This document shows positions 1 to 41,768 of a stretch of DNA of 41,768 nucleotides, one piece after another. The DNA lies in contig CADALT010000018.1 of assembly GCA_902788785.1 (NCBI GenBank), forward strand, positions 1 to 41,768. The letters are read 5' to 3'. The translations under genes were made by a program, and so were the position numbers. Each line of letters starts with the position of its first letter. The stretch's first letter is position 1. The DNA is from an uncultured Ruminococcus sp. (GTDB taxonomy: Bacteria > Bacillota > Clostridia > Oscillospirales > Ruminococcaceae). The notes under the pieces are model-generated. The model did no database searches and was not told the origin of the DNA. It saw nothing but the letters and a program-made list of their open reading frames with translations.

Positions 1-44
1 TATCGCCTTTGGCGATATATTTAAATATGTCCGCAAAGCGGACA
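1..44. repeat. two short perfect intergenic hairpins
   Basis: Two perfect small stem-loops lie in tandem. One is at 1-17 with 7-bp arms around TTT, the other at 28-44 with 7-bp arms around AAA. They look like intergenic repeat units. Neither has a clear T-tract, so a terminator role is uncertain. Confidence 0.6.
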
Positions 45-49
45 CCTTG

Positions 50-178
50 ACTATTCACTATTCATTTTTCGCTATTCATTATTCACTTAGCAGGCTCTTT
101 GCTAAATAACACAAAGACACTTCTGCTGTGATACAACAGAAGTGTCTGTATAAAACTTCTTTATAGAGCCTGCGCTTA
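50..178 (+). repeat. palindromic intergenic repeat, left copy (MITE-like)
   Basis: An array of TATTCAC/TATTCATT units (about 50-88) leads into a palindromic element at 89-176. Its outer arms are AGCAGGCTCT and AGAGCCTGC, and a nested perfect 11-bp hairpin has arms at 115-125 and 137-147. The inverted counterpart is at 35603-35731; I count 4 differences over the 88-bp core and 2 over the next 39 bp. The nested hairpin lies just past the end of the biosynthetic operon and could terminate it. No transposase is associated. Confidence 0.85.
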
Positions 179-200
179 AGGAACTGCTGCCTTTTTTTTT

Positions 201-212
201 ATAAGCGGTATG
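201..212 (+). repeat. ATAAGCGGTATG tail repeat, left copy
   Basis: ATAAGCGGTATG follows the left palindromic repeat and a GCGCTTAAGG..CTGC segment. The same 12-mer, preceded by a similar segment, recurs in the same orientation at 35831-35842. It therefore marks the outer edge of the repeat family on both sides. Confidence 0.6.
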
Positions 213-215
213 CTA

Positions 216-1211
216 TCAGAGCATATATGAATCGGTATAAGCGGTCTCGATCTTTACGGGCGGACCAGCTGCCTTGGTGATCGTGCCGCACATTTCGCAC
301 TGCCTGAGATGTCTGGCTTTGAGTGTGGAAGCATCGCTGTCTGCAAAGTCGATCACGGAGTTTTCCATAGCCTTTGGCCAAAGCTCGTTATACAGCTTGG
401 CATAGCTCTCGGCATTGCCCGAATACAGACGTTTCATCGGGATATTATTGCGGTATACCTCGTTATCGAAGTCATTATCTCTAAGACAGCTGAGGTGCGG
501 CTGCCATATTACATCGCCTACAGGGTCGGTCAGTATGAGATTGCCGCCGTCAGTATCTATCTTCATATCAAAGAACAGTGCAAGTGATGAGTCGATGTTT
601 TCGGTGTACTCGTTGTAATAGTCGAGTACATAGGGTATACCGTTTATTTTTCCTGTTATGACGTTCATCGCACCATCGGATACCTTGTTGGCAGTGAAGG
701 TTTCCGCACTGCCTGTGATGCTGTAAAGCACGTCCATAAGCGGATAAAGCACCTGTGAACTACAGCTCATGCGAAAGCGCAGTATCTTCCTTTCGTCGAT
801 CAGCTTACGGGCATGATGCAGAAATTCGCTGACTGAGGGCAGAAATCTGTAGAAATTATTGACAGCATACTTTGCATCTTCGCTGGCTGAGATAAGGTCC
901 TTTACTTCAAGATGATGCACTGGCTGTTCCTGTAGTACGGCTATACCTTTTTTCAGGAGCTTTTTTACAGTATTGGAGCTTCTTCCGCCCGTTATCATGG
1001 ATCTTGCAGCCATTATGACGACATCTGCATTATCTATATTTTCAGCATCGGTATAGAGCGGCACCCGATATTTTTCGGATATACTGCGGCTTTTTTCGCT
1101 GCCTTTTGAGAGTATGCCGCACAGAGAAAGCTCGCTGCTGTTCTCGATGGCGTTTATATAGAAGCTGCCGAAATTTACACCGCATACAACTGCTTTTATC
1201 TTATCACCCAT
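216..1211 (-). CDS. thiazolinyl imine reductase (Irp3/YbtU/PchG-like)
   Basis: This 331-residue NAD(P)-dependent oxidoreductase of the Gfo/Idh/MocA-like fold should reduce a thiazoline ring on the carrier-bound chain to a thiazolidine, as Irp3/YbtU does in yersiniabactin and PchG in pyochelin synthesis. The N-terminus carries a Rossmann-type segment (KAVVCGVNFGSFY). The family-typical MAARS..GG and LQEQPVH motifs follow, the latter at the start of the catalytic domain. I chose the internal ATG because it forms a TAATG overlap with the stop of the upstream thioesterase and has AAAGGTG before it; the longer reading frame would run into that gene. It is the last gene of the biosynthetic operon. 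The family is clear; the exact ring reduced is inferred. Confidence 0.88.
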   Translation of the reverse strand: MGDKIKAVVCGVNFGSFYINAIENSSELSLCGILSKGSEKSRSISEKYRVPLYTDAENIDNADVVIMAARSMITGGRSSNTVKKLLKKGIAVLQEQPVHHLEVKDLISASEDAKYAVNNFYRFLPSVSEFLHHARKLIDERKILRFRMSCSSQVLYPLMDVLYSITGSAETFTANKVSDGAMNVITGKINGIPYVLDYYNEYTENIDSSLALFFDMKIDTDGGNLILTDPVGDVIWQPHLSCLRDNDFDNEVYRNNIPMKRLYSGNAESYAKLYNELWPKAMENSVIDFADSDASTLKARHLRQCEMCGTITKAAGPPVKIETAYTDSYML

Positions 1212-1966
1212 TACTGCACCTTTCCTGCAAGACGCTGATTTATCAGGTCGCAAACTTCTTTTTTCTGGGTATCCACAAAGAAGTGACCGCCCTCACGTAC
1301 CTCAAGGCGCATCTCACCGCAAGTGACGTTCTGCCACTGTTTGGCTTTCTCGTAATCAACAGTGTGGTCCTCCTTGCCGTAAAGCACATCAAGGTCAAGG
1401 GAGAGCTTATCGTGTTCACGGTAAATGAAGGTATCGAGCATCTTGCAGTCCGCTTTCAGCAGAGGTACGTAGTATTGCAGGAACATTTCGCTCTGGACTA
1501 TCTTTTCATCGAACATACCCAGGCTCACAAGATATTCGGTTATATCGTTCTTGGCATCTTTCTGAGGAAACTCAACAAGTGAGTCCCTGAGATATTCGGG
1601 TGCTTCACTGGAAGCCACAAGTCCCCACAGGGGTTCTTTGCCTGTGAGCTCCTTGACTTTTACGGCTGCCTCATATGCGATGACCGCACCGCCGCAGTAG
1701 CCGAAGAATGCGTAGGGCATACTGAAAAGCTCGATGTTGTCATTTACCAGGTCTTCGATGAACTTATCGAAGGTCTCCTCCATAGGGTCTTTCTTCCTTA
1801 TCTCACGCTCGGGATAAAGTATGGGTATAAGGTTTATGGAGGGGTCTATCAGCTTTTTCCAGGTTGCGAAGCTGCTGGCACTTCCTCCGGGGAAAGTGAA
1901 ACAAAACAGGTTTATCTTATTGTTCTCATCAAATCTTTCATGGGCTATCCATCTGCTTTTATTCAT
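1211..1966 (-). CDS. stand-alone thioesterase with Cys nucleophile (GYCGG)
   Basis: This 251-residue alpha/beta hydrolase belongs to the NRPS type II (GrsT/RifR) thioesterase family. The nucleophile elbow, GHSMG in most members, reads GYCGG, so the predicted nucleophile is Cys91 with His228 (EGGHFF) and Asp200 (GKEDH) completing the triad. The oxyanion region is PGGSAS instead of the usual YAGGGAS. It is closely related to the thioesterase half of the TE-carrier fusion at 5296-6360, with Cys and His at the same residue numbers, so the two are paralogues. The start has AAGGAGATG upstream, and the stop overlaps the reductase start. It may release the finished chain or edit carriers. A Cys nucleophile can favour acyl transfer over hydrolysis. 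Confidence 0.87.
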   Translation of the reverse strand: MNKSRWIAHERFDENNKINLFCFTFPGGSASSFATWKKLIDPSINLIPILYPEREIRKKDPMEETFDKFIEDLVNDNIELFSMPYAFFGYCGGAVIAYEAAVKVKELTGKEPLWGLVASSEAPEYLRDSLVEFPQKDAKNDITEYLVSLGMFDEKIVQSEMFLQYYVPLLKADCKMLDTFIYREHDKLSLDLDVLYGKEDHTVDYEKAKQWQNVTCGEMRLEVREGGHFFVDTQKKEVCDLINQRLAGKVQ

Positions 1967-1981
1967 ATTACCATCTCCTTA

Positions 1982-4900
1982 TCATGCGTTCAGAGCCTGT
2001 GCCATGAGCCTTATCGTCGGGCATTCATATACCTCGGGCAGTGTGAGCTTATAGCCGAATTTATTTTCAAGCTCGGTTATCAGCTTGACTATCATTACAG
2101 AGTCGCCGCCGCAGTCGAAGAAATCTTCATCGACACCGATATTATCGGTATTGAATATACTGCACCATACGTCAAACACATTCTTTTCGGTCTCTGAAAG
2201 GTCGGTATCACAGCTTGTGCTGTTTTTCTTCTCATCGATAAGCTCTGCTGCCATCTCGCCCAGTGCCTTGACATCTACCTTGCCGTTCTTGGTCAGCGGT
2301 ATCACATCGAGATACTTATAGAATGAGGGTACCATATACTTAGGGAGCTTTTTGGCAAGTGCCTCATCGAGCGTGTCCTTATCGGGGAGAGAAGCGCTGT
2401 TTTCGGGCACGCAGAACATTACTATATGCACAGACCCGTTATGGTCCGCAGCGATTACCTTTATATCCTTGGGTTTCAGGATATCGCTTGCGGCAGATTC
2501 TATCTCGCCCAGCTCTACTCTGTGACCTCTTATCTTGATCTGGAAATCCTCTCTGCCCTGGAATTCTATATTGCCATCGGGCATATATCTTCCGATGTCG
2601 CCTGTTCTGTAAAGACGTTCGCTCAGCTTTTCGGAATATACGAACTTTGCATCGGTAAGTTCCTTATCGCCCAGGTATTCAAGGGCAAGACCTTTGCCTG
2701 CGATATATATGCTGCCTGTTACCCAATCGGTAAGGGGCTGCAGCTTTTCATCGAGTATATAGAACCTCTGATTTGCCAGGGGCTTGCCATAGGGGATACT
2801 TCTTTCGTAAACGGCTTTGGGGTCGATGGGATAGTATATTGACCATATAGCCGCTTCGGTAGCGCCGCCCAGACTTATTATCTCGGAATTGGGGAAGCAC
2901 CTCTTTATATCGGCAGGCAGGTCTGTGGGTATCCAGTCGCCCGAAAGCAGTACCAGTTTGAGAGACTCTATCGTTTTCTCCTGCTCGCCTTCAATGAACA
3001 TGGTGAGCATCTTCATCTGTGCAGGCACACTGTTCCATACGGTGATGTTTTGTTTGCGCACAAGTTCGAGCCAGTGGGCAGGGTCTTTTGCAAGGCTCTC
3101 AGTAGCTTGTACAAGCTCTGCGCCTGCATAGAATGCTCCGAATATATCGTATACGGAAAGGTCAAAGCCCAGATTTGCCAGACCCAGCAGACGGTCCTTT
3201 GAAGTCACGTTCCAGCGCTGATTTATATCGAGGATAGTGTTCGATGCCGCCTCGTGGGAAATAACAACGCCCTTGGGAGTGCCTGTACTGCCTGATGTGA
3301 AGATAACATAGGCAGGTGATGAAAGCTCGGGGGCATCGGGGACTATCTCAGTATCATCAGCTTTTTCAAGCTTTGTGATGTCTATTTTCTTTGAGATGCC
3401 GTCGCTGACATAGTCATAGTTTTCGAGCAGGATATACTTGGTGCCAGAGGTGGTAAGTATCTTTTCTGCTCTTTCGGAGGGCTGATGTACATCAAGCGGC
3501 AGGTATGTTCCGCCCAGAGTAAGTATCGACAGTACGGCGGCTATCTGCCAAACGCCTTTGGAGATGGATAATGCAGCTATCTCGCCCTTTTTGAAACCTG
3601 CCTCACTGAGCGCTCTTCTGAGTGTGACGGTATACGCTGCCAGCTCACGGTAGGAGTAGGTGGTGCCGTCATTATAAAGCGCAGGTGCATCGGGTGTTTT
3701 TTCAAGACTTCTCATAAAGCCGTCATAGAGATATGTGGCTTCTATTTTCTGCTCGGTACTGTTCACCTCGTCTCTCACCTTCTGTACCTTTTCGGGGAGC
3801 ACGGTGAATATACTGCTTTTCAGTCCCTCGGGTGATGCAAGGCGGATGACGTTATTGCGGAATATCTCAAAGGCATTCTCGATAAGTCCCTCGGGGAACA
3901 CGCCCTCACGAACGTCCCAGTTAACACGCAGTCTGCCGTTGACTTCAAGCACCTGACAATCTATGAGTACCTGCGGTGTCATGCTGATGGTGTAGAGCAG
4001 TCTGCCTATACGGTCTATCTCGGTATTCATAGCGCCGAGGGTACTGGTGAATACCGCAGGCACGACTATCTCGCCGTGAGTATGGCGGCTAAGCTCTCTT
4101 AATACCTCTGTACCCGAGAACGCATTGTGTCCCAGGTCTTCCCAGAGCCTTGCCTGGAGTGCCTTTGCCTCGTCGAGATAAGTTTCGTAGCCCTTATCCT
4201 CAGCCGCAAGTATGCTTGCGATAGTAAAGTCGCCAACGACTTTTCTGATGTCGGGGTGTATCTCGGGTCTGTCGGACATGGTGACATCTATGCAGAAGGA
4301 CTTGTTCGAGGATATAGCCCTGAGAGTTTCAACATAAGCTGTAAGCACAAGATTTGATGGCGTTACCTTTTCGCTGCGTGCTGTGTCACAAAGGCGAGTG
4401 TATACATCATTTTCAAGGAAAAACAGGTGCTGCTTGAAAAGCACCGCATCATTGCTTACGTTTCCAAGGGTGGGGAATACGGGGGCAGACGGCATAGTTT
4501 CAGCCTTTTCGAGCCAGTATTCCTTATCCTGTTCATACTTGCGTATACCCTCGGCTGTCTTTTTCAGGTTCTCACGGTGGATAACGATATCCCTGAAAGT
4601 AAGCTCGGTGGTTTCGGGCTTTTTCTTGTTGTAGTAGTTATCCTCGAACTCATCGAATATAAGGTTTATGCTGACGAAATCCGCCACAAGCATATCCAGC
4701 GAGAAATGCAGCATATACCTGTCTTTAAGCACAGTCATCTCCAGGTCGAACTGCGGCCATGTTCCTGCTGGATACTGTTTGAGAGTAAGCTCTCTGCGCT
4801 TGTCAGCGAGATATTTCTTCTCTTCGTCATCCCCCATAGAGCTTACATCTGTCAGCTTTATCGCAGGGACGGTATACTCCTTGAGGACTCTCTGCACGCC

Positions 4901-5299
4901 CTTTGATTCTATCACAGCGTGGAGCATCTCATTACGGGCTATTACAGCTTCCCATGCTTTCTGCACCTTTTCATAGTCCAGCTCATCGAACTCAAATTCG
5001 GAATATATCTTACAATTTGTTCCGCCGTATTTGTAGAGCGAATCCTGTCCTACCAGATAGGAGGACTGGATATCTGTCAGTGTAAATTCATCGTAGATAT
5101 GTTCCTTGTCGATTATCACACCGTTGTCGCTGTGCTTTGACAGATACTCGATTATACGTGGCTTGTTTTCTTTAAGTACAGCCTTGTCCTGTTCTGTAAA
5201 CGTACCCTTGGGTGCGCTGAATTTCAGTTTATCTCCGTTAAGAGAAAGCTCAACACCTTTCTGTCTGTATGACAGAAGCAGTTCCTCAATACTCATCAT
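1982..5299 (-). CDS. NRPS module: TubC-type docking-Cy-A(Cys)-PCP
   Basis: This 1105-residue protein forms one cyclisation module. Residues 1-55 match a TubC-type N-terminal docking domain (GVELSLNGDKLKFSAPKG). The Cy domain (about 70-500) has the heterocyclisation motif DxxxxDxxS at D202/D207/S210 in place of HHxxxDG. The adenylation domain (about 520-1000) has core A3 TSGSTGTPKG, and its pocket reads D-L-Y-N-L-S-L-I-W, the cysteine code of yersiniabactin-type synthetases. The PCP attachment serine is Ser1067 (CGGDS). It should add and cyclise a cysteine taken from an upstream carrier. There is no C-terminal thioesterase. The start overlaps the preceding stop (ATGATGA), with GAGGGAG before it. 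Domain calls are by motif. Confidence 0.93.
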   Translation of the reverse strand: MMSIEELLLSYRQKGVELSLNGDKLKFSAPKGTFTEQDKAVLKENKPRIIEYLSKHSDNGVIIDKEHIYDEFTLTDIQSSYLVGQDSLYKYGGTNCKIYSEFEFDELDYEKVQKAWEAVIARNEMLHAVIESKGVQRVLKEYTVPAIKLTDVSSMGDDEEKKYLADKRRELTLKQYPAGTWPQFDLEMTVLKDRYMLHFSLDMLVADFVSINLIFDEFEDNYYNKKKPETTELTFRDIVIHRENLKKTAEGIRKYEQDKEYWLEKAETMPSAPVFPTLGNVSNDAVLFKQHLFFLENDVYTRLCDTARSEKVTPSNLVLTAYVETLRAISSNKSFCIDVTMSDRPEIHPDIRKVVGDFTIASILAAEDKGYETYLDEAKALQARLWEDLGHNAFSGTEVLRELSRHTHGEIVVPAVFTSTLGAMNTEIDRIGRLLYTISMTPQVLIDCQVLEVNGRLRVNWDVREGVFPEGLIENAFEIFRNNVIRLASPEGLKSSIFTVLPEKVQKVRDEVNSTEQKIEATYLYDGFMRSLEKTPDAPALYNDGTTYSYRELAAYTVTLRRALSEAGFKKGEIAALSISKGVWQIAAVLSILTLGGTYLPLDVHQPSERAEKILTTSGTKYILLENYDYVSDGISKKIDITKLEKADDTEIVPDAPELSSPAYVIFTSGSTGTPKGVVISHEAASNTILDINQRWNVTSKDRLLGLANLGFDLSVYDIFGAFYAGAELVQATESLAKDPAHWLELVRKQNITVWNSVPAQMKMLTMFIEGEQEKTIESLKLVLLSGDWIPTDLPADIKRCFPNSEIISLGGATEAAIWSIYYPIDPKAVYERSIPYGKPLANQRFYILDEKLQPLTDWVTGSIYIAGKGLALEYLGDKELTDAKFVYSEKLSERLYRTGDIGRYMPDGNIEFQGREDFQIKIRGHRVELGEIESAASDILKPKDIKVIAADHNGSVHIVMFCVPENSASLPDKDTLDEALAKKLPKYMVPSFYKYLDVIPLTKNGKVDVKALGEMAAELIDEKKNSTSCDTDLSETEKNVFDVWCSIFNTDNIGVDEDFFDCGGDSVMIVKLITELENKFGYKLTLPEVYECPTIRLMAQALNA

Positions 5300-6360
5300 A
5301 TCTCTCCCTCATCAGTATAATTGTCTTTGATCTCGTCTTTCTGTCTGACCAGTTCATCTATGCAGCCTGCAAGTGTTTTTACATCACCGCAGCCGAAAAC
5401 ATCGGTGATCTTTAGCTCAACTGCGTATATGCGGCGCACCTCATTTATCAGTCTGACCGCTTTGAGTGAATCGCCGCCCGACAGTATGAAGTCGCTTGAT
5501 CTTGTAAAGCCTGTTTTGCCGAGCAGGTCTTCCCAAAGGCTTAGGACAGTTTTTTCGGTGTCGCTAAGCTCTGTGGCATCATCAGCATCGATCTTTACGG
5601 CGGCTTTCCTGCCTGTTTCGGATAATCTTTCGTTAAGCCGTGAGAATATATATTCCTTCTGGCTGTCCACCAGAAAATGTCCGCCGTCACGCTCGATGAT
5701 GCGTGTTTCACCGTCGGTGAGACGGTTCCAGCGCAAGGCTTTTTCACCGTCCACCTTCGGGTCATCGGGACATATTAGCACATCAAAGTCACAGCTGAGT
5801 TTATCATGCTCCTTGAAATCATAAGAATCAAGCAGGTCGTGGTCTGCTGTGAAAAGCGGCTTATAGTAGTCCAGAAAGACCTTGTCATGCAGGGTCTTTT
5901 CATCTATGAACGGCAGTGCCGAAAGATGTTCGAAGAAAAGGCGCTCTCGGTTCTCGTCGGTTATCTTCGGCACAGACTCATGCAGAAATTCAGGAGCTTC
6001 GCTGGATATTATCATTCCGTACTCGGGCTCGGTGCCGTAAAGTTCTTTTACCCGCACCGCCGTTTCGTATGCTATGACAGAACCGCTGCAATAGCCAAAG
6101 AACGCATACCTTTTGCGGAATATATCCTCAAGCGATACTGCCAGATCATCGACAAAAGTCTGCATATCCTTGTACATAGGTTCTTTGATGCGCTTTTCAC
6201 GCACGGGATAAAGTATCGGTATCAGGTCGATATCCTCATTGAGAGAATACTTCCATGATGAAAAATAGCTGGCGCTGCCTCCGTCAAATATAAAACAAAG
6301 CAGCGATAATTTATTGCCCTCGGTCACATTTTCGTGAGCTATCCATTTATTTGCTTTCAT
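5296..6360 (-). CDS. thioesterase-carrier protein fusion (Cys-type TE + PCP)
   Basis: This 354-residue protein joins two domains. Residues 1-245 are a type II-like thioesterase with a GYCSG elbow (Cys91 instead of Ser) and His228 (DGGHFL). Residues 262-340 are a peptidyl carrier domain with Ser298 in SGGDSLKA. TE followed by PCP is the reverse of the usual order, in which a thioesterase ends a synthetase. The C-terminus is acidic (YTDEGEI) and resembles that of the large NRPS upstream (TDEDEFEI); both could dock to the TubC-type domain of the next protein. It lies between the two NRPS genes, with TAGGAGAG before its start and its stop overlapping the next gene. It may pass the chain between synthetases or hold it during release; this is inference. 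Confidence 0.88.
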   Translation of the reverse strand: MKANKWIAHENVTEGNKLSLLCFIFDGGSASYFSSWKYSLNEDIDLIPILYPVREKRIKEPMYKDMQTFVDDLAVSLEDIFRKRYAFFGYCSGSVIAYETAVRVKELYGTEPEYGMIISSEAPEFLHESVPKITDENRERLFFEHLSALPFIDEKTLHDKVFLDYYKPLFTADHDLLDSYDFKEHDKLSCDFDVLICPDDPKVDGEKALRWNRLTDGETRIIERDGGHFLVDSQKEYIFSRLNERLSETGRKAAVKIDADDATELSDTEKTVLSLWEDLLGKTGFTRSSDFILSGGDSLKAVRLINEVRRIYAVELKITDVFGCGDVKTLAGCIDELVRQKDEIKDNYTDEGEI

Positions 6361-6376
6361 TTTACTCTCCTAGGGA

Positions 6377-9300
6377 TCATATTTCAAATTCGTCTTCATC
6401 GGTCTCGGTGCTGCCTGCATTGGCGGCTTCAACAGCCTTTGCGAGCATTGCCAGCGTTCCTGCTGTGAATACTTCCTTAACGCTTATCTGTATACCGAGA
6501 TCTTTCTTTATGCCATTTACTAGGTAGATGGCTTTGAGGGAATCGCCGCCTGCGATAAAGAAGTCGTCATCGGCATACACGGGTGAATAGCCCAGTACAC
6601 GTTCCCAAACAGGTGCGATCTGTTTTTCGGCACCGTCTGAAAGGGGAGTTTTCCTGCGCTTTTCAGAGCTGCTCTTGATGCTGCGGGACATCTCGTACAT
6701 TAAAGCAGTGTCGATCTTTCCGTTTGATGTGAGCGGAAATTCTTCCAGATGTACAAATTTTCCGGGGACCATATAAGCAGGCAGTCTGTCATGCAGCTCA
6801 CGCTTCAGTTTTTCCTCGGTCTCGTCGGTATATTCGCCGTTATAGCGGAAGAATACTATCAATATGCCGTCACGGAAAAGTATCTTGCCGTCAGATACAT
6901 TTTCGAGTTTATCTACCGCAGCTTCTATCTCGCCTATTTCCACACGATATCCGTTTATCTTGATCTGGTTATCAAGTCGTCCCAGGAATTCGATGTTGCC
7001 ATCGCTCCAGTATCTGCCCATATCGCCTGTGTTGTACATATACTCTCCCGTTACAGGGTGTATGATGAACTTTTCACGGGTCTTTTCGCTGTCGTTGAGA
7101 TATCCCATAGCAACGCCCTTGCCTGCGATGAATATTGTTCCTGCCACTCTGTCGGGACGGTCGGCAAGGTGTTCATCGAGTATGTAATACCTCTGGTTGA
7201 GCAGCGGTTTGCCGTAGGGGATGCTTGTCCAGTTCTCGGGTATTTTTTCTGTTACCTCGTAGATGTTTGACCATATGGAGGCTTCTGTTGCACCGCCCAG
7301 CGAAACGAACCTGAGCTTCGGGAACAGTTTCCGGATCCTCTCGGGCAGAGTTGTGCTTATCCAGTCACCGCTGAGCAGCATGATCCTCAGGGAGCTTTCA
7401 GCGCTGTAGTTTTCGCCGTTAAGGTATTCGCAGAGCATTTCTGCAAATGCAGGTACACTGTTCCACAGAGTTATATGCTCTTTTTCTACAAGGTCTATCC
7501 AGTGCTCGGGGTCTTTGTGCTTGTCGCTTTCGGGCACTACGATCTTGCCGCCTGCTGCCAGCAGACCGAATACATCATATACCGAAAGGTCAAAATGCAT
7601 ATTCGATATGGCAAGGCACGCATCTGTCTGCGAGACCTCAAATCGGCTGTTGATATCCTCGATGGTATTCACAGCACCCGAATGGGGTATCATTACGCCC
7701 TTTGGTATGCCTGTGCTGCCCGAGGTGTAGATAACATATGCAAGTTTCGATGGATCGTTTTTCGCTGCGATGCTGTCGTCCTCACAGGGAGCTGTGGTCT
7801 GTGCATCTATCAGTTTGTATTTGCCGAAAGTATCGAGCCTTCCGTCGGCAAGGTCTTTGTAGATCATCTTGTCAGTGCCGCTGTCGTTGAGTATGGTAAT
7901 AAGTCTGTCATCGGGATTTGATATATCCAGCGGCAGATATGCACCGCCCGAAAGCAGTATGCCCAGTGCAGCGATGATCTGTTCGGCGCATTTCGGCATT
8001 AGTATAGCCACAGTCTCGCCCGGCTTTATGCCGTATGCGAGCAGCTGCTTGCTTATACCCAGTGCTCTTGCCTTGAGCTCGCTGTAGGTATACCTCTTGT
8101 CAGCGCACACAAGTGCAGTATTATCGGGATACTTTGCCGCTGCTTTCAGGAACATTCCGTCAAGCGTATCTTCGGGAAGTTCCTTGTCGGTCATATTGGC
8201 ATTTTTTCTCGCCTCGCTGAGTTTTACTTCTATCAGGCTGTGAGCCTTTTTGTCAAACAGGCTGCTGTCAGCTGAAAGTCTTCTGAGAAGGTCTGTATAT
8301 GCTGCGAACATCTCATCTATGAATCCCGGATAGAAGATGTCCTTCAGGCTGTCCCACGACAGCTGTAATCCGCCGTCTCTTTCGACCACCTGATGATCGA
8401 GCCAAACCTGTGGTGTCTGGCTGATATTGTATGTGAGTTCACCGATGCACTCGTTATCCGCCTGACCGTTAAGACCGATACCGCTGGTGAATACCACAGG
8501 CATCAGCGAATCCTTTGAATTGCCCGTCTTATGCCTGAGTTCTCTTTCGAGGTCCACGGCACTGTAGCAGGAATGTTCAAGGTCTCTTGCCAGCTGTCTG
8601 GCTATTTTGCGGGCTCTGTCTGCAAAGGTCTCCTGATCGGAATTTCTTATCTCAAGCAGTGTCAGGGTAGTAAAGTCGCCGAACAGCTTGTTTACATCGG
8701 GGTGCAGCGGCTTGCGGTCGAACTGTGTAAGGTTAAGTGTAAATTCGGGTATGGAACTTCTCGAACGCAGAGTTTCGGTATATGCTGCTATGAGAAGTAC
8801 CGATGGAGTAAGCTCAAAGTGTCGTGCGCTCTCACGCAGGCTTTCCCACTCGTTCTTTGTAAGGAAGGCTGAATGGCGCTCAAAGTGCTGGTCGGTGATC
8901 TCACTTTCTTTCTTGACCGTAGGCAGCGCAGGTGCAGGCAGGAAATCGTCGATACGCTCCTCCCAGTATGCCTTATCTTTTTCGTATTTGCCCGAGTTCT
9001 TGATATTTTCAAGCCCCAGTACATAGTCACGGAAAGATATCTCCAAAGGCTTGTCCTCACGGAAAGTACCCTTGTAGCGCTTAGCCCATTCATCGAGCAC
9101 GCCGAACATACTGAAACCGTCAAATACGATGTTATCAAAGCTTACGAATATCCTTGATCTGCCGTCAAATTTTGCAGCTCTTATATCGAACAGCGGCCAT
9201 TTCTCAATGTCGATGACCTGATGGGACATATTCTCTCTGACATTTGCAAGCTTTGCATTCAGTTCAGTCTCGGGTATGCCGTCAAGGATCATTGTGTCTA

Positions 9301-12300
9301 TATGATATTCGGGCACTTCGGGGAGTATACGCTGGGTGCCGTCATAGGATATGACAAGGCGCATGGTGCCGTGATACTTTATCATATCGTTGAGCGCAGC
9401 TTGTGCACGCTCTATATCCAGGTCATCACCGTCAAGCTCGAAATAGCAATGAGTTGCCACTCCGCCGAGAGAGAAGGTGCCGCTTCTGCCCAGCAGATAT
9501 GCGTTCTGCACTTCTGTAAGCGGGAAGGGAGCATAAGCATTCTCTGTATCTGCCGAGATAGAGGTGTTTTCCTCCTTGCAGATGTGTCCGCCCTCAGCCA
9601 GTCTGCGGTCTATCTTTTCAGCCTGTACAGCTATGGTCACGTCCTTCATCATGTCACGGACAGTGTACTCTATGCCGAACATTTTCTTTATGCGTGTGGT
9701 CATGCGGATAGCGGTAAGCGAATCTCCGCCAAGACGGTAGTAGTTATCATCTGTACCGATGCTATCAAGACCGAATATCTCCTGCCAGAGTTCGCAGAGT
9801 TTCTTTTCGGTTTCGGTAACAGGCACAGAAACTGATGACTTTTCCTCCGCAGTCATGCTTGCCAGCTTTTTGAGCAGCTTGCGGTCTACCTTGCCGTTTT
9901 TGCTCAGGGGAAGCTTATCCATTGCATAGTATACCTTGGGTATCATATATTCGGGCAGTTTCTGATCTATCTGAGAAAGTATGTAGTCTTTATCGGGCAC
10001 ATATTTTCCGTAGGAAGATGCAGCCATGACAAGCATCCTGCCTGCACAGTTTTCGGGCAGGATATTGCAGATGGTATCCGCTCCCTCTGTTTTGAGTATG
10101 GACTTATAATCATCATAAGAGGGAAGTTCAGCTATGCGTTTTTCGAGGATATCTGCGGTGAGCCACTGCAGCGCAGTGTTATCTGTGACCTCCGCTATGA
10201 ACATAACGCCCGATGCTGAAAGCATACCGCTAAGTGCGTGCAGCTTTGCACCCATATCCTCCTGACGATGGAGATAGTTGTAGGCAAGCACTATATCAAA
10301 GCTGCCCTGTGATGCGAGCATATCACTATCCGTCATAAGCTTTGTTTCGCAGCAGCCGTAGGCTTTTCTAAGCTTATCCGCCTCTGTAAGGAAGAATGCC
10401 GAGGTATCTGCGATGGTGTATGAGATATCCATACTGCCTATGGTTTTGAGTATATTATCTGTAAGGGCGGTATCTCTTGCGCCTATCTCGAGGATATTTA
10501 CCTTTCTGCCGTATGCGCCTGTTGCCGCAGCTATCCTGTCAGCCAGCACAGTTGTGATCTCATCGCTGCCGGGAAGTCTTGACAGCAGTGAGTTCGGGGA
10601 GAGCTTTTTATCGGGGTCGTAGAAGAGTTCTGCGGCATCTTTACCGCCCGATATGATCTCGGGGATATAAGGCTTTATCTCGTCAAAGTAAGCCTCAACA
10701 GCCTTCTGCGCTTCTCCGTCAGCTTCAGGTGCTGCGGCATCGGTGCAGGACTCGAAGCCATGTTCGGTTTTTCTGATGATGTCGTTTTTGCAGAGCTCGT
10801 CAATATACATATCCACAAGAGGTCTGTACTGCTCATCGACCTTATCATAGCTGCCTGTAAGCAGACCCAGAGCCTTTACTGTTTCATAAACTACCGAGAG
10901 CACCTTTTTACGGGAATACTCAATGGCTTCTTCGTAGCCCTTGACAGATATATCTGCACTCTTGACAGCCGATGCTATCTTATCCGATTCCTCCTGTGCT
11001 TTGGAATTGATGGTGAAGAGGGGAGCTTTTCGGTCACTGCCTGTTTCAAGGTAAGCTACAAGGTGCTTTTCGCCCATGCCGACTTCGGCAGCCTCGACCA
11101 CTGCACTGTTTACCTGAGGAATCTGTTTTAAAACAGCCTCGGCTTCACCGAGTTCGATGCGGTGACCTCTGATCTTCACCTGGAAATCCTTGCGTCCGAG
11201 GAATTCGATCAAGCCATTTTCTCTGAATCTTCCGTGGTCGCCTGTTCTGTACCATCTTGTGCCGTTTTCTTCGATGAATTTCTTTTTGTTGAGTTCATCA
11301 TCGCCCTTATAGATGCCGACACCGATGCCGCCGATGAGAAGTTCGCCTTCGCACCAGAAGGGTACGTCCTTGCCGTTGTCATCGACAACTCTGTAGGACT
11401 GTCCGCTGAGGGGACGGCCATAGGGGATGGACGGCCAGTTTTCATCCAGAGGCAGGGTCACACGATGGAAGTTCGACCATATGGACGCTTCTGTTGCACC
11501 GCCCATGGATATGAACAGGCAGTCCTCTGTCAGGGCATCTGCTCTTACGGGCAGATCAAGACCTATCCAGTCGCCTGAAAGCATTATCTTTTTGAGAGGA
11601 AGTTTCTTTGCAGCTGCTTCTGCGGCGGTCATAAGCATATTCAAAAGTATCGGCACGGAATTCCAGACTGTGATGTTATGCTTTGATACCAGCTCCAGCC
11701 AGTATTCCGCATCACGCTTTTTCTCATCGGGTATCATGATAAGCTTTGCACCTGCCCGGAATGTTCCGAAGAAATCGTATACCGACAGGTCGAAATCTAT
11801 CGAAGATATGCCGAGCACTGTATCATCGGCAGTTATGCCGTATCTTTCGTTTACGTCACGGATAGTGTTTGCCGCACCCTTATGGAACATCTGCGCTCCC
11901 TTGGGCAGACCTGTGGTACCCGAGGTCATGATGACATATGCAGGCTCATCGCAGGATACATCGGGCAGCTTTGCGGCAGCAGGCTGTTTCAACAGTTCTT
12001 CTATGACGAGCACACGGGTATCCTCGGGCCACTCTATATTGTCATGTACGAGTTCATCGCAGATAACGCTGCCAATGCCTGTTTTTTCGTGTATCAGTTT
12101 TCTTCTTTCCTTAGGCTGGTCGATGCTGACGGGTACATATGAATTGCCCGAAAGTATTATGCCTATCAGTGCGACAGCCTGCCTGTATCCTCTGGTAACT
12201 GTAACAGCCACAGCCTCGCCCCTGATGTTATTTGATATGAAATATCCCGCAACAGCGAGAGCTTTTGCTTTCAGCTCGCTGTAGCTCATCTCGATACCTG

Positions 12301-14008
12301 CACCTGCATCGACAAGTGCGGCCTTGTCGGGATATTTTTCTGCCGAACGCAAAAATCCGTCGAACAGTCTTTCCTGAGTTTTCGGAAGAATGATGTTCTT
12401 TTGCTCCTTAATAAACTCACGCTGATTTGCAGGCAGCAGGTCAAAATGCGTATCCCATTCATTTTCGGAAGTATCTGTTATGAGCTTCTCCATAGACTGC
12501 ATCATGTCTTTTATCATGCCATCGGGGAAGAGCCCGATAACACTATCCCAGGAGAGCATTATGCTGTTTGGAGTCTCGTATGACTGGAAATCTATCCATA
12601 CACCGGGGGTCTGTGAGAGCATTCTTTCAAATTTGCCGAATACCTCCTCGGTCTCGCCGCCTATGATAGAATTGCCGAAATTGCAGGCAAAGACTACAGG
12701 CGCATCATTCTTGACCTCGCCATACCTGCTCATGATGTCACGCTGTACCTTTACACCCGAATAGGCTGTGTGTTTCATAGTCTCGCTGAGCTGACCCTTT
12801 ATCTGCAATGCAAGTTCTTCAAAGGTAGGGTCAGCGGTGAGGTCTACTTCGAGCAGCATAAGTGTAGTGAAATCTGCCACCGCATTTTCCGATGCACCAT
12901 ATTCGGTGTGTCTGTCAAAGGTAGGTATATTTATCAGGAAACGCTTGTTGCTGCTCCACTCTGCGATTATCATGGCATATACTGTCATAAGGTATACCGC
13001 AGGTGTGATATTGTATTTTGCAGCCATTGCAGCTGCTTTGTTCCAGGTATCCAGAGGTATATCCACTATATCCCTGACTGTTCTTGTGTTGGTGATCTCC
13101 GATGGGTCTTTTGCCAGGGGAAGTTCGGGCGCATGGGCAATATCGGCTATGCGTCCGTTCCAGTATTCCTTAGCCGCAGCCTCATCTTCGGCTTCCTGCT
13201 GCTTTTTGTTTTGAAGGTATGATGCGAAATCCCAGTTCAGTGAATCCACGGGAAGCTCTCTGCCCTTGTACGCCGCAGCAAGATCACGCAGAATGATATT
13301 AAAGCTCTGCACATCAGCCACGAGCAGGTCAACATCATAGAAAAGGCGGTACTCATCGTCCTGACCCTTTACCAGTGTAAATGCGCAAACATGACCTTTC
13401 TCCACCTCGAATTTACGGTGTGTGAGCTTTTCGCCTATCTTGGCACACTTCTCAAGCCAATCGCTGTCGGCGCTGTAGTCATAGATGTCGATGTGCTCGC
13501 TGTAGGGCTTGTCCATGATCTCCTGTTCGCCGTTGTCAAGGAATCTCGCACGCAGCATAGGGTGATGATACTGCACCTTTTTCCAGGCAGCATCAAGTCT
13601 CTTATCATCTATCCCTTTGCCCGAGAATTCCATGAATGCGTGGCAGCCGATGCTGCCCAGCTCTCTGCCGTCCTCTCTGCCTATCTTATAGGCATACTGT
13701 ATATCGGTAAGCGGGAAAGACTTCTTCGCATCAGCAGTCTTAACCGCTTTCTTTGCTGTATGAGCCTTTTTCTTCTTTTTGTTTTTCTTTTCCTGTGCTT
13801 TTTCTATCAGCTTATGCCATGCTGCAAGCGTAGGCTCTTCAAGAAGCTCACCGTATGAGATCTTGATGCCCTCTTTTCTCAGCTTGCTGACGAACCGCAT
13901 CACCGTCAGTGAGTTTATGCCTGCATTTATAAGGTTCTGGTCATCACTTATTTCTTTGGAGATCGGCAGCATCGCAGATACTTCCTGTTTCAGCTTTTCA
14001 AATTCCAT
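6377..14008 (-). CDS. NRPS: ArCP-Cy-A(E-like)-PCP-Cy-A-PCP
   Basis: This is a bimodular synthetase of about 2543 residues. Positions below count from an alternative ATG five codons upstream (14023). The aryl carrier is 6-75 with Ser38 (AGINSLTV), followed by a Lys-rich linker 76-100. Cy1 has D232/D237/S240. A1 has A3 at about 699-709 and the pocket D-L-Y-N-M-S-M-I-W. Between A8 (RGHRIELGE, about 952-960) and A10 (NGKVD, about 1376) sits a methyltransferase-like insert of roughly 350 residues. Its SAM loop is degenerate (LEIGARD), as in the epimerase-like domain of PchE/HMWP2. PCP1 has Ser1435, Cy2 D1630/D1635/S1638, A2 the pocket D-L-Y-N-L-S-L-I-W, and PCP2 Ser2495. Both A domains should load cysteine. 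I prefer the inner start because GAGGG lies 8 bases before it. There is no terminal thioesterase. Confidence 0.94.
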   Translation of the reverse strand: MEFEKLKQEVSAMLPISKEISDDQNLINAGINSLTVMRFVSKLRKEGIKISYGELLEEPTLAAWHKLIEKAQEKKNKKKKKAHTAKKAVKTADAKKSFPLTDIQYAYKIGREDGRELGSIGCHAFMEFSGKGIDDKRLDAAWKKVQYHHPMLRARFLDNGEQEIMDKPYSEHIDIYDYSADSDWLEKCAKIGEKLTHRKFEVEKGHVCAFTLVKGQDDEYRLFYDVDLLVADVQSFNIILRDLAAAYKGRELPVDSLNWDFASYLQNKKQQEAEDEAAAKEYWNGRIADIAHAPELPLAKDPSEITNTRTVRDIVDIPLDTWNKAAAMAAKYNITPAVYLMTVYAMIIAEWSSNKRFLINIPTFDRHTEYGASENAVADFTTLMLLEVDLTADPTFEELALQIKGQLSETMKHTAYSGVKVQRDIMSRYGEVKNDAPVVFACNFGNSIIGGETEEVFGKFERMLSQTPGVWIDFQSYETPNSIMLSWDSVIGLFPDGMIKDMMQSMEKLITDTSENEWDTHFDLLPANQREFIKEQKNIILPKTQERLFDGFLRSAEKYPDKAALVDAGAGIEMSYSELKAKALAVAGYFISNNIRGEAVAVTVTRGYRQAVALIGIILSGNSYVPVSIDQPKERRKLIHEKTGIGSVICDELVHDNIEWPEDTRVLVIEELLKQPAAAKLPDVSCDEPAYVIMTSGTTGLPKGAQMFHKGAANTIRDVNERYGITADDTVLGISSIDFDLSVYDFFGTFRAGAKLIMIPDEKKRDAEYWLELVSKHNITVWNSVPILLNMLMTAAEAAAKKLPLKKIMLSGDWIGLDLPVRADALTEDCLFISMGGATEASIWSNFHRVTLPLDENWPSIPYGRPLSGQSYRVVDDNGKDVPFWCEGELLIGGIGVGIYKGDDELNKKKFIEENGTRWYRTGDHGRFRENGLIEFLGRKDFQVKIRGHRIELGEAEAVLKQIPQVNSAVVEAAEVGMGEKHLVAYLETGSDRKAPLFTINSKAQEESDKIASAVKSADISVKGYEEAIEYSRKKVLSVVYETVKALGLLTGSYDKVDEQYRPLVDMYIDELCKNDIIRKTEHGFESCTDAAAPEADGEAQKAVEAYFDEIKPYIPEIISGGKDAAELFYDPDKKLSPNSLLSRLPGSDEITTVLADRIAAATGAYGRKVNILEIGARDTALTDNILKTIGSMDISYTIADTSAFFLTEADKLRKAYGCCETKLMTDSDMLASQGSFDIVLAYNYLHRQEDMGAKLHALSGMLSASGVMFIAEVTDNTALQWLTADILEKRIAELPSYDDYKSILKTEGADTICNILPENCAGRMLVMAASSYGKYVPDKDYILSQIDQKLPEYMIPKVYYAMDKLPLSKNGKVDRKLLKKLASMTAEEKSSVSVPVTETEKKLCELWQEIFGLDSIGTDDNYYRLGGDSLTAIRMTTRIKKMFGIEYTVRDMMKDVTIAVQAEKIDRRLAEGGHICKEENTSISADTENAYAPFPLTEVQNAYLLGRSGTFSLGGVATHCYFELDGDDLDIERAQAALNDMIKYHGTMRLVISYDGTQRILPEVPEYHIDTMILDGIPETELNAKLANVRENMSHQVIDIEKWPLFDIRAAKFDGRSRIFVSFDNIVFDGFSMFGVLDEWAKRYKGTFREDKPLEISFRDYVLGLENIKNSGKYEKDKAYWEERIDDFLPAPALPTVKKESEITDQHFERHSAFLTKNEWESLRESARHFELTPSVLLIAAYTETLRSRSSIPEFTLNLTQFDRKPLHPDVNKLFGDFTTLTLLEIRNSDQETFADRARKIARQLARDLEHSCYSAVDLERELRHKTGNSKDSLMPVVFTSGIGLNGQADNECIGELTYNISQTPQVWLDHQVVERDGGLQLSWDSLKDIFYPGFIDEMFAAYTDLLRRLSADSSLFDKKAHSLIEVKLSEARKNANMTDKELPEDTLDGMFLKAAAKYPDNTALVCADKRYTYSELKARALGISKQLLAYGIKPGETVAILMPKCAEQIIAALGILLSGGAYLPLDISNPDDRLITILNDSGTDKMIYKDLADGRLDTFGKYKLIDAQTTAPCEDDSIAAKNDPSKLAYVIYTSGSTGIPKGVMIPHSGAVNTIEDINSRFEVSQTDACLAISNMHFDLSVYDVFGLLAAGGKIVVPESDKHKDPEHWIDLVEKEHITLWNSVPAFAEMLCEYLNGENYSAESSLRIMLLSGDWISTTLPERIRKLFPKLRFVSLGGATEASIWSNIYEVTEKIPENWTSIPYGKPLLNQRYYILDEHLADRPDRVAGTIFIAGKGVAMGYLNDSEKTREKFIIHPVTGEYMYNTGDMGRYWSDGNIEFLGRLDNQIKINGYRVEIGEIEAAVDKLENVSDGKILFRDGILIVFFRYNGEYTDETEEKLKRELHDRLPAYMVPGKFVHLEEFPLTSNGKIDTALMYEMSRSIKSSSEKRRKTPLSDGAEKQIAPVWERVLGYSPVYADDDFFIAGGDSLKAIYLVNGIKKDLGIQISVKEVFTAGTLAMLAKAVEAANAGSTETDEDEFEI

Positions 14009-14012
14009 TAGA

Positions 14013-15647
14013 TCAACCCTCATTTTCTGCTATAGTAAGAAGTTTTTTAGCGTCCTTTTTACCCACTGCCGTGAGCGGAAGTGCATCGAGCGTGATGCAT
14101 CTGTCGGGGAATTTATACCTTGCTACGCCCTTTTTGGTAAGGTGTTCAAAGATTTCCTCCATCGTTACCTCATCTGCATCGGCAGACACCATAAACGCAT
14201 AGATCTTATTGCCGATCTCGGGATCGGGCACGCCTATGACTGCGGCATCCTGTACACGGCCGTACATACAAAGATGTTCTTCCAGTTCGGCAGGCATTAT
14301 CTTTTCGCCTGCTCTGTTTATCTGTTCTTTTATACGTCCCACGAACTTATAGTATCCCTCGGCGGTCCTCATTGCCTTGTCGCCTGTTCTGTAGAAACCG
14401 TCCTTGGTGAAGCTTGAAAGGTCCGCATCGCCAAGACCGTAATAGCTGTCGATTATGTATGGACCCTTGCAGATGAGTTCGCCGTATTCACCGTCGGGCA
14501 CGTCATTGTCCTCGCTGTCAACTATCCTTATCTCGGTGATCTCACATTCTTCGCCTATGAACTCATCGGGGAGCGCTTTGCCCTGATACTTCTTGATGTA
14601 TTCACGGCTGTCATCGAGCAGGGTAGTTATGATAAGCCCTTCGGAAGTGCCGAACACCTGCATTATAACAGTATCACCGAATGCCTCTATCGCACGTTCA
14701 GCAGCACTGTCATCAAATACCGAGCCGCCCACCTGGAGTATCCTGAGCGATGATATATCAAAGTCATCATCTATCTCCAGCATATCTATGCACATACTTA
14801 CCATGGTCGGTACCAGCGCTGTCACGGTAACCTCATACTCGGTTATCTTATCAAGCACCTCATCGGGACTGATGTGGCTGCAAAATACCGCAGTTCCGCC
14901 AACGTCCATAACACCGAGAAATCCGGGGTCGCCCGTAGGGAAATTATGCTCGCAGGGAAGTGCCACAAGGTAAACATCATCAGCTGTAAGCTCGCATCTG
15001 TCACAGCAAAGCCTGCACAGATACATATAATCCGAATGAGTCCTTGCTATCAGCTTGGGAACACCCGTTGAACCTCCGCTGAGAAGATAATGCAGGGTGT
15101 CGTAGGGGTCTGTTTCGGGAAGCTCGCCGTTTTCGGCTGTTATATCCTCAAGCGCTATAACTGTGCTGTCATCGCCGTCGATCTCGCCGTCAACTATTAT
15201 GTATTTAAGACAGCTGTGTTGCGCCTGAAGCTTTTTTGCAAGTGGAAGATACTCATATCCCATGTACTTGTCGGGTATGATATACACCTTTGGCGCAGCA
15301 GTTTCCATGATAGAATTAAGTTCGGCTTCACGGTGTGCGGGCAGTACGAGTACAGGCTTGACACCCAGCTTATACAGCGCAAAAAGCGTTATGACATACT
15401 CTGCACTGTTAGGCAGCTGTATGGCAGCCGTATCGCCTTTTTTAAGTCCCAGCTCGCTGAGCCCGAACGCCCTTTCGTCACTGAGGCTGTCCATCTCCGA
15501 ATAGGTAAGATCATAGTCATCTGCTATCACGGCTGTTTTGTCGCCGTACTTTTCAGCCCATTCTTTTATGTATGCAGAAAGTGTTTTCTTTTCCCAGTAT
15601 TTCAGACTTTCAAACTTACTGAGGTCTCTCTTGTATCTTTCTTTCAT
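14013..15647 (-). CDS. aryl-acid AMP ligase (DhbE/YbtE-like), atypical pocket
   Basis: This 544-residue stand-alone adenylation enzyme should activate the aromatic starter acid and load the ArCP at the N-terminus of the large NRPS. Core motifs are LLSGGSTGVPK (A3), a TSEG-type A5 (FGTSEGL), YRTGD (A7) and a C-terminal Lys in AVGKKD (A10). The residue numbering happens to match DhbE: His234, Asn235, Phe236 and Asp240. DHB ligases have Tyr236/Ser240, and salicylate ligases as I recall have Phe236/Cys240. Phe236 argues against DHB, and Asp240 is unexpected. No gene for making salicylate or DHB is in the window. The start has AAGGAGGG before it and an ATGA overlap with the phosphopantetheinyl transferase stop. 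Confidence 0.9.
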   Translation of the reverse strand: MKERYKRDLSKFESLKYWEKKTLSAYIKEWAEKYGDKTAVIADDYDLTYSEMDSLSDERAFGLSELGLKKGDTAAIQLPNSAEYVITLFALYKLGVKPVLVLPAHREAELNSIMETAAPKVYIIPDKYMGYEYLPLAKKLQAQHSCLKYIIVDGEIDGDDSTVIALEDITAENGELPETDPYDTLHYLLSGGSTGVPKLIARTHSDYMYLCRLCCDRCELTADDVYLVALPCEHNFPTGDPGFLGVMDVGGTAVFCSHISPDEVLDKITEYEVTVTALVPTMVSMCIDMLEIDDDFDISSLRILQVGGSVFDDSAAERAIEAFGDTVIMQVFGTSEGLIITTLLDDSREYIKKYQGKALPDEFIGEECEITEIRIVDSEDNDVPDGEYGELICKGPYIIDSYYGLGDADLSSFTKDGFYRTGDKAMRTAEGYYKFVGRIKEQINRAGEKIMPAELEEHLCMYGRVQDAAVIGVPDPEIGNKIYAFMVSADADEVTMEEIFEHLTKKGVARYKFPDRCITLDALPLTAVGKKDAKKLLTIAENEG

Positions 15648-16318
15648 TTCTTTCCCTCCTTGGTACGATAACACAAAGCGGCAGAATATCCGTCGTATCT
15701 GTCGATACGCTGTACCTTGTATCCTTCCGTGCCGCTCACCGTTCCGTTTTCGTGCACAAAAAAACTCTCGGGAGATATGGAAAAACCTTTCCCGACAGCT
15801 TTTACATATGCTTCCTTATTAGTCCATATCCTGTAGAACTCATCTGTTCCACAGCGCAGAACTGCTTCCTTTTCTTTCGGGTGAAGTACAGTGCAAAGTG
15901 AAGCCGCATCTATATGAGGATCTGTTTTCTCGATGTCCACACCCACTTCTGCCGATGCTGAAAATGCCAATAGTATCATATCGCCCGAATGTGATATGTT
16001 ATATTCAAGCCCTGTTTCCCCCATGATGACGGGCTTGGCATTTTTGAGGGCGTTTATCGCTATATATTCGGCTTTGATACCTAGATATGCTGCCACTATA
16101 AGTTTTGTAAATATCCTGCCGCCTGCAAATCTCAGCCTGTCTTCCTCTTTGAGAAAACGTCGGTATCGGCAGATCTCCTCCGCATCAAGATAATGCAGTT
16201 TACTCATGATAAGCTCACGGTCAAGGCAGATATCCGCCGACCAGATATCCGCCGTGCCGTGTCCCGGAATACTTTTTATATCGGGTATATCCCGTATCTT
16301 GAAATATGACAGGTTCAT
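15644..16318 (-). CDS. Sfp-type 4'-phosphopantetheinyl transferase
   Basis: This 224-residue enzyme transfers phosphopantetheine from CoA to carrier-domain serines. Visible family motifs are YNISHSG, VGVDIEK (Mg-binding Asp/Glu) and the WTNKEAYVKAVGKG segment, in the usual order and at the usual length for Sfp. It would activate the ArCP, three PCPs, the TE-fused carrier and the free carrier of this operon. It is translationally coupled on both sides by ATGA overlaps, with the thioesterase upstream and the AMP ligase downstream. Confidence 0.95.
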   Translation of the reverse strand: MNLSYFKIRDIPDIKSIPGHGTADIWSADICLDRELIMSKLHYLDAEEICRYRRFLKEEDRLRFAGGRIFTKLIVAAYLGIKAEYIAINALKNAKPVIMGETGLEYNISHSGDMILLAFSASAEVGVDIEKTDPHIDAASLCTVLHPKEKEAVLRCGTDEFYRIWTNKEAYVKAVGKGFSISPESFFVHENGTVSGTEGYKVQRIDRYDGYSAALCYRTKEGKK

Positions 16319-17040
16319 ATCACCTTACGAAGATAACTGATGACATCCTTCTCTTTTTCCTTGATGAAGAAGTGATCTCCCTCAAACTTGCAGCAGTTGA
16401 ATTCGTCAGAGTATGTTTCCCACTGCATAACATCATTTTCGTGAGCGTCATCATCATGTGTGCCGCAAAGCGCTGTTATCGGGCAGGATATCCTCGCCTT
16501 TTCAAAGGAGAAACCTTCGGAGACTGTAAAATCAGCCCTGAGCATCGGCAGGAACATATCGAACAGTTCTTTATCCTGCAATATTGCCTGCGGAGTACAG
16601 TTATACTTTCCGAGAGCTTCACGGAACTCATCTGTGGGAAGATCGCCGATAGGATCGTAATCGGGTATGTGCGGTGCACTGCAGCCCGATACTATCAGTC
16701 CCTTTATATCTATGCCGTCATTCTCGAACTTTTCTGCCAGCGCATAGGCGATCTTAGCACCCATGCTGTGTCCGTAGAGGTATATATCGTGGCCTGAGAA
16801 TTTTCTGATCTCGCTGTATACGTCCTCCACCAGTTCTTCATGATCCGCATAAGGCTGTTCGCCGAAGCGTTCTTCTCTGCCGGGAAGCTGTATGGGGCAA
16901 ACCGCAACATCACTGCCAAGACCATTTTCCCAGTTCCTGAAAGCAGATGCTCCGCCGCCTGCATAGGGAAAGCAGAACATTACCTTATCGCTTGAGGATA
17001 TTTTTTCCTCATTTTTGATGAGTTTCCTGTTATCACGCAT
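16315..17040 (-). CDS. type II thioesterase (Ser type, GHSMG)
   Basis: This 241-residue GrsT/RifR-family thioesterase shows FPYAGGGASAFRNW near the N-terminus and the LPGREERFGE motif. The nucleophile elbow is canonical GHSMG (Ser92), His223 lies in EGDHFF, and an Asp cluster lies at 196-198. Such enzymes usually remove wrong or stalled acyl groups from carrier domains. It is of the standard type, unlike the two Cys-type thioesterases further down the operon. It overlaps the phosphopantetheinyl transferase start by ATGA. Confidence 0.92.
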   Translation of the reverse strand: MRDNRKLIKNEEKISSSDKVMFCFPYAGGGASAFRNWENGLGSDVAVCPIQLPGREERFGEQPYADHEELVEDVYSEIRKFSGHDIYLYGHSMGAKIAYALAEKFENDGIDIKGLIVSGCSAPHIPDYDPIGDLPTDEFREALGKYNCTPQAILQDKELFDMFLPMLRADFTVSEGFSFEKARISCPITALCGTHDDDAHENDVMQWETYSDEFNCCKFEGDHFFIKEKEKDVISYLRKVI

Positions 17041-17060
17041 CTTGCGACACTCCTTTACTA

Positions 17061-18344
17061 TTATTTATCAAACTGTTTTTTGAATTCTCCGAAAGTCATA
17101 TCCTGCTTTGTAAGGCAATCATACACCGCATTGAATATCTTTACGCCCTCTGCTGCCTGCTCGCTGTTCATGAGCATTCCGTCATTCCTCAGGGTAAGTC
17201 TTATTTCAGTATCTGTCTCAACGGCTGATATGCACAGGAAGTTTGAATAGTAGTAATCCATAAGTGCCATATCAGAGAATGTTTTCGCCTTCGCTTCACC
17301 AAAGGGGATGACCTCATTGATATTCGTGATATAGCTCTGATATGAGATAACGCACTCGATAGGCAGAGCATTTTCTGTTATAACATAGGGCATTATGGGT
17401 GAAGTCCTTACCTCACGCAGATTGAGATCACGGCAAGTCAGTGCATTTTCCAGCATGGTCTTGCTGTCATCAAGCTCGATACGGCTGAAATACATCTCTG
17501 ACAGCAGACCTATAGTCGCCATGTATTTCTTCTTTCTTGTTCCCACAGGTATAGTGAGCCTTGTTTCATTTCTTCCGTGAAGGAGCGAGAACATGGTATG
17601 TGCCATAATAAGTGTTACATGGAAGAAACTAAGGCGGTTCTTGCGGCAAACTTCATCGAGCTTTTCTTTTTTCAGCGTAACGAACTCGCCGTACTTTGCA
17701 TAATTGCGTTCATCATATTCGGGGATCTTCAAAAATGGCTTGTACGCAATATGTCCCTTTATAAGGTCATCGTACTTTTCAAGCTGTGCGGCTAACTCGC
17801 CCGAGTTTACCATCTCATCAAAATCCTCGATAAACTTTGTCACACCGACAGCCTCGGCCAAAGGCATACCGTTATAGCCCGAAACTATGCTTTTCATGAG
17901 TATACCCATTGACATACCGTCGGAGATAAGGTGTATCACTCTTACATACAGGATATGATCGTCATCGCCCATATCGAAGAGAATGAAATTCCATGGGATA
18001 GCACCCTTGAAATTATTCTCTACCGAGAAACGGCGAACTTCGGATATCTGATCTCTGACATCCTGAAGGCGCTCTTCATCGGTGTTTCCGACAGCTTTCC
18101 TCGCATCAAGCGTATAGCCTGTATTTTCGACAGTATACTGGTATATCTCATTATCATTCTCGTTATATTCAAATCTGAAACTGAAAGCGTCATTGTTGAG
18201 AACGATATTGTTGATAACTTCTTCAAGCTTTTTCTTGTCGATCTTACCCTCTATGCGGACAGCGCCTGCAAGTCCCGGGCTGTAAATGCCGTTCTCGGGA
18301 AAACAAGATAATTTCTGAATGGGGTAGAGTTTTCTTTTTTCCAT
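17061..18344 (-). CDS. stand-alone condensation-domain-like protein 2
   Basis: This 427-residue protein has the size of a single NRPS condensation / acyltransferase domain. The motif region reads VIHLISDGMS, so the second His and the Asp-Gly of HHxxxDG are kept while the first His is Ile. The fold family also includes alcohol acetyltransferases and PapA-type enzymes. It is clearly paralogous to the next gene upstream along its whole length and probably arose by tandem duplication. With the neighbouring free carrier it may add an acyl or amino-acyl group to the metallophore, a step absent from yersiniabactin. AGGAGGT precedes the start. Substrates cannot be read from the sequence. Confidence 0.82.
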   Translation of the reverse strand: MEKRKLYPIQKLSCFPENGIYSPGLAGAVRIEGKIDKKKLEEVINNIVLNNDAFSFRFEYNENDNEIYQYTVENTGYTLDARKAVGNTDEERLQDVRDQISEVRRFSVENNFKGAIPWNFILFDMGDDDHILYVRVIHLISDGMSMGILMKSIVSGYNGMPLAEAVGVTKFIEDFDEMVNSGELAAQLEKYDDLIKGHIAYKPFLKIPEYDERNYAKYGEFVTLKKEKLDEVCRKNRLSFFHVTLIMAHTMFSLLHGRNETRLTIPVGTRKKKYMATIGLLSEMYFSRIELDDSKTMLENALTCRDLNLREVRTSPIMPYVITENALPIECVISYQSYITNINEVIPFGEAKAKTFSDMALMDYYYSNFLCISAVETDTEIRLTLRNDGMLMNSEQAAEGVKIFNAVYDCLTKQDMTFGEFKKQFDK

Positions 18345-18369
18345 GATAGATACCTCCTGTTAAAAGATG

Positions 18370-19656
18370 TTATTTAATAAACTGTTTTTTTAACTCTGCG
18401 AAAGTCATATCCTGTTCGGTAAGGCATTTATAGACTGCCTCGAACACCTTTACGCCCTCTGCTACCTGCTCGCTGTTCATGAGCACACCGTCATTTCGCA
18501 GGGTGAGTATGATTTCATCATTTGTTTCAACAGCTGACAGAGACAGGCAGTTGGAGTAATAATAATCCATCATACCGTTATCGGCAAATGCTCTTGCCTT
18601 AGCTTCACCAAAAGGCATCTGCTCGCCGAAATTTGAGATATAGCTCTGGTATGTAACTATGCATTCCATCGGCATATCATGCTCTGTGATGACATGAGAC
18701 ATTATCGGTGCCATCTTTGTTTCACGCAGATTGAAGCTGCGGCATTCGATGGTATTTTTCAGCATGGTCTTGTCATCATCAAGCTTTATGCGGCTGAAAT
18801 AGCAATCTATCAGAGGACCGATGGTTGCCATGTATTTTTTCTTTCGTGGACCGATCGGGATAGTGAGTCTGGTCTCGTTCCTGTCAAAAACAATTGAGAA
18901 CATGGTATGTGCCATCAGCAGTGCTATATGGAAGTAGCTCAGGCGGTTTTTGCGGCAGATCTCAGCAAGCTTATCCTTTTTCAGCGTGATGAAATCGCCG
19001 TATTTGGCGAAACTGCGGTCACCGCTGCGGGGTGCGTTCAGGAAAGGCTTGTACTCCATATGGCTCTTTATAAGATCATCATTCTTTTCAAGAAGCTCTT
19101 CATATTCGCTCGAACCCAGATAATCAAAAGAGTCTTTCAGGTAATCCGACATATTTGCTGACTCCGCAGCAGGTGCGCCGTTATAGCCCGAGATTATTTT
19201 ATTTATAAGTATGCCGATGGACATACCATCGGTTATGAGATGGAACAGTCTGACATACAGGATGTATTTGTCATCACCCATATCGAATACGATGATATTC
19301 CAGGGCACTTCACCCTTGAAGCTGCCCTCAATATCGATACGGCGAACTTCTGCTATCTGATCTCGTATATCCTGTAACTTGTCTTCCTCTGTATCGCCCG
19401 ATGCGGTGCGCTCATCAAGCGTATAGCTTGTACCTTCGACTTTATACTGATAGATCTCATTATCGTTTTCGTCATATGTGAACCTGTAGCTGAATGCATC
19501 ATTCGTATGAACTATATCGTCTATCACAGTCTCAAGCTTTTTCTTGTCGAGCTTTCCCTCTATCATGAATACACCTGCCAGGCTGGGGCTGTATATCCTG
19601 GGTTCGGAAAAACACATTATAGCTTTCTGGATAGGTAAAAGTTTCAATTTTTCCAT
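18370..19656 (-). CDS. stand-alone condensation-domain-like protein 1
   Basis: This 428-residue paralogue of the downstream gene has the motif region LFHLITDGMS, again with only the second His of the canonical pair. It starts with a short basic/aliphatic segment (KLKLLPIQKA) typical of condensation-domain N-termini. It follows the free carrier gene by 20 bases with GGGAGA upstream of its ATG. Two near-equivalent copies next to one carrier could form a heterodimer or catalyse two acylations. Alternatively one could be a non-catalytic partner. Nothing suggests frameshift or decay in either. Confidence 0.82.
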   Translation of the reverse strand: MEKLKLLPIQKAIMCFSEPRIYSPSLAGVFMIEGKLDKKKLETVIDDIVHTNDAFSYRFTYDENDNEIYQYKVEGTSYTLDERTASGDTEEDKLQDIRDQIAEVRRIDIEGSFKGEVPWNIIVFDMGDDKYILYVRLFHLITDGMSIGILINKIISGYNGAPAAESANMSDYLKDSFDYLGSSEYEELLEKNDDLIKSHMEYKPFLNAPRSGDRSFAKYGDFITLKKDKLAEICRKNRLSYFHIALLMAHTMFSIVFDRNETRLTIPIGPRKKKYMATIGPLIDCYFSRIKLDDDKTMLKNTIECRSFNLRETKMAPIMSHVITEHDMPMECIVTYQSYISNFGEQMPFGEAKARAFADNGMMDYYYSNCLSLSAVETNDEIILTLRNDGVLMNSEQVAEGVKVFEAVYKCLTEQDMTFAELKKQFIK

Positions 19657-19676
19657 TATGCTTTTTCTCCCTTACA

Positions 19677-19886
19677 TCAATCAAAAAGTTCCGCAAACTG
19701 TGCGATGGTCTCACGCTCATAAAAGTCGGAGACCTCGGCAGTTTTGCCTGTTCTGTCTTCAAGCTCTGCTATTACCTGTGCTGCGGAGAAAGAATTTCCG
19801 CCCAGGTCGAAGAACGACTCGTCCTCAGAAGGCAGTTCGTCCAGCTCGAGTATTTCTTTCCATATTTCTTTCAGTGTATCTTTCAT
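19677..19886 (-). CDS. free acyl/peptidyl carrier protein
   Basis: This 69-residue discrete carrier has the phosphopantetheine site in DLGGNSFSAAQV; the attachment residue is the Ser after GGN. The helix after the site (VIAELEDRTGK) and the acidic surface are typical of carrier proteins. I chose the ATG preceded by GGAAAGGAAAG; an upstream in-frame start would only add a basic, non-carrier-like extension. It probably works with the two adjacent condensation-like proteins or accepts a group from another enzyme. No dedicated adenylation domain for it is visible here. Confidence 0.88.
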   Translation of the reverse strand: MKDTLKEIWKEILELDELPSEDESFFDLGGNSFSAAQVIAELEDRTGKTAEVSDFYERETIAQFAELFD

Positions 19887-19920
19887 TATGATCTTTCCTT
19901 TCCGATCGTTTAGGTAACAT

Positions 19921-19950
19921 CGCACAAAGGCGTTAACCGTTGGTTGTGCG
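19921..19950 (-). promoter_or_regulatory. intercistronic hairpin
   Basis: Perfect 7-bp arms CGCACAA and TTGTGCG enclose 16 bases in the 73-base gap between the dehydrogenase and carrier genes. There is no T-tract, so it is more likely an RNA stability or processing element than a terminator. Confidence 0.45.
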
Positions 19951-19959
19951 GTGCTGCCA

Positions 19960-21087
19960 CTATCTTTTATTTGTGATCTCTTCGATGCAGAGCCTGTCAG
20001 CGTCGGCTATATCTTCCAACCTGATGTACTCATCATCACCTATCTCGTCGAGTATCCTCTTTTCGTAGGAGCTGTCAACAAGCTCAAACCCGTAGTTAAA
20101 GCCGTCATGCAGCTTTGATGGATCTCTCAGAACAGCCAGTACGGTCTCTGCAAGGAAATATCCGCATACTCTGTTGACGTTACGCAGACAAACCTTATAT
20201 GCCTCGGCCTTCCTGATGCCGTTTTTCAGCCCTGTAAGTTCAAGGTACAAAAATGCAAGAGGTGTCTGAGAACCAAATTCCTTATTGGTCTTTATGCGCT
20301 CATTGAGCTTGTTTTCTATCATGACGGCAGCTTCCTCTTTGCTGTGTCTTGTGACATCTACAAGCAGCTTCATGAAAAAGCTTAGTGTAGCCATATCATC
20401 ATAGGTGCAGAAGAAGTAATGCTCGTTCGACCCCAGTACCTCTGCCAGCTTTCTGCTGTCGCAGGTGATGAGCGGCTTGAATATCACCTTTTTATCCGAA
20501 AAAGGTGTGGCGTGGGTCTTTCGTATATCCGAACCCAGCGGAGCTATATTTCCCTTGGAAATGTAGGCATCTCCGCAGAAATCCTCATTGCCGGCGCCGA
20601 TTATCATGTCCACGAAAGAACCTGCCGAGCAGCCGTCAAATCCGCCCTGATAAACTACCGAACGCTCGATGGTATCAAAATCTCTTTTTGCAGCCACATA
20701 TGGCAGATATTCCGATAACCCCGGGATATATCCCGCTGATGCGACGCATATGCCTTCGGTGCTGCTGCGGTCTTTTTCGTAGCTTGCATCAGAGGGGTCA
20801 ACAAGTATTTTTCCTGCCGAAATGACAGCATCTCTCACAAGCTTTCCGTAAACGTGGGACGGGCTGACGCAGTTGATGACTATGTCGCATTCGCTGATGA
20901 AAGCATCAAGCTCGGCTTTTACATTGACATCGATCTTGCGCCTGCTGAAATTCTCATACTCTTCAAACATATTTTTGTCACTGCGCTGTCCGCCAATGAC
21001 CTGTACACCGTTTTTGAGCAGTTTTTCAGCCGCATTGCTCCCGATATATCCGCCGCAGCCCAATATACCAACTATACTGTTCTTCAT
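19960..21087 (-). CDS. saccharopine-dehydrogenase-like NAD(P)-binding oxidoreductase
   Basis: This 375-residue protein has an N-terminal Rossmann motif (GILGCGGYIGSNAAEKLL) and the INCVSPSHVYG strand-loop typical of the saccharopine dehydrogenase NADP-binding family. The C-terminal half is less familiar. Homologous oxidoreductases occur in NRPS clusters, where they reduce imines or remove side groups. Here it could modify the chain or prepare a building block. It is the second gene of the operon, 59 bases after the first thioesterase. A second reductase besides the thiazolinyl imine reductase implies one more redox step than in pyochelin. The exact reaction is not known. Confidence 0.75.
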   Translation of the reverse strand: MKNSIVGILGCGGYIGSNAAEKLLKNGVQVIGGQRSDKNMFEEYENFSRRKIDVNVKAELDAFISECDIVINCVSPSHVYGKLVRDAVISAGKILVDPSDASYEKDRSSTEGICVASAGYIPGLSEYLPYVAAKRDFDTIERSVVYQGGFDGCSAGSFVDMIIGAGNEDFCGDAYISKGNIAPLGSDIRKTHATPFSDKKVIFKPLITCDSRKLAEVLGSNEHYFFCTYDDMATLSFFMKLLVDVTRHSKEEAAVMIENKLNERIKTNKEFGSQTPLAFLYLELTGLKNGIRKAEAYKVCLRNVNRVCGYFLAETVLAVLRDPSKLHDGFNYGFELVDSSYEKRILDEIGDDEYIRLEDIADADRLCIEEITNKR

Positions 21088-21146
21088 TCTTACTCTCCTT
21101 TATATGACCCTCTGCCGTGCCGAAACAGCAGGCTTTAGGGTATCAT

Positions 21147-21899
21147 TTATGGTTTAACGTATCCGAGAGAAAGAAGTATCTTCTCTCTTATAAGTGCTAT
21201 GACGTTTTGCTCATCTTCTCCGTAAGGGAAAAAGTGATTGCCTCTGAATTCGTATCTTTCAAATCCTGCGGACGTTACTTTTGCCCATTTATCCACTATC
21301 TCGCCGTCTGCATCGGCATCTTCGCTGCCGTTCATGGCGGTTATCGGTATATCCAAGATATCGCCGTTATATACGTATTCCTCATTGAGCCTGTAGTCGT
21401 TGTATATTATCGGGAGAAATACGCTGCGGAAGGTCTTGTCCGAAAGCATCTCATCACTTTCCATTCCGCATCTTCTGAGCTCTTTTTCCAGCGCTCCGAT
21501 GCCCTGTGAGTATTTGAAAGATGATGCAGTCTCTTCCGGAGGCGCATGACGTCCTGCGACAAAAAGTCTTTCGGCTTTCAGACCATGTCTCTTTTCAAGC
21601 TCACAGGCGGTCTGAAATCCGAACAATGAACCAAGACTATGCCCGTAGATGAAAAAAGGTGTGGAGTCGGCAGTTTGTGCTATGGCGCCGGTCATATCAT
21701 CGAGCACGCTCTCAAAAGTCAGTGAGCTCGGGTCGCAGCTCCTGTCGGGGAGTTCCAGCGGAGCCACATCTATCAGCGGTGACATTTTCAGCCAGTTCCT
21801 GAAAGTACACACGCTTCCCCCTGCGTGGTGAAAGCAGTACAGCCTGCAAACCGCACCCGGCTTACCAATACCGAAAGGGAATATCCTGTCGAGTTTCAT
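21147..21899 (-). CDS. type II thioesterase (Ser type, GHSLG), first gene of operon
   Basis: This 250-residue GrsT-like thioesterase has HHAGGSVCTFRNW near the N-terminus, LELPDRS, the elbow YGHSLG with Ser88, and His222 in RGNHFF, with acidic residues at 192-196. It is the first gene of the biosynthetic operon, about 234 bases from the predicted transcription start. AAGGAGG lies 14 bases before the ATG and AAGGAA sits closer. It probably edits misloaded carriers. Of the four thioesterases in the operon, this and the one at 16315-17040 are Ser-type. Confidence 0.9.
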   Translation of the reverse strand: MKLDRIFPFGIGKPGAVCRLYCFHHAGGSVCTFRNWLKMSPLIDVAPLELPDRSCDPSSLTFESVLDDMTGAIAQTADSTPFFIYGHSLGSLFGFQTACELEKRHGLKAERLFVAGRHAPPEETASSFKYSQGIGALEKELRRCGMESDEMLSDKTFRSVFLPIIYNDYRLNEEYVYNGDILDIPITAMNGSEDADADGEIVDKWAKVTSAGFERYEFRGNHFFPYGEDEQNVIALIREKILLSLGYVKP

Positions 21900-21923
21900 T
21901 ATTCCTTACTATTCCTCCTTATA

Positions 21924-21962
21924 AACTAAATTAGCCAAATATTAGCCTAATCTAATTTAGTT
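21924..21962. promoter_or_regulatory. 11-bp inverted repeat enclosing a TTAGCCTAA core
   Basis: Arms AACTAAATTAG (21924-21934) and CTAATTTAGTT (21952-21962) are perfect. The loop contains the odd palindrome ATTAGCCTAAT (21941-21951), whose TTAGCCTAA core equals the centre of DtxR/IdeR iron boxes (TTAGSCTAA). It lies just upstream of the first biosynthetic gene's ribosome binding site. It may be a metal-responsive operator or an RNA hairpin that shields initiation. Confidence 0.45.
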
Positions 21963-21975
21963 AGTAGAGACTAAC
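21960..21975. promoter_or_regulatory. GTTA-N8-TAAC operator-like palindrome, site 1
   Basis: GTTAGTAGAGACTAAC is a perfect dyad (extendable to AGTTAGT-4-ACTAACT) in the biosynthetic operon leader, between the promoter and the first gene. It belongs to the family of sites shared by the island's promoters. Confidence 0.6.
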
Positions 21976-22074
21976 TAATGCTGATAGAAGCCCGATCTTA
22001 ATTCATATCGAGCGTGTCAAACATGGTCGAATAATGACCGGATAGAGCTTAAAACGGTCAGATCTGCCGAAATA

Positions 22075-22090
22075 GTTAGTCTGGGATAAC
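22075..22090. promoter_or_regulatory. GTTA-N8-TAAC operator-like palindrome, site 2
   Basis: GTTAGTCTGGGATAAC lies about 45 bases downstream of the predicted start of the biosynthetic transcript. It matches the minus-strand reading of the site before the ABC pair (GTTAGTCTAGTATAAC) at 14 of 16 positions. The region 22081-22110 can also form an RNA hairpin with arms of the CTGG.ATAAC type. Confidence 0.6.
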
Positions 22091-22134
22091 TCGAAAATAC
22101 GGTTATCCAGTTTTTTCCTGTAAAAAATCGCACG

Positions 22135-22168
22135 GTGATATTATATCACATCGACAAACTTTTGTCAA
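22135..22168 (-). promoter_or_regulatory. promoter of the biosynthetic operon
   Basis: Read on the minus strand: TTGACA (22168-22163), a 17-base spacer, and TATAAT (22145-22140) preceded by TGA, an extended -10. A perfect palindrome GACAAA-2-TTTGTC (22153-22166) overlaps the -35 and spacer, and another, GTGATAT-1-ATATCAC (22135-22149), covers the -10. The leader is about 234 bases long and holds several dyads. Such a strong promoter implies repressor control. Confidence 0.85.
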
Positions 22169-22236
22169 CACCTTAAATTAAGTTTTTGTGTAAGTTAAAA
22201 GAGACTAATATTTCTTTTGTATATCAAAAATAAAAT

Positions 22237-22275
22237 AATACCGACGTTTTATCGGATTTACAAAACGTCGGTATT
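22237..22275 (-). terminator. intrinsic terminator of the ABC pair operon
   Basis: Perfect 14-bp arms (22237-22250 and 22262-22275) enclose an 11-base loop. On the minus strand the hairpin is followed by ATTTTATTTTT. It lies 10 bases after the stop of the second ABC gene and isolates it from the biosynthetic operon. Confidence 0.9.
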
Positions 22276-22284
22276 CTATGGTTT

Positions 22285-24018
22285 TTATAACTTCCAGCTT
22301 GCAGCTTTCTGTCTGTCTTCAACAAATGTACGGTAGATGCCTTGCTGCTGCATGAGTTCCGAATGAGTTCCACGCTGGGCTATCTTTCCCTCGTCGATGA
22401 CAACGATCTGGTCAGCGTGTTCGACTGTTTTCAGTCGGTGCGCTATCATAATGATAGTTTTTTCCTTGGTGAGTTCCTTTACTGCTTCGGTAAGTTCAGC
22501 CTCGTTTTCGGGGTCAACATTAGCAGTAGCTTCATCGAGGATTATTATCGGTGAATCCTTCATTATGGCTCTGGCAATGGAGATACGCTGCTTTTCACCG
22601 CCTGAAAGACTGGCACCGCCCTCGCCGATGACTGTATCGTATCCATCGGGGAGCTGCTGTATGAAATCGTGGCAGCAGGCTTTTTTGGCAGCTGCTATGA
22701 CTTCTTCCATACTTGCATCGGGTCTGCCGAAACGAATGTTATTTGCGATGGTATCCTGGAAAAGGTACACACGCTGGAATACAAAGCTGAAATTTTTCAT
22801 CAGGCTGTCAAAGCTGTAATCCTTGACATCTCTGCCGCCCAGCAGGACCTGACCGCCGTTTACATCCCAGAATCTTGACATAAGGCTGGTCAGTGTGGTC
22901 TTTCCTACGCCCGAAGGACCTACTATGGCGGTGGTGGTCTTCTCGGGTATCTTCAGGTCGATGCCGTTGATGATATTTCTGTTCTCATAAGCGAATGTGA
23001 TGTTTTTAAGTTCAATGTCGTGATTGGCGGGTGTTATCTCTTCACCGTTTATGTCCATGCCGGGAATATCAAGTATTTCATTGGCAAGAGTTACCGATAC
23101 ATCTACGATCCTGATAAGGGCACTGTAGCCGCTCATGGCATCAAGACTTTCGTATATCATGAATGAGCTTATCATCATCATGATGCAGTAGAGAAGGCTC
23201 ATCGTACCGTTTACATAGAAGTATACCGATGCAGCACACATTACAACTCCAATAAGCTTTGTGGTGATATCCTGTAATGTGATGTAGGGTATCACATCGT
23301 ATTCAAGATGTGTGTCGGCAAACTGCTTGGCTCTTATGGCTTCATCAAGCTTTTTAGCACGGCTCTTGGTAAGATTGTAGTTCTTTACTTCTACGATGCC
23401 CTGGATAAATTCGAGGATCGCAGCGATCATTTCATTGTCCGATGCCTGTTTCCTGGGGACGCTCAAACTTGCCTTTTTCTGCATAAGGCTGTTGATAACA
23501 GCGTATATACCTATGCCTAAGATCAGTATCAGACCGATCCTTACATCGAATATAAGCACACATATTGTCAGCACTATTGTGGTAAGGATGTTCTGGGTGG
23601 TCAGCATAACTATACGTGCGGCAACGCCTGCAAGGGATTCCATGGTATTTGTAGTTACGCTGGTGATATGACCGAGGCTGGTATCGTTGAAATAACCCAT
23701 GGGGAGATAACGCAGATGTTCAGCGATCTCTAACCTCTTGCCAGTACTGCAGTGATAACCTGCTTCTGTATGGAGCATTGTGATCTTCATGTTTAAGATG
23801 ACCTGTGCGCTTAGGGAAATAATGAGTATGAGAAGGGAATACCATACATTCTTCATGGACATATTATTATCGATAATACCCATTGCCACTACACCGATAG
23901 CGCCTATACGCATTGCTGCAAACAGCGCATTGATAACACCTAAACCTATCGCTTTATAGATCTTGTTCCTGTCCTCTGTCGAACAGAACATAAAGAATTT
24001 TTTTAGTGTTGATATCAT
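22285..24018 (-). CDS. ABC transporter, TM+ATPase half, YbtQ/IrtB-like
   Basis: This 577-residue half-transporter has an N-terminal six-helix membrane domain and a C-terminal ATPase: Walker A GPSGVGKTT, signature LSGGEKQ, Walker B IIILDEAT and H-loop AHR. The post-Walker B sequence ANVDPENEAEL matches the siderophore-linked subgroup (YbtP/Q, IrtA/B). It should pair with the upstream gene as a heterodimer. YbtPQ and IrtAB have the exporter fold but import ferric siderophores, so the direction is open. The start is the ATG in a TAATG overlap with the partner's stop, preceded by AAAGGAGGGAG; a longer upstream frame is not supported. Confidence 0.9.
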   Translation of the reverse strand: MISTLKKFFMFCSTEDRNKIYKAIGLGVINALFAAMRIGAIGVVAMGIIDNNMSMKNVWYSLLILIISLSAQVILNMKITMLHTEAGYHCSTGKRLEIAEHLRYLPMGYFNDTSLGHITSVTTNTMESLAGVAARIVMLTTQNILTTIVLTICVLIFDVRIGLILILGIGIYAVINSLMQKKASLSVPRKQASDNEMIAAILEFIQGIVEVKNYNLTKSRAKKLDEAIRAKQFADTHLEYDVIPYITLQDITTKLIGVVMCAASVYFYVNGTMSLLYCIMMMISSFMIYESLDAMSGYSALIRIVDVSVTLANEILDIPGMDINGEEITPANHDIELKNITFAYENRNIINGIDLKIPEKTTTAIVGPSGVGKTTLTSLMSRFWDVNGGQVLLGGRDVKDYSFDSLMKNFSFVFQRVYLFQDTIANNIRFGRPDASMEEVIAAAKKACCHDFIQQLPDGYDTVIGEGGASLSGGEKQRISIARAIMKDSPIIILDEATANVDPENEAELTEAVKELTKEKTIIMIAHRLKTVEHADQIVVIDEGKIAQRGTHSELMQQQGIYRTFVEDRQKAASWKL

Positions 24019-25790
24019 TATGCTCCCTCCTTTACTGCGATATGGCTGTTCCACATCTGGCTGTACAGAGGAGAATTTTTGAGCAGTTCCTCCTGAGTGC
24101 CGCTTGCTTCGACCTTACCGTCGTTGATAACTATTATCTTATCAGCATCAGCTATGGTCGAAAGCCTGTGGGCGATCACAATGAGAGTCCTGCCCTTTAC
24201 CAGCTTAGCAACGGATGACTGTACCAGTGCTTCGTTCTCGGGGTCGGTATAGGCAGTTGCCTCGTCAAGAATGATAACAGGAGCATTTTTCAGCATTGCC
24301 CTGGCAATGGATATCCTCTGTCTTTCGCCGCCCGAAAGATGTCCGCCTGCACCGCCGACTACAGTGTTATAGCCGTTCTCCAGCTTCATGATGAAATCGT
24401 GGCAGCCGCACGCCTTTGCAGCATTCATAACATCTTCGTCACTTGCGTTCGGGTCGCCCATACGGATATTATCCATTATAGTTTCATCGAACAGATAATT
24501 GTCCTGTGATACATAGGCGATATTGCGGTTGTATTCTTCAAGGGGGATATTCTTGATATCCACACCGCCCAGAGTGATCTTGCCTTCATTAACGTCCCAG
24601 AATGATGCTATGAGTTTTGCGATGGTGGATTTGCCCGAGCCCGAGGGACCTACCAGCGCATTGACAGTACCCTGCTTTATTGTCAGGTCTATACCGTGGA
24701 GGATCTCTTTTTCTTCGTAGCCGAAGTGTACGTTTTCAAGAACGATGTCTGTGCCGTTGGGCTTTTCTGTCATGACCTCGGGACGAACCAGTTCATCACG
24801 CTCAAGTATCTCGGTAACTTCGCCGATTATAAGTCCCATCTTTGAGATGTCATCGGTATACGATGTAACAGTCGAGATAGGAGCCACAAGGCTGAGTGAA
24901 AGTATCACCAGCATCAGCAGGTCTCCGCCCGAGACATTTCCGTGCATATATTCTATCGCACCGAAGGGGAGAAGTCCCAGCAGGAAGAAAGGCATCAGTA
25001 TAAGAGCCATGTTTTGCCAGAAATTACATTTTCTCATCCATTCAATGATGCAGTTAGCACAGTCCTTTGCAGCATTGGCAAACTTTTCATAGGAACTTCC
25101 CGATTTGCTGAATGCCTTTATGACCTCGATGCCGTTTATATATTCAACAGCTGTATCGTTAAGGGCTTTGGTCTTAGTGATAGCATCACCGTATAAGTTC
25201 TTGCTTACTACCATCATACCCATGAAGAATATCGCACCTACAGGCACACACAGCAATGAGAGCAGTGTGAGCTTTACATTGATGGTAAGCATATATATAA
25301 TAAGTGCCACGGGCACGAGTATACCTGCGCCTACCTCAGGGATAATATGTGCCAGTGTGGTCTCGATGGAGTCTACACGCTCACAGATGATGTTCTTATA
25401 TGTTCCGCTGGAATCTGCCATTACTGAACCCAGAGGTATTTTTGCAAGCTTCTCTGCCAGTCTGCGGCGGATATTCGCAAGTATCACGAAAGATGTTGCG
25501 TGCGAGATGGTGGTGGATATTGCATGGCTCACCTTGCTGAGCACCCAGAAAACACCCATCATAATCATATCCCTGCTAAAATCGCCCATCTTGGGTACTT
25601 CGCCCGATCTGTGCAGTATCAGCAGTGTTTTAACTATATCTGCCATGTAGATATACGGCACCAGACCGCACACTACTTTTGATATTGCAAAAAGCATACA
25701 CAAGATATAGTTCAGCTTTTTTTCTTCTGCGAACTCGATCAGCCAGCCGGTCAGAGAACGCTTGCTCTTCTTCTTTGTCTTTTCAGACAT
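24018..25790 (-). CDS. ABC transporter, TM+ATPase half, YbtP/IrtA-like
   Basis: This 590-residue half-transporter has membrane helices in about 25-310 and a C-terminal ATPase with Walker A GPSGSGKST (381-389), LSGGE (485-489) and Walker B VIILDEAT (505-512), followed by AYTDPENEA. That tail is characteristic of YbtP/Q and IrtA/B-like siderophore transporters. There is no SIP (siderophore-interacting) domain such as mycobacterial IrtA carries at its N-terminus. It is the first gene of the two-gene operon, starting 61 bases after the TetR stop. A GTTA-N8-TAAC palindrome sits just before its start. It may export the apo-metallophore or import the metal complex. Confidence 0.9.
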   Translation of the reverse strand: MSEKTKKKSKRSLTGWLIEFAEEKKLNYILCMLFAISKVVCGLVPYIYMADIVKTLLILHRSGEVPKMGDFSRDMIMMGVFWVLSKVSHAISTTISHATSFVILANIRRRLAEKLAKIPLGSVMADSSGTYKNIICERVDSIETTLAHIIPEVGAGILVPVALIIYMLTINVKLTLLSLLCVPVGAIFFMGMMVVSKNLYGDAITKTKALNDTAVEYINGIEVIKAFSKSGSSYEKFANAAKDCANCIIEWMRKCNFWQNMALILMPFFLLGLLPFGAIEYMHGNVSGGDLLMLVILSLSLVAPISTVTSYTDDISKMGLIIGEVTEILERDELVRPEVMTEKPNGTDIVLENVHFGYEEKEILHGIDLTIKQGTVNALVGPSGSGKSTIAKLIASFWDVNEGKITLGGVDIKNIPLEEYNRNIAYVSQDNYLFDETIMDNIRMGDPNASDEDVMNAAKACGCHDFIMKLENGYNTVVGGAGGHLSGGERQRISIARAMLKNAPVIILDEATAYTDPENEALVQSSVAKLVKGRTLIVIAHRLSTIADADKIIVINDGKVEASGTQEELLKNSPLYSQMWNSHIAVKEGA

Positions 25791-25811
25791 ATGTATTCCC
25801 CTCTTTCATCA

Positions 25812-25831
25812 AAGTTATACTAGACTAACTT
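25812..25831. promoter_or_regulatory. 20-bp operator-like dyad before the ABC pair (site 3)
   Basis: AAGTTATACTAGACTAACTT has near-perfect dyad symmetry and contains the GTTA-N8-TAAC unit at 25814-25829. It overlaps the only -10-like sequence I see before the ABC pair (minus-strand TATAAC). A TTGACC lies too close (14 bases) for a normal promoter, so this operon may also be read from the TetR promoter. Confidence 0.65.
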
Positions 25832-25851
25832 ATGGTCAAAAAATACAGGCA

Positions 25852-26469
25852 TCATATGCCCAGTATTTTTTTCCATCCTGCCGAGAAGAATTCTTCTATG
25901 GTCTCTGCATAGTGCAGTGCCTGTTCCTCGGTGAAATCGTGTTTTACTGCCTCGTACATTGCTGATACGTTTGCTGTTACCAGCATATGGAACTCCAGAT
26001 GCGAAACTTCTCTCAGTTTCATATTATAATCATTCAGTTTATCGAAGTATTCCGCATCGAGCTTTTCTTCCATCAGTGCCATATCATGGATAAAGTTCTC
26101 GTATTTTGTTCCCTGCGAACAGCATACCAGCAGCTTGAATACATCGAAATTCTGATAAATAAAGCTCATTACCCACTGTGTCTTATTTTCAGCTTTAAGC
26201 AGTGCCTGTTCGTTAGCCAATACTTTCAGGCGTTCATATTCCTTTATGCTGGCTTTATCATAAAGTCCTCTTAATTCGCAAAGAGTCGGCTCGACAAGTG
26301 ATGCAAACATTTCTTCCTTGTTCTCGAAATGTCTGTACAGAGCGCCTACGGTAATACCTGCATCAGCAGCTATTTTCCGCATTGAAGCATTTTTAAATCC
26401 CTGCTCCAAAAACTCCTTTTTAGCGGCAGCGATTATTTTCTTATTATTCTCGCTTTTATCTCTGGGCAC
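25852..26469 (-). CDS. TetR/AcrR family transcriptional regulator
   Basis: This is a 205-residue repressor-type protein. The N-terminal helix-turn-helix (about 10-55) shows the typical AAKKEFLEQGFKNASMRKIAADAGITVGALYRHF pattern split over helices 1-4. The rest is a helical ligand domain ending FFSAGWKKILGI. I use the GTG start (then PRDKSENN) because GGGAGGT lies 8 bases before it; the longer frame would begin inside that ribosome binding site. It lies just upstream of the ABC pair in the same direction. Paired operator-like repeats flank its own promoter, suggesting autoregulation. Its ligand could be the metallophore, but this is inference. Confidence 0.92.
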   Translation of the reverse strand: MPRDKSENNKKIIAAAKKEFLEQGFKNASMRKIAADAGITVGALYRHFENKEEMFASLVEPTLCELRGLYDKASIKEYERLKVLANEQALLKAENKTQWVMSFIYQNFDVFKLLVCCSQGTKYENFIHDMALMEEKLDAEYFDKLNDYNMKLREVSHLEFHMLVTANVSAMYEAVKHDFTEEQALHYAETIEEFFSAGWKKILGI

Positions 26470-26491
26470 AAGTATCACCTCCCGATTTTTA

Positions 26492-26567
26492 AGTGAGCGC
26501 TGTTCACAAACAGAAATATTATATCACTTAAATATGCGCTTGTCAAGGTATGTATACAGCGTTTACT
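26492..26567 (-). promoter_or_regulatory. tetR-type promoter with two flanking operator repeats
   Basis: Minus-strand TTGACA (26546-26541), a 17-base spacer and TATAAT (26523-26518) with TGA before it form an extended -10 promoter. Downstream lies the dyad AGTGAGCGCTGTTCAC (26492-26507). Upstream, the minus-strand sequence AGTAAACGCTGTATAC (26552-26567) matches it at 12 of 16 positions. Two such sites around a promoter are typical of TetR autorepression. They differ from the GTTA-N8-TAAC sites. Confidence 0.75.
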
Positions 26568-26604
26568 TATTTTTTACAAATAGGGGTCGTCTGTATATGA
26601 CAAA

Positions 26605-26633
26605 AAAACACACTGCACAGGGCAGTGTGTTTT
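26605..26633 (-). terminator. intrinsic terminator after the FtsX-like permease
   Basis: 12-bp arms (26605-26616, 26622-26633) enclose a 5-base loop. On the minus strand the stem ends in a run of seven T. It lies 4 bases past the permease stop. Confidence 0.9.
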
Positions 26634-26637
26634 AATG

Positions 26638-29412
26638 CTATTCGATATTTTTGAGTGCCAGTACCTTCGGTATCTTGCGGATACGGAAAAAGTCTATGAC
26701 CGTTATGAGCAGATATGCTATGAATACCAGCAGGAACTCTTTTACAAAGCCTGATACGGGCATCGTGAATTCAAACCAGCCGCCCATACCGAGCATCATG
26801 GACTTCCAGAATACCTTCATCAGTATAAATCCGAGGTATATGGCTATAAACTCGGTGAAGAACACAAATATAGCCGTGGGGACAAGGTATAGCGAGGCTA
26901 TCTCGGTATCGTTATAGCCGAGCACCTTTGTCATGGAGATGGCACGCTCGTTTTTCTCGATGATGATTTTGGTCAGCAGATAGAGTATCAGTGCTGCAAC
27001 TATCACACACACATACTGGAAATATACCATGTATGCACCCATTGAGTGGTCGAGCTGACGGGCTACTTTCAAGATGTCGTCTTCGGTTATCTCGGCTGCG
27101 ATATATTCATCATCTATATCGGTTATAGGTTCGTTGCTGATATAGCCGCTGAAATCATCTTTGTCATTATCGAACACCTCATTGAACCTGTCATTCGTCA
27201 TGAATACAGCAAGACCTGCCGAATAATCGTAGATGTCGTATACCTTCCAGGTATAGTCCTTATGCTCGTATTTTTCTGAAAGAACTATCGTATCGCCCGC
27301 CTTGACATTATACTTATCGGCATAAGCCTGTGAGATATAGACCTCATCTTCGGCAGCTTTCTCGGTGAAGTCGGCATCAAGCCTTATGTACAGGCTGTCA
27401 TCTTCAACACCGTAGACGGATATTTCTTCGTTATAGGTTTCATCCTTTCTTTCCAGTGAAGCTACCGAGATACGCTCGGCATTTTTGGCAGATGTGGTTA
27501 TGGTGTTGCCGTCATCGTCCTCGGTGCGGCTGAGTATGAGCTGTTCTTTGGCGAACATCGACTCGCTCATGTGCGCCTGATGATAGTCCAGCGTTTCACG
27601 CATTCCCACAGCCATCGACAACAGCAGCATAACAAAGGTTATGCCTACGAAAAGCATCAGGTAATTCGGTATATTCTGGAGGAACACACGTATGCGGAAC
27701 CTCGGGAAAAATCTCCAGCGGGGCAGTCTGACAGCCTTCTTGCGTTTGCTCCCTTTCAGGTCGTGACGCAGGAAACGCAGCGGTGACAGGCGCAGGGTCC
27801 TTGTGATAACGACCAGGTTGATGATGAGCATGAGGATTATCGGTATTATTGTGGTGCGCACAAATGCGTAAGGTGTCCACAGGGTTTTATAAGTGGGCAG
27901 GCTGTAGCTGTTATAGTACATACCTACCACGACATTCTTGAAGAACGTATAACCCAGTATATTGCCGACCAGCGCTGCGAAAACAGCGATCATGAGCGGT
28001 GCGCTCATATAGTACCTGAGCAGCTCGCCTTTGGTATAGCCCGAAGCACGCAGAGTTCCGATAACGGAGGATTCCTTTTCAAGCGTAGTGCTTATGGTAA
28101 CAGCGAATATAAACGCCAGCACAGCGGTGAGTATATAGAGCATTATGCCGCCCATAGACATATCTTTTCCAAGGTCATTATTGGCAAAGTTTATTGCCTG
28201 GTTGGCATAAGCGGGAACGTAGTCCTCCAGCTCGATATCTTCATTTTCGGATACAGCGACCTGAGTGATGAGCGCTTTCATAAAATCGTCTGACAGCGAC
28301 TTTTCTTCGTATTCGTCATCGGGACGGTCGTTGTATGTGAAAGCATAATTAGCTCGTGTATTGCCACGTATGCGCTCAAAGCCTTCGTCCGTGGTCATGG
28401 CAACGTTGAAGGTCATCGCATCGAACATGGTGTCGGTGTTGTTCTCGTAGAGGGTCGAATAATCAACAAAAGCCGCAAGTCCGCAAACTTCAAATTCTTC
28501 TTCGGCAACTGTGATGGTATCACCGACTTTTATGCCCACATTATCTGCGTGCATACGGTCGATCATTATTTCGTTTTCATTCTCGGGAGCCTTTCCGTCG
28601 AGAATATCGAATAAGTCCACATCTTTACGCTCGGGATATACTCTGATACCGATGCCCGGGTCTTCATCGACGGCAAGACCTTCCTTGACATCTTTGTAGA
28701 ACAGCTCGTATACGGTTACGGGCACAGCGTCGATCTCTTCATCAAGACCGTATCTGTCGGAAAGCTCTGCGAACTTATCGTCTATCTCCTTGTCGATCTC
28801 CTCATGGGCTTTATCGAAAGCTTCATCGAGGGCATCGGCGTATTCGTCGGAGTCTTTAGCCTGCTTTAAGGCTTCATCGTAAGCCTCATCAAAGTTTTCC
28901 GAGATAGCTTTATCGAGTGCTTCTTCGAGAGCAGCGTCTTTCTGCTCACCAGTGAACTTCTGTCCCATTTCGGCAGCAGCCTCAAACTGCTTATCCACAG
29001 CAGCAGTAACCTGCTCGGTGATCGCTGCCCTGACCTGCTTGTCGATCTCTTCTGCCATTGCATCGTCCACGGCTTCGATAACTTCGTCCTCAGCCTCCTC
29101 ATATGCACGTTCACGGAAGATCTCGGCTACATCAGCCATCTCACCGCTTTCGATGGCGGCGATAGTTTCCTTGTCAGCCGGTTCGGAAAGCCTGAAATGT
29201 CCGTCTTCACGCTTGAAACGTTCAGCACAGCTTTCAAGCGAGGTCATCATGCTGTTATTGGAAACGAACATACCCGATATAAAGCCGATAGTTAAAACGA
29301 ACATGGTAAATATCAGAAAGTAACGTCTTCTGTCACGCCATATATCTTTCCATACTCGCTTTATCATCGGGTTTTTGGGGCGTTTTCCGTATGAAATAGA
29401 TTCCTTTGCCAT
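26638..29412 (-). CDS. FtsX/MacB-type ABC permease with long acidic helical insert
   Basis: This permease of about 924 residues has a first membrane helix near 34-56. A large extracellular region follows, then three helices (about 430-535), a second extracellular domain and C-terminal helices, the layout of duplicated FtsX-like permeases. The first extracellular part begins with about 140 residues rich in Asp, Glu, Ala and Lys, predicted as a continuous helix or coiled coil (for example EEALDKAISENFDEAYDEAL), before the usual MacB-type periplasmic-like fold. Such proteins more often act mechanically on envelope substrates than as channels. The ATG follows GGAGG; a TTG one codon earlier is not needed. 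It forms an operon with the ATPase upstream. Its cargo is unknown. Confidence 0.87.
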   Translation of the reverse strand: MAKESISYGKRPKNPMIKRVWKDIWRDRRRYFLIFTMFVLTIGFISGMFVSNNSMMTSLESCAERFKREDGHFRLSEPADKETIAAIESGEMADVAEIFRERAYEEAEDEVIEAVDDAMAEEIDKQVRAAITEQVTAAVDKQFEAAAEMGQKFTGEQKDAALEEALDKAISENFDEAYDEALKQAKDSDEYADALDEAFDKAHEEIDKEIDDKFAELSDRYGLDEEIDAVPVTVYELFYKDVKEGLAVDEDPGIGIRVYPERKDVDLFDILDGKAPENENEIMIDRMHADNVGIKVGDTITVAEEEFEVCGLAAFVDYSTLYENNTDTMFDAMTFNVAMTTDEGFERIRGNTRANYAFTYNDRPDDEYEEKSLSDDFMKALITQVAVSENEDIELEDYVPAYANQAINFANNDLGKDMSMGGIMLYILTAVLAFIFAVTISTTLEKESSVIGTLRASGYTKGELLRYYMSAPLMIAVFAALVGNILGYTFFKNVVVGMYYNSYSLPTYKTLWTPYAFVRTTIIPIILMLIINLVVITRTLRLSPLRFLRHDLKGSKRKKAVRLPRWRFFPRFRIRVFLQNIPNYLMLFVGITFVMLLLSMAVGMRETLDYHQAHMSESMFAKEQLILSRTEDDDGNTITTSAKNAERISVASLERKDETYNEEISVYGVEDDSLYIRLDADFTEKAAEDEVYISQAYADKYNVKAGDTIVLSEKYEHKDYTWKVYDIYDYSAGLAVFMTNDRFNEVFDNDKDDFSGYISNEPITDIDDEYIAAEITEDDILKVARQLDHSMGAYMVYFQYVCVIVAALILYLLTKIIIEKNERAISMTKVLGYNDTEIASLYLVPTAIFVFFTEFIAIYLGFILMKVFWKSMMLGMGGWFEFTMPVSGFVKEFLLVFIAYLLITVIDFFRIRKIPKVLALKNIE

Positions 29413-29424
29413 CAAAACGCCTCC

Positions 29425-30141
29425 TTACCATTCAAGGTCGGCAGCGGCGATCTTTTCGGTATTGACGATATCTCGTCTGATCTTACCGTCACGCAGTTTG
29501 ATAACATGGTCTGCCATTTCCTTGATAGCCTCATTATGCGTTACCATGATGATAGTGTTGCCGTATTTAACATTGACCTCTTCTATCAGCTTGAGTATCT
29601 CCTTTGAGGTGTTGTAGTCAAGTGCGCCTGTGGGCTCGTCGCAGAGCAGTATATCGGGATTTTTTACTATCGCACGGCCGATGGAAACTCGCTGCTGCTG
29701 ACCGCCCGAAAGCTGGTTGGGCAGCTTATGGCGGTGCTCGTAAAGCCCCAGTATTTTCAGCAGTTCATCAATATCCAGCGGAGCATCCGAAAGATATGCG
29801 CCTGTCTCGATATTCTCCTTTACGTTCAGGTTCGGTATGAGATTATACATCTGGAAAACGTAGCCAAGATGCTTTCTTCTGTACTTGGTAAGGCTCTTTT
29901 CGTTCATATCAGCCAGCTTGTCGCCGTCAATGTATATCTCGCCCGAATCGGCGCTGTCTATACCTCCGAGGATATTCAGAAGTGTTGATTTGCCCGAACC
30001 CGAGGGTCCCAGCATCACGCAGAATTCGCCTTTAGCGACTGTAAAATCCAGCCCCTTCAGAACGTCTTGCTTTGTATCGCCGCTGCCGAAGCTCTTTTTG
30101 AGTCCGCAAACTTCAAGAAATTTTCTTTCCTTTTCGCTCAT
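29425..30141 (-). CDS. ABC ATPase, LolD/MacB type
   Basis: This 238-residue ATPase has Walker A GPSGSGKSTLLN, signature LSGGQQQRVSIGRA, Walker B ILLCDEPTGALD and H-loop VTHN, the pattern of ATPases that pair with FtsX-like permeases. It precedes its permease by 12 bases. GGAGGAGAG lies 9 bases before its ATG. The promoter faces the ECF operon across a 380-base control region. A link to metallophore handling is suggested only by position and the shared operator motif. Confidence 0.92.
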   Translation of the reverse strand: MSEKERKFLEVCGLKKSFGSGDTKQDVLKGLDFTVAKGEFCVMLGPSGSGKSTLLNILGGIDSADSGEIYIDGDKLADMNEKSLTKYRRKHLGYVFQMYNLIPNLNVKENIETGAYLSDAPLDIDELLKILGLYEHRHKLPNQLSGGQQQRVSIGRAIVKNPDILLCDEPTGALDYNTSKEILKLIEEVNVKYGNTIIMVTHNEAIKEMADHVIKLRDGKIRRDIVNTEKIAAADLEW

Positions 30142-30177
30142 GATAGATTACTCTCCTCCATACATATAAAATATTAC

Positions 30178-30193
30178 GTTAGTTATAACAAAC
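30178..30193. promoter_or_regulatory. GTTA-N8-TAAC-like site, one mismatch (site 4)
   Basis: GTTAGTTATAACAAAC sits at the predicted transcription start of the LolD/FtsX operon. The last half-site reads AAAC instead of TAAC, so it is a weaker member of the set. Confidence 0.4.
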
Positions 30194-30196
30194 TTG

Positions 30197-30225
30197 ATTA
30201 TATCACTTTTGCGCTGACATTACAA
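30197..30225 (-). promoter_or_regulatory. promoter of the LolD/FtsX operon
   Basis: Minus-strand TTGTAA (30225-30220), a 17-base spacer, and TGA-TATAAT with the -10 at 30202-30197. It is about 55 bases before the ATPase start. Confidence 0.75.
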
Positions 30226-30265
30226 CAGCCCACTTGACAAAAAATAATTGACCTTTTCACAAGTA

Positions 30266-30361
30266 TTTAGGATAACCTAAACAATTCATTCTCGGGACTT
30301 GATCTAATACAAAGTCTTAAAATTAACGAAAATAAGTTATAATTAAAGCAAGTTATCCTAA
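30266..30361. promoter_or_regulatory. DtxR/MntR-like dyad and a second half-site
   Basis: TTTAGGATAACCTAAA (30266-30281) is a perfect 6-4-6 dyad resembling boxes of DtxR/MntR-superfamily metal regulators. The 10-mer TTAGGATAAC within it recurs in inverse orientation at 30352-30361. The pair lies between the divergent LolD/FtsX and ECF promoters. Which regulator reads it is inference; none of that family is in the window. Confidence 0.5.
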
Positions 30362-30424
30362 TTGGTTCCAACAAAATATACAAAAATTGGTTATGCTTGG
30401 AAAAATCTTGTTCTAATCAAACAA

Positions 30425-30453
30425 TTGACAAACAATGTTCAGTATGATATAAT
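30425..30453 (+). promoter_or_regulatory. promoter of the ECF transporter operon
   Basis: TTGACA (30425-30430), a 17-base spacer, and TATAAT (30448-30453) preceded by TGA form an essentially perfect extended -10 sigma-A promoter, about 60 bases before the S-component start. Confidence 0.88.
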
Positions 30454-30460
30454 TCATACG

Positions 30461-30495
30461 GTTATGTATAACTAACTAAGTTATATTAAGCTAAC
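30461..30495. promoter_or_regulatory. tandem GTTA-N8-TAAC operators (sites 5 and 6)
   Basis: GTTATGTATAACTAAC (30461-30476) and GTTATATTAAGCTAAC (30480-30495) lie 19 bases apart, immediately downstream of the ECF promoter. Bound repressors here would block initiation or clearance. Site 5 also contains the perfect dyad GTTAT-2-ATAAC. Confidence 0.65.
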
Positions 30496-30522
30496 AAAAT
30501 TCATTTAGTAGGAGTAGATAGT

Positions 30523-31113
30523 ATGAATGAAAACAAACTCAAGGCAAAAGATTTTATAACCATAGGTATATTTACTGCGCTGGTATTCATTGTGGAGTAT
30601 GCTTGTGGTATGTTGGGCTTTATCCACCCTTATTTTATTGCTTCTTATGTAATTCTGATACCGATAGTCGGTTCGATCCCCATGATGCTGTTTTACACAA
30701 AGGTTGAAAAATTCGGAATGATAACCATAATGTCGGTGCTGATAGCAATAATCATGTTCGTTACAGGCATGGGCTGGCTCGGTGCACCCCTTATCATAAT
30801 ATCCGGACTGATAGCAGATCTGATCGCTAAAAAGGGCGGCTACAAGAGTTTCAAAATGACAGCCCTCAGTCATGGCGTATTCTGCCTGTGGATATGTGCA
30901 AACTATTTCCCGGTTATCGTAACAGCTGATAATTATCGCAAGAACCTGATCGACGGTGGTTTCTCAGCAGATTATTGTGATGCACTTTTCAGTGTCATCA
31001 ACGCAAAAACTATAGCTATCCTCCTGATCCTTTGCATTGTATTCGGTGTTGTAGGCGCATTTGTCGGCAAGGCTGTTGTAAGAAAGCACTTTGAAAAAGC
31101 AGGTATCGTATGA
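30523..31113 (+). CDS. ECF transporter S component, MptD/Trep_Strep-like
   Basis: This 196-residue integral membrane protein has about six hydrophobic segments. Its N-terminus (KLKAKDFITIGIFTALVF) is typical of the MptD / Trep_Strep family of ECF substrate-binding components. The S component determines what the transporter imports; for this family the substrate is not established to my knowledge. AGGAG lies 8 bases before the ATG, and the stop overlaps the T-component start (ATGA). The island setting and shared operators suggest import related to the metallophore or its metal, but this is inference. Confidence 0.87.
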   Translation: MNENKLKAKDFITIGIFTALVFIVEYACGMLGFIHPYFIASYVILIPIVGSIPMMLFYTKVEKFGMITIMSVLIAIIMFVTGMGWLGAPLIIISGLIADLIAKKGGYKSFKMTALSHGVFCLWICANYFPVIVTADNYRKNLIDGGFSADYCDALFSVINAKTIAILLILCIVFGVVGAFVGKAVVRKHFEKAGIV

Positions 31114-31814
31114 GAAAGCTCGAGCTTGACCCACGTACAAAGCTGTTCATGATATTTGCCATGTCAATGATAGTTATGGTGCCCGCATTTAGCACTCTGC
31201 AAATGGCGATACGTATAATAGTTACCGTAATACCCATACTGCTGATGATGCTGGAGGGCAAATATGCAGCGGCGATACGCTTTGCGGTATTGTATGCTGC
31301 TGCGCTCATATTACAGCATTATTATCTGTCTGTGGAGTCAAGGGGCGTATTTTCGGCACTGATAACAGGCTATTGCAGTATCGTCGTACAGTTCATGCCT
31401 GCGATGATAACCGCATGGTACGCTATCAGGACCACAAAGATAGGTGACTTTATGTCGGCTATGCAGAAGATGCATATACCTGACGGAGTGTCCATTTCGC
31501 TGGCGGTGGTCATGAGATTTTTCCCTACCATCAAGGAGGAATACGAGAATATAAACGATGCCATGCGCATGAGGGGCATCGCTATGGGCGGCGGCAAGGT
31601 GACAAAGATGATCGAATACCGCCTTATCCCCGTGATGTTCTCGTGTGTGAATATAGGCGACGAATTATCGGCGGCGGCTGTTACCAGGGGGCTTGGTGCA
31701 CCCATAAAGCGTACCAGCGCCAGAGAGCTTAAACTCAGGGCTGTGGACTATGCCACTATGGCAGTTTTTGCCGTATCAACAGTCTTATTCATGGCTGCAA
31801 AAAATATCGGGTGA
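31110..31814 (+). CDS. ECF transporter T component (EcfT/CbiQ-like)
   Basis: This 234-residue membrane protein begins with the usual KLELDPRTKLFMIF motif and has several transmembrane segments. It carries two Arg-Gly coupling motifs typical of EcfT (AMRMRGIAMG and AAVTRGLGAP), which contact the ATPases. It links the S component to the A-A' ATPase encoded next. It is coupled by ATGA to the S gene and lies 7 bases from the ATPase gene. Confidence 0.92.
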   Translation: MRKLELDPRTKLFMIFAMSMIVMVPAFSTLQMAIRIIVTVIPILLMMLEGKYAAAIRFAVLYAAALILQHYYLSVESRGVFSALITGYCSIVVQFMPAMITAWYAIRTTKIGDFMSAMQKMHIPDGVSISLAVVMRFFPTIKEEYENINDAMRMRGIAMGGGKVTKMIEYRLIPVMFSCVNIGDELSAAAVTRGLGAPIKRTSARELKLRAVDYATMAVFAVSTVLFMAAKNIG

Positions 31815-31821
31815 TATACAT

Positions 31822-33324
31822 ATGATAAATATAAATAACGTGAACTTTCACTACAAAGGCTCAAAAGAGGCAGGACTGCACGACTTTTCGCTTGATATAA
31901 AGCCGGGGGAGGCTGTACTGCTGTGCGGTGCATCGGGCTGTGGAAAGACCACTATACTGCGCCTTATAAACGGGCTTATCCCTCATTATTACAAGGGTGA
32001 GCTTGAGGGAAGTATAAATGTAAACGGCAAAGATGTGCCTAATAGCGAGCTGTATGACCTTGCGAGCGTTGTGGGTACGGTCTTCCAGAATCCCAGGAGC
32101 CAGTTTTTCTCGGTGGATACGGACGGCGAGATCACTTTCGGCAATGAGAACTTAGGCATCGAGCCGAAAGAGATAATCAGAAGAAAAGATGAAGTCGTAA
32201 ACGAGCTTGAACTGGGACCATTGCTCGGCAAAAGCCTGTTTGAGCTTTCGGGCGGCGAAAAGCAGAAGATAGCCTGCGCAGGTGTTTCGGCACTGATGCC
32301 CGAGATAATGCTGCTCGATGAACCTTCCTCAAACCTGGACTGGAAAGCCATAGATGAGCTGAAGGAAGTTATAAAATACTGGAAATCAAAAGGCAAGACG
32401 ATAGTCATATCGGAACACCGCTTGTGGTATGTGAAGGATATCGTTGACAGAGTGATATTCATGAAAGAGGGCAGGATAGAGCATGAATGGAACAGCGAGG
32501 AGTTCGACAGCCTGACCACGCAGGATCTTTCAGAGCTGGGGCTCAGACCTACCTCTGTGGAAGAAAAGTATATCAAGGAATTTGGTCAGGGCATATTCTC
32601 GGAAGATGAAGACTCGGATAATAGTATAAAACGATACGAAAACGGCGTTACACTGAAAGATATGTACTTTACCTATGATATGCCGAAATACTTTTTCCGT
32701 AAGAAAAAGCTCAATGCCGCTGATTCGGCACAGTACACCCTCGCCATACCCGAACTTGAACTGCCCCGTGGAAAAGTCATCGGGCTTATCGGAAAAAACG
32801 GTGCAGGCAAAACGACTTTCCTGAGATGCATCTGCGGTCTTGAAAAGGACTGCACGCTGAAAATAACCTCTGACGGTGAAACCGTCACGGGCAAAAAGAT
32901 AGTGAAAAAATGCTACATGGTCATGCAGGACGTTAACCACCAGCTTTTCACTGACAGCGTAAGGGCAGAGGTAATGCTCTCGATGGACGAGGAAGATAAG
33001 GCGAAAGCTGACAAGATAATCAGTGATCTCGGACTTTACGGATATGAGGACACTCACCCCATGGCTTTGTCGGGCGGACAGAAGCAGCGTGTTGCGATCG
33101 CATCTGCACTTGCGGCAAACAGCGAGATACTGCTTTTTGATGAACCGACATCAGGGCTTGACAGAGCGCATATGATGGCTGTGGCAGAAATGCTCACGGG
33201 GCTTGCGAAGGATAACAGGGTCATCATCGTATCGACCCACGACCCCGAGCTTATCTCGCTTTGCTGTGACTATACTCTCTGTATTGAAAAAGGCAGGCTC
33301 AAATATTTGAGAGAATGTCAGTAA
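31822..33324 (+). CDS. ECF transporter A-A' fused ATPase
   Basis: This 500-residue protein has two ABC ATPase domains in one chain. Domain 1 has CGASGCGKTT, LSGGEKQK and LLDEPSSNLD. Domain 2 has GKNGAGKTT, LSGGQKQR and LFDEPTSGLD. The fusion replaces separate EcfA and EcfA' subunits. I use the ATG after GGGTGATAT; an upstream in-frame ATG lies inside the T gene. A strong terminator follows, so S, T and A form a closed operon with a dedicated ECF module and not a shared group II module. Confidence 0.93.
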   Translation: MININNVNFHYKGSKEAGLHDFSLDIKPGEAVLLCGASGCGKTTILRLINGLIPHYYKGELEGSINVNGKDVPNSELYDLASVVGTVFQNPRSQFFSVDTDGEITFGNENLGIEPKEIIRRKDEVVNELELGPLLGKSLFELSGGEKQKIACAGVSALMPEIMLLDEPSSNLDWKAIDELKEVIKYWKSKGKTIVISEHRLWYVKDIVDRVIFMKEGRIEHEWNSEEFDSLTTQDLSELGLRPTSVEEKYIKEFGQGIFSEDEDSDNSIKRYENGVTLKDMYFTYDMPKYFFRKKKLNAADSAQYTLAIPELELPRGKVIGLIGKNGAGKTTFLRCICGLEKDCTLKITSDGETVTGKKIVKKCYMVMQDVNHQLFTDSVRAEVMLSMDEEDKAKADKIISDLGLYGYEDTHPMALSGGQKQRVAIASALAANSEILLFDEPTSGLDRAHMMAVAEMLTGLAKDNRVIIVSTHDPELISLCCDYTLCIEKGRLKYLRECQ

Positions 33325-33334
33325 GATCATACTG

Positions 33335-33371
33335 AGCATCGTACCAAGATACAATTGGTACGGTGCTTTTT
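33335..33371 (+). terminator. intrinsic terminator of the ECF operon
   Basis: The stem pairs AGCA.CGTACCAA with TTGGTACGGTGCT around a short loop (33335-33366) and is followed by TTTTT. It lies 10 bases after the ATPase stop. Confidence 0.88.
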
Positions 33372-33388
33372 GTTATGCGGTGCTGTGC

Positions 33389-33441
33389 TTGACATTGAAA
33401 TGAGGTTCTGATATAATGTTAGTGGGTTAGTCTGAACTTAC
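33389..33441 (+). promoter_or_regulatory. promoter plus GTTA-N8-TAAC-like operator (site 7)
   Basis: TTGACA (33389-33394), a 17-base spacer and TATAAT (33412-33417) with TGA before it form a perfect extended -10 promoter. GTTAGTCTGAACTTAC (33426-33441) follows at the start site. It matches the biosynthetic site GTTAGTCTGGGATAAC at 12 of 16 positions, and a second GTTAGT lies at 33418. This ties the next operon to the same regulon. Confidence 0.8.
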
Positions 33442-33473
33442 CGGCTTTTGTCAGATAGAAAGAGGATTTAACT

Positions 33474-34151
33474 ATGGCGGATAAATATATCAGGAATATG
33501 CGTTTGGCGTTTTTGGGTCTTGTGGGCGCAGTGTTTTTTATGGCGGGGGACTGCCTTATATTTTGCAAGGCAGGGCTGACAGATCAGACAGTGGAACCGC
33601 TTTGGGCGCAAATGGCAGAGCAGAGGTTCATTATCTCGACGGTGCTGGGATTTATCGGCATGGTGCTCATGCTGCCTGCCTGGATAAGCTTCCGCCGCAT
33701 GATAGCCGATACCTGCAAGAGGGCAGTATGTGTGATGACCGATTTGAGTTTTATCGGTGTGGTATCGACGGGATATTTGCATTTTGCCTATGGGTCATTA
33801 CTGCCGCTTACCTATAAAGCGGTGCTTGGCGGCGGCGGAGATGTTAAGCTTGCAGGCGAGGTCTGCGAGCATATTTGGGCGGTGATGACCCCGGTAAATA
33901 TAGTGCTTACCATGTGCTTGTGCATGATATTTGCTGTGCATTTTTATGTGACGGTGTCGGGGCGTTCGGGGCTGAAAAGGTTCAGCTGTCTGCTGGGGAT
34001 ATTGGGTGCGTTCGCTGTAGGTCTGCTGTGGAGGGGCATTTTCGGAAACTCTGCCATAGGCGGTGCATACGGCGCATTTGAGAGCTTAGGTGAAGGACTT
34101 ACCTACCTCACGGCAAGTCTTTACTGGAGAAAAAGATGGAGGACTGCATGA
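33474..34151 (+). CDS. hypothetical multi-pass membrane protein
   Basis: This 225-residue protein has about six hydrophobic segments (for example LAFLGLVGAVFFMAGDCLIF near the start) and ends with a basic tail. I do not recognise the family with certainty; similar small membrane proteins in Firmicutes carry only a DUF label. It starts an operon with the alpha/beta hydrolase and another membrane protein. Its stop overlaps the hydrolase start (ATGA). Its promoter carries the island-wide operator motif, which suggests a role in the same system. Confidence 0.75.
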   Translation: MADKYIRNMRLAFLGLVGAVFFMAGDCLIFCKAGLTDQTVEPLWAQMAEQRFIISTVLGFIGMVLMLPAWISFRRMIADTCKRAVCVMTDLSFIGVVSTGYLHFAYGSLLPLTYKAVLGGGGDVKLAGEVCEHIWAVMTPVNIVLTMCLCMIFAVHFYVTVSGRSGLKRFSCLLGILGAFAVGLLWRGIFGNSAIGGAYGAFESLGEGLTYLTASLYWRKRWRTA

Positions 34152-35065
34152 TACACGAAAACTTTACAATGAAAGAACACGGCTTTGTGGGACATCTGGC
34201 ATCTCCCGACGGCGGAAGCGACAAGGCTGTTATAGTAATTATGGGCGGCGAACAAAGTATACTGCCCGGGATAAAATTTGCCGAACGTTTTGCCGATCAT
34301 GGTATAACGGGGCTTGCGGTGTCGCTTTTCGGGGCGCAGGGTCTGCCTGAGTCGCCCGACAGGATACCGCTGGATATGTTCGTCCCTGCGGTCAGGTATC
34401 TCAGGGAGAATAAGGACATAGAGCATATCAGCGTTTACGGGCAGTCGATGGGTTCCATATTCGCAATGCTTTGTGCCAGGTATATAGGCGGTTTTGAAAA
34501 GCTTATAATGGTATCTCCCACACACGTGCCATTTGAGGGTACTGATGCCGATAAAAAGCATATGACGGGGCACAGTGTCGTTACCCTGCACGGGGAAGAA
34601 CTGCCTTTTGTTACGGCTGATTTTTCGGGCATAGGTGCAGTCAGCTATTACCGCCACCATGCAGTGCCTTATAAGGTGACAGGTATGTGGGCGGCGTACT
34701 ACAAAGCCTATTGCGATAAAGAGGCGGTAAAAAAGGCTGAGCTGGAGATAGAAAAGTGTGATGCGGACATACTGCTGATAGCAGGGGCTATGGACGAATG
34801 CTGGTATGCGGAGTATTCGGTGAAGAAGCTGGTTCAAAGGCTTAAAGCGAAGAACTTCGGCAGACAGGTCAAGACCATCATATATCCTCACGGCAGCCAT
34901 CTTAACGGGCTGATGCCCAACCGCAGGCGTGAGAAAAAGCTTTACCGCATGATGCCCCTCATCGGGTTGATGTACAGGACTTTCGGAAGATACCGCAGAG
35001 AGAACATGGGATATATACAGCGCTCCGAGAGGGAGATAATCAGCTGGATAAAGGGCAATATGTGA
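34148..35065 (+). CDS. alpha/beta hydrolase, BAAT/acyl-CoA thioester hydrolase C-terminal-like
   Basis: This 305-residue protein is a serine hydrolase: GQSMG nucleophile elbow near residue 100, an Asp in AGAMDECW and a His in YPHGSHLNG, the layout of the BAAT C-terminal / dienelactone-hydrolase-like group. I start at the ATG in the ATGA overlap, since GGAGG lies just before it; an ATG four codons upstream is possible. No signal peptide is visible, so it is cytosolic. It may cleave an ester or thioester, perhaps of an imported metallophore, but the substrate is unknown. It is in the operon carrying the shared operator. Confidence 0.82.
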   Translation: MIHENFTMKEHGFVGHLASPDGGSDKAVIVIMGGEQSILPGIKFAERFADHGITGLAVSLFGAQGLPESPDRIPLDMFVPAVRYLRENKDIEHISVYGQSMGSIFAMLCARYIGGFEKLIMVSPTHVPFEGTDADKKHMTGHSVVTLHGEELPFVTADFSGIGAVSYYRHHAVPYKVTGMWAAYYKAYCDKEAVKKAELEIEKCDADILLIAGAMDECWYAEYSVKKLVQRLKAKNFGRQVKTIIYPHGSHLNGLMPNRRREKKLYRMMPLIGLMYRTFGRYRRENMGYIQRSEREIISWIKGNM

Positions 35066-35080
35066 TAAGGAGTGCAAATT

Positions 35081-35581
35081 ATGTTTTTAACGATAATACT
35101 TATGCTGATAAACTGTGTGATGCTTTTTCTTATGATACTGGCGGCAACGATATTTATGCCGTACCGTGGGCTGGCGAAGAATTTCCCTGAGGATATTCAG
35201 CAGCGTCTTGTGCCGAGGCTTGATGAGATAGACAAAAAGCCTGCCGCCCCGAGGATAGTGGGCGCAGTCATCATGATAATGCTGTGCATCGGCTTTTGTG
35301 TGAGCTTTGTCATAGGTTTTGCTGACGGCAGAGCAAACGGCTTTACTTTCTCAGGACACCTTGCAAGGTCGCTCATCATGGCTTTTGGCGTTAAAGCCTT
35401 CGATATAATAGGGCTTGATTATTTCCTGCTGACCAAAACACATTTCTTTCAGCATTTTTTCCCCGAGACTGAGGGCTGTGCAGGCTGGAAACAGTTCGGC
35501 TACAACCGCAAGCAGCAGCTAAGGCATTGCGTGTTCATGCTGATAGCTTGCGTGGTGATCTCATATCTTGTCAGCAGATAA
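35081..35581 (+). CDS. hypothetical membrane protein
   Basis: This 166-residue protein has hydrophobic segments near the N-terminus, in the middle (RIVGAVIMIMLCIGFCVSFV) and at the end, so about four membrane spans. I do not recognise the family. The ATG has AAGGAG 8 bases upstream; an in-frame GTG three codons earlier overlaps that site. It is the last gene of the operon begun at 33474. The palindromic repeat that closes the island begins 21 bases after its stop. Confidence 0.75.
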   Translation: MFLTIILMLINCVMLFLMILAATIFMPYRGLAKNFPEDIQQRLVPRLDEIDKKPAAPRIVGAVIMIMLCIGFCVSFVIGFADGRANGFTFSGHLARSLIMAFGVKAFDIIGLDYFLLTKTHFFQHFFPETEGCAGWKQFGYNRKQQLRHCVFMLIACVVISYLVSR

Positions 35582-35602
35582 GAACTTATGTGACAGCATA
35601 AT

Positions 35603-35731
35603 TAAGCGCAGGCTCTATAAAGAAGTTTTATTCAGACACTTCTGTTGTATCACAGCAGAAGTGTCTTTGCGTTATTTAGCGGAGAGCCTGCTAAGTGAAT
35701 AATGAATAGTGAAAAGTGAATAGTGAATAGT
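35603..35731 (-). repeat. palindromic intergenic repeat, right inverted copy
   Basis: This is the inverted counterpart of 50-178; the 88-bp core (35605-35692) differs at 4 positions. The nested perfect hairpin (35634-35644 with 35656-35666) may terminate the preceding operon. It continues into TGAATAGTGAA-type repeats that fold back on a TTATTCATTATTCAC segment. Confidence 0.85.
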
Positions 35732-35842
35732 TATTCATTATTCACTTTTCATTTAGCAGCACGCAGCAGCTGTAGTTTTCAAATACTTCTTTATTGCTGC
35801 TGCGCTTATGGTGCTGTCCTTTTATATAGTATAAGCGGTATG
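35732..35842 (+). repeat. second repeat unit with ATAAGCGGTATG tail
   Basis: TATTCAC-type units lead to a related palindrome (35755-35806, arms AGCAGC and GCTGCTGCGCT) and then to a tail ending ATAAGCGGTATG. The order and orientation match the left-edge repeat at 50-212. Hence the right edge carries an inverted plus a direct copy. Confidence 0.65.
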
Positions 35843-36132
35843 TTTCTAAAGAAATTTTAAGAGAATTATTAAGATAAAATAATATTAAACCTGAAATAAT
35901 AAATGAAATATTAAGAATGGGTATGTATAATATAAACTGTTGGGACACTTCAATAAACCGAATGAATGTGGACCATACACAAAAGTGCATAGGGGTTATG
36001 CACAAAGTGCATAGGAGCTATGCATAAAGTGCATAGGAGCTATGCACTTAGGAGAAGAACACAGTTTAACAAGTATGGCAGGGACAATAGATAACAGAAA
36101 ATGTCCGCCCCGAGAAAAGAAAGGAAGAAAAC
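35843..36132 (+). promoter_or_regulatory. 290-base AT-rich leader of the acyl-AMP ligase operon
   Basis: There is no gene here. A TATAAT at 35926-35931 has only a weak -35-like sequence upstream, so the promoter is uncertain. The stretch contains the three palindromic 22-bp repeats listed separately. AAAGGAAG lies just before the next start. Confidence 0.4.
35982..36047. repeat. three tandem 22-bp palindromic repeats
   Basis: Three adjoining units of AAAGTGCATAGGAGCTATGC plus two bases (35982-36003, 36004-36025, 36026-36047), the first slightly diverged. Each can form GTGCATA-TATGCAC hairpins. There are no spacers, so it is not CRISPR. It lies 85 bases before the ligase gene. Confidence 0.85.
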
Positions 36133-38040
36133 ATGAAAACTACCAAGCAGATCAACACCTGTACCATCGAGAGGAAGTTCCCCGAATGGGCAAAAGTGGA
36201 CCGTGTCATCAATGGCACACCCATCTACAACATGAACATCTTTGACAACATCATGTCCTTCAATCAGGACAACCTTGACGGCGAAGCGTTCGATTACTTC
36301 GGTACCAAGATAACCTACGGCGAACTGCCCGCACTGCGTGAAGCATATGCAAGGGGACTCAAACTTGCAGGTGTAAAGGAGGACGATGTTGTAACTTTAT
36401 GTATGCCAGTAAGTGTTGAGAACCTTATGATGCTGTTCGCTGTGAACCTTGTCAAGGCGATAAGCAACAACGTGAATTTCCTGTTCTTGAAGAATGATTT
36501 TGCGCTGTATACCAAGGATAAGGGCTCGGATGTTATAGTAACGCTCGATGCTTTTCTGCCTTATTTCGTGGATCATCTTGAAGATAACGGCATAAAGAAA
36601 GTCATCGTTATGAGTCTGGACGATATGCTGCCCGAGGATAAGAAGGGTATGTTCCTCGATACCTCGGAGATGCCCGAAAAGATGCAGGAAGTATTCAACA
36701 TCGAACAGATAGTCGAGTGCCTGAAAAACTTAGATAAGATAAAGGGTGTGGAGTTCATAAGGCTCGAAGACCTGAGAAAGGCAGGCGAGGCGAGCGATAT
36801 ACCCCTTGATCTGGGTCCCACAGACCTTGACCGTGATATAAGCTATTTCTACACCAGCGGCACCACCAACAAGCCCAAATGCGTGGTCTACAAGGAATAC
36901 TCACTCAATGCGTATGTTGAGATGCACGCAGGGCTTGATACACAGAATTTTGTAGGCGAAAGAAACTTCCAGTGCATACCCCTGACGCATATGACAGGCG
37001 AGAGAGTTTGCGCTATCATGCCGCTTGCAAGGGGCGGTACACTCGTACCCAGACCAATATACAACAAGTACACCTTTGCAAGGGACGTTTCCGAGACCGA
37101 GTGCAACTGCGTAGTTGCCACAGCAAGCTTCTACCTGATGAGCGTAAGGCAGGGCGTTATCTCGCCTGATGCGCTTGCTTGCCTGAGAAGACCTGCATCG
37201 GGCGGCGAGGCTGTAAACATCAACAGTGTGCGCAAGATAGATAAGTGGCTGCGTGATAACGGCTGTAATGTGAGATATTCGCTGGGCGGCGGTGCCAGTG
37301 AAGAGGGCGGCGCAACGCTGGTAACATACTTCATGGACGAAGAGACCAAAACCAACGAAACGGGTATGCCGCTGGAGCCGTTTGTTCATGTAAAGCTTGT
37401 GGACGATAACGGAGAACCTGTGGAGGAATGCGGAGTTCTGGCAAACCTGCACGCCACAAGCCCTGCGGCTGCGGACAGATATCTTAACAACCCCGAAGCC
37501 ACCGCAGAACGCTGGTACTATGATGAGGACGGCGTAAAATGGGGCGTTACGGGCGATATTGCCATGAGAAACGAGAACGGTTCGTATACCATCATGGGCA
37601 GAGCTTCCGACTCATATGTAGATGAGAACGGCAAGAGAGTTTACCTTTTCATGATAGAAAGCTCGCTGGACGAGAATGACCCCATAAACGAGTGGGAGAT
37701 AAGCGCTTTCAAGAACGGCAAGGGCGGCTATGATGTGGTAGGTCAGATAATACTTGACCCCAGGCAGGCAGAGCCCGATGCGGAGCTGGTAGAGTACATA
37801 TGCGATAAATATAAGCTTGACGCTGTAAAGTTCTATAAGGAGTTCGAGATAGGCGAGATAACCGCCAAGAGAGATTACATCCTGCTTACCCACGACTACG
37901 AGGGCTACTATGCACCATATGACAGCAAGCACCTGATGCTCGTGAACTATTCCGAGAGCGGTGACGATGTCAGGATAGTAGTTAAAAAGAAAGACGTAGA
38001 GATAGAGATAAACGAAAAGGTAAACAAGGAGGAACAGTAA
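36133..38040 (+). CDS. acyl-AMP ligase / acyl-CoA synthetase-like protein
   Basis: This 635-residue ANL-superfamily adenylate-forming enzyme has the phosphate loop YTSGTTNKPK near residue 240, a GGGASEEGG segment in the A5 region and WGVTGDIAM for A7. The C-terminal lysine segment reads GEITAKRDYIL. It is longer than usual, with an acidic insert of about 60 residues before the A3 loop and a charged tail after about 605. No carrier or condensation domain is attached, so it is not an NRPS. It forms an operon with the esterase gene one base downstream. It is outside the repeat-bounded island and lacks the shared operator. The substrate acid is unknown. Confidence 0.85.
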   Translation: MKTTKQINTCTIERKFPEWAKVDRVINGTPIYNMNIFDNIMSFNQDNLDGEAFDYFGTKITYGELPALREAYARGLKLAGVKEDDVVTLCMPVSVENLMMLFAVNLVKAISNNVNFLFLKNDFALYTKDKGSDVIVTLDAFLPYFVDHLEDNGIKKVIVMSLDDMLPEDKKGMFLDTSEMPEKMQEVFNIEQIVECLKNLDKIKGVEFIRLEDLRKAGEASDIPLDLGPTDLDRDISYFYTSGTTNKPKCVVYKEYSLNAYVEMHAGLDTQNFVGERNFQCIPLTHMTGERVCAIMPLARGGTLVPRPIYNKYTFARDVSETECNCVVATASFYLMSVRQGVISPDALACLRRPASGGEAVNINSVRKIDKWLRDNGCNVRYSLGGGASEEGGATLVTYFMDEETKTNETGMPLEPFVHVKLVDDNGEPVEECGVLANLHATSPAAADRYLNNPEATAERWYYDEDGVKWGVTGDIAMRNENGSYTIMGRASDSYVDENGKRVYLFMIESSLDENDPINEWEISAFKNGKGGYDVVGQIILDPRQAEPDAELVEYICDKYKLDAVKFYKEFEIGEITAKRDYILLTHDYEGYYAPYDSKHLMLVNYSESGDDVRIVVKKKDVEIEINEKVNKEEQ

Positions 38041-38041
38041 G

Positions 38042-40051
38042 ATGAGAGGCACAAAGATATTATCCGTGATGCTGTCAGCGGCACTGCTGGCAAGCGGTGC
38101 GAATTTAAAGGCATTCGCAGAGGAGACTAATCAGCAGATACCCTACAGCACATATAACTATGTGGCGCTGGGCGACAGTATCGCCGCAGGTTTTGGTCTG
38201 GCAGGGGGCGACCTTGCCAAGGACCCTGCGCTGGTCATAACCGATGAACTGCTGGCTGACCCTGTACAGGGGGCATATCCTGCCATATTCACGCAGTACA
38301 TCAGCGAACTGGGCGAAAAGTACGGCGTGGAGGTAAAGGGTACAAATCTGGCTTCGACAGCCTACCGTGCGGAGGATATCGAGAAAACGCTGAGAAATCA
38401 GGGATATAAAGGCGAATTTGCAGCCTCGATACTGGATACATATGTTGGCAATGGTGCAAGCGATGTGCTCTCGCCATACCACGATATTTACAATAAATAT
38501 CTGACCGAGGCAGACCTCGTCAGCATACAGCTGGGTGGAAATGACATTGTCATGAGTATAATACCCGAGATGACCGAGAGCGAGAACCCTGTGCTGAGGG
38601 CAACGGGCATCTCACTGATGCTTACCCTGTTCGGCACAGACCAGAAAACTGCCCTGGGCGGCGGCTTGCAGATAATACAGCAGAACAAGGACTCCATCAC
38701 GTCTGAGACTTTCATCGAGGCGGCTGCTTATATGCAGAATATCGGCGCAAGGGCGGAAGAACTGGTAAATGAATCCGCAAACCATGTAAAGGGCGTTGTT
38801 ACTGCGGTACAGGAGATAAACGATGATGCGGATATCGCTCTGGTAGGTATGTACAATCCTTACCGTACAGCGGAAGCCTCCGAGGAGACAGCGGCGGATA
38901 TTTCCGATATACTGGGCAAGCTGTACTCACAGGCTGCCGATACTGCCGCAGAGACCGAGGACGAGCTGACCTCCGACGGCGAGCAGACAAAGGACTACAT
39001 CGAAAAGATCAGTGATAAGGTCGAAAATATCGAAGATATGAAGACTGTAGTCCAAAAGTACGATGCTGCGCCCGAGGCTGAAAAGCTGATGGATACTGTC
39101 AAGGGATATGACGATATCAACGAGGTCAAGGCGCTGGCAGAGATAATGAAGCATTCGGGCGGCAGCCCCGCACAGCAGGAGCTTATGCAGCAGATGAAGA
39201 AATACAACAACATCGAAGAGCTGCAAAAAGCCATTGATATAGTCAAGGAGAACGATGATGTCAGCGAGCTGAAGGACCTGGCAGGCGTTATGGAAAAGTA
39301 TCGTACTGCCGAGGGAAATGCAACTGCACAGGCTATCGCAAAGAAGATAGCAGGACCTATGATGATGCAGATGGCAGGCAGGAACGTTGATCCTCAGATG
39401 AAGCTGCTCAACACAAAGTTAAAGGCTATAGCAGAGGAAACAGGCGCAACATACGTGGACGTATACGGTATATCTCCCGAAACTGACAGCGACCCACACC
39501 CCAATGCAAACGGTCATAAGGAGATAGCAGGCATTCTGTTTGATACGATGTCGGGTAAGGTCAGCGAGAGAATGGAGGCTATGGACGAGGTAACTTCGGA
39601 CGGTGAGGACGTGACTTCCGATATCGAGGTGACTTCCGACGAGGAGAAGAATGAGCCTCAGCCCATGGAAGATGAGCCCAAGGCAGAACCTCAGCCCACT
39701 GCGCAAGAACCCAAAGACGAGCCCAAGTCTGCGCAGGAAGAGCCTAAGAACGACCCCGTGCCCGTACAGGACGAACCTAAGAATGACCCCAAACCCGTGC
39801 AGGACGAACCAAAGAATGAGCCAAAGGACGAGCCTGCGGATAAGAATGAGGCTTACAAGGGCGGAGACATAAACGGCGACGGTCAGGTGGACGTGAGCGA
39901 TATCGCAGCGGCTGCGGCACACATCAAGGGCGTTTCACCCCTTGACGAAGAGGCAGCCAAGCGTGCGGACGTAAACGGTGACGGCAAGCTGAATGTTACC
40001 GACATAGCCCTCATAGCGGCACATATAAAAGGCATAAAAGCGATAGTCTGA
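38042..40051 (+). CDS. secreted SGNH/GDSL esterase with helical insert and type I dockerin
   Basis: This 669-residue protein has a signal peptide (1-26, cut near AFAEE). The SGNH blocks are ALGDSIAAG (Ser46), QLGGND (165-168) and DPHPNANGH (His486). Between the last two, about 280-435, is a helical insert with repeated motifs such as MKKYNNIEELQKA and VVQKYDAAPEAEK. A Pro/Glu/Lys-rich linker (about 530-605) follows. The dockerin (607-669) has two calcium loops, DINGDGQVDVSD and DVNGDGKLNVTD. It should act outside the cell, attached to a cohesin. The family suggests deacetylation of plant polysaccharide, but this is not shown. A ribosome binding site lies at the end of the ligase gene. Confidence 0.92.
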   Translation: MRGTKILSVMLSAALLASGANLKAFAEETNQQIPYSTYNYVALGDSIAAGFGLAGGDLAKDPALVITDELLADPVQGAYPAIFTQYISELGEKYGVEVKGTNLASTAYRAEDIEKTLRNQGYKGEFAASILDTYVGNGASDVLSPYHDIYNKYLTEADLVSIQLGGNDIVMSIIPEMTESENPVLRATGISLMLTLFGTDQKTALGGGLQIIQQNKDSITSETFIEAAAYMQNIGARAEELVNESANHVKGVVTAVQEINDDADIALVGMYNPYRTAEASEETAADISDILGKLYSQAADTAAETEDELTSDGEQTKDYIEKISDKVENIEDMKTVVQKYDAAPEAEKLMDTVKGYDDINEVKALAEIMKHSGGSPAQQELMQQMKKYNNIEELQKAIDIVKENDDVSELKDLAGVMEKYRTAEGNATAQAIAKKIAGPMMMQMAGRNVDPQMKLLNTKLKAIAEETGATYVDVYGISPETDSDPHPNANGHKEIAGILFDTMSGKVSERMEAMDEVTSDGEDVTSDIEVTSDEEKNEPQPMEDEPKAEPQPTAQEPKDEPKSAQEEPKNDPVPVQDEPKNDPKPVQDEPKNEPKDEPADKNEAYKGGDINGDGQVDVSDIAAAAAHIKGVSPLDEEAAKRADVNGDGKLNVTDIALIAAHIKGIKAIV

Positions 40052-40087
40052 AATATATTGATCGCCTTATATGTCGATCACTATAAA

Positions 40088-40127
40088 ACACAGCATCTCG
40101 GGAGTTTTTCGGGGTGCTGTGCTTTTG
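40088..40127 (+). terminator. intrinsic terminator after the dockerin esterase
   Basis: The arms (A)CACAGCA..CTC and GGGGTGCTGTG pair around a T-rich loop and are followed by CTTTTGCTT. It lies 37 bases after the stop. Confidence 0.75.
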
Positions 40128-40139
40128 CTTGCCGATGGA

Positions 40140-40168
40140 TTGACTTTTCTGCCATATCGGTGTAAAAT
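40140..40168 (+). promoter_or_regulatory. promoter of the NimA-like gene
   Basis: TTGACT (40140-40145), a 17-base spacer and TAAAAT (40163-40168), about 35 bases before the start. Confidence 0.65.
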
Positions 40169-40207
40169 AAATAAAGAGAAATTTCACAGGATACGGAGGT
40201 AGTGAGA

Positions 40208-40678
40208 ATGCGACGCAAAGACAGAGAGATCACCGACAGTGCTGCTATTGAGAGCTTTATCGCAGGGGAGCAGATAATAAGGGTAGCTTTTTATGACGAG
40301 GGCGAGATCTATATAGTTCCCCTGAATTACGGGTATATAAACGAAAATGGGAAGTACAGCTTTTATTTCCACGGGGCTAAGGCAGGACGAAAGTACGGGC
40401 TTGCCAAGGCTTCTCCGAAGGTCGGGTTTGAGATAGACGGCAATTATCAGCTGCTTGAAGCGGACAAAGCCTGCGATTATTCGGCGAGGTTTGAGAGCGT
40501 CATCGGCACGGGGACGCTGACTCTTGTGGAGGACAGGGAAGAGAAGGTCAAGGGGCTTGATGCGCTTATGGCACAGACTTCACGTAAAGGCGGCTGGGAG
40601 TATAATGATGCCATGCTGAATGCGGTTGCGGTATTCAGGCTCGATGTTGATAAGCTGACCTGCAAGGCAAAGGGTTAA
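40208..40678 (+). CDS. pyridoxamine 5'-phosphate oxidase-like (NimA-type) flavin-binding protein
   Basis: This 156-residue split-barrel protein has the family's EIYIVPLNYGYI and FHGAKAGRKYGLAKASPKVGFEI blocks (the latter in parts), typical of small FMN- or heme-binding proteins annotated as NimA-like or PNPOx family. It is probably a cytosolic flavin reductase or binding protein; a role in nitroimidazole resistance cannot be assumed. I use the ATG with GGAGG 8 bases upstream; an in-frame GTG two codons earlier is less likely. It is monocistronic. Confidence 0.88.
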   Translation: MRRKDREITDSAAIESFIAGEQIIRVAFYDEGEIYIVPLNYGYINENGKYSFYFHGAKAGRKYGLAKASPKVGFEIDGNYQLLEADKACDYSARFESVIGTGTLTLVEDREEKVKGLDALMAQTSRKGGWEYNDAMLNAVAVFRLDVDKLTCKAKG

Positions 40679-40999
40679 GCATCGCAGGAGCTGTTAAACG
40701 CCAATGGCGCAGATACGCCATCCTGCCCGAAGTACACCCCTCGGTACACCTTGGGTACACCTTATGGTACACCCTGAAACGGCGTATTTTCGGGTAAAGT
40801 ACGCCGGTACGCCATAAATGCAAGTTATCTTTTTATATATATCAGCCGGGCTTTATAAAGTATTATCATAATTTATATAAGAAAATAAAAAAGGGGCGTA
40901 CAGGCGTACCAACGGCTTGATACAGGCATTTGAGAATGTCCCATAGGGTGTCCCGAGGGTGTACCATGGCGTACCCTTAGACGTATCATCACAAAAACA
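40679..40999. repeat. gene-free stretch with GGTACACC-type repeats
   Basis: There is no convincing gene. Four GTACACC units with a spacing of about 11-12 bases lie at 40732-40773. Related GGCGTACC, GGGTGTCC and GGGTGTACC units in the opposite sense occur at 40894-40975. The two groups could pair into a long imperfect stem. Confidence 0.6.
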
Positions 41000-41002
41000 G
41001 AA

Positions 41003-41036
41003 AAATCCTGACAAGTCATAATACCTGTCAGGATTT
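41003..41036 (-). terminator. intrinsic terminator of the truncated minus-strand gene
   Basis: 11-bp arms AAATCCTGACA and TGTCAGGATTT enclose 12 bases. On the minus strand T-rich sequence follows. It lies 32 bases after the stop of the gene fragment. Confidence 0.85.
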
Positions 41037-41067
41037 CGTTATATTGCGTAATATAGCCGTTTATGAA

Positions 41068-41142
41068 TTACTTCATAGCCTCTTCAACAGCAACTGCGCA
41101 AGCAACAGTAGCACCGACCATCGGGTTGTTGCCCATGCAATG
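41068..41142 (-). pseudogene. 3' remnant of an interrupted gene
   Basis: Read on the minus strand, 24 codons end MGNNPMVGATVACAVAVEEA followed by MK and a stop, and a TGA closes the frame just upstream of His-Cys. Its own terminator follows, so this is the true 3' end of a gene whose body has been displaced. I do not recognise the family. The break, within about 41130-41150, is next to an integrase and is probably its attachment site. Confidence 0.65.
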
Positions 41143-41160
41143 TCAAAAAAATTTACTGTT
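41120..41160. other. probable attachment site (att) of the right-hand mobile element
   Basis: Coding-like sequence of the interrupted gene stops here and AT-rich sequence begins, about 200 bases before the integrase gene. The exact core cannot be fixed without the other end of the element. Confidence 0.45.
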
Positions 41161-41300
41161 ACGAGAAGTGACTTGCAATGACGAGAAAAGCCCGTAACTA
41201 CGCCGTTATAACGCATTGTCGAAAATTTATCAAAATCTATTTTGACGGCGTTTTACTCACAAAAATTTATTTTTGGGTGACAAATGGGTGACAAAAATGC

Positions 41301-41330
41301 TTGACTTTTTCGGGTGTGGCGCGCTATAAT
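41301..41330 (+). promoter_or_regulatory. promoter of the integrase gene
   Basis: TTGACT (41301-41306), an 18-base spacer and TATAAT (41325-41330), 16 bases before the start codon. Confidence 0.75.
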
Positions 41331-41346
41331 AAATGAGGGTGATCTT

Positions 41347-41768
41347 ATGGCAGATATCAACGCTCGCAAGCGTGGAAAGAAATGGGAATACTACTTTGAG
41401 ATAGCCAAAATGGACGGCAAGCGAAAGCGTATCAGCAAGGGCGGTTTCAATACAAAGGCAGAAGCGGTCAGCGAAGGTGTCAAGGCTATGCACGAATACC
41501 AGACCGCAGGCACAGTGAACACGCCTTCCGAACTTTCCATGCACGACTACCTCAATTACTGGATCGAGATGTACTGTATCCCGAATTTGAAACCAACGAC
41601 TGTTACTAACTATAAAAAGTATATCAGGCTTCACATATCTCCGAAGATCGGCAAGTACCGTCTTGCTACGATCACAGCGGAACAGCTCCAGAAGCTGATC
41701 AACGATATGGTCGCTAACGGTTACAGCAAGAATACCGTCATCGGCATCAAGGGTGTGCTGTCAAGCAG
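41347..41768 (+). CDS. tyrosine recombinase / integrase, Tn916 type (partial)
   Basis: The first 140 codons of a phage-type integrase run off the window. Residues 1-50 (ARKRGKKWEYYFEIAKMDGK, then RKRISKGGFNTKAEA) form the small arm-binding domain seen in Tn916-like integrases. Residues about 65-140 (SMHDYLNYWIEMY, LKPTTVTNYKKYI, YSKNTVIGIKGVLSS) are the SAM-like core-binding domain. The catalytic domain lies beyond the edge. GAGGGTGAT precedes the ATG. The gene points away from the interrupted gene, so it belongs to an element extending to the right and not to the metallophore island. Confidence 0.9.
   Translation, partial: MADINARKRGKKWEYYFEIAKMDGKRKRISKGGFNTKAEAVSEGVKAMHEYQTAGTVNTPSELSMHDYLNYWIEMYCIPNLKPTTVTNYKKYIRLHISPKIGKYRLATITAEQLQKLINDMVANGYSKNTVIGIKGVLSS

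Follow-up and report, generated by a model that had tools for sequence, protein, structure and literature searches.

The window, by which the whole stretch of 41,768 nucleotides is meant, comes from a draft genome (G000) of an uncultured Ruminococcus sp. and holds a biosynthetic island whose shared core, as defined by comparison with the Ruminococcus-labelled MAG G717, spans window positions 216-33324. The sequence-only reading had drawn it from 176 to 35600, which is too broad, since g17-g18 and g22-g24 are absent from the matching place in G717. The order of the core is kept for 18 of 19 genes in G717 and for 13 of 13 on a shorter contig of G718, the second Ruminococcus-labelled MAG in which the island is conserved. 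Profile searches and sequence place in this core two NRPS proteins, one PchE-like and the other a TubC-docked Cy-A-PCP protein, together with an aryl-AMP ligase, a Sacchrp_dh protein and a reductase homologue; four thioesterases, two stand-alone condensation proteins and a free carrier; and, for transport, an ECF importer and a pair of ABC half-transporters. The genes are as follows.

216..1253, minus strand: g1, thiazolinyl imine reductase homologue of the Irp3/YbtU type, without fused methyltransferase (TIGR01761, PDB matches)
1211..1966, minus strand: g2, stand-alone thioesterase with Cys nucleophile, GYCGG (PF00975; motif and orthologues)
1982..5299, minus strand: g3, NRPS, TubC_N docking - Cy3 - A3(Cys) - PCP3 (Pfam, motifs, A-signature)
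5296..6360, minus strand: g4, thioesterase GYCSG fused to a PCP, C-terminal tail ...TDEGEI (Pfam, motif, carrier comparison)
6377..14023, minus strand: g5, NRPS, ArCP - Cy1 - A1(Cys, insert) - PCP1 - Cy2 - A2(Cys) - PCP2, tail ...DEDEFEI (Pfam, PchE alignment, motifs)
14013..15674, minus strand: g6, aryl-acid-AMP ligase with non-canonical pocket HNFPTGDPG (TIGR02275, 478.1 bits, below the cut-off of 723.55)
15644..16318, minus strand: g7, 4'-phosphopantetheinyl transferase (PF01648), not intact in G717
16315..17040, minus strand: g8, type II thioesterase GHSMG (Pfam, motif), grouping with type II thioesterases of related clusters
17061..18344, minus strand: g9, stand-alone condensation protein IHLISDG (Pfam, motif)
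18370..19656, minus strand: g10, stand-alone condensation protein FHLITDG, 64% identical to g9 (Pfam, motif, structural search)
19677..19925, minus strand: g11, free carrier protein GGNSF (PF00550)
19960..21087, minus strand: g12, Sacchrp_dh NADP-binding protein (PF03435, 1.6e-9), the Pfam family reported for EqbM and SrbE
21147..21899, minus strand: g13, type II thioesterase GHSLG, opening the biosynthetic run (Pfam, motif)
22285..24054, minus strand: g14, ABC half-transporter (membrane domain-ATPase), partner of g15 (profile searches; YbtQ role by position only)
24018..25790, minus strand: g15, ABC half-transporter, YbtP-like (profile search, PDB list)
25852..26478, minus strand: g16, TetR-family regulator, kept in G717 (profile search)
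30523..31113, plus strand: g19, ECF S component of the Trep_Strep / MptD family, EqbH position (PF09605, 203.6 bits; TIGR02185)
31110..31814, plus strand: g20, ECF T component (CbiQ), EqbI position (PF02361)
31750..33324, plus strand: g21, duplicated ECF ATPase (CbiO-CbiO), EqbJ position (profile searches)

The dockerin attributed to the host was recovered as g26 by profile search. An acyl-ligase-like gene, g25, lies outside the conserved core, and the G717 stretch showed no counterpart to it. The suggestion that such a metallophore belongs to cellulolytic gut Firmicutes at large was overly broad, as g1 was detected in three of 297 same-family genomes, one of them holding a distant sister cluster, and g12 in one of the 29 genomes of the genus.

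The domain content, the motifs and the PchE alignment of g5 uphold a pathway of the yersiniabactin/pyochelin/equibactin type. The D-x4-D-x2-S motif is intact in all three Cy domains (g5 residues 232 and 1630, g3 residue 202), and all three A domains, with signatures read by motif anchors and not by structure, agree with the Cys signature given in Table 1 of PMC3672683, as expected from the cysteine-type pockets proposed earlier. Residues 22-985 of g5 align to PchE, with the ArCP at the N-terminus, and A1 carries a methyltransferase-fold insert positioned as in PchE, although the insert's match to PchE (34.9 bits) comes partly from the A-domain end and Methyltransf_12 stays under its cut-off. 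The aryl-AMP ligase was likewise correctly recognised, the top PDB matches of g6 being DHB- and salicylate-AMP ligases. Its pocket departs from both the salicylate and the DHB code: the diagnostic position is Asp in all three orthologues, compared with Ser in DHB enzymes and Cys in salicylate enzymes; the equivalent position is Cys in G637, G665 and Anaerococcus. The thiazolinyl imine reductase call leans on the PDB matches of g1, which at E 0.001 are to Irp3/YbtU only, but not on TIGR01761, where g1 reaches 175.1 bits against a cut-off of 188.8 and the G637 homologue lies above it. Proteins resembling g12, at 21-24% identity, occur in the clusters of G637 and G665.

For g3 and g5, Pfam lists no PKS family except one weak carrier-type match bearing a PKS name, and no cis thioesterase; g3 terminates in PCP3 and the thioesterases are separate proteins. 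No aryl-acid synthase was seen in the three draft genomes, G000 (90.57% complete), G717 and G718, each of which has one chorismate-binding gene, and that of G000 reads as TrpE. Neither a P450 nor a separate methyltransferase was seen among g1-g21.

Regarding transport, the YbtP/Q-like assignment is weaker than proposed earlier. YbtP (278.1 bits) is the best half-size transporter among the PDB matches listed for g15, whereas g14 is equally near to YbtP (260.7 bits) and MsbA (261.9 bits); P-glycoprotein-type chains outscore YbtP for both genes among the matches listed. The CbiO/CbiQ-like transporter said to be shared with equibactin is present as g19-g21, whose S, T and duplicated-ATPase make-up is that of the EqbH/I/J annotation (PMC8754150).

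The promoter regions carry the following features.

21960..21975: GTTAG-N6-CTAAC palindrome, exact, preceding the biosynthetic run
22075..22090: GTTAG-N6-CTAAC with one mismatch, likewise preceding the biosynthetic run
22140..22168, minus strand: promoter-like TTGACA-17-TATAAT, 12/12, before g13; same element in G717 and G718
22237..22275, minus strand: terminator-like hairpin after g14
25814..25829: one-mismatch GTTAG-N6-CTAAC site directly upstream of g15
26518..26546, minus strand: promoter-like site, 12/12, upstream of g16-g15-g14
30178-30193: further one-mismatch GTTAG-N6-CTAAC site, the third near the ECF operon (pattern scan)
30425..30453, plus strand: promoter-like site, 12/12, before the ECF operon
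30461-30476 and 30480-30495: two one-mismatch GTTAG-N6-CTAAC sites between the ECF promoter and the start codon
33334..33368, plus strand: terminator-like hairpin after the ECF operon

The window contains seven palindrome sites with at most one mismatch against 0.97 expected, and none of 100 shuffles reached seven, the pattern having been picked after inspection of the island promoters. All seven fall in intergenic DNA, which accounts for 6.9% of the window, and the exact palindrome stands upstream of g13 in all three genomes. In the host genome, a count not affected by that choice gave 23 exact sites, 22 of them besides the island's, versus one for the reversed-pattern control. Nine of the 15 site regions outside the island carry a metal or Fe-S gene at the site, and the remaining six show no clear iron gene. 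Among the genes of the nine are flavodoxin, ferredoxin, PFOR, FTR1, a ZIP transporter, two ECF genes and two DtxR-type repressors, one of them together with FeoA/FeoB. The island therefore probably belongs to an iron regulon, and the sites probably set expression via an iron-responsive repressor.

Equibactin, encoded by eqbA-N on ICESe2 of Streptococcus equi (Heather et al. 2008, PMC3672683), stands as the closest named layout, a likeness judged from published descriptions and not from sequence alignment. Set against these descriptions, both loci encode an aryl-AMP ligase, a PPTase, a type II thioesterase, an ArCP-led Cy NRPS with a second Cy NRPS, a thiazoline reductase (putative in the island), a Sacchrp_dh protein (EqbM), a fused permease-ATPase pair (EqbKL) and an ECF S/T/duplicated-ATPase importer, and both have three Cy domains, no PKS and no salicylate synthase found. 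Two of the differences proposed earlier do not hold, as EqbG is likewise described without a PKS part and its thioesterase has lost the catalytic serine by a Ser-to-Ala change (Heather et al., PMC3672683). The real differences are an A domain for each module, where equibactin has one for three carriers; trans Cys-nucleophile thioesterases, one carrier-fused, instead of the altered cis domain; an Asp and not a Cys in the ligase pocket; and the g9-g11 cassette, which, like the TE-PCP protein, has no counterpart named in the available part of the equibactin description (PMC3672683). The local regulator also differs, being of the DtxR type in eqb and TetR in the island.

Equibactin-like clusters of anaerobes have been described in Clostridium kluyveri (NRPS cluster 1, PMC3672683), C. 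difficile RT023 (PMC6814731) and Ruminococcus sp. B05 / Mediterraneibacter gm002 (PMC6328661, PMC6675978); two of those reported come from human faeces. Gut-anaerobe examples were already reported by antiSMASH, and the setting is therefore not new. Only the Anaerococcus prevotii cluster on pAPRE01 was compared as sequence, the others by description; it pairs an equibactin-like NRPS with a second protein ending in a cis Cys-thioesterase and, unlike the island, has a metal-dependent regulator and an oligopeptide/nickel-type importer. The coelibactin/sorangibactin/mupirochelin family shares with the island aryl-azoline/thiazolidine chains (predicted for the island) and ABC proteins (PMC10127202, PMC10080011). 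As far as these sources describe them, g12 corresponds to SrbE of sorangibactin and MchE of mupirochelin, the putative reductase g1 to the thiazolinyl imide reductase MchI, and a Cys-nucleophile thioesterase recurs in sorangibactin (in cis, whereas in trans here) and coelibactin, but the P450 and separate methyltransferases of sorangibactin and mupirochelin have no equivalent among g1-g21. With the PchE, HMWP2, Irp3 and YbtPQ systems the island has in common ArCP-Cy-A-PCP, the A1 insert, an Irp3-like reductase and a YbtP-like transporter half. The yersiniabactin synthetase has a PKS; compared with the Pch/Ybt synthetases, the island is without PKS, salicylate synthase and cis thioesterase, and has an ECF importer and a third Cys A domain.

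Taken together, these data favour, with a probability of about three in four, a siderophore system that is regulated by iron and belongs with equibactin and coelibactin. Seen directly are the genes present, their motifs and conservation, the pattern of tails and the distribution of sites; from these we infer all chemistry, the direction of transport and the identity of the palindrome-binding regulator. The g6 ligase would activate an aryl acid and load the ArCP of g5, whose first module would add and cyclise Cys, possibly with epimerisation by the PchE-like insert, and whose second module would add another Cys. The chain would pass to g3 through the acidic-tail/TubC docking pair, and g3 would add and cyclise the third Cys. 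One thiazoline would be reduced to a thiazolidine by g1, and g12 would perform the step for which its family members EqbM and SrbE are required: product activity was lost without EqbM in an E. coli reconstitution, although equibactin itself was not identified by LC-MS, and SrbE deletion abolishes the product (PMC10127202). Hand-over and release would occur in trans, the Cys-thioesterases g4 and g2 accepting the chain as a thioester, while g11 with g9/g10 could either attach a soluble amine to it or link it with another chain, and the Ser-type g8 and g13 would edit misloaded carriers. Export by g14/g15 is proposed by analogy with EqbKL, for which such a role has been suggested, and the iron complex would return through g19-g21, as for EqbHIJ, needed for equibactin-dependent iron import. 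A starter other than salicylate or 2,3-DHB, with a Cys-thioesterase shifting the chain from the main synthetase to the dedicated docking carrier of g4, from where it would reach g11, and with g9/g10 finishing it as an amide or dimer, is proposed tentatively, at somewhat less than even odds. Anthranilate is one starter candidate, the one chorismate-binding enzyme of G000 reading as TrpE; others are a relative substituted at position 3 and a phenolic of plant or host origin taken up from the gut. A fully trans release cassette is not described in the available part of the literature on thiazoline siderophores.

The release step is where another reading carries most weight. The count of four thioesterases (g2, the N-terminal half of g4, g8 and g13) was right but understated, since two have a Cys nucleophile and g4 is carrier-fused. 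It is conceivable, if the less probable case, that g2 and g4 act as ordinary thioesterases, editing chains or releasing them by simple hydrolysis without carrier-to-carrier transfer: their nearest relatives of solved structure are type II thioesterases, RifR among them, YbtT stands lower in the list, and the Cys, Asp, His triad is in place by alignment. However, the Ser-type g8 and g13 are already available; Cys nucleophiles are described as rare and linked to acyl transfer or unusual release (ObiF), the sorangibactin thioesterase losing its product upon Cys-to-Ser exchange (PMC10127202); and g4 has a docking tail and its own carrier, which of the six in the island is nearest to PCP2 of g5.

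As claimed previously, a free carrier (g11) accompanies two stand-alone condensation proteins (g9, g10). These could form a separate small pathway, for instance to an OaaC-type fatty-acid amide, merely sharing the operon. This is unlikely, as g9 and g10 have xHxxxDG in place of the (D/H)HxxxDS of the OaaC group (PMC13142362); the cassette lies mid-operon, between g12 and g8, in all three genomes; the aryl ligase is the sole acyl-activating partner for g11 in the conserved core (g25 being outside it); and the sister thiazoline cluster of G103 also has a free carrier and two stand-alone C proteins, just 17-24% identical. The island proteins resemble the OaaC/VibH type in their stand-alone C fold, in being accompanied by a free carrier and in keeping the second His (PMC13142362), and differ in being two paralogues within a thiazoline operon. 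In the structural search with the stand-alone C protein, the starter-C RzmA was best and other C/Cy domains lay about 2 Z units lower. More improbable still is that the same pathway serves mainly zinc or copper capture or metal-dependent antibiosis, and not iron nutrition. LC-MS suggests zinc chelation for mupirochelin, a member of this family, and excess zinc represses its genes (PMC10080011), and the ZIP transporter adjoins one palindrome region; nevertheless, feoAB, FTR1, flavodoxin, ferredoxin and the two DtxR-type repressors at the palindromes constitute an iron-starvation set, and EqbHIJ, of like make-up to the island's importer, carries iron.

The siderophore reading thus stays preferred, and the genes probably serve to make a sulfur-ring iron chelator of the equibactin/yersiniabactin kind, send it out and take it up again. 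What is new here is the GTTAG-N6-CTAAC palindrome, found at the island promoters and elsewhere in the host genome, which provides a predicted iron regulon for these bacteria. Siderophore synthesis has been called a rare occurrence in anaerobes in the C. difficile RT023 paper (PMC6814731). If the reading is true, these anaerobic dockerin-bearing gut bacteria would have a siderophore circuit of their own, and the island would allow the uptake of a siderophore through an ECF transporter to be tested, while its trans cassette of Cys-thioesterases, carrier and condensation proteins gives a handle on the unsolved release of equibactin/coelibactin-type chains.

The window, contig C18 of a 2.95-Mb source genome (G000; 67 contigs, 90.57% complete), carries a real and conserved thiazoline-metallophore-type gene set, the island, which is most likely an iron siderophore system. 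In profile searches, a single minus-strand run of 13 genes was recognized between 21899 and 216, accompanied by two shorter runs.

Genes of the island
g13, minus strand, first of the run 21899 to 216: thioesterase (TE)
g12, minus strand, same run: Sacchrp_dh protein
g11, minus strand, same run: free carrier
g10 and g9, minus strand, same run: stand-alone condensation proteins
g8, minus strand, same run: TE
g7, minus strand, same run: PPTase
g6, minus strand, same run: aryl-AMP ligase
g5, minus strand, same run: NRPS of 2548 aa
g4, minus strand, same run: TE-PCP protein
g3, minus strand, same run: TubC-Cy-A-PCP protein
g2, minus strand, same run: TE
g1, minus strand, last of the run: reductase homologue
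g16-g15-g14, minus strand, upstream of the 13-gene run: TetR protein and two ABC half-transporters
g19-g20-g21, plus strand: ECF transporter (Trep_Strep/MptD S component, CbiQ, duplicated CbiO)

Each of the three runs (g13–g1, g16–g14 and g19–g21) is preceded by a promoter-like site that matches at all 12 bases, a fourth such site precedes g22, and terminator-like hairpins lie 3' of the g16-g15-g14 and g19–g21 runs. Single sites are no proof: over 21800-36200, promoter-like sites numbered 38 where 28.0 were expected (sd 5.1), and terminator-like ones 22 where 11.0 were expected (sd 3.4). No Rfam match was obtained at the gathering threshold. Base composition gives no sign of a foreign origin, with a G+C content of 46.5% in the island, 48.0% in the right flank and 46.1% across 77.5 kb taken from elsewhere in the same genome.

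The conservation of the island was established by comparison with two MAGs labelled Ruminococcus; as these are its nearest relatives bearing the island, the source genome is probably a Ruminococcus relative too. G717 retains 18 of the 19 core genes (g1–g16 and g19–g21), collinear and 76-93% identical, the ECF operon following the TetR gene directly, without g17-g18; in G718, which belongs to the same family as the source genome and to another genus, 13 of 13 genes are kept at 77-98% and the contig end falls after g13. None of g22–g28 occurs in the 54-kb G717 stretch. Thus, the conserved unit is 216-33324. The sequence-only reading had extended the island over 176..35600, of which the core holds, whereas g17-g18 and g22–g24 are absent from the corresponding place in G717; g25 and g26 were left out of the core on the same ground. 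The core gene absent from G717 is g7: the gap between g6 and g8 measures about 215 bp (G717:C29 85600-85816, L034) and contains a 68-aa frame matching g7 over 19 residues. With g7 not intact, that island would have to rely on another PPTase.

The island is rare. With g10 as query against the named genome collection, two loci were returned, both in Ruminococcus-labelled MAGs, one of them from sheep omasum. Within the family, g1 has matches in 3 of 297 genomes (G000, G035, which is G718, and G103 with a distant sister cluster) and within the phylum in 2 of 398, G000 included; matches to g12 were found in 1 of 29 genomes of the genus and 3 of 398 of the phylum, G000 being counted each time; used as a profile under a stricter limit, g12 matched 1 of 394 genomes of the order, again G000 included. 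No g1 relative was found in viral contigs. The G000 and G718 contigs both break right after g1 (window 1-216; G718:C48 1-82), where a repeat is possible. On the other side of the window, an acyl-AMP ligase-like protein (g25) precedes a GDSL lipase bearing a dockerin at its C-terminus (g26; 36133-40051), which is followed by a pyridoxamine-phosphate-oxidase-like protein (40202-40678) whose weak similarity to Nim nitroimidazole reductases falls far under the curated cut-off, and, at the contig end, by an N-terminal piece of a phage-type integrase (41314-41766), 8 kb off the island and with no link to it shown.

Regarding the assembly line, the proposed cyclising condensation (Cy) domains and three cysteine-type adenylation (A) pockets were borne out: D-x4-D-x2-S is kept in all three Cy domains and the Cys signature, compared with the table of PMC3672683, in all three A domains. 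The attachment serine is present in all six island carriers, and residues 22-985 of g5 align to pyochelin PchE. A methyltransferase profile matches the A1 insert of g5 weakly (28.8 bits against a cut-off of 30), and the insert aligns to PchE (134-397 against 1080-1333, E 9.5e-8), the A-domain end carrying part of that match; by this analogy, an epimerase as in PchE may be guessed, a methyltransferase being the alternative. The predicted structure of g10 has a C fold that is not diagnostic of subtype, and the AlphaFold2 model of g12 was set aside (mean pLDDT 46.9). An inactive g1 was also considered, through a His-to-Gln exchange at a position that we take to match His101 of Irp3; the idea was abandoned because the homologue in the related cluster of G637, above the cut-off, also carries Gln.

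The pocket for the starter acid is unusual. The ligase g6 is closest to DHB- and salicylate-AMP ligases, and in all three island genomes its pocket (HNFPTGDPG) places Asp where DHB ligases have Ser and salicylate ligases Cys; the ligases of the related clusters in G637, G665 and Anaerococcus prevotii carry Cys at this position. Because G000, G717 and G718 each contain a single chorismate-binding gene, which in G000 reads as TrpE by inspection, these draft genomes showed neither a salicylate nor an isochorismate synthase, the TrpE reading applying to G000 only; in G665, by contrast, a chorismate-binding gene adjoins the cluster. Anthranilate or an externally acquired acid would fit as starter; equibactin production in defined medium is likewise reported to have required added salicylate (PMC3672683).

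Hand-over and release appear to be split among several proteins. In all three genomes g2 (GYCGG) and g4 (GYCSG) carry a Cys nucleophile, and the alignment reads as keeping the Asp and His of the triad. In a tree of 15 TE sequences, which is indicative, the G665 piece being shortened and the G637 protein cut by a contig end, both cluster with the Cys-TE of G103 (support 0.977), separate from the Ser-type g8 and g13. Anaerococcus and G665 likewise have Cys in their cis TEs (GHCIG and GHCVG, respectively), and G637 has AVCVG. In the portions of the reports available, Ala is described at the nucleophile position of the EqbG TE (PMC3672683), and the Cys of the sorangibactin TE is essential, an outside nucleophile having been proposed for that TE (PMC10127202). 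Since Cys occurs in the Anaerococcus, G665, G637 and sorangibactin TEs, the Cys-TE is a trait of several related systems, and its apparent action in trans is the unusual point of the island.

The N-terminus of g3 is a TubC_N domain, and g5 and g4 end in short acidic tails (DEDEFEI and TDEGEI) in all three genomes. Similar tails close the upstream proteins of four related clusters (RTEGEL, MEEGEL, YEEEII and VEVGEIE), whose downstream partners carry TubC_N according to Pfam in G637 and G103 and, on visual inspection, begin similarly in G665 and Anaerococcus, the G637 pair being split over two contigs and assumed to form a single cluster. The g4 carrier is nearest to PCP2 of g5 (35%, 1.3e-16). 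The g4 protein may represent a detached copy of the end of the upstream module, docking on g3 and bringing its own acyl-transfer domain; carrier-to-carrier transfer by a TE is known for LgnA, with CmaE as an AT-like case, in the excerpt seen of PMC8748450. The sister thiazoline cluster of G103 (L039:3633-19498, L040:1-11318) encodes a Cys-TE, a free carrier and a pair of stand-alone C proteins, together with two TubC_N domains, an ECF transporter and a member of the L-2-amino-thiazoline-4-carboxylate hydrolase family; no g6 match appears as best hit in its 43-kb contig. An equibactin-like cluster also lies on the Anaerococcus prevotii plasmid pAPRE01, typed conjugative (L057:18045-40087); its regulator is metal-dependent, and an ABC importer of the oligopeptide/nickel type takes the place of the ECF set.

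As for transport, g19–g21 have the make-up given for EqbH/I/J in PMC8754150, and EqbH/I/J are reported to be required for equibactin-dependent iron import (PMC3672683). The proposed YbtP/Q-like transporter label fared unevenly: YbtP is the top half-size PDB chain for g15 among the matches listed, whereas MsbA ties with YbtP for g14, and the label rests mostly on context. A MacB-like ABC permease and ATPase (g17, g18; 26638-30141) separate the TetR gene from the ECF operon, which is not so in G717, where weakly similar ABC proteins are located about 12 kb beyond.

The island probably belongs to an iron regulon through a predicted GTTAG-N6-CTAAC operator, because this palindrome recurs at metal and Fe-S genes genome-wide. 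At up to one mismatch, seven sites occur in the window (21960, 22075, 25814, 30178, 30461, 30480 and 33426) against 0.97 expected, a count reached by none of 100 shuffles; all seven are intergenic, intergenic DNA making up 6.9% of the window. One precedes g22, outside the core, and the g16 promoter has none of the seven. In G717 (L035), where 0.35 would be expected, six sites occur: g13 has three upstream and g15 one, and two fall between g16 and g19. G718 (L038) has three against 0.04 expected. The palindrome was picked from intergenic sequences, and the window, G717 and G718 promoter counts are not independent of that choice; less affected are the counts for whole G000 (23 exact sites versus 1 for the reversed pattern) and for nine other genomes (3 to 38 sites versus 0 to 6 for the control). 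The neighbours of the 22 other G000 sites were read in 15 regions (L059–L073), with 20 neighbouring proteins searched in Pfam, and in nine of the regions the site is accompanied by a metal or Fe-S gene.

Metal and Fe-S genes at the other sites of G000
Regions with single genes: flavodoxin; DtxR-type repressor; Trep_Strep ECF S component; ZIP; FTR1; ferredoxin
Region with pyruvate:ferredoxin oxidoreductase, 255 bp from the site
Region with ECF ATPase/T
Region with four sites: FeoA, FeoB and a second DtxR-type repressor

The other six regions (L060, L061, L064, L067, L069 and L070) have no gene clearly linked to iron, L061 containing an ABC half-transporter. The Trep_Strep S component (L063:1912-2478) and the ECF ATPase/T, a CbiO-CbiO-CbiQ protein with a TetR neighbour (L072:258-2462), are possible further iron-complex importers. 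Other operator models were not recovered: the DtxR consensus TTAGGTTAGGCTAACCTAA at up to three mismatches and TTAG..CTAA at two spacings had no match in the window, nor had TTAGTT-N8-AACTAA in L035, and a looser DtxR-type scan was rejected, its best match (15/19) being equalled or exceeded in 27 of 500 shuffles. In the PMC library, no paper was found on a DtxR binding motif of the iron regulon in clostridia or Ruminococcus.

Compared by description rather than alignment, as were the CKL and coelibactin proteins, equibactin (PMC3672683, in the part available) and the island have in common the ligase, PPTase, type II TE, two Cy NRPSs, reductase, Sacchrp_dh protein, permease-ATPase pair and ECF importer. 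Unlike equibactin, with one A domain, the island has three, as well as the TE-PCP protein and trans Cys-TEs, a free carrier with two C proteins, TetR and the Asp pocket. G637, too, has A domains in both NRPS proteins, so that this trait is not unique. Two differences proposed earlier fall away because, as far as that source goes, EqbG also lacks a PKS and its cis TE lacks Ser; the complete absence of a cis TE from the island stands. By its Sacchrp_dh protein, ECF importer and Cy chemistry, the island would be filed as equibactin/coelibactin-type, lacking a cis TE and a known aryl pocket. This class is already known in gut anaerobes, since antiSMASH equibactin-like clusters are reported from human faeces in Ruminococcus sp. 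B05 and Mediterraneibacter gm002 (PMC6328661, PMC6675978) and one in C. difficile RT023 (PMC6814731). In the accessible parts of the literature found on equibactin, Ruminococcus siderophores and rumen BGCs, neither the island nor its trans release cassette is described, and the rumen-BGC paper PMC8241843 contains no siderophore words. What makes the island worth experiment is its apparent iron-regulon membership, its odd aryl pocket and its split release machinery.
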